Shown: piece by piece, positions 1 to 40,572 of the stretch
Layout of the letters: the number at the start of each line of letters is the position of its first letter
Position numbering within the stretch: position 1 is the stretch's first letter
Assembly: GCA_027859055.1 (NCBI GenBank)
Contig: JAQIBO010000311.1
Span: 1-40,572 of the forward strand
Origin: Spirochaeta sp.
GTDB taxonomy: Bacteria; Spirochaetota; Spirochaetia; DSM-27196; Alkalispirochaetaceae
DNA length: 40,572 nucleotides
Reading direction: 5' to 3'
Program-made: the position numbers and the translations under genes
The notes under the pieces: generated by a model
Database searches by the model: none
The model's input: only the letters and a program-made list of their open reading frames with translations
What the model was told of the DNA's origin: nothing

Positions 1-127
1 GCGCCTCCACCGAGCGGCGCGTGTTTTCCACCGCGATCCACGTTAACAGAAGAACCGGAATGGTTGTGAGGGCGACCATGAGAACTAAGAGGCGGAATCT
101 GAGTCCGTGACGCCGTACGGTGCGAAT
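1..127 (-). CDS. Probable sensor histidine kinase, N-terminus only (runs off window)
   Basis: Reading the minus strand from 127 gives a basic N-terminus and one hydrophobic segment (RFRLLVLMVALTTIPVLLLTWI) followed by a charged stretch, the usual beginning of a membrane sensor kinase of the YesM type or a similar signalling protein. A strong AGGAGG lies at 139-134, and the only sensibly placed codon after it is ATT at 127-125. The first ATG in frame is at 79 and has no ribosome site. The reading frame overlaps the end of the GH5 gene by 43 bases, so it would be the last visible gene of the sugar operon, and a kinase sensing a sugar would fit there. The family assignment is inferred from the N-terminus alone. 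Confidence 0.45.
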   Translation of the reverse strand, partial: MRTVRRHGLRFRLLVLMVALTTIPVLLLTWIAVENTRRSVEA

Positions 128-1896
128 GTGGTGCCTCCTCCGCCTCCAATCGTAACATAAACGGCTTCAAGCTGAATCAGGGCGGTATCTGATCGAATTA
201 CCACCCGCCGCAGCCCCGGTTCAGCGGACATCTGCACCCAATAGTCGGAGAAATCGGTCTGCTGAGCGGTGACCGGGACGGTGATTTCGTGCGCCGGTCG
301 GTCTATCGTGATCGTTACTGTCGGCGCGTCCGATTGTGCCCCGCACGCCAGGCGAACTCCGACGTGGAGTTGCTGTTCCTCGTTGCCGGCAACGGCGAAA
401 TCGTACGCCGCCCAGGAACCTGGATTCAATTGAAGATACAGCCATTCTTCCGGGGCCCACGGTTCACCGCCGTTGTGTTGAAAGTTCGGTGCGCCGGCTT
501 CCGGTTGGTGACCGGTGACGTAGCCGAACTCAGTGCCGTCTCCCGCGCGGAACTCTATCTCGGAGGTGTCGTGAGGCGCGTGCTTTGCGGTGGGAGTTGC
601 CTCCGTTGCGGCGCGGGTCCCGGCGTCTGTGTCTCTATCATTTCGCGCGAGATCATAGCCGCGCCCCCGGTCCTGGAACGCGTAGAAGATCGCCGGAATG
701 CGGAGCGGCGGGCGGCGGAAGAGGGATCGCACCACATCGTCATGGTAGTCGCACCGCTGCAGCGGCAGGTTGTCAAGGAAATCTGCCAATGCCGTTCGGG
801 CGCATTCCAGCGCCGGGGGTGCCACAGCGGGGCGGTCGCCCCCGCCGCCGTCAGCGTATGCGACAACCTCGTTCCACCCGGCAGGCAGCCGTATTGAAGC
901 GGGGGAGTTGGTGGTATCCAACTTCTTCCAGGTCCAGAAGTTCCATGAAATGTTCAGGTCTTCAAACAGTCGGAACGCCCCGGTGTACCAGTCCGTGTTG
1001 TTCTCGCCGCCTTCGCCCATAAAAATCGGCACATTCAGCCGATCCCGAGCCTCCAGATAGGGAGTCAGGCTCTCGCGGTCGGGATTGTTCCAGTATTTGT
1101 GAAACTGCAGCATCACGTTGTCGTCGCCGAGGTCGGTAAAAATCGACCAGTCGGTGGCCCAGTGCACCCCCTCCAGGATGATCATGTGCCGCCGGTCAAC
1201 CTCCCGGATCGCTTGCGTAATCCGGCGGTAGAGGGGCATCACGCGATCGTTGTACCGGGAAAACCACTCCGGCAGCGGTTCGTTCAACAGATCGAATCCC
1301 GCGACGATCCACTCATCTTTGTAGCGCTGGGCCAGTGAGCGCCAGATCTGCACCGTGTGGTCCTGGTTTTCCGACTCCGTGAACAGATCCGGCCGATCAT
1401 GCGCGGAGTCGTCGATGTTTGTGCCGGTCTGTCCGCCCGGTGTACCGTGCAGGTCCAGGATCGCGTAGACCCTGTGCGTTTTGCACCACTCAAGGAGCCG
1501 GTCGATCCGCTGCAGCCGCGATTCCGCCATATCCGAGGACGCGTCGGTCCCGGTCAAATATCGCGCGTTAATCGGCACCCGGAGGGAATTGAAACCCTCG
1601 GAAGCTATCCGTTCCACGTCTTTTTCAGTGATAAACCGGTCCCAATAGGTTTCCCAGAACCGGCTTGCGCCGTCCGTTCCCAACAGGCTCCGGACCATAG
1701 CCTCCATCCGCCGCGGGCGATCGGCGGCTTCGGGCATCCGCCACATGTAGCCCTCGGGAAGCAGCCAACTCCCCAGACCGACGCCTCGCAAGAGAAAGGG
1801 TACACCCTCTCCGTTAACGATCCGTTGCCCTTCGGCGCGGACAAATCCGGACACGCAATCGGTACCTGTAGTGACGTTGTTCATGTATTGGCTCAT
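85..1896 (-). CDS. Glycoside hydrolase family 5 protein with C-terminal carbohydrate-binding-like domain
   Basis: A 603-residue glycosidase. The GH5 barrel covers about residues 15-400: RGVGLGSWL at the start, GFNSLRVPIN near 101, LDLHGTPGG near 148, the acid/base Glu in LLNEP (about E206), FHKYW near 265, the nucleophile Glu in MGEGG (about E295), and WNFWTWK further on. The last 150 residues look like a beta-sandwich of the CBM6/35 kind. There is no signal peptide, so it probably acts in the cytoplasm on imported oligosaccharides. The track start at 2109 is too long: ATG at 1896 overlaps the upstream permease stop as ATGA. It forms one operon with the two permeases. The exact substrate (beta-glucan, mannan or other) cannot be read from the sequence. 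Confidence 0.88.
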   Translation of the reverse strand: MSQYMNNVTTGTDCVSGFVRAEGQRIVNGEGVPFLLRGVGLGSWLLPEGYMWRMPEAADRPRRMEAMVRSLLGTDGASRFWETYWDRFITEKDVERIASEGFNSLRVPINARYLTGTDASSDMAESRLQRIDRLLEWCKTHRVYAILDLHGTPGGQTGTNIDDSAHDRPDLFTESENQDHTVQIWRSLAQRYKDEWIVAGFDLLNEPLPEWFSRYNDRVMPLYRRITQAIREVDRRHMIILEGVHWATDWSIFTDLGDDNVMLQFHKYWNNPDRESLTPYLEARDRLNVPIFMGEGGENNTDWYTGAFRLFEDLNISWNFWTWKKLDTTNSPASIRLPAGWNEVVAYADGGGGDRPAVAPPALECARTALADFLDNLPLQRCDYHDDVVRSLFRRPPLRIPAIFYAFQDRGRGYDLARNDRDTDAGTRAATEATPTAKHAPHDTSEIEFRAGDGTEFGYVTGHQPEAGAPNFQHNGGEPWAPEEWLYLQLNPGSWAAYDFAVAGNEEQQLHVGVRLACGAQSDAPTVTITIDRPAHEITVPVTAQQTDFSDYWVQMSAEPGLRRVVIRSDTALIQLEAVYVTIGGGGGTTFAPYGVTDSDSAS

Positions 1897-2780
1897 CCTT
1901 TCAGCGCTCCTTCCGCGATACCCTTGGTGATGTACTTCTGCAGGAACAGGTACAGCGTCACCATGGGAAGCATAGCCAGGATCAAGGTCGCCAGGATCGC
2001 CGTCCAGTCGTTGTTGTTGTACTGCCCAAACAGCATGTTGGTGGACAGCAGCACCGTATAGTTGTCGCTGTCGGTGATCATCAGCAGGGGAAGCAGAAAG
2101 TCGTTCCACATCCAGAGGGTGTTGAGAACGATAACCGTCACGGTGATCGGGGCGAGTAGGGGGAAAATTACGGTGACGAAATAGCGCAGTTCACCGCAGC
2201 CGTCGATACGCGCCGCCTCATCAAGCTCGATGGGGACGGACTTCACAAAACCGTGGTAGAGAAAGATCGCCATCGGCACCCCGAGGCCCACGTAAATGAG
2301 TCCCAGCCCAACCGTTGACCCTTGCACGTGGAGCGCCCTGGCCACCCGGGTGAGGGTGATCATGATGGAATGAAAGGGAATGAGCATGGACATGACAAAC
2401 ATCCCGAAAAGCAGGTTGCTCAATCTGGTGGGCGTTCTGGAAATCTTGTACCCCGCCATGGCACCGAAAAACACGATGCCGGAAGCACCCGTCGCCACCA
2501 CGACCACCGTATTGACCACGGCGCGCAAGAAGCGCGTCCGTTCAAACGCCTCTATGTAATTGCTGAACCGCAGCGTTTCCGGGAGCGCGAGGATGTCGTT
2601 CATGATGGCGCCGTCGGTCTTGAGCGAGTTGAGTAGCGCCATATAGACCGGAAAGAGCGCGAACGCCGCTACCGCCGTCAAAATGGTATAGGCGATCAGT
2701 TCCCGGACCACATCGGGTGCGGAAAGACGACGAGACTTGTTGGCGCGCAGGCCCGACGATGAAAGGGGTTGGGCAATCAT
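1893..2780 (-). CDS. Carbohydrate ABC transporter permease, MalG/LacG type
   Basis: A 295-residue inner-membrane permease of the binding-protein-dependent CUT1 sugar family. It has six predicted membrane helices, the first near residues 28-50, and the conserved cytoplasmic EAA loop (EAARIDGCGELRYF) that docks on the ATPase. It ends in GIAEGALKG, typical of this family. Its start overlaps the stop of the partner permease (ATGA at 2777-2780) and its stop overlaps the GH5 start, so all three are translationally coupled. No solute-binding protein or ATPase gene is in this operon; a shared MsmK-type ATPase elsewhere is usual for CUT1 systems. Confidence 0.93.
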   Translation of the reverse strand: MIAQPLSSSGLRANKSRRLSAPDVVRELIAYTILTAVAAFALFPVYMALLNSLKTDGAIMNDILALPETLRFSNYIEAFERTRFLRAVVNTVVVVATGASGIVFFGAMAGYKISRTPTRLSNLLFGMFVMSMLIPFHSIMITLTRVARALHVQGSTVGLGLIYVGLGVPMAIFLYHGFVKSVPIELDEAARIDGCGELRYFVTVIFPLLAPITVTVIVLNTLWMWNDFLLPLLMITDSDNYTVLLSTNMLFGQYNNNDWTAILATLILAMLPMVTLYLFLQKYITKGIAEGALKG

Positions 2781-3697
2781 AGCTGAACCTCCCGGGACTT
2801 CATAATCCGAAGTTGGATTAACGTTATCGCGAACACCAACGCGAACAGCAACGTCGCCTTGGCGCTGGCATACCCGTAGCGGTTGCTCATGTTGAACGCC
2901 TCTTCAAAGATGTTGAGCGCTATCACCTGCGTCGCCCGCCCCGGTCCACCGCCGGTGAGCGCGTAGACAACTTCAAATACCTTGAACGACATATTGAGAG
3001 ACAGAAATACGCCGATCGTCACCGACGGGAGAATCATCGGCAAGACCACCGAACGGAACGCCCGAAACCGAGAGGCGCCGTCCACCTCGGCGGCCTCTAC
3101 CAGTTGCACTGGTACGCCCTGAAGAGCGGCGATGTAGATAACCATCAGGTATCCCACGCCGGCCCACAACGACACGATCAAGATCGAGTAGAACGACCAG
3201 GCGGGATCACCGATCCATTGCTGGTCCAGAAACGAGAACGCACTGAAATCAGCCAAATCGGGCAAGACCTGGGTATAGATAAAGAGCCACATAAACCCGC
3301 CGATGATCATGCTGATCATATTGGGCATGAACAGAATCATGCGGAACGCCACCCGACCCCGGGTCCGTCCTTCCACAAGAACGGCAAGAAAAAGTGCCAG
3401 GACGTTCTGGAAGACCACCATAAACCCGACGTATTTGAGGGTGAACAGTACCGAATCCAGGAAGTACGGGTCCTGCGTCAGCGCTTCCACATAGTTGTCC
3501 AAACCTACGAACCTGGGACTCGGATTGAGGATGTTCCAGTTGGTCAGGCTGTACCACATGCCTCCAAAGGCGGGGACCAACACAAACACGACGTAAAACG
3601 CCAACGCCGGTGCTACAAACCCCAGGATCTGACCGGGCGCCTTCCAGTGATTGAACCGTCTGTTTACCGGCCGTAGCCGACCTTCCATGCCTATCAT
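2777..3697 (-). CDS. Carbohydrate ABC transporter permease, MalF/LacF type
   Basis: A 306-residue permease and partner of the downstream MalG-type protein. It has six membrane helices and the EAA loop EAAEVDGASRFRAF near residue 203. It is the first gene of the minus-strand operon. The usual first gene, an extracellular sugar-binding protein, is missing: upstream are 266 bases without a gene and then the metal ATPase. The ATG at 3697 has no Shine-Dalgarno sequence; CATAAT lies 6 bases before it and AAGACA 18 bases further up, so the message may be leaderless. Confidence 0.92.
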   Translation of the reverse strand: MIGMEGRLRPVNRRFNHWKAPGQILGFVAPALAFYVVFVLVPAFGGMWYSLTNWNILNPSPRFVGLDNYVEALTQDPYFLDSVLFTLKYVGFMVVFQNVLALFLAVLVEGRTRGRVAFRMILFMPNMISMIIGGFMWLFIYTQVLPDLADFSAFSFLDQQWIGDPAWSFYSILIVSLWAGVGYLMVIYIAALQGVPVQLVEAAEVDGASRFRAFRSVVLPMILPSVTIGVFLSLNMSFKVFEVVYALTGGGPGRATQVIALNIFEEAFNMSNRYGYASAKATLLFALVFAITLIQLRIMKSREVQL

Positions 3698-3727
3698 GGC
3701 TGAATTATGAGTGGCGGCGTCCCGGGT
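3698..3727 (-). promoter_or_regulatory. Putative leaderless promoter of the sugar permease operon
   Basis: On the minus strand CATAAT (3709-3704) ends six bases before the ATG at 3697, and a weak AAGACA lies 18 bases upstream of it. No ribosome-binding sequence lies between. The rest of 3728-3963 shows no gene or clear signal. Confidence 0.4.
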
Positions 3728-3963
3728 TGTCTTTTCAGGATGTTAGCAGGCGGGGTTGTACAATTTTGATGTGGCCGGGACGGAAGCCAGGTCGGCGGCC
3801 GGTATTTTCCACCGATCGACTCCGGACCCGGTTACCGCGATCCGAACGGAGCGATCAATTATCAGTTGCATTTCAGTTTTCCTGTTTACGTTCAACCTAT
3901 CAAAGAATTGTGAAGGGCGTATGGAGAGACGGTGAATAGTCGGTAGATTACTCCCATTCCCAC

Positions 3964-5925
3964 TCACGCCGGTTTCCGCAGGAGTCGTAGTCCGTTCAGA
4001 ACGACGATAATCGTGCTGCCCTCGTGGCCCACTACCCCCATGGTGAGAGGCACACCGACGGTAAGCGTCAACACCACCAGCGTCACGACTACCCCCATCG
4101 CGAAGACCACGTTCTGGAGAATCACCCGCCGCGCCCGCCGACTTATCCGAACCGCCCGGACCAACGCTCCGAGATCGTCCGCCATTAACACAACGTCGGC
4201 GCTTTCGAGGGCCGCGTCGGTCCCAGCGGCGCCCATGGCAATTCCGACCTGGGACCGAGCCAACGCGGGAGCATCATTTACACCGTCACCGACCATGGCA
4301 ACCGGACCGTACCGCTCCTGAAGTTTTTCGACCCAGGTCATCTTGTCCTCAGGCATCAGACCGGCGTACATCTCGTCAATTCCCAGACGGTCCGCCATCG
4401 CTCGGGCGGTGGTTTCGTCGTCGCCGGTGAGCATGACAACCCGCTGTATACCGGCGTCCCGGAGGCGTTGTATCTGCTCCGCCGCGTCGGGACGTTCCTT
4501 GTCCATGACGGTGATCGTCCCCAGATATTCGCCGTCGTGCTGGACCTGCAGGACCGTTTTGCGACCCTGCCGACGCAGCTCTTCGACCCGCCCGGTGAGC
4601 GCGGCGTCGGACAAAATACCGCGCGCTTCCATCATCCGCGGCGACCCGATAAGAGTTTCCTTTCCGTTCCAGTGTGCGATTACCCCGCTACCGATGCTCT
4701 CTTCAAAGTATTCCGGTTCCCGCGGCTGAATGCCCGCTTCCCGCGCGTGGCGCACTATCGCCCGGGCTATTGGATGTTGGCTGTGGATTTCCGCTCTGGC
4801 GGCAACGGCGAGCAGGTACTCCGTTGTGATTCCGTCGGCGGGAATAACGTCGGCAACCGCGGGGCGTCCGAACGTGAGAGTGCCGGTCTTGTCGAACGCG
4901 ATGGTACGTATACCGTATAACGCTTCCACGTAGCCTCCGCCTTTGAACAGCACGCCACCGCGGGCTCCCCCGGCGATCGCGCTGAGCACCGTGGCGGGAA
5001 CACTGATAACCAGGGCGCAGGGTGAGGCAACGGTGAGAAGAACCATGGCGCGATAGAAGACGTTTTCAAAAAGGTTGGCCGTCAGGAGCGACATGCCGAC
5101 GATGTACAGCGCCACCAGTACAATGACGCCCATGGCGTAGTACTTCTCGGCCCGGTCCAGAAAGCTTTGCATCGCCGCTTTTCGTTCCCGGGCGTCTTCC
5201 ACCATCGTGATGATCCGGGAGAGGGTGCTTTCCGACGCGGGCTTGCTGACCCGGACGTCAAAGGCTCCGCTCTGATTGAGTGTGCCGGCGAGCACGGCGT
5301 CACCGATCGTCTTGCCCACCGGGAGTGACTCACCGGTGACGGAAGACTCGTCAAAGTAGCCGGTGCCGGAGGCGATCTCGCCGTCCAGGGCAACCCGATC
5401 GCCCGGTCTGAGCACAAAGACGTCATCGGTGACGACGGTATCCAACGGTACATCGACGAGCTCTCGGCCCCGGCGCAGCCGCACCGAATCGGGCCGCAGG
5501 GTAAGGAGCGCAGAAATAGCCTGGTGGGTCCGGCCCATCGCGTAATTTTGCAGGACGTTACTCAGAGAGAAGAGGAATAGTAGCGTAGCCCCCTCCGTCC
5601 ACGCGTCAACGTAGGCGGCTCCCAGGGCGGCGAGAACCATCAGCATGTCCACCTCGACGGTAAATGCCCGGACGGCCCGAATGATCTCCATCGTTGCGAA
5701 AAATCCGCCGAATAGATACGTGGCCACATGAACCGTCAGGACAACGGCCGAGGCAGCCCCGCGCGCCTCAAGAATTACACCGGTCACCAGGCCAATGAGA
5801 GTCAGCACGACAAAAACCGCTTCCACCCGCTCGGAAGCATTTCGCCAGACGTCAAATCGGCCGCGAGAACCGCTTCCATCTACCGGTCCTGTCGCGGACG
5901 ACACTTCTATCATTTCGCTATTCAT
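3964..5925 (-). CDS. Heavy-metal P-type ATPase, P1B-4 (CoaT/CtpD-like) group
   Basis: A 653-residue metal efflux pump. In order: membrane helices from about residue 33, actuator motif TGES (about 197), the metal-site motif SPC in helix 6 (about 301), phosphorylation site DKTGT (about 345), the SQHP motif (about 384), GDGVNDAP, and in the last helix HEGST (about 633). SPC with HEGST and no N-terminal CxxC metal-binding domain is the P1B-4 pattern, whose known members export Co, Zn, Fe or Ni. The ATG at 5925 was chosen over the longer track start because the promoter (TTGACG, 17 bases, TATAAC) ends only 10 bases before it. It is divergent from a TrmB-type regulator and shares an operator with it. 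Confidence 0.93.
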   Translation of the reverse strand: MNSEMIEVSSATGPVDGSGSRGRFDVWRNASERVEAVFVVLTLIGLVTGVILEARGAASAVVLTVHVATYLFGGFFATMEIIRAVRAFTVEVDMLMVLAALGAAYVDAWTEGATLLFLFSLSNVLQNYAMGRTHQAISALLTLRPDSVRLRRGRELVDVPLDTVVTDDVFVLRPGDRVALDGEIASGTGYFDESSVTGESLPVGKTIGDAVLAGTLNQSGAFDVRVSKPASESTLSRIITMVEDARERKAAMQSFLDRAEKYYAMGVIVLVALYIVGMSLLTANLFENVFYRAMVLLTVASPCALVISVPATVLSAIAGGARGGVLFKGGGYVEALYGIRTIAFDKTGTLTFGRPAVADVIPADGITTEYLLAVAARAEIHSQHPIARAIVRHAREAGIQPREPEYFEESIGSGVIAHWNGKETLIGSPRMMEARGILSDAALTGRVEELRRQGRKTVLQVQHDGEYLGTITVMDKERPDAAEQIQRLRDAGIQRVVMLTGDDETTARAMADRLGIDEMYAGLMPEDKMTWVEKLQERYGPVAMVGDGVNDAPALARSQVGIAMGAAGTDAALESADVVLMADDLGALVRAVRISRRARRVILQNVVFAMGVVVTLVVLTLTVGVPLTMGVVGHEGSTIIVVLNGLRLLRKPA

Positions 5926-5956
5926 AGTAGTAGTTGTTATACTAACTACTACTATG
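5923..5956. promoter_or_regulatory. Palindromic operator and bidirectional promoter of metal ATPase and TrmB regulator
   Basis: A perfect 13-base inverted repeat CATAGTAGTAGTT, 8-base centre GTTATACT, then AACTACTACTATG. Each outer end contains an ATG: 5925 on minus (the ATPase) and 5954 on plus. The centre carries TATACT on plus (5938-5943) and TATAAC on minus (5941-5936). The minus -35 is TTGACG at 5964-5959, exactly 17 bases upstream. A regulator bound here would block both promoters. Confidence 0.8.
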
Positions 5957-6016
5957 AACGTCAACCACTATCTGCTTGCCATTAACCACCGTTCCCGGGA
6001 AAATAGGGCAAAATAT

Positions 6017-6802
6017 ATGGAAACTTCAGTACAGATCGAGAAACTGGTTGCGTTGGGCATGACCGAATACGAGGCCAAGGTCTACATCGCCCTCCTGCCG
6101 GAACACCCCGTAACCGGATATCAGGTGGCAAAGCGGGCCGGAGTTCCTCGGTCTATGGTATATGAAGCGTTGTCCCGCCTGGAAAACCGGGGAGCCGTAC
6201 TGAAAACCCGCGAAGAGAACGCCGCTTACTACCGCCCGGTGGATCCAACGGTCATTCTCGACCGGTACGCCGAGACGGCCCGCTCGCGCGCGGAGGACCT
6301 GAAAGACGCGCTGGCCCCCATGTTTCGTCGTCGGGAAGACGGCAAAGTGTGGAACTTCTCCGGGCACAACGAGGCGGTACGTCACGCGCGCGGACTTATC
6401 GCCGAAGCGACCCAGGAGATCATGGTGGTCCTGGGGGATGACGATCTGGGCACTCTGGCGGATGACCTGAGAGCGGCCGACAAGAGAGGGGTCCATTTAG
6501 GGGTCATGCTCACCGGCGATGCCGATTTTGGCGTCGGCGAGGTGATCCGCCATCCCAAACACGAGACAGAACTTCACCAGCTTGGTGGTGCAATCCTGGT
6601 CGTCGCGGATGAACAGGAGTGCCTCATCGCCGGACCGGGAGAAAACGCGCTGGCCACGGCGACCTCCAATGCCAATCTCGTTCTCATCACCAGGCAGTTC
6701 ATCTGGATGGAACTTTTTTCTCAGCGGATTTTTTCCCGCCTGGGCGATGATCTTCTTGAGCGCCTCGACGACGAGGACAGACGGGTCCTTGCGGGAAGCT
6801 GA
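6017..6802 (+). CDS. TrmB-family transcriptional regulator
   Basis: A 261-residue regulator. The N-terminal winged helix matches the TrmB family (KLVALGMTEYEAKVYIALL, then VPRSMVYEALSRLENRG). The remaining residues form a PLD-like effector domain such as follows the HTH in sugar-type TrmB proteins. ATG 6017 with AGGG eight bases upstream fits the domain start. A second in-frame ATG at 5954, at the end of the operator and near-leaderless, would add 21 residues. It is divergent from the metal ATPase, so it is probably its repressor and autoregulated. TrmB proteins are known mainly for sugar and sulfur control, so a metal role would be unusual; this is inferred from position only. Confidence 0.8.
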   Translation: METSVQIEKLVALGMTEYEAKVYIALLPEHPVTGYQVAKRAGVPRSMVYEALSRLENRGAVLKTREENAAYYRPVDPTVILDRYAETARSRAEDLKDALAPMFRRREDGKVWNFSGHNEAVRHARGLIAEATQEIMVVLGDDDLGTLADDLRAADKRGVHLGVMLTGDADFGVGEVIRHPKHETELHQLGGAILVVADEQECLIAGPGENALATATSNANLVLITRQFIWMELFSQRIFSRLGDDLLERLDDEDRRVLAGS

Positions 6803-6894
6803 CGCCACGTTCATACAATCAACAGATCCGCTTTAATCTTTCTTCATATCTCCTCGGTAGTATCTGTATCAGACAAATAATCAGGAGGTGTACG

Positions 6895-7431
6895 ATGAAA
6901 CGTACCGTAATGATGGGTATCGTCCTGGCGACGATCGCAATAGTAGGAGTCAGCGCATGGGGACCGGGTACCGGCGGAGGCTTGATGTGGAACGACGAAA
7001 CGCTTGAAGAGACTGATCTCGCGGGCAGGTTGCAACTGGCTGAGAATGAGATTCCGGTCCTGGTTGTTGGAGCCGACAGGTATCAACTGATGATCCATCC
7101 GACGCTTGCGGCGGAAGTCGATGTAGAGAACAACGAACGGATCGAGGTAAGCGGTTTTGCGACGGAGTTTTCCGACCGCGACCTGTTGGGTACCACCAGG
7201 GTGATCCACGTCCGGGCGATCGAGGCGGATGGCCAACGAGTAATCCTGCCTGACGGCGCCGCCGGTGGCTGGGGCCAAGGCCCTGGGATGATGCGGGGCG
7301 GCAATGCCGGTCGCGGCGGATACGGTCAGGGTATGATGGGTGGCTATGGCGCCTACGATGACGATGGCGATACCGGCTGGTGGGGACCGCGTGGACAGGA
7401 CCGCGGGAGTTTTGGCACGCGGCGTCGTTAG
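6895..7431 (+). CDS. Exported Gly/Met-rich protein of unknown function
   Basis: A 178-residue protein with a clear signal peptide (MKRTVMMGIVLATIAIVGVSA) and a strong AGGAGG seven bases before the ATG. The middle (residues 40-125) looks like a small beta-barrel or OB-like fold. The tail is low complexity, rich in Gly, Met, Trp and Arg (GMMRGG, GQGMMGGYG, GWWGPR). Met-rich tails occur in periplasmic metal-handling proteins, which would fit the neighbouring metal ATPase, but no family is recognised and the function is open. Confidence 0.75.
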   Translation: MKRTVMMGIVLATIAIVGVSAWGPGTGGGLMWNDETLEETDLAGRLQLAENEIPVLVVGADRYQLMIHPTLAAEVDVENNERIEVSGFATEFSDRDLLGTTRVIHVRAIEADGQRVILPDGAAGGWGQGPGMMRGGNAGRGGYGQGMMGGYGAYDDDGDTGWWGPRGQDRGSFGTRRR

Positions 7432-7498
7432 AAGGATTGGTCGAAGGATGCGGGACCGGGGCAGGTGGCTCCGGCCCGTAATTTTCGGTCCTGGTTTC

Positions 7499-7885
7499 TC
7501 AGGCTACCGAACGGTCTCCGTTCCACCATTTCCACGCGTCCCGGTAGTCCAACACCAGCGATACTGTGTCCACTGCCAGGAGAATGAACAAGTAGCGTTG
7601 ATATCCGGACGCAGGGTCCTGGATCAGCAGCCAGAGCACCAGCGCAAGCATGGGCGTCCAAACCAGCACGTGCGGTACTGCCATGATTTTGGAAAAGCCA
7701 CGCTCGACCAGTGCGAGGATACCGTTGAGAAGCATCGCGCCCACTGCCATTGCGGCGAGCCATGGACCAGCAGGCTCCGAGAGAAAGAACAGCGATGCCG
7801 CATTGCCCGGCACGAGGATAAGCGCAACCCATAACTGAACCCACAGGGGCATGCGTCGATAACTCTGCAATATATGGCGCATCAA
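7499..7885 (-). CDS. Small membrane protein, four predicted helices
   Basis: A 128-residue integral membrane protein of unknown function. Hydrophobic segments at about residues 14-35, 43-60, 68-87 and 95-110 are separated by short loops, and the C-terminus (YRDAWKWWNG) is polar. It lies 28 bases downstream of the YHS-domain gene on the same strand, so the two are probably cotranscribed. A GGGAG about ten bases upstream serves as ribosome site; the second Met (7882) is an equally good start. No catalytic motif is visible. Confidence 0.75.
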   Translation of the reverse strand: MMRHILQSYRRMPLWVQLWVALILVPGNAASLFFLSEPAGPWLAAMAVGAMLLNGILALVERGFSKIMAVPHVLVWTPMLALVLWLLIQDPASGYQRYLFILLAVDTVSLVLDYRDAWKWWNGDRSVA

Positions 7886-7913
7886 GGGTGTGCTCCCGTT
7901 GCAGTCAATTGAA

Positions 7914-8381
7914 TCACTCGGCCGCCTCGATCAAGCCCGCCCGCAATCCCGGCCAGTTACGGTCCGCGGCGGCGATGTTTTCGGGCAAGTCACTACGAAA
8001 CTGCCGTTGGTACCGGGCGTTATAGTTCAGAAAGAGTCGTCCTCCTTCAATTGTCCATAATTCCGGGTCTCCCGGTGCTACCTGATCCTGCGCAGCTGCC
8101 TGGGCACAATACCCTCCGTAATGGGGCGCGTAGCGTTCCGGATCATCGGTGAAAAGATCCCGGTGTTCCGCCGAGACAAAGTACCAGGTTGCACCGTCCC
8201 AGTCCGTGGTAAACGTTGCTGATCCTTCGACAGGAGCGTCCATGGTGTGATACGCCACGGGATCGTACCCTTCAATTGCAATTCCATCCGTTGTATTGAC
8301 GGGCCCCTCCTGTTGTCCCGCACCGAGTACCACAACTACAGGAACCAGGAAAAACACACTCATGACGAGTACTTTCTGCAT
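7914..8381 (-). CDS. Secreted YHS-domain protein
   Basis: A 155-residue protein with a signal peptide ending near VVLGAGQQEG, a form common in spirochaete exported proteins, and AAGGAG before the ATG. The YHS core spans about residues 30-105: IEGYDPVAYHT, then ATWYFVSAEHRDLF, DPERYAPHYGGYCA. YHS domains are linked to metal binding in copper and heavy-metal proteins and are also found as stand-alone periplasmic proteins. Together with the metal ATPase and the Met-rich exported protein nearby this suggests a metal-related envelope role, which is inference. Confidence 0.88.
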   Translation of the reverse strand: MQKVLVMSVFFLVPVVVVLGAGQQEGPVNTTDGIAIEGYDPVAYHTMDAPVEGSATFTTDWDGATWYFVSAEHRDLFTDDPERYAPHYGGYCAQAAAQDQVAPGDPELWTIEGGRLFLNYNARYQRQFRSDLPENIAAADRNWPGLRAGLIEAAE

Positions 8382-8421
8382 ACCGCAACTCTCCTTTTTA
8401 TCCGTATATACATCAATTGAA

Positions 8422-8437
8422 TATACAAATTATAGCA
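8422..8437 (-). promoter_or_regulatory. Extended -10 promoter of the YHS gene
   Basis: The minus strand reads TGCTATAAT (8437-8429), an extended -10 with a perfect TATAAT. The expected RNA start near 8422 leaves a leader of about 40 bases carrying AAGGAG. Two direct copies of ATATACA separated by eight bases lie in the early leader. Confidence 0.55.
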
Positions 8438-8552
8438 CGAATTAGCCAGTTATACACGCCAAAGACCGGGGTGCGGCAACGTATGGCCCGGCGCGCTGAC
8501 GGAGCGTTCCGTGCGCTTGCCCTTCCGCGCGTGGGTGGGGCACACTCCGGCC

Positions 8553-9749
8553 ATGTCACGCCTGAGACTGACCCCACTTGATTACGCTGCGGCGCTCGGC
8601 ATGTTCACCTACGCGTCGAGCGTTGTCGCCACACCGATCATTCTGTTGCGCATAGCTGATGAGCTGGCATTTGGCCTCGCCGGCGGGGGCGGTATCGAAG
8701 CGGTGCGCGCCGGCTTCCTTATGGCGATTCTGGTCGCAAGCGGTTTTGCCGCCGCGCGCTTTGGGAAGACGCGCAGCCTTGGGGCCGGGGGATTGATCCT
8801 TGCTACGGGACTCTTCGGCTACGCCCTCGCGCCGTCATACGTGGTTGTCCTTGGCGCTATCGTCCTGGTGGGTCTTGGCGGTGGCATTCTCGAGGCGCTC
8901 CTCAACCCACTGGTGCAGGACGAACACCCCGGTGACTCGGGGCGCTATCTCAACATCACCAACGCCTTCTTCTCAGTCGGAATACTGACATCCGTCCTCG
9001 TTGTTGGCGACCTGCTGACCCGTGGGGTTTCGTGGCGGTTGCTCCTGGCGGGACTCGGAGTGGTTGCGCTGGTGGCGGGGCTTCTGTTCTTTCTCTTCGA
9101 CCACGAACACGGCCGCCACAAACAAGACTCCGGAAACGGCACGGTTGATCCGGACATTCCCGTGTGGAACCACGCCCGGGAGATCTTTCGCGATCGGCGT
9201 TTCTGGCTTTTCGCCGTGGCGATGTTTGCCGGCGGTGGTGCCGAGGGCGCCTTCACCTTCTGGAGCGCCAGCTATGTCCAGCTCGACTTTGGCGCGCTGC
9301 CTCGGGGCGGTGCCTTCGCAACCGCCTCGTTTGCCGGTGGAATGGTAGTGGGACGGCTCGCCTCCGGCCATTTTGTGCCCCAGGACAAGCTCCACATTTT
9401 GATTATCGCCTCCGCCGTCCTCGGGGTCGGGGTAAGCCTTGGCGCGTGGGCCGTTTCTGGCCTTGTCGCGTTTATCGCGGTCGTATTTACCGCCGGGCTC
9501 ACCATCGCCTGTTTCTGGCCAAGCATCCAGTCGTATGCCGCCGCGCAGATGGGCGGAGACTCCACCATGCTCTTCATTCTCCTTTCGGTCGGCGGCATCC
9601 CCGGCTTCGGCCTGTCCTCGTTTATCATGGGAATTATCGCCGAGAGCTACGGTCTGCGTACCAGTCTTCTCGTGATACCGCTACTTCTGACGATCCTCGC
9701 CGTCGTGATGGTGATCTCCCGCCGAACGACGGTCACGCCATATCGATGA
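8553..9749 (+). CDS. Major facilitator superfamily transporter
   Basis: A 398-residue permease with twelve predicted membrane helices in two halves. A hydrophilic loop near residues 195-215 (DHEHGRHKQDSGNGTVD) separates the halves. It resembles sugar/proton symporters of the FucP-like or general MFS_1 group, but the substrate cannot be read. The start at MSRLRLTP fits the first helix better than the GTG at 8511; neither has a good ribosome site. The 3' end overlaps the convergent MDR gene by 17 bases (9733-9749). Confidence 0.85.
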   Translation: MSRLRLTPLDYAAALGMFTYASSVVATPIILLRIADELAFGLAGGGGIEAVRAGFLMAILVASGFAAARFGKTRSLGAGGLILATGLFGYALAPSYVVVLGAIVLVGLGGGILEALLNPLVQDEHPGDSGRYLNITNAFFSVGILTSVLVVGDLLTRGVSWRLLLAGLGVVALVAGLLFFLFDHEHGRHKQDSGNGTVDPDIPVWNHAREIFRDRRFWLFAVAMFAGGGAEGAFTFWSASYVQLDFGALPRGGAFATASFAGGMVVGRLASGHFVPQDKLHILIIASAVLGVGVSLGAWAVSGLVAFIAVVFTAGLTIACFWPSIQSYAAAQMGGDSTMLFILLSVGGIPGFGLSSFIMGIIAESYGLRTSLLVIPLLLTILAVVMVISRRTTVTPYR

Positions 9750-10755
9750 GGACCCGCCCCGGTACCGCGTGTTCCTCCGCCAACCGCATCGCCTCCGGGC
9801 CGCGGGTCAATGGGAGGCGCGCGCCGATCGGTGCATGAATCGCACCGTGGGCGGCGCGATCAAGGAGAAACGACAAATCGGCGGCGTTAGCTTTTGCGGT
9901 GAACGTCTTCCACGTTTTCCCGTTTCTGTGGGAGCGCATGGAACCGACGATGGCAGCCTGCGCAAGGCGCGTCATCGGGCCTCCTACCAGTATGTATGTC
10001 CCGGTCGGGGCGAGAATGGAAGCGTAGTCAAAGATGTTACGCTCACCGGAGGTATCGACAATAGAGTCGAAACGAACGTTGGAACGCGCGGTGTGGCTGA
10101 TGGGATCTTCGCTTTCGCGATCGAGTATCTGAGCGGCACCAAGCCCTGCCACCATGGGGGCCTGGTTGGCGCGTGTCACCGCCCACACTTCAGCGCCCAT
10201 GTCCCGTGCCACCTGAACCGCGAGTGATCCGACGGCACCTGACGCGCCGGTCACGAGGACCCGGGCGCCGCTTTCAACCGTAGCGTGATCTCTCAAAGCC
10301 TGCAGCGCAGTGGTTCCTGCCAAAGGGAGCGCCGCCGCCTGGTCGAGCTCGACCGCGTCAGGCACAGTTGCAAGATCCGTATCGGCGATGCAGACATACT
10401 CGGCAAAGGCGTTACAACCGGCCGCCGAGAGGTCGGCGGCAACGCGCGTACCAATGGGAAACCGTTTCGATCGGCTCTCAACAACCGTCCCGGACAGCGC
10501 GATTCCCAGTGCGCGAAAACGGGGTCGCCTGAGACCAAATGCAAGCCGAACCATCCATGGGTCGGCGCGCATAAGTCGCCAATCCGCTGCATTTATCGCA
10601 CCCCAGGCAACCCGAACCAGTGTTTCACCGGCCCCCGGAATCGGGCGAGGCATCTGAGTGACGATGAGCACATCCGGACCGCCGTAGCGCGGTACGGTAA
10701 GTGCCCGCATGTGTGTGTTGTCCGCCGCGCTACGCTCTGCGTCATCGTTCTTCAT
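9733..10755 (-). CDS. Zinc-independent MDR oxidoreductase, quinone-reductase-like
   Basis: A 340-residue medium-chain reductase of the NADPH:quinone reductase or alcohol-dehydrogenase-like group. The GroES-like domain has GTRVAADL and FAEYV; the Rossmann motif GASGAVGSLAVQVA binds NADPH. The structural-zinc cysteines are missing. The ATG at 10755 has GGAGG nine bases upstream and overlaps the XRE regulator gene by 14 bases, so the two are coupled. The longer N-terminus in the track is just the regulator gene read in another frame. It probably reduces quinones or enones in the cytoplasm. Confidence 0.87.
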   Translation of the reverse strand: MKNDDAERSAADNTHMRALTVPRYGGPDVLIVTQMPRPIPGAGETLVRVAWGAINAADWRLMRADPWMVRLAFGLRRPRFRALGIALSGTVVESRSKRFPIGTRVAADLSAAGCNAFAEYVCIADTDLATVPDAVELDQAAALPLAGTTALQALRDHATVESGARVLVTGASGAVGSLAVQVARDMGAEVWAVTRANQAPMVAGLGAAQILDRESEDPISHTARSNVRFDSIVDTSGERNIFDYASILAPTGTYILVGGPMTRLAQAAIVGSMRSHRNGKTWKTFTAKANAADLSFLLDRAAHGAIHAPIGARLPLTRGPEAMRLAEEHAVPGRVLIDMA

Positions 10756-10957
10756 AGAAAAACACCTCCTCAACACCCACACCAAAGACACGGGCGATTT
10801 TGAACGCCAGTTCCAGCGATGGCGAGTAACTCTGTTTCTCGATGGCAACGATCGTCTGGCGGGTAACCCCGACGTGCTGGGCAAGTTGCGCCTGTGTCAT
10901 CTCGGCCGCGTGAAAACGTAGTTCACGCACGCGGTTACGTATCGGCGACGGGCTCAC
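10742..10957 (-). CDS. Small XRE-family (Cro/CI) regulator
   Basis: A 71-residue single-domain HTH protein: MTQAQLAQHVGVTRQTIVAIE is the DNA-binding helix pair, and it ends VFFYEER as in the YgzD/YozG group of small regulators. It starts with GTG at 10957 directly after the stop of the small membrane gene (TGAGTG), with GGAGGGG seven bases upstream. In this group the regulator is normally paired with a small membrane protein. The operon continues into the MDR gene. The palindromes upstream at 11136-11200 are likely operators. Confidence 0.88.
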   Translation of the reverse strand: MSPSPIRNRVRELRFHAAEMTQAQLAQHVGVTRQTIVAIEKQSYSPSLELAFKIARVFGVGVEEVFFYEER

Positions 10958-11123
10958 TCAGAAACCCCTCCGGTAGAAGACGATGCGGGTGGTCTCGCTG
11001 ATCACCTCGGAGAAAACGCCCGCTCCGGCGATCCAGAGAAGCATCCCGACGGGACTCGTTCCGCGCACGACCGCCACCAGCGCAGCGATAATTACGAGTA
11101 TTGCGCTGTTCTTGATACGACAT
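10958..11123 (-). pseudogene. Small membrane protein upstream of XRE regulator, frameshifted at codon 2
   Basis: The ATG at 11123 has GGAGG at the right distance, but its frame gives a nonsense polar peptide. One base later the frame reads CRIKNSAILVIIAALVAVVRG and then two more hydrophobic stretches, ending YRRGF directly before the regulator GTG. This is the membrane partner expected beside such regulators. Removing one T after the ATG would restore MRIKNS. It is a one-base insertion (mutation or sequencing error), or initiation on ATA, or a programmed shift. Confidence 0.65.
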
Positions 11124-11135
11124 ATATCCTCCGTA

Positions 11136-11200
11136 TAAAGTATACTTTACATATAGTGATGTATTGATTACTGAAAGTCAAGTATATTTTACTTTCAGTA
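11136..11200. promoter_or_regulatory. Palindromic operator region of the XRE operon
   Basis: Contains the perfect 14-base palindrome TAAAGTATACTTTA (11136-11149) and, upstream of it, a ten-base inverted repeat TACTGAAAGT/ACTTTCAGTA (about 11169-11200) with a 12-base loop. On the minus strand TTGACT lies between the two. The XRE protein is the obvious candidate to bind here. Confidence 0.55.
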
Positions 11201-11258
11201 TGCTTGTACTTGCTCGTTAGTGGACAGACCACACCGTATTCCGTTGACGAGAAAACGT

Positions 11259-11294
11259 TTGCCGTCCCTTTCCCTGTGGTGGTATGATAGTGGT
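11259..11294 (+). promoter_or_regulatory. Leaderless promoter of MazEF-1
   Basis: TTGCCG (11259-11264), 18-base spacer, TATGAT (11283-11288), then six bases AGTGGT and the ATG. There is no Shine-Dalgarno sequence. Confidence 0.6.
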
Positions 11295-11522
11295 ATGAAA
11301 GTCAAGACTTCCGTCACATTATCTGAAGAGCTGCTTGCAGCGATCGACCAGGAAAAGAGCATTAAAAACCGCTCAGTTCTCGTTGAAGAGGCAACGTGGC
11401 AATATCTTCGAAACCGTCGGCGCCTTGAGCGTGAGAAGCGCGAATTCGAGAAAATCAATCAAAACGCCGCTGCTTTGAATGAAGACGCGTTGGATGTACT
11501 GGATTTTCAAGACCCGTCATGA
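11295..11522 (+). CDS. MazE-like ribbon-helix-helix antitoxin
   Basis: A 75-residue protein. Residues 1-45 ([18 protein letters not shown]) fit a ribbon-helix-helix DNA-binding domain, followed by a basic coiled region and an acidic tail ([13 protein letters not shown]) that would wrap the toxin. The track start is 25 codons too long; the ATG at 11295 sits six bases after a -10 box. The stop overlaps the toxin ATG as ATGA. The antitoxin would neutralise MazF and repress the operon. Confidence 0.87.
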
Positions 11523-11848
11523 AACGGGGAGATATCTATCTCGTCAAGAAACCGTTCTCCGACGATCCGAAAAAACGCCGGGCGTTCGTTGTTGTAAGTC
11601 GACAAATCCTCATTGACTCGAATTACGCTACTGTTATGTGCGCTCCGGTCTTTTCTGCGATCGTTGGTTTGGACACTCAGGTAACAGTTGGTGTCGGGGA
11701 AGGGCTGAAACACGATAGCGCCATACATTGTGATAATCTCGTGAGCTTGCCGAAGTCAGCTCTGACCAATTTCGTTGGTTCTCTCGGTCTTGCGAAGGAG
11801 GCCGAATTGAATAGAGCTCTGGCCGTTGCACTCTCGATCGAAGTGTGA
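11519..11848 (+). CDS. MazF/PemK-family endoribonuclease toxin
   Basis: A 109-residue mRNA interferase. It has the family start [13 protein letters not shown], a conserved Arg and V/VVS strand (RRAFVVVSR), then ATVMCAPV and [18 protein letters not shown] containing the active-site Thr/Ser area. Full length for the family. It is coupled to the antitoxin by a 4-base overlap and is convergent with VapBC 24 bases away. It looks intact. Confidence 0.93.
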
Positions 11849-11871
11849 TCACGACTGCCTCCGTACGAGAC

Positions 11872-12306
11872 TCATGCCAGTCGCACGCCCAGGCCCACCG
11901 CCCGCGCGCAGGCGTTCAGCGCGGTATCATGAGAGAAGATGTGGACACTTTCAACACTACCCGCCTCGCCGCCGGGGTCCCGGGCCCACAGAAGGGCGGT
12001 GGCAATATGGAACGCATCGAGCGTTCCAATCACGACCGGGAAGCTTTCCGCGGCACGAAGCTTAACCTCCGTGGAGAGCTCCACCAGATCGATGCCCGCC
12101 AGCACCTGCTCCAGCCTGCGGTACGCTTCCACCACGCCATCGTCGTTTAATTCGTTCTGCATTCGTACCCGGTGAATGACCCGCTTGCACTCGATCTCCA
12201 GCAGCTCGCTTGAGATGACGCGGGGATACTCCAGGACGTGCCGGATCGTTATCTCTCCGGCGAGGATGTACCGTAACGCCACGGAGGAGTCCAGATAGGC
12301 GGTCAT
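11872..12306 (-). CDS. VapC-family PIN-domain toxin
   Basis: A 144-residue PIN ribonuclease. The acidic metal-binding residues are in place: D6 in AYLDSS, E34/E37 in SSELLEIE, D97 in GTLDAFHIATA and D127 region in FSHDTAL. Full length. The start overlaps the antitoxin stop (ATGA, 12303-12306). VapC toxins cut tRNA or rRNA and are blocked by the partner antitoxin. Confidence 0.93.
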   Translation of the reverse strand: MTAYLDSSVALRYILAGEITIRHVLEYPRVISSELLEIECKRVIHRVRMQNELNDDGVVEAYRRLEQVLAGIDLVELSTEVKLRAAESFPVVIGTLDAFHIATALLWARDPGGEAGSVESVHIFSHDTALNACARAVGLGVRLA

Positions 12307-12542
12307 CTTTCTCCCCGCTCGGCGGCAAGGTGGTCCATCGGGTCTGACAAGATCAACGGGGAAACATCGGGAAGAACAAGCGGGCCTGCGGCAGGACGAA
12401 CCACCGTTAAACCGGTTGGGAGCGGGCCCAGCACAGCGACCGCCCGGGAGTGGTCGGTGACGATGATAAACTCTCCCGCGGTGACCCGCCGCAGCTCACG
12501 ACTCAAATGTGCCTTCAGTTCGGCGACGCCGATAGTCTTCAT
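12303..12542 (-). CDS. Phd/YefM-type antitoxin of VapBC
   Basis: A 79-residue antitoxin: MKTIGVAELKAHLSRELRRV and GEFIIVTDHSRAVAVLGP are the Phd/YefM DNA-binding domain, followed by a flexible C-terminus ending LAAERGER that binds the toxin. The start codon lies at the edge of an 8-base inverted repeat and six bases after TATACT, so it is probably leaderless and autoregulated. Confidence 0.9.
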   Translation of the reverse strand: MKTIGVAELKAHLSRELRRVTAGEFIIVTDHSRAVAVLGPLPTGLTVVRPAAGPLVLPDVSPLILSDPMDHLAAERGER

Positions 12543-12577
12543 ATGACTAGTATATAGTCATAATTGAGCGGGTGCAA
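12542..12577 (-). promoter_or_regulatory. VapBC promoter and operator
   Basis: Minus strand: TTGCAC (12577-12572), 17-base spacer, TATACT (12554-12549), six bases, ATG. The perfect inverted repeat TATGACTA-GTATA-TAGTCATA (12542-12562) covers the -10 box and touches the start codon, as expected for an autoregulated TA operon. Confidence 0.7.
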
Positions 12578-12657
12578 GAGACGTCTATAAGCTTGTCTCG
12601 CAACTCCCCGCTTTCCGACGGTTTAACGCCGATGGAAAAAGACACCAGATTTACGCG

Positions 12658-12885
12658 ATGTTCGATTCTTCTCAGGACCAGCTTGTCGGTGATCGCCCAT
12701 CCCTCTTTGCCTCCGGGTTGACCTCAAAAGAGTACTACGCCCGCATGTGGACGACGCTCCTCTCCGGGGAAGTGTGGCGGGAGGCGATCACCAACCGTCG
12801 TTGTGATGGATCGCTCTACGAATGCACCCAAACGCTCACACCGGTCCGGGACGGTGAGGACAACATCCGAGGCGATTGGGAGTAG
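12658..12885 (+). pseudogene. PAS-domain fragment of a sensor protein
   Basis: The 75-residue ORF contains the second half of a PAS/PAC domain: PSLFASGLTSKEYYARMW, LLSGEVWREAITNRRCDGS, then TLTPVRD and a stop. In sensor kinases the same text reads like PSLLKSG..YRELW..GEWRGE..NRRKDGSLY..PVRD. Nothing before it forms the first half and nothing after it continues into a kinase, so this is a stranded remnant, maybe moved with the TA genes. Confidence 0.65.
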
Positions 12886-13099
12886 CTTACGGAAAAGATC
12901 GGTGTGTGGGGCCGGAATCAGCCCCGTTTCGGCATCATTCCGGTCCGGCATCAGGACGTCGGTGACCGATCCTGCTCCGTCCCGTCATCCGCGTAATCGG
13001 TTTATAAGCACCCCATGAGCAATCGGCTGCTCCCTCGTACTGTGCTCCTCGTGGCTACACCTGCCGGTTTCCGTTCTTTCGATATTACAAACTCTGGTG

Positions 13100-13328
13100 T
13101 ATTATAAAGGCGAGGGAAAGCGAGCACGATTTTGACGGGCCGCCGCCTTTGTGCGACAGGTGTCGTCTTGATATTGATTGGCCGTGAAGCCGTCGGTGGT
13201 TGATGCTCCACCAACCTCGGAAGCTGAACTGTCAAAGACGAACCGTTCGATGGTTCCTGCAAAAGCGATTCCGGAAAAAGCGGACAATACGCCCTGCTGA
13301 CTCCCGGCGCACTGTACCGGAGGTAGAG
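13100..13328 (+). promoter_or_regulatory. Possible promoter and long leader of the xanthine dehydrogenase gene
   Basis: TATTAT at 13100-13105 could be a -10 (weak -35), giving a leader of about 215 bases before the AUG at 13329. The leader has several short stems: CGACA-GG-TGTCG, GGTGG-8 bases-CCACC, GAACC-7 bases-GGTTC. I do not recognise a known riboswitch in it. The stretch 12886-13099 shows nothing. Confidence 0.3.
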
Positions 13329-15989
13329 ATGCAGAATAACGATCCGCACCCGTCGCTCACGTTTACCGTCAACGGAAATCCCGTTCATGTGGACCGGGAA
13401 CCCCGGCGCACACTGCTGACGATTCTGCGGGACGACCTGGGCCTCAGAGGAGCGAAGAACGGGTGCGGCGTGGGCCAGTGTGGCAGTTGTACCGTCCTGG
13501 TGGACGGGAAACCGCGTAAGGCGTGCACGATACGTGCGGAAGCGCTGGACGGCAAAACTGTGGAGACGGTGGAATCGCTGGCCCCGCCCACACAGGACCC
13601 CCGACCTCCGCTCCATCCGATTCAGCAGGCAATGCTTGTCGCCGGGGCGGTGCAATGCGGGTTCTGCACCCCCGGTGTAATAATGACGGTAAAAAGCCTC
13701 CTCGCACGTACCCCGGACCCGACTGATTCCGAGATACGCACCGCGCTGCGGGGCAACCTCTGCCGGTGTACCGGCTATCAGTCAATTGTGGATGCGGTCC
13801 ACCGTGCAGCCCGGGCGCAGGCGGGAGACGCTACCGCCCTGGAGCCCCCGCCGGACGCGCCGGTTCCCCGCCTGGAGGGCTGCGAGAAGGTGACCGGCAC
13901 CCTCTCCTACGCGGATGACCTCTCCCGACCGGACATGCTCTACGGGGCGTTTCTTTTCTCGGAACACACCTATGCGGACGTGCTTGCAATCGATACCTCC
14001 GCGTGTTCCCGGGAGGAGGGGGTCCACCTCGTACTCACCGCGCAGGATATTCCCGGGCGAAACGGATTCGGGCTGCAAATTCCACACCAGCAGGTGTTTG
14101 CCGGCGAGCGTGCACGGTATCTCGGCGAGGTGATCGCCTGCGCCGTGGCGGATACAGAGGATGCCGCGCGTGTGGCGCTGGACCGCGTATCCGTGCAGTA
14201 CCGGCGGTTGGAGCCACTTCGGGATCCGGCGGAGAACATGCGCCCCGACGCGCCGCTGATTCACCCGGATGGAAACATCGCGGAGCACATCGGCTTCACC
14301 CGCGGAGACCCGGACGCAGCGTTTGCGGAGGCTGATCTTGTAATCGAGGGTGAGTACCACGTACCCCCGATCGAACACGCGTACCTTGAGCCGGAATCCT
14401 GCCTGGCAGTCCCGGGTGAGAACGGCTACACCGTGACCGTGTACGCAGCAACCCAGGGTGCATTTTCCTTTCGGGATATGATAGCTGCTTCTCTTGATCT
14501 GCCGGTGGAGCAGGTGCGGGTGGTGCAGACGATGCCCGGTGGTGGTTTTGGCGGCAAAGAGGAGCCCACCGTGCACATCCAGGCGGCCCTCGCCGCCGTC
14601 CGCACCGGACGTCCCGTAAAGATCACCCTCAACCGCCGCGAATCGATCCGCATCAGCACAAAGCGCCACGGCGCGGTGATCCGGATGAGCCACGCCGTCC
14701 GTTCCGACGGGACGTTGATCGGTGTACGTTCTCGCGCCGTCTGCGACGCCGGAGCGTACCTCTCGCTCACCAGGCCGGTGGTCTTCCGCACGGTTGTGTG
14801 CGCGGCAGGGCCCTACGCGATACCCAACGTCCAGGCGGAAGGATACGGCGTCTATACGACCACCAATCCCTCCGGCGCGTTTCGCGGTTTTGGAAGCACC
14901 CAGGTGGCGTTTGCCGCGGAGCGACAGATGGACAAGATCGCGCGTAAACTGGGAATCGACCCGCTGGAACTGCGCCGGAAAAACGGACTGGAAGCGGGAA
15001 AACGGACGATCACCGGGCAGCTGCTCCGGGTGGACGGCACCGGGTATATCGCCACCCTCGACGCCGTAGAACGCACACTGAACGAGGAGCGGGATGCGCT
15101 TCTGGCAGCTCCCCTGGAGCCGGGATGGGAACGCGCCATCGGAATCGCCAGCTCCTACAAAAACGTGGGCCTCGGCAAGGGCCTGCCCGACGCCGCCGGC
15201 GCGGAAGTGGAGTTGACGCCCGAGGGAACCGTTCTCGTTCGCGTGGGCGCAACCGATATGGGACAGGGATCGGACACCGTCTTTGCCCAGATTGCCGCCC
15301 GGGCGCTTCACGTCAACTACGACCGTGTCCGGGTCATCTCCAGTGACACCGCCCAGTGTCCCGACGGCGGCATGACCACCGCCAGCCGGCAGACCTACGT
15401 CACCGGCAACGCGGTGCGTCTGGCGGCGGAGAAACTCGCCGCGCGGCTGCCGGACGCCCCGCTGCCCGCGCGGGAACGGGTGGTCTACACCTCTCCGGAA
15501 ACGATCCCCCTCGCATACGGGGATGGCCCCGGCGCGGATGGAAACATCCACTTCGCGTTCTGTTACGCTACCCACGCGGTAGTAACCGCGGTTAATCGAC
15601 GGAGCGGCGCTGTCCGCGTTGAACGCGTGATCGCCGCCGCCGATGCGGGAACGGCGATCCACCTGCAAAACATCAGAGGCCAGATTGAGGGTGGTGTGGT
15701 GATGGGCCTCGGCTACGGCCTCTCGGAGCAGTACATCCACGAGGACGACCGGATCGTAACCGACACGTTTGCAAAACTGGGTGTACCAAAGGCGGATGTC
15801 TCGCCGACTATTGCCAGCAGCGTAATAGAGATAGCCGATCGCGACGGGCCCTACGGCGCAAAGGGGCTCGGCGAGGTACCCCTCAACCCGGTGGCACCGG
15901 CGATCGCCAACGCGCTCGCCTCGATTCTGGGTACGGAGATTGATACGCTGCCGATTACCCCGGAGCGGGTTACCGGCAGCGGTCTATAA
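13329..15989 (+). CDS. Xanthine dehydrogenase-type molybdenum hydroxylase, fused Fe-S and Mo subunits (selenium-dependent type)
   Basis: An 886-residue fusion. Residues 1-155 are the two [2Fe-2S] domains: C46, C51, C54 (CGVGQCGSC) and C66, then QCGFCTPG and NLCRCTGY. From about 180 the molybdopterin subunit follows, with [27 protein letters not shown], and the active-site Glu in GAKGLGE. This fused layout without an FAD subunit matches the selenium-dependent xanthine dehydrogenase family, and a carbamate kinase next door is typical of that cluster. It would hydroxylate purines such as xanthine or hypoxanthine. GGAGG lies five bases before ATG 13329; the upstream 43 residues in the track are not domain sequence. 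Confidence 0.87.
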
Positions 15990-16009
15990 TACATCAAGGT
16001 GGAGGAAAC

Positions 16010-16954
16010 ATGGTGAAGGAAACAATCGTACTGGCAATTGGCGGAAACTCGCTCATTCTGGATCCAAAAAACGTAACGGTACCGGCGCAATACGAGGCCG
16101 CGTATGAGACCGCGCTTCATCTGGTCCCGTTACTGAAAGAAGGGCACAACCTGGCGATCGTCCATGGAAACGGACCTCAAGTCGGCTTTATCCTCCGTCG
16201 CGCCGAGATAGCCAAACCCTTTCTGCACATGGTCCCTCTGGACTCGTGCGTAGCCGATACCCAGGGAGCGTTGGGGTATGGTATTCAGACCGCGTTGAGA
16301 AACGCCCTCGTCGAGGCAGGCACCGCCCGGTCCGTCTGTACCGTCGTAACTGAGGTCATCGTGGATAAGGACGACCCGTCGTTTAAAAACCCGTCCAAGC
16401 CGATCGGCAGTTTTATGGAAGCAGAGGAAGCTGAGGAACACCGGAACACCGACGGATGGTCTGTCGTGGAAGATGCCGGCCGGGGATGGCGCCGCGTGGT
16501 GCCGTCACCGATTCCCCGCGAGATAATGGAGCTGGATGTGATCCGCACGCTGGTAACCTCCGGTACCGTTGCCGTCGCTGCCGGTGGTGGTGGAATCCCC
16601 GTCATACAGAACACCGACGGCACCTGTACCGGGATTGAGGCGGTGATAGACAAGGACCTGGCCGCCAGTCTCCTCGCCCGCCAACTCAACGCGGACCGCT
16701 TCATCATTTCAACCGCCGTCGAGAAAGTTTACCTGAATTTTGGAACACCGGATCAGAAGGCGCTTGAGACGGTGACGATAGCCGAAGCCGAGGAGTACAT
16801 CCGGGCGGGACACTTTGCGCCGGGAAGCATGCTGCCCAAGATTGAAGCGGCGGTCGCGTTTGTCCAGGCTACCGGAAAAGAGGCGGTCATCACCAATCCG
16901 CCAAATCTCTCCCGCGCGGTGGCGGGAGACGCGGGAACGCACATCGTCCCGTAA
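16010..16954 (+). CDS. Carbamate kinase family protein
   Basis: A 314-residue amino-acid-kinase-fold enzyme that makes ATP from carbamoyl phosphate and ADP. Motifs: AIGGNSL near the N-terminus, HGNGPQVG, VAAGGGGIPV, IDKDLAASLLA, and SMLPKIEAA near the C-terminus. It begins 20 bases after the xanthine dehydrogenase with GGTGGAGG before the ATG, so both are one operon. In purine-fermenting clusters such kinases recover ATP from carbamoyl groups released during breakdown. It ends nine bases before the convergent ABC ATPase gene. Confidence 0.92.
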   Translation: MVKETIVLAIGGNSLILDPKNVTVPAQYEAAYETALHLVPLLKEGHNLAIVHGNGPQVGFILRRAEIAKPFLHMVPLDSCVADTQGALGYGIQTALRNALVEAGTARSVCTVVTEVIVDKDDPSFKNPSKPIGSFMEAEEAEEHRNTDGWSVVEDAGRGWRRVVPSPIPREIMELDVIRTLVTSGTVAVAAGGGGIPVIQNTDGTCTGIEAVIDKDLAASLLARQLNADRFIISTAVEKVYLNFGTPDQKALETVTIAEAEEYIRAGHFAPGSMLPKIEAAVAFVQATGKEAVITNPPNLSRAVAGDAGTHIVP

Positions 16955-16963
16955 GGGCGTCGG

Positions 16964-18529
16964 CTACTCGCAGCCCGGACCAACCGGTACTGCTTCCTCG
17001 GGAGGTGTGAGCCCGGCCATCAGAAGACCGAGGTACTGAACCGTTGTCTCGTCGCGTTTGGAGATCGCCATAATCCGGCCTTCGTACATAACCGCGATCC
17101 GGTCGGAGAGACTGAACAGCTCATCCAGGTCCTCGGAAATAAGGAGTATCGCCGTTCCGTTATCGCGCTGGACCAGCAGACGCTCGCGGATGTACTCCGA
17201 GGCTCCGATATCAACTCCCCGGGTAGGCTGGCTTGCGATCAGCACGCGCGGCTTGCGGGAGAGTTCCCGCGCCATAATAACCTTCTGAATATTGCCACCC
17301 GAGAGATTCCGTATCGGCGTTTCCAGGCTCGGCGTTTTTACCTTGAAATCCTCCACCAGGCGCCGCGCATGGGCTTCCATCTTCCGGAACCGGAGAAAAA
17401 TACCGGACCGAAACGCCGCATCGGCGTGATCGTGGAGGAACACGTTCTCCTGCACGGTAAAGTCCTTTATCGCACCATCCTGCATGCGCTCCTCGGGGAT
17501 CATCGCCACGCCATGATCTATGCGTTTGTTCAGTTTTTCGTCGGTAATTTCAATACCGTCAAGAACGATTTTGCCGGCGGTTACCGGCCGGACGCCGATC
17601 AACGCCTCCGCAAGCTCCCGTTGACCGTTTCCCGCGACACCGGCAATACCGAGAATCTCGCCGGCGTGAAGATCAAATGACACGCCCGCGACAACCTCCG
17701 TCCCCCGATCGCCGTACACGTGGAGGTCGTGAACGGTCAGTTTTTCCTCACCGGCGGAGGATTCGCGGGGCACGATCTCCTTCAGTTCACGACCGACCAT
17801 CATCCGCACCAGTTCGTCGCGGTCGAGACAGTCGGCATCCCTGGTCCCCATGAAATGACCGTCGCGCAGCACGGAGACGCGGGTGCTCAGGGAGGTCACC
17901 TCGTGCAGTTTATGCGAGATAAATACCAGCCCGTGTCCCTCGGCAACAAGGTTGCGAAGAACCCCAAACAGGTCATCTACCTCCTGTGGCGTCAAAACCG
18001 CCGTTGGTTCGTCCAGAATAATGATACTCGCGCCGAGATAGAGCGCCTTGATGATCTCAACCCGTTGCTGTTCACCCACCGAAAGATGGGCTACAAGATC
18101 ATCCGGGTCCACTCGCAGGCAATACTCCTCCGAGAGCGCCCGGATCCGCTCCGATACAACATCCAGATCGAGAAAAGCGCCTCTGCTGGAGGGCTGTCCG
18201 AGGGCAACGTTCTGCGCCACCGTCATCGTGGGAACGAGCATGAAATGCTGATGGATCATCCCGATACCCGCCCGTATCGCATCGGCGGGTGAATGAAACG
18301 AGAGGTCGCGCCCGTCAATGCAGATCGTACCCTCATCGGGACGGAGCATGCCGTACAACATCTTCATGAGGGTGCTCTTGCCTGCACCGTTCTCGCCCAA
18401 CAAAGAGTGAACCTCGCCGCCTTTGACGTCAAAGTCTATGTGATTGCACGCAAGAACACCGGGAAACGCTTTCACTATCCCCTTCATCTCAACGTGCGAA
18501 ACGGTTACCTGCTTCACAGGGTTTTTCAT
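16964..18529 (-). CDS. BMP-type ABC transporter ATPase (double domain)
   Basis: A 521-residue protein with two ABC domains, like MglA/RbsA. The first has a normal Walker A (GENGAGKST), signature LSVGEQQRVEI and Walker B IIILDEPTA. The second has a degenerate Walker A (GVAGNGQREL) and a signature LSGGNIQKV, and ends its Walker B region as VLIASQPTRGVD. This asymmetry is normal in the family. It is the last gene of a four-gene minus-strand operon with two permeases and a BMP binding protein, and it faces the purine dehydrogenase operon. GGAGGAG lies before the ATG. It probably powers nucleoside or purine uptake. Confidence 0.94.
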   Translation of the reverse strand: MKNPVKQVTVSHVEMKGIVKAFPGVLACNHIDFDVKGGEVHSLLGENGAGKSTLMKMLYGMLRPDEGTICIDGRDLSFHSPADAIRAGIGMIHQHFMLVPTMTVAQNVALGQPSSRGAFLDLDVVSERIRALSEEYCLRVDPDDLVAHLSVGEQQRVEIIKALYLGASIIILDEPTAVLTPQEVDDLFGVLRNLVAEGHGLVFISHKLHEVTSLSTRVSVLRDGHFMGTRDADCLDRDELVRMMVGRELKEIVPRESSAGEEKLTVHDLHVYGDRGTEVVAGVSFDLHAGEILGIAGVAGNGQRELAEALIGVRPVTAGKIVLDGIEITDEKLNKRIDHGVAMIPEERMQDGAIKDFTVQENVFLHDHADAAFRSGIFLRFRKMEAHARRLVEDFKVKTPSLETPIRNLSGGNIQKVIMARELSRKPRVLIASQPTRGVDIGASEYIRERLLVQRDNGTAILLISEDLDELFSLSDRIAVMYEGRIMAISKRDETTVQYLGLLMAGLTPPEEAVPVGPGCE

Positions 18530-18554
18530 CGACGTCTCCTCCAGACAGCGTGCA

Positions 18555-18587
18555 GGAGGTTTATCGGGTGTATCCCGATAAACCTCC
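18555..18587 (-). other. 14-bp intercistronic stem-loop between BMP protein and ATPase genes
   Basis: Perfect inverted repeat GGAGGTTTATCGGG, loop TGTAT, CCCGATAAACCTCC. No T-run follows it on the minus strand, so it is not a classic terminator. Its position, directly after a binding-protein gene inside an operon, suits an mRNA-stabilising or partial-termination element. Confidence 0.7.
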
Positions 18588-18610
18588 CCACCGTGATACC
18601 CGGTAGCCGA

Positions 18611-19615
18611 CTACGGCTGCGCCTGGATCTCTCCGCTCTTGATCCCTTCTATCGCCGCCTCGGCAGCTTCCATTGCGTCCGCGGGAATATCGACCTGCGG
18701 ATTAAACGCCATTTTCAGTCCGTCGTTGGCAAAGGTCAAAACGTAGGCCTGACCACCAAGCTCACCTGTCTCACGATTGGCGATAATTTCGCGCAGCATG
18801 CCCGTCCAGTCGTAGACCTGGGAGGCCACGACCAGCTCAGGGGCAAGATCGGTCTGGTCCGCCTGCGTTCCAAACCAGTAGACCCCGCCGCTCTCCTGCG
18901 CTGCTCCGATGGACCCGACAACGGACTGGGAGGAGCCGGTAAGCGCGTCCGCACCGTTGGCGATATGCGTGCTCGCCGCGGCGGTCATCGCTGCGACGTC
19001 GGAAAAGCTCTGCGTCCACGACTGGGAGACACCCACGTCCGGTCGCGTCGAGTTTACGCCGTTGACGAATCCGTCTATGTAGGTTTTTGCATCACCAACT
19101 TCAACGGGACCGGTCACGCCCACCTGACCACTGCGCGTCATCATCGCGGCCAGGACCCCGTTCACGTATCCGCCCTGTTCCGCCGCGGCGGTGTAGGCGT
19201 ACACGTTGGACAACCCGTAGGTATTCACATCGGTACCCCATGCAAAGACGGTATCGGGAAAGTCCGGAGCAATTTCCTGGATAGAAGAACCGTACTGGGA
19301 CCCGTGTCCGATCACGATATCGTATCCCTGACTCGCGTAATCCCGGATCGCGGCGGCTGCATCGGGAACTACGAACATGTTTTCCGAATATGCCAGCTGC
19401 AACGCGGATTCTCCGCCCATCTCTTCCTGGATCGTCATGAGCGCGCCCCACATCGACTGGCTGAACGCCACATCGTTGGTTGCGCTGGGCATGACAACGG
19501 CGATGCGCAGCGCACCATCATTCGCGGGTGCGGCTTCCTGACTTCCGCCGGCAAATACCACACCGACGAGACCAACCATGAGAACGACAGCAACTACGAT
19601 TCTGCTTCTTTTCAT
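18611..19615 (-). CDS. BMP-family substrate-binding protein (nucleoside/purine uptake)
   Basis: A 334-residue exported protein with a signal peptide ending VVFAGGSQEAA, the form seen in many spirochaete binding proteins; there is no lipobox Cys. The mature part is of the BMP/PnrA type (RIAVVMPSATNDVAFSQS, VIGHGSQYG, GYVNGVLAAMMT, FVNGVNS). PnrA-like proteins bind purine nucleosides, and the nearby purine dehydrogenase supports this. AAGGAG precedes the ATG. Hairpins flank the gene on both sides, which may set its expression above that of the permeases. Confidence 0.92.
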   Translation of the reverse strand: MKRSRIVVAVVLMVGLVGVVFAGGSQEAAPANDGALRIAVVMPSATNDVAFSQSMWGALMTIQEEMGGESALQLAYSENMFVVPDAAAAIRDYASQGYDIVIGHGSQYGSSIQEIAPDFPDTVFAWGTDVNTYGLSNVYAYTAAAEQGGYVNGVLAAMMTRSGQVGVTGPVEVGDAKTYIDGFVNGVNSTRPDVGVSQSWTQSFSDVAAMTAAASTHIANGADALTGSSQSVVGSIGAAQESGGVYWFGTQADQTDLAPELVVASQVYDWTGMLREIIANRETGELGGQAYVLTFANDGLKMAFNPQVDIPADAMEAAEAAIEGIKSGEIQAQP

Positions 19616-19638
19616 CCGAGAACTCCTTTTGGAAGCGG

Positions 19639-19661
19639 GCGTGACCGCGTGGCGGTCACGC
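19639..19661 (-). other. 10-bp stem-loop upstream of BMP binding-protein gene
   Basis: Perfect inverted repeat GCGTGACCGC, loop GTG, GCGGTCACGC, 24 bases before the BMP start codon and after the second permease. There is no T-run. It is probably an RNA processing or stability element rather than a terminator. Confidence 0.65.
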
Positions 19662-19731
19662 TATATTCAGGATCAACGATCCTTAGAAACCATCTGTAGT
19701 TCCGGTCGTCTCCCGCGTTGCCGGATTCTTC

Positions 19732-20664
19732 TCAATTCTCACCTCGGAAAAACTGTTTGTTCAGCGCCGCGGGCTGCTTTCCGCGATTGACGCTGACCGT
19801 CAGCACGACGATCGTCAGTATGTACGGAATCATGACCGCCAGACTGGCTGGAATATCGACCCCCAGCACCTGAAGCCAGATTTGGGCGGAGTTGGCAAAA
19901 CTGAATAACAGGGCGCCTCCCATCACGCCGATCGGACTCCAACCGCCAAAATACACCAGCGCAACCGCGATAAAACCCTGACCCGCGGTAATATTGTCCT
20001 GGAACAGGTTGGAAATCGAAATTGAGATGGAAGCTCCCGCAACGCCGGCAAGCGCCGCCCCGATACACACGCTCAAATACCGGATCTTATTCACGCTGAT
20101 ACCCACGGAATCCGCCGCCCCCGGGTTCTGGCCCACCGCCTTGATCTTGAGACCGAGGGTGGTCTTTTCCAGTATAAGCCAGGAAACGGGAACCAGAAGA
20201 AACGCGCCGTATACCAGCAGTGTATTTTCAAACAGGATCGGACCAAAGAACGGAATATCCGCAAGCAGCGGAATCCTGACCCGCCGAAATCCTGATACCG
20301 TCTGGACCGTCCCCACCAGCGCCTTAAAAAGCAGGCTGGAGAGGCCAAGCCCGAAAATCTGCAGACCGATACCGCTGATACCCTGTTGCGCTTTAAAGGT
20401 GACGCTGACAACGGACATCAGCAACCCCATAAGCAAGCCGACAAGAATCGCGACAATGAGACCAAGCCAGATATTACCGGTCAGCAGAACGGTATAAAAC
20501 GCAAAAAACGCACTCAGGAGCATAATACCGTCAACGCCAAGGTTTACGACGCCGGAAAGCTGGGAAAACGTCTCCCCCAGAGAGGCGTAGAGAAATGGCG
20601 TGGCGAGACTCAGCATCGTTCGGAGGACTCCTCCAAGAACGTCGAAGGTAAAGATGTCTCTCAT
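19732..20664 (-). CDS. BMP-type ABC transporter permease (YufQ-like)
   Basis: A 310-residue inner-membrane permease of the branched-chain/BMP group with about eight to ten hydrophobic segments and the family start in which TPFLYASLGETFSQLSGVVN is followed by LGVDGIMLL. It overlaps the upstream permease by four bases (ATGA). It pairs with the other permease and the double ATPase to carry the substrate delivered by the BMP protein. Confidence 0.92.
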   Translation of the reverse strand: MRDIFTFDVLGGVLRTMLSLATPFLYASLGETFSQLSGVVNLGVDGIMLLSAFFAFYTVLLTGNIWLGLIVAILVGLLMGLLMSVVSVTFKAQQGISGIGLQIFGLGLSSLLFKALVGTVQTVSGFRRVRIPLLADIPFFGPILFENTLLVYGAFLLVPVSWLILEKTTLGLKIKAVGQNPGAADSVGISVNKIRYLSVCIGAALAGVAGASISISISNLFQDNITAGQGFIAVALVYFGGWSPIGVMGGALLFSFANSAQIWLQVLGVDIPASLAVMIPYILTIVVLTVSVNRGKQPAALNKQFFRGEN

Positions 20665-21797
20665 GCGTGGTCATCCTTTAACGCTGCGGTCAACCCGATC
20701 CGACGTTTCTTGATGATCTGTTGGATGCCCAGTGTGGATCCCGAGACAAACAGCACCACGAGGCCGAGAATCGCCTGAATCAGAGCGGAGGGCACCTGTA
20801 CGGCGCGTTGCATCGTATTGGCGCCCACCAGAAGTCCCCCGAAGAGGATGGACGCGGGAATCAATCCCAGGGGATGCAGACTGCCGAGCAGGGCGGCCAC
20901 GATTCCCGTGAAACCGAACCCACCGGTAAAACCCTCGAGGATGCGCCGGTGAACACCCAGAATCTCGATGATCCCCGCCAGGCCGGCGAGTCCCCCTGCC
21001 AGTGTCATCGACAGCGCCTGGTTTACGCGCACGTTGATTGCGGAATAGAGCGACGCCTGCGGATTAAGACCAACCGCACGAATTTCGAAGCCGATCGTAG
21101 TGCGCCACAAAAAGACGTACACAACGATCGCCATGAGAAGCGCAACGTACACACCGGAGTGCATCAGGGTCTGAGGAACGATGCGGCTTAACCAGGAATT
21201 TTCCGGCAAGCGCGCGGTCTGCGCGAGAAATGTCCCCGCGCTGCGTGCTTCCGGATCCATCAGGGGACCGGAAAGAAGAAAGTTCATGAACTGCAGCGCG
21301 ATATGATTCATCATAATCGTACTGAGAATCTCATTCACCTTGTAACGCGCCTTCAGGTAACCCGGTATAAAGCCCCAGAACGCCCCCGCAAGAAAACCGG
21401 CTGCCATACACACGGGAACAAGAATGATGCCGGGCGCCTCCGGCATGGAGAACGCCACTACCGTACCGGCCAGAGCTCCCATGATGATCTGGCCCTCACC
21501 GCCGATATTGATCACGCTCGCCTTGAAGGCGATACAGATACCGAGACCAACCAGCAATAACGGGGTTGCCTTGACCAGACTCTGGTACCAACCACTGCTC
21601 GAGCCAAACGCACCGCGAAACATGGCGCCATAGGCGGTGAGCGGGTTAACCCGCAGTATGAGGAGTACAACTGCACTGATAACCAGCGCGACAAGCACGC
21701 CAAGAAAGGGAAACAGGGTTCGCAGACCCAGTTCAAATCCCGATCCCTGCGCCAGCGCGTTCCTGAGACTCCGCGGTTTTCCTCGCTTTTCCTTCAA
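20661..21797 (-). CDS. BMP-type ABC transporter permease (YufP-like)
   Basis: A 378-residue permease, the first gene of the four-gene operon. It has around nine hydrophobic segments and the family text INIGGEGQIIMGA and YKVNEILSTIMMN. The start is TTG at 21797 with GGGAGG five bases upstream. Its promoter is about 80 bases further up. Confidence 0.92.
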   Translation of the reverse strand: MKEKRGKPRSLRNALAQGSGFELGLRTLFPFLGVLVALVISAVVLLILRVNPLTAYGAMFRGAFGSSSGWYQSLVKATPLLLVGLGICIAFKASVINIGGEGQIIMGALAGTVVAFSMPEAPGIILVPVCMAAGFLAGAFWGFIPGYLKARYKVNEILSTIMMNHIALQFMNFLLSGPLMDPEARSAGTFLAQTARLPENSWLSRIVPQTLMHSGVYVALLMAIVVYVFLWRTTIGFEIRAVGLNPQASLYSAINVRVNQALSMTLAGGLAGLAGIIEILGVHRRILEGFTGGFGFTGIVAALLGSLHPLGLIPASILFGGLLVGANTMQRAVQVPSALIQAILGLVVLFVSGSTLGIQQIIKKRRIGLTAALKDDHA

Positions 21798-21883
21798 GGA
21801 TGCCTCCCTATACTACCCGGAGACGGAGTAACACCGGTAACGCGACGGGTCGTTCGTTTACGTAGAACATAAGTGTTATCGAG

Positions 21884-21912
21884 ATTCTAGTGTTGGTTTG
21901 GCCTGCCGTCAA
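21884..21912 (-). promoter_or_regulatory. Promoter of the BMP transporter operon
   Basis: Minus strand TTGACG (21912-21907), exactly 17 bases, TAGAAT (21889-21884). The expected RNA start is near 21877, giving a leader of about 80 bases with a good ribosome site. Confidence 0.65.
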
Positions 21913-22119
21913 TCAAAAAATTCCAGGAGTGCTAATTTTTGATCTATTTGCTCGCCAATCCTGCGTAGACACCTCGACCACGAGGAACACGCGTCCGCTG
22001 CGTCAACCGGGAAAGCGCAAACGCACCGGTAGCCGCCGTCCCCAACCAGCGATGCAATGTGAACTGCGCCCAAACGTCAAGACAGAATTTTCAACCGGTT
22101 TAAGGAATTTCCTCCCCCG

Positions 22120-22236
22120 GTAATCTCCCGAATGGGCCCCTCGTGCCCGGCTTCCGAAAATACGAATCGTCTCAATGCCGAACCGGTCCTGGAATTCGTT
22201 TCTTCGTCGTTTCAGGTATTCTACCGGATCAATCAT
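22120..22236 (-). pseudogene. MNT-type nucleotidyltransferase remnant (N-terminus)
   Basis: MIDPVEYLKRRRNEFQDRFG followed by IETIRIFGSRARG is the start and the glycine-serine motif of a small nucleotidyltransferase of the MNT/antitoxin kind. The catalytic Asp motif that should follow is lost and the frame runs into unrelated sequence. From 21913 to 22119 I see no gene. Confidence 0.6.
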
Positions 22237-22242
22237 CGACCG

Positions 22243-22281
22243 TTGGAAGGGGAAGGTAATCGGTGACCACAAACAAGTGGG
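22243..22281. repeat. Short dispersed repeat, copy 1
   Basis: TTGGAAGGGGAAGGTAATCG followed by GTGACCACAAACAAGTGGG. A second copy of its right half is at 23597-23623 and a copy of its left half at 24371-24391 (one or two differences each). These are probably pieces of one duplicated and decayed gene. Confidence 0.5.
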
Positions 22282-22417
22282 GCGCCGGTCCCGATTTCCG
22301 GGCAGAAGTACGACTCCTGGATCGTATAGACGAAGCGCTCCTTAAGGTCCCTCTGAATAGTCGTGCTCCTCGAAAGGAGCCTTCGCAATAATTCCGGGTC
22401 TAGGGTAGATTTGAATC

Positions 22418-22669
22418 GTGAAGTATGACGTCGAGATCAAACCTCGAGCGATTAAGGATCTCCGTAGGATAAATACGGATCAGGCAACAAAAATTGCCAA
22501 TTCATTGGAAGGCCTTCGGGATGGTTTGCGAGGCGACGTGAAAAAGTTAACGAATCACACGCCGGAGTACAGGTTGCGAGTCGGCACGTACCGAGTCTTG
22601 TTTGAGATTGTCGAACCCGACTGCGTGGTCGTATATCGGATAGTACATCGACGAGAGGCATACCGGTGA
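22418..22669 (+). CDS. RelE/ParE-family toxin
   Basis: An 83-residue toxin of the RelE fold: KPRAIKDLRRI at the start, DVKKLTNHTPEYRLRVGTYR in the middle and VVVYRIVHRREAYR at the end, all matching ribosome-dependent mRNA interferases. The start is GTG at 22418, six bases after TAGATT, with TTCGCA 18 bases further up, so a leaderless message is likely. The antitoxin follows, the reverse of the usual antitoxin-toxin order. Confidence 0.9.
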   Translation: MKYDVEIKPRAIKDLRRINTDQATKIANSLEGLRDGLRGDVKKLTNHTPEYRLRVGTYRVLFEIVEPDCVVVYRIVHRREAYR

Positions 22670-22680
22670 TAGGAGGGTCT

Positions 22681-22875
22681 ATGGAACTGCATCCCCAGGT
22701 ACTCGAAAAAGACGGAAAGAAAGAGTTCGTAATCCTGCCGTACGAGGAGTATGAACGGATCGCGGAAACTCTGAATGACTACGATGATCTACGGGAATTG
22801 CGGGAGGCGAAGAGTCAAGAGTCCGATGCCGCGACCCGATCGCTGACTGACGTACGAGGGGCGCTGGGGATTTAG
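22681..22875 (+). CDS. Phd/YefM-like antitoxin of the RelE pair
   Basis: A 64-residue protein: MELHPQVLEKDGKKEFVILP and YEEYERIAETLNDYDDLREL, then a charged tail. This is the antitoxin normally encoded after this RelE group. ATG 22681 with AGGAGGG in front is preferred to the GTG at 22666. It starts 11 bases after the toxin stop. Confidence 0.85.
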   Translation: MELHPQVLEKDGKKEFVILPYEEYERIAETLNDYDDLRELREAKSQESDAATRSLTDVRGALGI

Positions 22876-22894
22876 TTAACCCTCGAAGTCCCTG

Positions 22895-22960
22895 TGTCCG
22901 AATGGGTCTTGCCGAACTGGTCATGGAACTCGTTCCTTCGCCGTTTCAGATTATCGCCAG
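22895..22960 (-). pseudogene. Second nucleotidyltransferase N-terminal scrap
   Basis: The minus strand reads LKRRRNEFHDQFG and then loses similarity. It matches the KRRRNEFQDRFG of the remnant at 22120-22236, both as protein and as DNA over about 40 bases. It is a second, shorter copy of the same gene start. Confidence 0.45.
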
Positions 22961-23064
22961 ACGTTGAGGTACGGAACACCACGAGTCGCAAACACCTCCG
23001 GCATCAGGCAGGAGCTCGAAACTGCCCATCGCCGCGTTCCACATAGACGATAGTCTCGGTGCAG

Positions 23065-23178
23065 GACGTCAGCTTGTTTGAGAATGGCGCGAACTAAACC
23101 TTCGGGAATATCCTCGGGATGGTTTGGAATCGTTGTACCAATACTGACCGAAGATCCAGCTCTCCCGGTCTTTGGGGT
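23065..23178 (-). pseudogene. HicA/YcfA-like toxin remnant
   Basis: Within a 110-residue ORF only TTIPNHPEDIPEGLVRAILKQADV and a few residues before it resemble a protein family: the C-terminal half of HicA (TIPxH..ExxxGxLRxILKQAG). The N-terminal dsRNA-binding-like half with its active His is missing and no HicB is present. Confidence 0.5.
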
Positions 23179-23452
23179 AAGTAAGAAATGCGCCCAAGGT
23201 GTCGCCCCGAAGGGGCTCGAGAAATCCGGAGTGGTTGAGTTTCTTCGGTACCGTTGAATACGGCGATTTTTCGGCAGTAACATATTGGGCAGGAGATCTT
23301 GGTGGCTACAGGACCGTTATGACGTGCCCGCTGCGTTCAGTCACAACATATCCCCTGCCGATCTCCGGTTCATACGACGGACGTTGTTGAACCATTTCTG
23401 CCGAATGGAAGATGCTTTCAGAGCGTCTCGCCAAAGCCCCCGGGTTGCACGG

Positions 23453-23551
23453 GAGTCGATCGTGATCAGCCCCGCAGGTTACGGACTGCACTGGCCTGTG
23501 GTTGACGAAGACCTTTCAGTGGATGGCATCCTCAGAGACTTTGGGGCGTAG
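23453..23551 (+). pseudogene. DUF2442 C-terminal remnant
   Basis: ESIVISPAGYGLHWPVVDED followed by LSVDGILRDFG is the conserved end of DUF2442 proteins, which are often found with DUF4160 or TA-like genes. The first half of the domain is not readable in any frame upstream. Confidence 0.5.
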
Positions 23552-23596
23552 TTTTATCGATCCAGGCTACGGATAATCTCTGGCAAGTCGTGGGGA

Positions 23597-23623
23597 GGTA
23601 ATCGGCGACCACAAACGTGTGGG
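23597..23623. repeat. Short dispersed repeat, copy 2
   Basis: GGTAATCGGCGACCACAAAC followed by GTGTGGG, nearly the same as in copy 1. On the minus strand both copies read FVV(T/A)DYLP, so they may be relics of the same protein. The rest of 23552-23782 shows no gene. Confidence 0.45.
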
Positions 23624-23782
23624 ATGTAGCGTATTGGGACATCCGACCCGCTGATACGCTCAAACCGGCACAAACGTTTTTTGCGTCGACTATGAGCCAC
23701 TGGAGGCCGCTTGCAGCGCCCCGTCGGCGTACCATGGCTCCGCCGGCCCAACCCAGGTGAGTACGACACTGGCCATACGGTA

Positions 23783-24331
23783 TCACTCCTCTGGGCGCAA
23801 TTCGGCCACTCTTGAGGCGGAGCGGCCGTCGATTTCGTCCTGGGCCTGTTGGGCAAGGCGGTACGCCTCCGCGGCGACGCGCATATCCGCAGCGGAGGGA
23901 GAACCGGGGGCGTGGGCCGCGTTCAGTACCACGCGTGCCTTCTTGAGGGTGGCTGACGGGTCCCCTGGTACGGGGTCGAGGTCAACCCCGATTCGGCCGC
24001 CGGTGGCTACCACTTCTCCCTCCGGCCCGCGAGCGGTATCGTACATGACCGGAGTGGTAGCATAGGGGCCGAGAGTGCGCGCGTGTGAACGCTCATGGTG
24101 GCGCACCTCACCGTCGCGAAGCCGTGCTTCCGGCGAAAGAACCACCTCGTAATCCTGTGAGCTCCGCCGGATCGCTTGATCATCGGAACCCAGGGAAATG
24201 ACGATCACCGACTCTTTGCGAGGAGCCGATGCGGTGCCTTGCGCGGCGTGGTGGTTTGCTGATGTGCCGGCCGGTGTGGGCGTGCGATGGGGTGACGCAC
24301 TGCCCACGCCGAAATCGTAAACGACCCGCAT
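23783..24331 (-). CDS. SprA-related putative metalloprotease
   Basis: A 182-residue protein. The conserved block is EVRHHERSHARTLGPYAT, including the zinc-protease motif HERSH (HExxH), then RGPEGEVVATGGRIGVDL and PVPGDPSATLKKARVV, and an alpha-helical end with LAQQAQDEI. This matches the SprA-related family, predicted metalloproteases of unknown substrate. The N-terminal 40 residues are low complexity with no signal peptide. ATG 24331 is seven bases after TATACT, inside the end of the previous gene, and has no ribosome site. Confidence 0.8.
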   Translation of the reverse strand: MRVVYDFGVGSASPHRTPTPAGTSANHHAAQGTASAPRKESVIVISLGSDDQAIRRSSQDYEVVLSPEARLRDGEVRHHERSHARTLGPYATTPVMYDTARGPEGEVVATGGRIGVDLDPVPGDPSATLKKARVVLNAAHAPGSPSAADMRVAAEAYRLAQQAQDEIDGRSASRVAELRPEE

Positions 24332-24336
24332 GTCAG

Positions 24337-24660
24337 TCAGTATATCGCTAAATCAAAACGATGTGATCCCTGGAAGGGGAAGGTAACCGGTTTGAAATAG
24401 TGATACAGGTAGAGCGCCATGCCGATCAACATGACCCCCGCCGTGTGCCAGAACAGCACGATCGGTCCGGCGGCGAGGGCCGCAGCGTCAAAGGGGAGAG
24501 GCGGCACTTCCATGAAGCTCCCGCCGGTAACGATGGAGCCCCAGACGAGGAGTGCCAGGATGTAGCCGAGTCTGAAATCTCGTTTGTTTTCGATGGTGCC
24601 CTTGAGGACTGAACCGTCACTGCGCAGTCCGGCGGTTCCGAAACGCCAGTTTGAGTACAA
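24337..24660 (-). CDS. Small membrane protein, two to three helices
   Basis: A 107-residue membrane protein: RDFRLGYILALLVWGSIVTG, then GPIVLFWHTAGVMLIGMALY, with conserved-looking His and Phe residues. No family is recognised. The frame is open from TTG 24660, which overlaps the upstream small membrane gene by 44 bases; TATCAT lies five bases upstream. The start is uncertain, as the likely structured part begins near residue 20. It sits between another small membrane gene and the SprA-like gene. Confidence 0.55.
   Translation of the reverse strand: MYSNWRFGTAGLRSDGSVLKGTIENKRDFRLGYILALLVWGSIVTGGSFMEVPPLPFDAAALAAGPIVLFWHTAGVMLIGMALYLYHYFKPVTFPFQGSHRFDLAIY
24371..24391. repeat. Short dispersed repeat, copy 3
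   Basis: TGGAAGGGGAAGGTAACCGG T, almost identical to the left half of copy 1 at 22243. Here it lies inside the 3' end of the small membrane gene 24337-24660. Confidence 0.4.
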
Positions 24661-24844
24661 CCAGGATGATACCGGACAGGTGCATCACCACATCGAAGAT
24701 GTCGATAAGTGCGAAGGGCCGGGCTTCGATCAACCACCGCGCTTTTTGCACCAGATGTGGTTCGGGCTGTAACGGCAGGATCGCGAGGACAGCCGCGAAC
24801 AGAAGCAACGATGGCCACGGAAGACTATCGAGTAAACGTCGCAT
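24617..24844 (-). CDS. Small two-helix membrane protein (often labelled RND-transporter-associated)
   Basis: A 75-residue protein: WPSLLLFAAVLAILPLQPEP, then HLVQKARWLIEARPFALIDI and FDVVMHLSGIILVVLKL. The layout of two helices joined by a PEPHLVxK...IDIFDxxxH loop is that of a widespread small inner-membrane protein found near RND or efflux genes; its role is unknown. ATG 24844 is supported by TTGCCC, 18 bases, GATATT and a six-base gap, and there is no ribosome site. Confidence 0.7.
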   Translation of the reverse strand: MRRLLDSLPWPSLLLFAAVLAILPLQPEPHLVQKARWLIEARPFALIDIFDVVMHLSGIILVVLKLAFRNRRTAQ

Positions 24845-24945
24845 TCTGCCAATATCGCGATACGCGGGCAGTACGGGCAAGCAGAACAGGGTAAGCCGGA
24901 ACGACGAGCGCACCGATCCATCGGTGCGATATTCCATTCCCCCTG

Positions 24946-24990
24946 TTGACACATGACAAGTGTTATGTAACATTAGTTATATAACACTTG
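24946..24990 (+). promoter_or_regulatory. Promoter and tandem operator of the TetR-SDR operon
   Basis: Consensus -35 TTGACA at 24946-24951 with a -10 candidate TAACAT 16 bases on. Over it lies a perfect ten-base inverted repeat CAAGTGTTAT/ATAACACTTG (24957-24966 and 24981-24990), within which two GTTAnnTAAC palindromes occur in tandem. This is a likely autoregulatory site for the TetR protein. Confidence 0.7.
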
Positions 24991-25011
24991 ATTTTCGGAG
25001 GAGGCGCGGCC

Positions 25012-25593
25012 ATGGCGCCAAAGACGCAGTTCAGCAAAGACCAGATTATCGAAGCGGCGTTCCGCATCGCCTGCCGGGACGGTATGGACGGCATTACCGT
25101 CAGGAAGATTGCTGCCGAACTCGGCAGTTCCGTCGCGCCGGTCTACGTCAACTTCAGTGATCTGGAAGGAGTACGGGATGCTGTTGTGGACAGGATCGTC
25201 CACATCAGTCGCGAAATTCTGGAAGAGACCGGAACGGGGCGGCCCTTCCGGGATATCGGGCTTGCAAGCATTCGCTTTGCCCGGCGGTACCCGGTTATAT
25301 CCCGGGATCTCACCCTGCGCCCCAATCGCTACCTTGGAGCGTATCGTTCCCGAATGGACGATAGCCTGGCGGGACGCATGGAAGCCGATCCCGACCTGGC
25401 AGAGCTGTCGCCTGATCAGCGCCGGGAGCTCCTGTTCAGGATGCAGGTGTTCCAGACAGGGCTTACCGTCATGACCTCGACGGGGCAGCTTCCGCAGGAT
25501 ACAACCGAAACCGAACTCACGGGCATTATGGAACGTGCCGCTGAAGACTTTATAGCCGCCGAACTCCGGCGCACAAGGGAGGAGAACTCATGA
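25012..25593 (+). CDS. TetR/AcrR-family regulator
   Basis: A 193-residue repressor. The N-terminal HTH is clear (QIIEAAFRIACRDGMDGITV, RKIAAELGSSVAPVYVNF). The C-terminal ligand domain is helical and not assigned. GGAGGAGG precedes ATG 25012; the track start is eight codons too long. The stop overlaps the SDR start (ATGA), so it controls that enzyme and, through the upstream palindromes, itself. Confidence 0.92.
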   Translation: MAPKTQFSKDQIIEAAFRIACRDGMDGITVRKIAAELGSSVAPVYVNFSDLEGVRDAVVDRIVHISREILEETGTGRPFRDIGLASIRFARRYPVISRDLTLRPNRYLGAYRSRMDDSLAGRMEADPDLAELSPDQRRELLFRMQVFQTGLTVMTSTGQLPQDTTETELTGIMERAAEDFIAAELRRTREENS

Positions 25594-26666
25594 ATCAGGA
25601 ACCGCGGATCGTCATTATCACCGGCGCCAACTCGGGTATCGGCAAGGCAGCAACGGAACGCTTTGCCGGCGAGGGGTACCAGGTCGTCATGGCGTGCAGA
25701 AGTACCGAACGGGCGGCGCCGGTCCGGGAGGACATTGCCCGGCGGACCGGTATGGCGACGATAGATCTGATGGAGCTGGACACGTCCTCCCGGGAGTCAA
25801 TTGCCGCCTTCGCAGAGAGTTTCGCAGCGCGGTATCCCCGGCTGGATATTCTTATCCACAACGCCGCCTACTTCAACCACGGTGAGTCCTACCGGTTGAA
25901 CCGGGACGGCATTGAGATCGCCTTTGCAACCAACGTCGTCGGTCCCTACCTGCTGACCTCCCTTCTCCGGGAACACCTGCGCCGCGCGGATGACCCTCGG
26001 GTTCTCAACGTCGGCAGCAACATCATCAAGCACTTCTTCAGTCCGAAAATGACGATGGACCTTTCGGATCTGCAGGGGAGCCCGGCAGAACGCAGCGCCG
26101 CGGTCGAGGGAAGTGGCCCGTTGAAGCCGGGGCTCACGGTGGAACGGACCGGTCCCGAGAGGTCCAGCGTGTACCGGCGGTACTGCCGCTCAAAGATGGC
26201 GCTGCTGATGCTCACTCGAGTAATCGCGGAAGAGTTCCGGCCCGACGGAATCGCGGTAAATTACCTGCAGGTCAACGGGGCAAAGCTTTCCCGGGAAACG
26301 GTCCGGAAGTTCAGCCTCTCCTTCCGTATTCTGGGACGCCTGCAAAGTCTCTTTCTGAAGGCGCCGGAGTTCATGGCGGACCGCTATTTCCCGGTAACGA
26401 CGGCCCCGGAGTATCGCGGTATCACGGGACGGAACATCAACCACCGGCTGGAAATCATGAAACCCGCGCCCACCACCACCCCGGAGGGTACACCGCTCCG
26501 GTTTATGGACGAGATCAGAATCACCACCGGTGCAGACTATTATCCGGTCATCGCCGAAGATGAGGAACTACAGGCCGAGGTGCTGCAGATCTGTCAAATG
26601 AACAGTTCCCGTGAAACACCACATGACCACCTGGCGGCAGCAGATTCCGCTTCCATCAGCCCGTGA
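25590..26666 (+). CDS. Short-chain dehydrogenase/reductase
   Basis: A 358-residue NAD(P)-dependent oxidoreductase, longer than the 250-residue SDR norm and like the retinol dehydrogenase/WWOX group. Cofactor motif TGANSGIGKAA at residues 10-20, NAA at about 91, active site YCRSK (Tyr-x3-Lys) at about 195. A C-terminal extension of about 90 residues is not recognised. Cotranscribed with the TetR gene. The substrate is unknown, perhaps a lipid or xenobiotic alcohol or ketone. Confidence 0.9.
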   Translation: MNQEPRIVIITGANSGIGKAATERFAGEGYQVVMACRSTERAAPVREDIARRTGMATIDLMELDTSSRESIAAFAESFAARYPRLDILIHNAAYFNHGESYRLNRDGIEIAFATNVVGPYLLTSLLREHLRRADDPRVLNVGSNIIKHFFSPKMTMDLSDLQGSPAERSAAVEGSGPLKPGLTVERTGPERSSVYRRYCRSKMALLMLTRVIAEEFRPDGIAVNYLQVNGAKLSRETVRKFSLSFRILGRLQSLFLKAPEFMADRYFPVTTAPEYRGITGRNINHRLEIMKPAPTTTPEGTPLRFMDEIRITTGADYYPVIAEDEELQAEVLQICQMNSSRETPHDHLAAADSASISP

Positions 26667-26678
26667 GCCGGCGGCAGT

Positions 26679-27632
26679 CTATCGATACGCCTGGTCTATT
26701 GCACTCCGCAGTGCGGCGATGTGGCCAGGGCGGACACCGCAGCAGCCCCCGACGGCGCGTGCGCCGTGAGCCACCCACTCCATGGCGGCGGCTGTGAACT
26801 CGTCGGGGGAGAGGGTGTTGTCAAAACGCCAATTGGGAATCTCGAACACGCCGTGGTGCGGGTACGCGTAAACGGGACCGTCCCAGACCTCGCCAAGCGC
26901 CTGAAGCGCCTCGGGTATGAGCTCAGTATCGCTGTGCATCACGCCCACCGCCTGCGGCGTGCCACCCCCGTCGAGTACGCGCGCCACGCCCTCTTTGAAC
27001 GGCGTCTGTGAACCGTAGAGGCACAGCCCGCCCTGCGGGCCGCGGTCGGCACTGAATCCCAGCCAGACCGGCAATGCAGTTTCCATGGCGGCATCCAGAC
27101 ACAACCGCGTCTGGGTGACGTCGCGCATCATCTCAAGCATGATCAGATCCACACCGACATCCGCGATGATCTCAGCCTGAGCCCGGTAGCCATCGCCGGG
27201 ATCACCTGCTTCTGCTATCACCGATCGTTCCAGGCCGGTGGTGAGGGTTGTCGTGGACATCGATCCGGCTACCCACACCGGCCGTTCCTGATGATGGGGT
27301 TGTGTCTTCCCGGCGTCCCGGGCGGCCAGGGCCAGCTTGAGAGCCTCGCGGTTTGCCGCGTCAAACTCGCCGGGCAGGCCGGCACTCACCATCAAATGGT
27401 AGTTGCAGGAATACGTGTTGGCGATGATGATCTCCGCGCCGGCGTCGATATATGCACTATGTACCTGACGAAGAATTTCGGGGTCCGTGAGCGCTGCTCG
27501 CGCGCTCCAGAGATCTTTGTGCAGCGTCGCGCCCATCCGTTCGAGTTCCGTTCCCGTGCCGCCGTCGATAAGAACAGGAGGACCTTCTGTGAGGCGGGCG
27601 GCAAGAGCATCGGTGGCAGCAATCGAGTCCAT
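26679..27632 (-). CDS. Homocysteine S-methyltransferase family protein
   Basis: A 317-residue barrel enzyme that moves a methyl group to homocysteine or a similar thiol. Motifs: IDGGTGTELERMG at the start, ANTYSCN near 72, GSMSTTTL, EMMRDV, and the zinc pair in GGCCGVRPGHI (C297, C298). The third zinc ligand, normally Cys in a strand reading GVNC, is replaced: the text is VGVMHSDTEL with His at 233. ATG 27632 with AAGG is chosen over GTG 27647. It stands alone and is convergent with the SDR gene. Confidence 0.88.
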   Translation of the reverse strand: MDSIAATDALAARLTEGPPVLIDGGTGTELERMGATLHKDLWSARAALTDPEILRQVHSAYIDAGAEIIIANTYSCNYHLMVSAGLPGEFDAANREALKLALAARDAGKTQPHHQERPVWVAGSMSTTTLTTGLERSVIAEAGDPGDGYRAQAEIIADVGVDLIMLEMMRDVTQTRLCLDAAMETALPVWLGFSADRGPQGGLCLYGSQTPFKEGVARVLDGGGTPQAVGVMHSDTELIPEALQALGEVWDGPVYAYPHHGVFEIPNWRFDNTLSPDEFTAAAMEWVAHGARAVGGCCGVRPGHIAALRSAIDQAYR

Positions 27633-27737
27633 ACCCAACCTTCGCACTGAACGGAGAATTTGTCACCCGTTTTGCCGTTCCCGACCCTCGTTGACAGGAA
27701 GGACACTCATGGGCTCTACTCCCACAATCTGTCGATG

Positions 27738-28423
27738 TGTGAGCTCTCATTGATACTCAGGAAAATACCCGTCACCACATCCGTACACTATCCGCTTGCC
27801 CGGGACCGCTTCACCTGGCTGGCGTATGGCATGCTCGCGTACTACGCATATATGCAGTCGATGCTGGGACCACTGGTGCCATTGCACTGGCGCTGCGATT
27901 CGGCCGTGATCCGGTTCCCGAGTCTGCCGGACCCGGCCACCAACGTTTGTCGGGCGAAGAACCGGAGGCTCGTACGCCCACAGGTCTGTTCTGAATCTAC
28001 TGGCTCGTTGTTGTGTCTGTTGTTGCCGCAGAGTGGTGCCTGGTTTTCTGGGGAGCTGACTTTCTGGAGAACGCGGTCGGGCTGCCCGAGGCGACGGCGG
28101 CAACGCTTCTGACGGTGTTCTGGCTGGCCGGACGAGCCTGGTTGAACGTGGCAGGCCTGTTTGTGGTGGGGCTGGGCTTCTCAAATCTCTTCCCCCTTGC
28201 GATGTCCGCCACCGTGGGTGCCGCGCCGGAGCAGGCAAACGCCGCAAGCGCCCGGATATCCCTGGGAGCGGGATTGGCCATTCTGATCGTACCGTTGACG
28301 CTTGGTGGATTTGCGGACCAGGTGGGGATCTTCAACGCCTACGGACTGGTAGCGGTGTTGCTGGTTGTCGCTACCTCGCTGGCTTTGCTCGCCAATCGGC
28401 TTGGCGGGGCGCGACGCCGGTAA
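27738..28423 (+). pseudogene. MFS transporter, broken by deletion, frameshift and stop
   Basis: The first helix is readable (DRFTWLAYGMLAYYAYMQSM, then LGPLVPL). Then a large part of the N-terminal half is missing, and from about 27882 a different frame reads ALALRFGRDPVPESAG and GEEPEARTPTGLF, a stop, then IYWLVVVSVVAAEWCLVFWG and the C-terminal helices to RLGGARRR. The stop TGA near 27993 is most simply a mutated TGG. Only the last 136 codons are open. It is not functional as a transporter. Confidence 0.8.
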
Positions 28424-28531
28424 CTCGACCGCCTCACTCGGGCTTCGCGGGCAGCCGAACAGGCAAGACGCGTTCGCGAAGGGGTTTCCCTACGGGGAGC
28501 TTCCGTTCTTCCTTGATATTGAAGGGCTCCT

Positions 28532-28549
28532 GCCCGGCTTTCGCCGGGC
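28532..28549. other. Small GC-rich stem-loop after the MFS remnant
   Basis: GCCCGGC-TTTC-GCCGGGC, followed on plus by GCCTTTCC. It may be a weak terminator between the MFS remnant and the cupredoxin gene, but there is no real T-run. Confidence 0.3.
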
Positions 28550-28614
28550 GCCTTTCCAATGAAGTCCGTAGTGGTTCGGAAATCCGGTGCCTCCGGTATG
28601 TAACTCGCGAGCGG

Positions 28615-28995
28615 TTATCCTTCGACGATGAAGGTTCCCCACATGCCTCGAGCCCGGTGGTTTCCGACGCTGCAGTAGAACTCGAACTCACCCGCCTCGT
28701 CCGCGACAAACTCGATTGTCTCGGAGGTGCCACCGCTGTACTGGCTGGTAGCGGCGTCAAATTCATCGATTACCCAGTCGTGAAAACCACCGGTATTTCG
28801 AAAGGTCAGCCGAATACGGTCGCCTTCGTTGACGCGGATTTCCTCGGGAATGAAGCTCAGCCCGTCGTTTTCAACGGTTATTTCCTTCACCGATGCACTA
28901 CTATCAGTAACGTCGATGACCTCCTGAGCTATCGCAGGAAGAGCGGCCAGCAGGACAAACAAAAGACTAATAACGACGATCCTTATTGTTTTCAT
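28615..28995 (-). CDS. Periplasmic cupredoxin (blue copper) domain protein
   Basis: A 126-residue exported protein with a signal peptide (MKTIRIVVISLLFVLLAALPAIAQ). The cupredoxin fold has the expected type 1 copper ligands: His in GGFHDW, Cys in FEFYCSVGNH, the His of that motif, and Met in RARGMWG. It would carry electrons or buffer copper in the periplasm. ATG 28995 is six bases after TATCTT with TTGACT 18 bases further up, and there is no ribosome site. The longer track start at 29031 is rejected. Confidence 0.9.
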   Translation of the reverse strand: MKTIRIVVISLLFVLLAALPAIAQEVIDVTDSSASVKEITVENDGLSFIPEEIRVNEGDRIRLTFRNTGGFHDWVIDEFDAATSQYSGGTSETIEFVADEAGEFEFYCSVGNHRARGMWGTFIVEG

Positions 28996-29031
28996 GGTGG
29001 CAAGATAGATATTGTATACCTGCATAGTCAA
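28996..29031 (-). promoter_or_regulatory. Leaderless promoter of the cupredoxin gene
   Basis: Minus strand TTGACT (29031-29026), 18 bases, TATCTT (29007-29002), GCCACC, ATG. Confidence 0.6.
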
Positions 29032-29126
29032 CTATTTTCTCGCGTTTCCCGGTCTTTTCGCGTCACCCGCCGTGTGGTTACGGCCGGCACGAATCCCGGC
29101 AATGCGGATACGGAACGCGGGCGCGC

Positions 29127-29624
29127 CTATTTGGGCCCCTTCTTGACCATGAGCAGGAACATTGCCCCTGAACCAACAACCGCGGCGACCAGAAACTGGT
29201 AGGTCACGAGGGTCGGGACCGTCCACGTCGCAACACCCGCTATGAGTTGAAGAATCCCCCCGGCGACAAAAGTGGTCGGAGTCCACCAGAGCGCGTTCAG
29301 GAGGAATCCGATCCCCATGATCACGAGCCAGAAGGCGCCGAGACGGATTGGCGAGAGCCACCCGAAACCGGGCCACCCAAAAGACCCAAATGAGGCGATC
29401 ATGCCGAAGCCAACAACGATGATCCAGAGGAGGAGAATCTTACGAAGCTTCGGTACCTTGAACGACATGTACATGAACATCGGAATGAGTCCGATGACTG
29501 TTAGCACGAGCCATACCCAGTTTATTCCAGGGGCCTGCCAGAAGTGGGTCCAGACCCAGCCTATGAGCTCAACAATGCCCCAGGTACAGAAGACGATTCT
29601 TGGTTTTGTCCAGAATTTTGCCAT
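29127..29624 (-). CDS. Integral membrane protein, about five to six helices
   Basis: A 165-residue membrane protein, very rich in Trp, Phe and Gly (FGSFGWPGFGWLSPIR). Helices at about residues 8-25, 33-52, 58-75, 85-105, 112-130 and 138-158. No known family or catalytic motif is seen. The N-terminus MAKFWTKPR at 29624 is chosen because the hydrophobic region starts there; AGGG lies close to it. It lies 131 bases upstream of the cupredoxin gene on the same strand. Confidence 0.7.
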   Translation of the reverse strand: MAKFWTKPRIVFCTWGIVELIGWVWTHFWQAPGINWVWLVLTVIGLIPMFMYMSFKVPKLRKILLLWIIVVGFGMIASFGSFGWPGFGWLSPIRLGAFWLVIMGIGFLLNALWWTPTTFVAGGILQLIAGVATWTVPTLVTYQFLVAAVVGSGAMFLLMVKKGPK

Positions 29625-29701
29625 GTACCCTAAGGTAATACTATGACGCCCCTTCTGTGTACGAAATACGACAGGCGACGGGAGCGTTCTCACCCCCGGT
29701 T

Positions 29702-30424
29702 TCAGAACCCCCGCTCCAGATGGGCGCCTGATACGCGGTAGCGGAAATTGTGCGGGGGCCCCTCCCAGCCACGAATCGTCTCGACGATGAGTACGGCAGT
29801 TCGCGCCTCGTAGGGGCTCGGAAAATGTCCGCCGACTTTCACCTCAAGAAACCCGCCCACGCTGCCGTCCCACTCCGCGCGGGTGATTCGCTTCTCCGCA
29901 CCGGACTCGCGGCGCACCCAGACCTCGTACGCACCAATAACCCCGAAATCTTCTTCACCGGGCAGGATCTCTTCATACTCCTCTGGTCGGAGTTCAGCCT
30001 CCGCGACGCCGGATGCCCAGCGGTAGGGAAACTCTTGAAGCCTGGCCGAAGCGAGATCGACCCCATTGCCTTCGATGAAGGCAACCACTTCCGCGCCGTA
30101 GGCTTCCCAGGCCTCTTCAAAGGAAGGTGGTTGCGGCCGGCTTTCGTAAAAGGAGGTCTCAGCAACCACGCCGTCGGTTATCATGTTCTGGACGACCACA
30201 TCGATCTGGATAAACGGTCCGGTGGCATCGTCAAAGTTTCTGAACGTTGCGTAGGCGAAGCGGCCGTCCGGTGACCACCCGAGTGGATAGAAACCGTGGG
30301 ATACATAGCTCCAGCGATCAACATCCATGCCCCAGGCATCCGTTGGTACGGGCTGCGCGCCCGCGATGTTCCATCCCGATAACAGCAAGACGGCTCCAAA
30401 AACTGCGAGACGTTTCGTGTTCAT
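29702..30424 (-). CDS. Exported protein of unknown function
   Basis: A 240-residue protein with a signal peptide (MNTKRLAVFGAVLLLSGWNI, then AGAQ). The mature part contains GWSPDGRFAYATFR, a text seen in beta-propeller or WD40-like strands, and a C-terminal beta-rich part. No enzyme motif is visible. ATG 30424 lies seven bases after a perfect TATAAT and there is no ribosome site; another ATG at 30430 is only one base after that box. Confidence 0.65.
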   Translation of the reverse strand: MNTKRLAVFGAVLLLSGWNIAGAQPVPTDAWGMDVDRWSYVSHGFYPLGWSPDGRFAYATFRNFDDATGPFIQIDVVVQNMITDGVVAETSFYESRPQPPSFEEAWEAYGAEVVAFIEGNGVDLASARLQEFPYRWASGVAEAELRPEEYEEILPGEEDFGVIGAYEVWVRRESGAEKRITRAEWDGSVGGFLEVKVGGHFPSPYEARTAVLIVETIRGWEGPPHNFRYRVSGAHLERGF

Positions 30425-30534
30425 GTACATGATTATACGCTGACATACACGCAAACGGAACAGCAATTTTCCAGTTGCAGGGTATCAAAAACGGCGATCG
30501 AGGAGCTGCTCCACCGGAGGGTTGCGCCGGCTTA

Positions 30535-31290
30535 TTACAACGGTGGAAGCAGGACTCCCGTCAGGAGCAATGCCAGAACAATCAGCGGTGCGGGAACCTT
30601 CGTAAAGAAGAGCAACGCCGCCGTAACGAGAATTACGCCCACGTTGAGGACTGAAAGCCCCGCAGAGAGGCCAAGGACAACCACCGAGACCGCGATCACC
30701 CCCCCCGCGACCGCGTTAATGCCCCTGAGAGCGAGGCGTACGGCGCCAATACCTTTCAGTTCTTCCCAGACGGGGTAGACGAAGAAAATGAGGAGGATGC
30801 CCCAAAACTGACCATGGGCCCCGGCAGTCCTTGAACCAGGCCGTAGCCGGTCAGAAACTCCTGGTTGGTCATGAAATGTCGGAGGTCTACGAGTTCGCTT
30901 TGCATGATCGGGACCACGACCTGGCCGCCGCCGAAAACGAGGTATCCGTATCGGTAGAAGCTCTCGAAGAGTTGGATCGGTCTCGCCGGTGAAAGCGTCG
31001 CCATCACCAACGCTCCGACGGCGACAACAGCGAAGATCACCAGGAAGCGCCACGGCGGTCGGAGGGGCACCGAGACCCACATGCCCGGCTCGGGTAGCCG
31101 CGTACAGTATGAATCCCACCGCAACAGGCCCGATGAAACGAAGGAAGCCGTTCAGCGCCAGGATTTAAATGAGTGCCTCTTCCGAGAGATAGCCCTTCTT
31201 GTGGACCATATGGTTGAGAAAGACGCCTATATGCGTTTCCGGACCGCCGTAGGCGCCAAGAGAACAGATTCACACGTCCTTAAGGAAGCT
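30535..31290 (-). pseudogene. chrA: Chromate transporter (ChrA) pseudogene
   Basis: Pieces of ChrA lie in several minus-strand frames. The N-terminal CHR domain begins near 31280 (GAYGGPETHIGVFL, HKKGYLSEEALI, a stop, LALNGF) and then jumps to LRFIGPVAVGFILYAATRAG. The C-terminal CHR domain follows (YRYGYLVFGGGQVVVPIMQS, LTGYGLVQGLPGPM), changes frame near 30800, and ends in VLALLLTGVLLPPL. A deletion in the middle, a stop and at least one frameshift leave no functional protein. ChrA exports chromate in intact form. Confidence 0.8.
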
Positions 31291-31613
31291 TCTTCTATAC
31301 GGTGCAATGTCCTGTTGCTGTCCACTCGTCTTTCTGTTCACGCAGGTCTTCCTTCTGCTCCAGCAGTTACCTGCCGGGTTTCATCGAGCGTTCCAGCCGG
31401 GAGCCGGGGAATCCCGTCGTGTTTTTCGCGGCAATCGGAACCTGTTGCCGACGACAAGTTTGAGGCCGCGGACCGTACAGGATCAGCACCCTGGTCGGCC
31501 GCAGTAGTTCGGCAATATCGATAGATCTCTGTATCAGAGTTTCAGTGTACGTAACGCACGCAAATCATGCAAATTGCGTGCGTATGATGCCTTCAATTCA
31601 TCCCTATCGCCCC
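31291..31613. other. Gap without a recognised gene
   Basis: Short open frames on plus (31307-31507) have no family resemblance and run over the ChrA remnant edge. It may be the end of another decayed gene. No RNA gene is seen. Confidence 0.4.
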
Positions 31614-31642
31614 TTGACAGAATAACGATATATCATTATATA
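31614..31642 (+). promoter_or_regulatory. Strong promoter of the CoA-disulfide reductase gene
   Basis: Consensus TTGACA (31614-31619), 17 bases, TATATA (31637-31642) in an AT-rich stretch. The leader of about 24 bases carries AGGAG. Contrast with the leaderless promoters elsewhere in the window. Confidence 0.75.
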
Positions 31643-31671
31643 TAAATTATTATACATACCAGGAGAACGAT

Positions 31672-33708
31672 ATGAATGGCATACGGAATATATTGATCAT
31701 TGGCGGCGTTGCCGCCGGCGCAACTGCAGCCGCCCGGGCGCGACGCCTGAACAGTGCGGCAAACATCACGATCCTTGAGGCTGGGTCCGACGTGTCCTTC
31801 GCCAATTGCGGTCTGCCGTACTACCTCGGCGGCGATATCCAACACCGATCCTCACTGATCCTCGCGAGTCCGCAGACGTTTCGGGACCAGTACAACGTGG
31901 ACGTCCACACCAACACGCAGGCGTTGCGGATCGATCGCGAGCACCGGCGCGTCTTTGCGCAGAACACCGCGAGCGGCGAGGAGCACATTTACGATTACGA
32001 TTCTCTGATTCTCGCGCAGGGCGGGAAGCCGATCGCGCCCCCGATTCCCGGCGCCGATTCCGAGCACGTGTTTCAGCTCTGGACACTCGACGACATGGAC
32101 CACATAGATCGGTTCATCGAAGAACGCGCCCCGGAATCCGCGGTCGTTGTCGGCGGTGGTTTTATCGGGCTTGAGATGGTGGAAGCCCTTCGGAAGCGTG
32201 GCATGGACGTTGCACTGGTGGAGATGGCACCGCACGTGATGCCCAACCTCGAGGGCGAGTTCGCCGGGTTTCTGCAGAAGGAACTCCTTGATTACGGGGT
32301 CGACCTTCGTCTCGGACGGTCCCTCACCGCGATCGGCGACGGGACCGCCACGCTAAGCGACGGCACCACCGTAGACGCGGACTTTGTTCTGCTCTCGGTC
32401 GGGGTGCGTCCCACCCTGACTCTTGCGCAGGATGCGGGACTCGAGATCGGAACCGCCGGCGGACTCAGCGTCTCCGAGACGCTCCAGACCAGCGACGAGC
32501 GAATTTTTGCAGCAGGTGACATGGTTGAGGTCACACACACGATCCAGGGGCGGACCGTACGGATGCCCCTTGCCGGCCCCGCCAATCGCCAGGGCCGCAT
32601 CGTCGCGGAAAACGCCCTTGGTGGTGCGCGGCGATACCGGGGTGCATCGGGAACCTCCGTCGTGAAGCTCTTTGGAGCGGTCGCCGGGGCGACGGGACTC
32701 AGCCTGGCCGCGGCACGGGAGGCGGGGTTCGACGCGGATGCAGTGGTCGTCCACAAAGCCAGCCACACCGCGTACTACCCGGGTTCGGAAAAGGTCAGTC
32801 TCATGGTGATCTACGATCGGGAGACCGGAGCAATTCTCGGCGGCCAGGCCGGCGGTCGCGTCGGTGTCGACAAGCGTATTGATGTGATCGCCACGGCGAT
32901 AGCCGGCGGTCTGACGGTAGCGGACCTTGAGGAGCTCGACCTGGCGTATGCACCGCCGTTCAACAGCCCCAACGGACCGGTGAATATGGTCGCCTTCACC
33001 GCGGAGAACAAGCGGTCAGGTTTCAGTCCGGCGATTCTTGCGCAGGATCTGGAGACGTTTGCCATCGACCGGCAGCCGATCGTGATCGATCTCCGTGATC
33101 CGATCAGCTTTGGCAAGGCCAACCTCGCGGGAAGCAACAACCTGAGTCAGAATATGCTGCGAGAGAACCTGGACCAGATTCCACGGGAACACCCGATCGT
33201 GCTGATCAGCGACGATGGACAGAAGGGGCACGTTGTTTTGCGGATGCTCGCAGGAGCCGGATTTGAGACGGTGTACAACCTGAGCGGCGGATATATCTCG
33301 CTTGAGCGTCACGCCCGGGCGGTCGGATACGAGCACCTCCGCGTCGGCCTGCTGCCGGTTGAGCCCAAATCGATCGAGGATCTGGAACACGGCATCACCG
33401 CCGCTGGGATCGACGCCGCCGCGACCGCCGATGCGAACACCGACGCGATCTCCGGAGACGGACCGCTGGTGATCGACGTGCGGACGCCGATGGAGTTTTC
33501 GATGGGCGCCTACCCCGGTGCGGTGAACATATCCCTCGACGAACTTCCCGCCCGGGTCGCCGACCTCGGCGACAAGAACCGCGAGATCATCCTGTACTGC
33601 GCCTCCGGAGCGCGCTCAGCGTATGGGCAGCGAATTCTGCAGCAGCTCGGATATACCAACGTCCGGAACGGTGGAAGTCTCCACGACGTAATGGCCGCGC
33701 AGGCGTAA
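31672..33708 (+). CDS. CoA-disulfide/polysulfide reductase with two C-terminal rhodanese domains
   Basis: A 678-residue flavoprotein. Residues 1-450: FAD site IIGGVAAGATAAARARR, the redox Cys in FANCGLPYY (C46) typical of CoADR/Npsr enzymes, NAD site VVVGGGFIGLEMVEAL near 158, and AAGDMVEV near 280. From about 460 there is a rhodanese domain whose active-site loop reads ISDDGQKG, without Cys. The last 100 residues are a second rhodanese with an intact loop YCASGARS. Such proteins reduce CoA disulfide, per- or polysulfides; the rhodanese passes sulfur to CoA. AGGAG precedes the ATG. Monocistronic, with its own terminator. Confidence 0.92.
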   Translation: MNGIRNILIIGGVAAGATAAARARRLNSAANITILEAGSDVSFANCGLPYYLGGDIQHRSSLILASPQTFRDQYNVDVHTNTQALRIDREHRRVFAQNTASGEEHIYDYDSLILAQGGKPIAPPIPGADSEHVFQLWTLDDMDHIDRFIEERAPESAVVVGGGFIGLEMVEALRKRGMDVALVEMAPHVMPNLEGEFAGFLQKELLDYGVDLRLGRSLTAIGDGTATLSDGTTVDADFVLLSVGVRPTLTLAQDAGLEIGTAGGLSVSETLQTSDERIFAAGDMVEVTHTIQGRTVRMPLAGPANRQGRIVAENALGGARRYRGASGTSVVKLFGAVAGATGLSLAAAREAGFDADAVVVHKASHTAYYPGSEKVSLMVIYDRETGAILGGQAGGRVGVDKRIDVIATAIAGGLTVADLEELDLAYAPPFNSPNGPVNMVAFTAENKRSGFSPAILAQDLETFAIDRQPIVIDLRDPISFGKANLAGSNNLSQNMLRENLDQIPREHPIVLISDDGQKGHVVLRMLAGAGFETVYNLSGGYISLERHARAVGYEHLRVGLLPVEPKSIEDLEHGITAAGIDAAATADANTDAISGDGPLVIDVRTPMEFSMGAYPGAVNISLDELPARVADLGDKNREIILYCASGARSAYGQRILQQLGYTNVRNGGSLHDVMAAQA

Positions 33709-33722
33709 GCCTGCGTCTTTAT
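33698..33722 (+). terminator. Intrinsic terminator overlapping the reductase stop codon
   Basis: CGCAGGC-GTAA-GCCTGCG followed by TCTTTAT. The loop contains the TAA stop codon of the gene. Confidence 0.7.
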
Positions 33723-33857
33723 GACGATGCGCGGGTGACTGCGGTCTATGTGCCGAGATATGCGCCAACGTCGAAATCGGCCTGGTTGAGAAAGTTCGGA
33801 AGCGTTGTCCGTGTTCAAAATCTTGACTATGCAACATGGTCATAATAGTCGTCACGT

Positions 33858-34137
33858 ATGCATGTGGTAACGATTCACGAAGCCAAGGCGACGTTGTCAC
33901 GGTTGACCGAGGAAGCTTTGTCGAGGCAAGAGGTCGTCATTGCGCGGAGAAACAAGCCGCTTGTACGGATCGTTCCATTGGAACAGCCGGCAACGCGCCG
34001 CCGTCACGCTGGACCTTCCGATGATTCACAAGGATCCCTTTGACCGCTTGATCATCGCCCAGGCGCATCACAACAACCTTCCCGTCCTGTCGTCGGATCC
34101 CGTCTTTGCGGAGTATGGGGTAACGAATCTGTTCTGA
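33858..34137 (+). pseudogene. Phd antitoxin joined to the tail of a PIN toxin by deletion
   Basis: The frame from ATG 33858 is a Phd/YefM antitoxin N-terminus (MHVVTIHEAKATLSRLTEEA, VVIARRNKPLVRIVPLE) that soon loses sense. From about 34003 another frame reads LPMIHKDPFDRLIIAQAHHN and SSDPVFAEYGV, the C-terminal third of a VapC/PIN toxin. The antitoxin end and two thirds of the toxin are deleted. TTGACT lies 17 bases before a weak TAGTCG six bases from the ATG, the same spacing as the intact TA promoters. Confidence 0.7.
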
Positions 34138-34465
34138 GATTTCCCGGCGCCCGAACACACGAATGAACCAGGCGTTGCGGTACGGAATAGCAATATGGGC
34201 CACGGCTTCCGGTTTGAGCGATGCTTTCGGCAAATCCGACGATTCGCCTGCCATTGTCGGAAGCTTGCCTCTTCTTGGGCGCCGGGACAAACCAGACGGT
34301 TGCCTTGCAGGGTCGTATCGAGGATCCTGACGAACCGGACTTGCGTGCTGAGACAGCTTTTCGTATCATTGCACATCCCCGCCCGTCACGGATTGAAATC
34401 GAAATCCAGAGCGGTAGACTGGGGGAGGACCAGTGGTACACCGATATGGAACGGGGAGACCGGCT
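34138..34465. other. Gap with only weak traces
   Basis: The minus strand near 34150-34185 reads FIRVFGRREISE, faintly like the IRIFGSRARGE motif of the nucleotidyltransferase remnants at 22120. No gene is supported. Plus ORF 34221-34469 has no family resemblance. Confidence 0.3.
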
Positions 34466-34909
34466 ATGACTCGACTGACAGGAACGCTCGCAACACTTGT
34501 TTCGGTCGTTATGCTCTCGGTCGTCTCCTGCACGACCACGCCATCTGAGACAAACGAGCAACCGGAGCAACCGGCGATTGAAGCAACGCCGGTGGATGTG
34601 GGGCGTTACCTGGATACCGCATCCCCGGCGCTCGGTTCTACCGGTGTCCCTGTCGACACGGACGTATACCTGTCATTCACGGCGCCAGTCGCCGAGCGAT
34701 CGTTATCCCGGGTATCGATAGATCCGCGTGTTCCCTTTGAGGCGCACCTCCAGTGGTACGTGGGGCCGGCGACACAACTCACGCTCAATCTGGCACCTCT
34801 GAGTCCGGAGACCACCTACACGATCACCCTGGAGCCTGAGTTTTGGCTCAACGGGCGGCCGATCGGTGAGGTGTGGTCGTACCGCTTCACGACTGAATCA
34901 GCCCCGTGA
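34466..34909 (+). CDS. Lipoprotein with a bacterial Ig-like (Big_5) domain
   Basis: A 147-residue lipoprotein. The signal peptide ends in a lipobox LSVVSC with Cys at about residue 23, then a Thr/Pro/Glu-rich linker. Residues 50-145 match one Big_5 Ig-like repeat: SPALGSTGVPVDTDVYLSFT near the start, LAPLSPETTYTITLEP and RFTTE at the end. It is probably anchored in the outer membrane or periplasm; the function is structural or unknown. GGGGAG lies before ATG 34466. Confidence 0.8.
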   Translation: MTRLTGTLATLVSVVMLSVVSCTTTPSETNEQPEQPAIEATPVDVGRYLDTASPALGSTGVPVDTDVYLSFTAPVAERSLSRVSIDPRVPFEAHLQWYVGPATQLTLNLAPLSPETTYTITLEPEFWLNGRPIGEVWSYRFTTESAP

Positions 34910-35092
34910 ACCCTCTTGAGGCGGTCCGATCGCGGGGGATGAAGCGGTTCGATGTGTTTGCGTTATTTCGAGCGGTGCGAGAACGTCCTCGCGAAAGATT
35001 TCTTCCGAATGACGTTTGAGTCGGTTGCCAGGTGGCATCTGCAGGTCGTCCAACCGCTCCGCAGAATCCAACGCGTCCATCTTCTTTGCCAC
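34898..35092 (-). pseudogene. HigB-HigA remnant, toxin N-part fused to antitoxin N-part
   Basis: The 64-codon ORF reads first like the middle of a HigB toxin (DALDSAERLDDLQMPPGNRL), then directly like the start of HigA (EEIFREDVLAPLEITQ), then random sequence. The toxin's C-terminal half and nearly all of the antitoxin are missing. An internal deletion in a higBA operon explains it. The rest of 35093-35209 shows nothing. Confidence 0.55.
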
Positions 35093-35209
35093 GATCTTGC
35101 AAACGGTCTCGGAGCACAGTGAGGGAAATTTCCAAAAAACCTGAGGTTAATCGGGTGTATACAGGCCGCAGCAGATCACGCGACGGACGGGGCCCGAAGA
35201 AGAAACCTG

Positions 35210-35244
35210 TTGAAGCGCGATCGACTGGGTGATATTCTATACAC
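35210..35244 (+). promoter_or_regulatory. Leaderless promoter of CcdAB
   Basis: TTGAAG (35210-35215), 17 bases, TATTCT (35233-35238), six bases ATACAC, ATG. No ribosome site. Confidence 0.65.
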
Positions 35245-35475
35245 ATGAAAGAACACACGAAACGCCGTACCAATGTGAGTATAGATAGCGACCTTTTTGA
35301 AGCGGCCCGAGCGCGCGGGATGAAGCTGTCCTCTCTTCTGGAGGTCGCTATTCGTGAGAAGCTCCGGCAGGCGGCATCGGAGCAATGGCTCGAGGAAAAC
35401 CGCGAAGCTATCAGGACATATAAACGGGAGAGTGTCGAACACGGTGTCTTCTCCGATGGGCTCAGAAGTTTCTGA
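35245..35475 (+). CDS. ccdA: CcdA-family antitoxin
   Basis: A 76-residue antitoxin. The N-terminal ribbon-helix-helix (RRTNVSIDSDLFEAARARGM) binds DNA. The C-terminal text EQWLEENREAIRTYKR and EHGVFSDGLRSF is the typical CcdA tail that wraps CcdB. The stop TGA shares its A with the toxin ATG (TGATG). It is intact and directly translatable from a leaderless message. Confidence 0.93.
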   Translation: MKEHTKRRTNVSIDSDLFEAARARGMKLSSLLEVAIREKLRQAASEQWLEENREAIRTYKRESVEHGVFSDGLRSF

Positions 35476-35792
35476 TGGCCCAATTCGACATCTATCTGAA
35501 CGAGGACAAATCGACACAGACCCGTTTCCCGTACCTCCTTGATATACAGGTAGATTTGCTGTCCGACCTGCCGACTCGGCTTGTTGTCCCTCTTCGTCGC
35601 GGTACCGGCGCTGAACCGTGGGTAGTGTCTCGATTGCATCCCGTGCTGGAGTTGGGTGACACGTCCGTGGTCGCTGTCTTTTCGGAAATGGCCGCCGTAT
35701 CGTCGAACGTTCTCGGCAACAGGCTTGGAGATGCTCGCAGGCAGCGGACGGAACTCATCGCGGCCGTCGATCTGATGGTGACGGGTTTCTGA
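35475..35792 (+). CDS. ccdB: CcdB-family toxin
   Basis: A 105-residue protein matching CcdB gyrase poisons over its full length: AQFDIYLN at the start, FPYLLDIQVDLLSDLPTRLV, then VVPL, a middle with LHPVLELGD and the end DLMVTGF where CcdB has the gyrase-binding Trp-Gly-Ile. The C-terminal Trp is absent here, as in several chromosomal homologues. Coupled to ccdA. Confidence 0.92.
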   Translation: MAQFDIYLNEDKSTQTRFPYLLDIQVDLLSDLPTRLVVPLRRGTGAEPWVVSRLHPVLELGDTSVVAVFSEMAAVSSNVLGNRLGDARRQRTELIAAVDLMVTGF

Positions 35793-35869
35793 TACCGTTT
35801 GACGTATCTCCGGTCCTGGGCATTCACACCGAAAACTTCTTGGATCCAGCCGCGCCACCATTCGTCGTC

Positions 35870-36232
35870 GTGCGGACGTTTTGCGGGGCACCAAGTTTTC
35901 GTCCCGCCGTCAACAGCCAGAAAATGAAGAGCACCTCGCCGACAAACGTGAACGTGGCGATCTGGACCGGGAACGCCACGCGAGTCCCCCGATGATTCCG
36001 AGGTGGATTCCGAACAGCACAAGCGCAGCCTGCCACGTCTGGTGATACCCTCGGTCACGTTGGCGGCGGTGGCGATCGGGTCACCGGCGACAACGATCGG
36101 GTCGATCACGCCGAACACCGCAAGCGGTGCGATCACCGCCATGACGAGGAGCCCGATGCCTGCGGTGATCGCGCCGACGTCCGGGGCGATCGGTACCGCC
36201 GACACGGTCTGGTCTGACTGGTCTGTATTCAT
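35870..36232 (-). pseudogene. DUF4386-like membrane protein, deleted and frameshifted
   Basis: From ATG 36232 (GAGAGG upstream) the N-terminus and first helix are fine (AITAGIGLLVMAVIAPLAVF). Near 36050 the frame is lost; another frame reads WQAALVLFGIHLGIIGGLAW, and a third reads IATFTFVGEVLFIFWLLTAG. These are the late helices of DUF4386 proteins; about 100 residues in the middle are missing. It sits 13 bases downstream of the NAD(P)-binding gene in the same operon. Confidence 0.72.
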
Positions 36233-36245
36233 CGTGGTCAGCCTC

Positions 36246-36953
36246 TCAGATTGTCGCGGCGTCGGCCGCCGCGCCCCGGTGGGCCCGTGCCGAGGATGTC
36301 ATCCGCCCGACGATCGCTGGAGTCTCGTGGATAAGCGCGTCATCGGTCAGCGCCTCCACCATAAACAGCGCGAAATCGGTGCGTCGCGTCATGTTGCTCG
36401 CAAGGACCGGATCACCGACGTGATGACTCCATACCGGCAGCCCCTCGCTCTCGCCCTCTTCGAGATCGCTCCCGCGGACGACCGTCCAGCGGCGCGGGCT
36501 GGCAAATATCCGCCGGCACGCCTCAACCTGGTCGCGGAGATCAACCGCGCGGAAGAGACGCGCGATCCACCCGATCACCGCGACCATCATGAGGAACCAC
36601 CGGGAATATACGTCCTGCCCGTCGCGTGTGATGTGCCAGCCGCAGGAGAATACGAGGCGCGCCTCCGGATCCGCGTAATCCAGCACGGCCCGTGCGGTTC
36701 CAGACGCGTATCCGTGCACACCCCACGGAACGAGGACCGTCAGCACCCCGTCGCACCCCGAGACCGCGGTGCGGATCACTTCGCGATCGTTGGTCGGCCC
36801 CGGGACAATTTTGATCCGGTCGGCAAAATCGGCAAGCTTGTCCACGCTCTGTTCCCGGCAGACGCCGACCACCGCGTATCCGCGATCGAGGGCGTGCTGT
36901 ACCATATACCGTCCGAGTTTGCCCGACGCTCCGACGATGCAGACTTTTTTCAT
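36246..36953 (-). CDS. NAD(P)-binding NmrA-like protein
   Basis: A 235-residue atypical SDR. The N-terminal motif GASGKLGRYMVQHALDRGY binds NAD(P); VVRGSDLEEGE and a C-terminal helix follow as in NmrA/YwnB-like proteins. It lacks a clear Tyr-x3-Lys pair, so it may be a redox sensor or isomerase rather than a dehydrogenase. GGAGG lies five bases before the ATG. Divergent from the TetR gene 37006, which probably controls it, and followed by the broken DUF4386 gene. Confidence 0.85.
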   Translation of the reverse strand: MKKVCIVGASGKLGRYMVQHALDRGYAVVGVCREQSVDKLADFADRIKIVPGPTNDREVIRTAVSGCDGVLTVLVPWGVHGYASGTARAVLDYADPEARLVFSCGWHITRDGQDVYSRWFLMMVAVIGWIARLFRAVDLRDQVEACRRIFASPRRWTVVRGSDLEEGESEGLPVWSHHVGDPVLASNMTRRTDFALFMVEALTDDALIHETPAIVGRMTSSARAHRGAAADAATI

Positions 36954-36969
36954 GTGGTCCTCCCGAAAC

Positions 36970-37005
36970 TTGACTTACGCTGTAAGGTAAGCGTACAGTG
37001 TAAGT
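36970..37005 (+). promoter_or_regulatory. Promoter and operator between NmrA-like and TetR genes
   Basis: TTGACT (36970-36975), 18 bases, TACAGT (36994-36999), six bases, ATG 37006. An imperfect 12-base inverted repeat ACTTACGCTGTA/TACAGTGTAAGT (one mismatch) spans 36973-37005 and contains the palindrome CTTACGCTGTAAG. Confidence 0.65.
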
Positions 37006-37695
37006 ATGTCAAGAGGAAAATTTATCGCTGCAGCGGATAGGTCGAATGGTGAACGCGCACGCCTCAGCAGAGACCGCGTTCTCGAGACTGCGCTGCGGAT
37101 CGCAGACCGAGACGGTCTCGAAACACTTTCCATGCGCAACCTTGCCGCAGAACTCGGGGTCAAGGCTATGTCGCTCTATAACCACGTTGCCAACAAGGAC
37201 GCAATCATCGACGGGATCGTGGATCGCGTCGTGACCGAGATCGAGCTTCCTCCGCGTTCTACCGACTGGAAAGAGGCGATGCGGCGGCGGGCGCACTCCG
37301 CGCACCGGGTTCTGCTGCGGCATCGCTGGGCCACGGGGGCGATCGTCTCCCGCGTCAACGCGGGGCCGGGAATGCTGCGATATGTCGATGCGACGGTCGG
37401 GTGTCTGCACGACGCGGGGTTCTCCTACGAGATGGCGGACCATATCTGGAACGCGATGGACAGCTATATCTACGGGTTTACGCTCCAGGAGTTGAACTTT
37501 CCGTTTCGCCCGGATGAGCACGCAAGTGCGGCACGCGAATTCCTGCCGCAGATCGCGCCCGGGGAATACCCCGACTTCGTCGCGCTCGCCCGGCTGGTCG
37601 CCGAGGAAAAGCATACCGGTGTGCACGACTTCGCGTTCGGGCTCAATCTGATTCTCGACGGGCTCGAGCGACACCGGGGCGGTTCTCCCCAGTAG
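37006..37695 (+). CDS. TetR-family regulator, TetR_C class
   Basis: A 229-residue repressor. HTH: RVLETALRIADRDGLETLSM and RNLAAELGVKAMSLYNHVAN, very like TetR itself. The C-terminal part (HRVLLRHRWATGAIVS, ADHIWNAMDSYIYGF) fits the TetR_C ligand domain. ATG 37006 follows a -10 box by six bases with no ribosome site. The palindrome at the start suggests autorepression and control of the divergent NmrA-like gene. Confidence 0.92.
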   Translation: MSRGKFIAAADRSNGERARLSRDRVLETALRIADRDGLETLSMRNLAAELGVKAMSLYNHVANKDAIIDGIVDRVVTEIELPPRSTDWKEAMRRRAHSAHRVLLRHRWATGAIVSRVNAGPGMLRYVDATVGCLHDAGFSYEMADHIWNAMDSYIYGFTLQELNFPFRPDEHASAAREFLPQIAPGEYPDFVALARLVAEEKHTGVHDFAFGLNLILDGLERHRGGSPQ

Positions 37696-37754
37696 TATCG
37701 GTAGCATCACCGTTTTGTTGTGCGACAAGACGGAAAAGACAGAACAGAACCGAC

Positions 37755-37789
37755 TTGTCGAGTTGTTATACTGGGGTTATACTGAAGGT
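37755..37789 (+). promoter_or_regulatory. Leaderless promoter of MazEF-2
   Basis: TTGTCG (37755-37760), 17 bases, TATACT (37778-37783), six bases GAAGGT, ATG 37790. Confidence 0.65.
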
Positions 37790-38041
37790 ATGAAGACCGC
37801 AATCTCACTACCTGATTCATTGTATGAGGACGCCGAACGGACCGCCCGGGAAATGGGGATTCCTCGCAGTCAGCTGTTTGCACGAGCCGTATCGGAATTC
37901 ATAAAGAGACACCAGAGAGAAGAGATCACCCAGAGGTTGAACGAAGTCTACGAAAGAATGGAAGACCAGACTACACCCGAATTACCGACCGAACCCTCAG
38001 TTGAAACGACGGGAGAACTCACCAGAAATGACACGTGGTGA
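37790..38041 (+). CDS. MazE-like ribbon-helix-helix antitoxin (second pair)
   Basis: An 83-residue antitoxin: MKTAISLPDSLYEDAERTAR and RSQLFARAVSEFIKRH form the ribbon-helix-helix, followed by a coiled stretch and an acidic tail. The track start is 25 codons too long. It overlaps the toxin gene by 14 bases. The sequence is not close to the MazE-like protein at 11295, so the two pairs are not a recent duplication. Confidence 0.9.
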   Translation: MKTAISLPDSLYEDAERTAREMGIPRSQLFARAVSEFIKRHQREEITQRLNEVYERMEDQTTPELPTEPSVETTGELTRNDTW

Positions 38042-38369
38042 ACTGTGGTGGACCGACTTCGGGATACCCTTCGGCAGCGAACATGGGTTCCCGCGACCGG
38101 TGCTCGTCGTACAGGATGATGCCTATACCCAGAGCAGGCTCAACACCGTAGTCGTCATACCGCTCACGACGAACCTGGTATTAGCAGAAGCCCCTGGAAA
38201 TGTTTTCCTGTCCAAAGCGGAGTCCAGCCTGGCCAAAGACTCCGTCATTGTGGTAACGCAGCTTTCAGCAATTGACAAGAAGAGACTGATAGAAAACATC
38301 GGTACAGTAACCCGGGAGACAATGGAAGATATCGAAACTGGAATCGCTATGGTACTGGGTATAGAATGA
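38028..38369 (+). CDS. MazF/PemK-family toxin (second pair)
   Basis: A 113-residue endoribonuclease: MTRGELWWTDFG, GFPRPVLVVQDD with the conserved Arg-Pro-Val, NTVVVIPLTTN with the active Thr, and VVTQLSAIDKKRL. ATG 38028 is preferred to the track start. It is full length and intact. Confidence 0.93.
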   Translation: MTRGELWWTDFGIPFGSEHGFPRPVLVVQDDAYTQSRLNTVVVIPLTTNLVLAEAPGNVFLSKAESSLAKDSVIVVTQLSAIDKKRLIENIGTVTRETMEDIETGIAMVLGIE

Positions 38370-38651
38370 TTTTTGCATAACACGTATCAGGCCAGGGCGC
38401 TATCGGCAAAAGCTACGCTTTCGCCTTCGCCGGGCGTTCCGTTCAGATGTGATTGTTACATGGGCACCACTCAAAACTCGGCTGAATGTTGCGGGTAACG
38501 GAGGGTCCGGGCAAAAACCATTCGCGGCCCCATCGAGAAGACCGTCGTTCCCGGACCGAAGGGACCCGGCGGACGACCGCGTAATGCGCCGAACCGACGC
38601 TTTACACGAAACCATAACAACCAATTATTATTAATATTGTCACCATTGATG
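38370..38651. other. Gap without a recognised gene
   Basis: I see no gene here. There are short GC-rich inverted stretches near 38395-38440 (AAAGCTACGCTTTCGCCTTC) but no convincing terminator. The AT-rich 38610-38650 leads into the response regulator promoter. Confidence 0.4.
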
Positions 38652-38663
38652 TATCTTAGTGGT

Positions 38664-39410
38664 ATGAACCGGAAGGAACGGCGGGGGAAGATCCTGATTG
38701 TGGAAGACGATCAGGCAATAGTTGATCTCATCAATCTGCATCTCACGGATGAGGGATATGAGACGTCGGTGACATCCGACGGCGCGGAGGCGATTTCCCG
38801 CGCAGCTTCCGGAGACATTGACCTGGTAATCCTGGACATCATGCTTCCGGGAATGGACGGACTGTCGATATGTCGCCATCTCAGGGGTGACAATAGCCAG
38901 GTGCCCATACTCATGCTGACCGCGCGGTCCGCGGAGATGGACAAGGTTGTAGGATTGGAGGTTGGCGCGGACGACTATATCACCAAACCGTTCAGCGTCA
39001 GGGAGCTTGTGGCGCGGGTACGGGCGCTTCTTCGCCGTGCCGGGACGGAGCATTCCGGGTATATCCATACCGACGGCGTGTCTTCCCGGAGGGTTGCGGA
39101 TATTGCAGCGCTCCACATTGATCTTGACCAAAGGCGGGTTTCCGTAGGCGGAAGGGAGGTGGAACTTACCGCCAAGGAGTTCAATCTCCTGGCGGTCCTG
39201 GCGGGGGAGCCCGGACGTGCATACAGCCGGGCCGAACTGCTGGAAATGGTCTGGGGATACCGGTATGAGGGGTACAACCATACGGTGAACAGTCACATTA
39301 ACCGTCTTCGGGGAAAGATAGAGAACGATCCGGCACACCCGGAGTTGATAGAGACGGTCTGGGGATACGGGTATCGTCTGTCTGACGGCAGATCGGCGGC
39401 AGCGAGGTGA
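38664..39410 (+). CDS. OmpR/PhoB-family response regulator
   Basis: A 248-residue regulator. Receiver domain: acidic pair ED (about 14-16), phospho-acceptor D58 in LVILDIMLPG, Thr in LMLTAR, Lys in DDYITKPFS. The C-terminal winged helix (VELTAKEFNLLAVLAGEPGR and YNHTVNSHINRLRGKIENDP) binds DNA. ATG 38664 is six bases after TATCTT and has no ribosome site; the track start is nine codons earlier. The stop overlaps the kinase GTG (GTGA). Confidence 0.95.
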   Translation: MNRKERRGKILIVEDDQAIVDLINLHLTDEGYETSVTSDGAEAISRAASGDIDLVILDIMLPGMDGLSICRHLRGDNSQVPILMLTARSAEMDKVVGLEVGADDYITKPFSVRELVARVRALLRRAGTEHSGYIHTDGVSSRRVADIAALHIDLDQRRVSVGGREVELTAKEFNLLAVLAGEPGRAYSRAELLEMVWGYRYEGYNHTVNSHINRLRGKIENDPAHPELIETVWGYGYRLSDGRSAAAR

Positions 39411-40459
39411 GTTTTTTTCGCAGTTTCTACGTCAGGCTTTCTCTGGTCTTTCTGGCCCTTATTCTGATACTGGCGGTTCTGCACGCCCGGATTGCCGCGA
39501 ATGTCTATGACCGGCAGCGTGAAGAGATTGATCAACGGGCATATGCGATGCTCGCGGCGGATATGGCGAAGGAAATTGAGCCGTATATAGGCGCCGGTGA
39601 GGAAGGTGACGGCGAAGCACTGGGGTCTGCCATTCATTACATGATGGTCCTGAATCCACTTATCGAGATTTATCTCATCTCCGGAAGCGGAGAGATCCTG
39701 TCATACTTTGCGGATACGTCAACGACGGTGCAGCTGGAACGGGTGGATATTGCACCGGTACGGGCCTTTCTTGGAAGGGATGATCCCTTTCCCATATACG
39801 GCGATGATCCCCGGCGACCAAACGAGGCTACCACCTTTTCGGCGGCACCCCTGAAGGTTCCCGGCGGAGGAGACGGATATGTCTATGTGGTGCTTCGCAG
39901 CAGTCTCTATGATTCAGCCCGGAGCGAGATTGAAGACGAGTATTTCCGGGCGGCGTTCCGGGAAAGTCTCTTCTATACCCTGCCGCTGGTAGCGCTCCTT
40001 GGTCTGCTGGTCTTCTTCCTCCTCACCTACAGGCTCCAGGGGCTGACCAATGTGGTCAGGGCTTTCGGGAACGGCGCGTATGATGTCCGGGCAACTGTGG
40101 CGTCCCGGGACGAAGTCGGTGAACTGGCTGCCAGTTTCAACTTCATGGCCCGGCAGATTGAATCCAGTGTGGAAGCCATAGAGCGGGCCGAACGGGAGCG
40201 TCGGGATCTGGTAGCCAATATTTCCCACGATCTGCGTACACCCCTGTCGTCGATACGGGGATATATAGAAACGCTGCTTCACCGGGAACCGTCCCTGAGT
40301 GCCGACGACCGGAAGAAATACCTGGAAATTTCCCTCTCCTCCGCGGAAGCTCTGGGCAGGCTGGTGGACGATCTCTTTGAGTTGTCCCGGCTGGAACGGG
40401 CCGGTCAGGGTATCAGCAGTGAGGTATTCTCCCTTTCTGAGCTGTGTCATGACACCTAA
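39407..40459 (+). pseudogene. Sensor histidine kinase, truncated before the ATPase domain
   Basis: A 350-codon ORF starting with GTG. First helix at 8-28, a periplasmic sensor of about 160 residues, second helix at 188-208, HAMP domain (LTNVVRAFGNGAYDVR), then the dimerisation domain with H274 in NISHDLRTPLSS. It stops at SLSELCHDT, just where the HATPase domain should begin, so about 110 residues are missing and it cannot phosphorylate itself. The sequence after the stop reads as a different gene on the other strand, which suggests an insertion. Confidence 0.8.
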
Positions 40460-40476
40460 TTTCCCGCCGGAAATTA
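40457..40476. repeat. Possible insertion-sequence terminal inverted repeat
   Basis: TAATTTCC-CGCC-GGAAATTA, a perfect 8-base inverted repeat at the exact point where the kinase frame is broken. It is either the tip of an insertion sequence or the transposase terminator. Confidence 0.45.
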
Positions 40477-40479
40477 TAC

Positions 40480-40572
40480 CTACACCGGCGGTGAGATCCC
40501 GAATGCGGCATAAATCTGTTTCTGCCGCTTGGTGAGGGGGAACGGAATACGGCGACCATCGACGATCTGCGT
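40480..40572 (-). CDS. Probable transposase C-terminus (runs off window)
   Basis: The minus strand is open from the window edge to a TAG at 40480 and reads DGRRIPFPLTKRQKQIYAAF followed by GISPPV. The pattern of a basic helix followed by a short GI-P end resembles the C-terminus of IS4/IS1634-type transposases. Only 30 residues are visible, so the family is a guess. The position next to the broken kinase supports a mobile element. Confidence 0.4.
   Translation of the reverse strand, partial: TQIVDGRRIPFPLTKRQKQIYAAFGISPPV

Follow-up and report, generated by a model that had tools for sequence, protein, structure and literature searches.

TANNNT boxes are in excess six and seven nucleotides upstream of start codons across a Spirochaeta sp. 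genome, and we read them, with a probability of roughly 0.9, as the −10 elements of sigma-70-type promoters that would start leaderless mRNAs at about 7% of genes, chiefly those of toxin-antitoxin (TA) operons. The window, by which we mean the whole stretch of 40,572 nucleotides analysed, is contig C384 of a 4.38-Mb assembly in 534 contigs (91% complete, with an estimated contamination of 6%). Its GC content is 58.8%, against 58.4% over the sampled contigs, and its tetranucleotide profile correlates with that of the genome at r=0.95 (contig median 0.92); as both match the other contigs, the window belongs to this genome. We rejected contamination as an origin of the signal, given that fit and the presence of boxes on 41 of 101 contigs. 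The closest GyrB matches, at 66-68% identity, come from MAGs labelled Treponema sp., Spirochaetaceae and Spirochaetales, and an earlier note on this DNA had guessed rightly that it was spirochaete-like. Neither Rfam nor tRNA scanning of the window gave any match.

Position of the box relative to start codons

The earlier note had relied on starts picked by eye, and each box that it listed lies where it was said to lie: eight exact TANNNT matches at 6 nt from the start codon, two at 7 nt, and two near-matches (upstream of 3697 and 24844). We sampled 100 contigs in addition to the window, amounting to 789 kb of readable sequence or about 18% of the genome, 14 short contigs having yielded N only, and located genes with a home-made, codon-based finder that was trained on these 789 kb and picked starts without any upstream motif. 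A genome-wide TANNNT scan, as the note had proposed, run on starts that were thereby unbiased for the box, gave a peak at 6-7 nt. Upstream of in-frame ATG codons in the 789 kb we counted 28 boxes at 6 nt and 18 at 7 nt, compared with about 9 at other distances; the corresponding counts for in-frame GTG codons were 12, 9 and about 4. With both codons pooled, the 6-nt position had 40 boxes and the 7-nt position 27, versus about 13 per other position, so that 67 were observed at the two distances where 26 were expected (P~2e-11), an excess equal to about 7% of 556 genes. Out-of-frame ATG and GTG triplets from the same stretches gave a flat profile with no TANNNT peak, and the in-frame peak persisted when the window was left out (36 and 25 at 6 and 7 nt, versus about 13). 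The chance rate of one in 64 that had been assumed is close to the measured background, about 1.2% for each position upstream of an in-frame ATG. Since about 26 of the 67 boxes (some 40%) would fall at 6-7 nt by chance, any single site needs a −35 element or conservation in its support.

We also searched for motifs by EM, beginning from random motifs and treating the gene starts as latent. The best solution had two separate classes: the Shine-Dalgarno (SD) motif AGGAG at 5-8 nt, and TA[C/T]AAT, for which distances of 6-7 nt account for 42% of the spacing mass. The weight of the latter class was 30%, which together with the 42% spacing share corresponds to about 12% of genes by EM, and we put the leaderless-type share at about 7% of genes, with a range of 7-12%. 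A strict pattern, TTGAC...TATAMT, was too narrow and had no matches. The looser TTGA-N19..21-TANNNT-N6-ATG matched this genome 65 times, versus 3 times for the reversed control and 11 times with N12 in place of N6.

Promoter character of the boxes and sites in the window

A sigma-70-type promoter should carry a TTGACA-like −35 hexamer 16-18 nt upstream of its −10, and upstream of the 67 boxes at 6-7 nt we found a peak at 17-18 nt: with at least four of six matches to TTGACA, 16 hexamers lay at a spacer of 17 and 7 at a spacer of 18, compared with about 2 for other spacers. Where the box stood at some other distance from the start, no such sharp peak was seen. The box also distinguished genes by operon position, occurring at 31 of 229 operon-leading genes versus 2 of 215 operon-inner genes (P=7e-8). 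Box and SD were nearly mutually exclusive, although this exclusion is partly forced, as the box occupies the place of the SD. Several starts that carry a box are anchored by homology, namely those of PhdYefM antitoxins (position 1 of profile PF02604) and the N-termini of seryl-tRNA synthetase, Rrf2 and PtsI.

Conservation of individual promoters points the same way. We compared eight cupredoxin loci from seven genomes (the window gene, a second copy in its own genome, and a single locus from each of six other genomes in the genus or order), whose proteins share 53-60% identity. In every one of them a TANNNT ends exactly 6 or 7 nt ahead of the start codon that leads into the signal peptide, and a TTG hexamer, read from the sequences, stands 17-18 nt upstream of the box, whereas the remaining upstream sequence has diverged. 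With TANNNT expected by chance at 1.2% per position, its presence at all eight loci is no coincidence. A CcdA relative (genome G368) has the box at 7 nt, and two PemK operons of this genome (loci L232 and L233), the one at 37790 in the window and its second copy on contig C312, have the box in common.

Exact spacing, a −35 at 17-18 nt, operon-leading position, near exclusion of the SD and conservation among orthologues thus give good support to the leaderless-promoter reading that the earlier note put forward. Under this reading, a −10 TANNNT with a TTGACA-like −35 at 17-18 nt would form an ordinary sigma-70-type promoter, from which RNA polymerase would start on the A or G of the start codon or about one base away at most. 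The resulting message, very likely leaderless to judge from its promoter, would be translated from its 5’-terminal start codon without SD pairing, and downstream genes of the operon would be translated by SD or by coupling. The predicted users are operon-leading genes: regulators, cupredoxin, PtsI, seryl-tRNA synthetase and, above all, TA operons, in which an autoregulatory operator may sit between −35 and −10.

A less probable reading, which we hold as a tentative one, is that these same promoters start 1-4 nt before the codon and make ultra-short leaders, at least where the box lies at 7-10 nt. The EM spacing mass at 8, 9 and 10 nt is indeed above background (6-8% each), a slight rise that makes leaders of 1-4 nt likely in some cases; the strongest peak, however, is at 6 nt, so that the usual start point, the seventh base after the box, falls on the codon itself. 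That A+T-rich DNA before starts merely throws up TANNNT, or that the box is a translation signal, we consider very improbable and rejected: boxes do occur at other distances at the background rate, but neither idea fits the single-base precision, the −35 spacing, the absence from operon-inner genes, the flat out-of-frame controls or the retention of the box amid diverged upstream DNA.

The window's boxes differ in how well they are supported. The earlier note had given most of them a TTGnnn-like −35; this is clear for six, which are also the best-supported sites in the window (28995, 35245, 12542, 37790, 11295 and 37006), and weak or absent for 22418, 24331, 30424 and 38664. Pfam matches agree with the identities given below for the PemK/MazF toxins at 11519 and 38001, the PhdYefM and PIN pair at 12542/12306, the ParE-family toxin at 22418, CcdA and CcdB, the TetR regulator at 37006, the response regulator and kinase at 38664/39407, the cupredoxin at 28995 and the SprA-related protein at 24331. 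The cupredoxin gene with its signal peptide (reverse strand, ATG 28995) has TATCTT at 29002-29007, 6 nt before the start, and TTGACT at 29026-29031 with a spacer of 18. For the CcdA antitoxin (forward strand, ATG 35245), which precedes CcdB (35475-35792; both Pfam), TATTCT at 35233-35238 ends 6 nt before the start, and TTGAAG lies at 35210-35215 (spacer 17). The PhdYefM antitoxin of a vapBC pair (reverse strand, ATG 12542, the start being PF02604 profile position 1; PIN toxin at 11872-12306) has TATACT at 12549-12554, again at 6 nt, and TTGCAC at 12572-12577 (spacer 17). Two genes lie ahead of MazF/PemK toxins on the forward strand: the RHH-like antitoxin at ATG 37790 (toxin 38001-38369), with TATACT at 37778-37783 and TTGTCG at 37755-37760 (spacer 17), and the gene in antitoxin position at ATG 11295 (locus L237; toxin 11519-11848, Pfam PemK/MazF), with TATGAT at 11283-11288 and TTGCCG at 11259-11264 (spacer 18); both boxes are at 6 nt. 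The sixth site belongs to a TetR-family regulator (forward strand, ATG 37006), with TACAGT at 36994-36999, 6 nt before the start, and TTGACT at 36970-36975 (spacer 18).

The other four are weak candidates for leaderless starts, and with boxes arising by chance at the above rate 22418, 38664 and 30424 are unproven, as they have neither a −35 nor conservation behind them. TAGATT at 22406-22411 (forward strand) lies 6 nt before GTG 22418 and has no clear −35; TATCTT at 38652-38657 (forward) lies 6 nt before ATG 38664, the start of a response regulator that is followed by a histidine kinase (39407-40459), with a weak −35; and TATAAT at 30432-30437 (reverse), also with a weak −35, lies 7 nt before ATG 30424, the start of a 240-aa protein with a signal-peptide-like N-terminus and no family. 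Upstream of the SprA-related family protein at ATG 24331 (reverse), TATACT at 24339-24344 lies at 7 nt and is preceded by a −35-like TCACAT with a spacer of 17. The two near-matches, both on the reverse strand and 6 nt before their starts, are not TANNNT and are unproven: CATAAT at 3704-3709, before the ABC transporter permease at ATG 3697, and GATATT at 24851-24856, before ATG 24844, a doubtful start since it opens a 75-aa ORF without a family match.

One further site was missing from the earlier list. At 33823-33851 on the forward strand, a −35 TTGACT, a 17-nt spacer with an operator-like repeat, and a decayed −10, TAGTCG, end 6 nt before ATG 33858. This codon begins a short PhdYefM antitoxin fragment of 61 aa (33823-34043 including the promoter) with no recognisable toxin after it; an intact relative on contig C417 has TATCCT at 6 nt, and 33823-34043 appears to be what is left of a vapBC module. 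The window also encodes a 929-aa single-chain molybdenum hydroxylase (13200-15989) in which the 2Fe-2S and both molybdopterin-binding domains are fused, and a 678-aa pyridine nucleotide-disulphide oxidoreductase with rhodanese domain(s) (31672-33708), an architecture like that of CoA-disulphide reductase.

Toxin-antitoxin operons and spread in the Spirochaetia

TA genes are numerous in this 4.4-Mb genome, with about 33 PIN, 21 PhdYefM and 9 PemK matches, and five or six modules lie in the 40-kb contig (11295-12542, 22418-22875, 33858, 35245-35792 and 37790-38369). One of these has the reverse order: at 22418-22875 the first gene is a ParE/RelE-family toxin, to which the leaderless-type start belongs, and the antitoxin (22666-22875) comes second. 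A genome of the same genus (G352) had no PIN match.

Locating the PIN, PhdYefM and PemK genes of the genome gave 32 operons with a definable first gene. Of these, 18 had a box at 6-7 nt, 10 had an SD and one had both. Fifteen of the 18 boxes were at 6 nt, where the background is 1.4 per distance (P~4e-11). Compared with other operon-leading genes (31 of 229), TA operons were thus far more often of the leaderless type, with an odds ratio of 8.2 (P=3e-7). The over-representation of TA operons noticed earlier in the window is therefore real, and it is common to relatives: in 11 further genomes, almost all from the order, a box at 6-7 nt preceded 24 of 59 vapBC operons, many of these boxes having TTGAC about 17 nt upstream, and in one genome of the same genus (G374) the proportion was 12 of 22.

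The preference does not extend to every antitoxin. Among 63 PhdYefM antitoxins sampled across the class by best score, a sample biased to the highest scores, 48 had an SD and 6 a box at 6 nt, and the proposal that antitoxins are mostly leaderless across the class or across antitoxin families was rejected. In six YefM-type loci of relatives (L244, L249, L250, L254, L257 and L263), a palindromic GTAC...GTAC repeat contains the TANNNT at 6 nt, and in antitoxins of this type the operator-like repeat and the putative leaderless −10 seem to coincide.

We searched 41 genomes of the class with patterns that place the box 6 nt or 12 nt before the start. Outside one family (f7), the 6-nt pattern outnumbered the 12-nt pattern in all 33 genomes, and did so at P<0.01 in 25. 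The eight genomes of that family, which are small (0.9-1.9 Mb; e.g. G075, G100 and G105), had no peak, with 305 matches at 6 nt versus 311 at 12 nt. The predicted leaderless signature is accordingly present in nearly all sampled families of the Spirochaetia, the exception being one of small genomes.

Why TA operons, and relation to known systems

The account of the TA excess that we favour most, while giving it somewhat less than even odds, is that it is a by-product of compact mobile modules, whose autoregulated promoter, with the operator in the spacer between −35 and −10, would abut the first codon and function in any host. TA promoters must be self-contained, and several vapBC promoters have operator-like inverted repeats between −35 and −10, e.g. 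TTGACTTAGTCCGGTGATCGGACTAATATCATAATATG; yet other TA modules with equally compact operators retain an SD. The earlier note had proposed stress physiology instead, with a leaderless antitoxin mRNA still translated when canonical initiation is blocked. The roughly 8-fold odds of TA operons would suit this, as would the same bias in M. tuberculosis (32 of 37 TA pairs; PMC3898074) and the sustained translation of leaderless messages under stress there (PMC8485053). Against it stand the SD-type TA operons of this genome, the SD in most top-scoring YefM-type antitoxins of relatives and the identity of the leaderless-type gene at 22418 as a toxin. Supply of antitoxin under stress is plausible by analogy alone, and as the cause of the excess we think it unlikely. 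At slightly longer odds still, type II TA modules of the VapBC kind in the Spirochaetia might have been selected for leaderless promoters, convergently with mycobacteria, because leaderless initiation would survive a toxin or stress block of SD initiation, with the promoter class lost in the one small-genome family. We argue rather that leaderless expression is a general promoter option, one that fits short, self-contained, autoregulated modules and is not confined to antitoxins, as is suggested by the toxin gene with a leaderless-type start at 22418, by the TA operons that have an SD and by the ordinary genes that use this option (PtsI, SerRS, Rrf2, cupredoxin).

The use of such promoters in a spirochaete is less of a surprise than the earlier note supposed. 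Of 18 Spirochaetes genomes, Zheng et al. 2011 predicted 6 to have TANNNT leaderless genes, at 1.8-6.9% of genes (PMC3160421), and dRNA-seq of Leptospira interrogans in 2017 placed the 5’ end at the start codon of 170-184 genes (PMC5243855). Our boxes resemble the class of Zheng et al. in that TANNNT lies some 12 bp before the start (counted from its first T), an SD is absent and the genes are operon-leading, and differ in their share of about 7-12% of genes, in their uncultured Spirochaetia lineage and in a clear −35. L. interrogans likewise has many transcripts that begin at the start codon, mapped there and predicted from sequence here, but it belongs to another spirochaete lineage and no −10 motif or TA link was reported for it. 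In Deinococcus-Thermus, where TANNNT also stands at a fixed spacing to the ORF, the Deinococcus motif was shown by experiment to act as a −10 and was strengthened by an added −35 (PMC12340547); about 30% of ORFs are involved there, whereas the present lineage relies mainly on SD.

The closest parallel for the TA operons is M. tuberculosis, in which Cortes et al. 2013 found leaderless transcripts for the 32 TA pairs cited above and for 7 of 14 tRNA synthetase genes (PMC3898074), and in which starvation and nitric oxide have less effect on leaderless translation (PMC8485053). TA operons are preferentially of the leaderless type in both, as are some tRNA synthetase genes; mycobacteria lack the conserved −35 that is clear here, and their starts come from TSS mapping. 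TANNNT leaderless genes in Spirochaetes and a TA preference in M. tuberculosis were thus already known, and what appears to be new is the lineage, the clear −35, the conservation of leaderless-type vapBC across a spirochaete order and a family without the signal. Genes of this type will be missed, or given a wrong start, by annotation programs that require an SD. A signature known mainly from Actinobacteria and Deinococcus-Thermus would extend through most sampled spirochaete families with a TA bias like that of M. tuberculosis, and as the bias is found in spirochaetes too, why TA messages lose their leaders becomes testable in a second, unrelated phylum.
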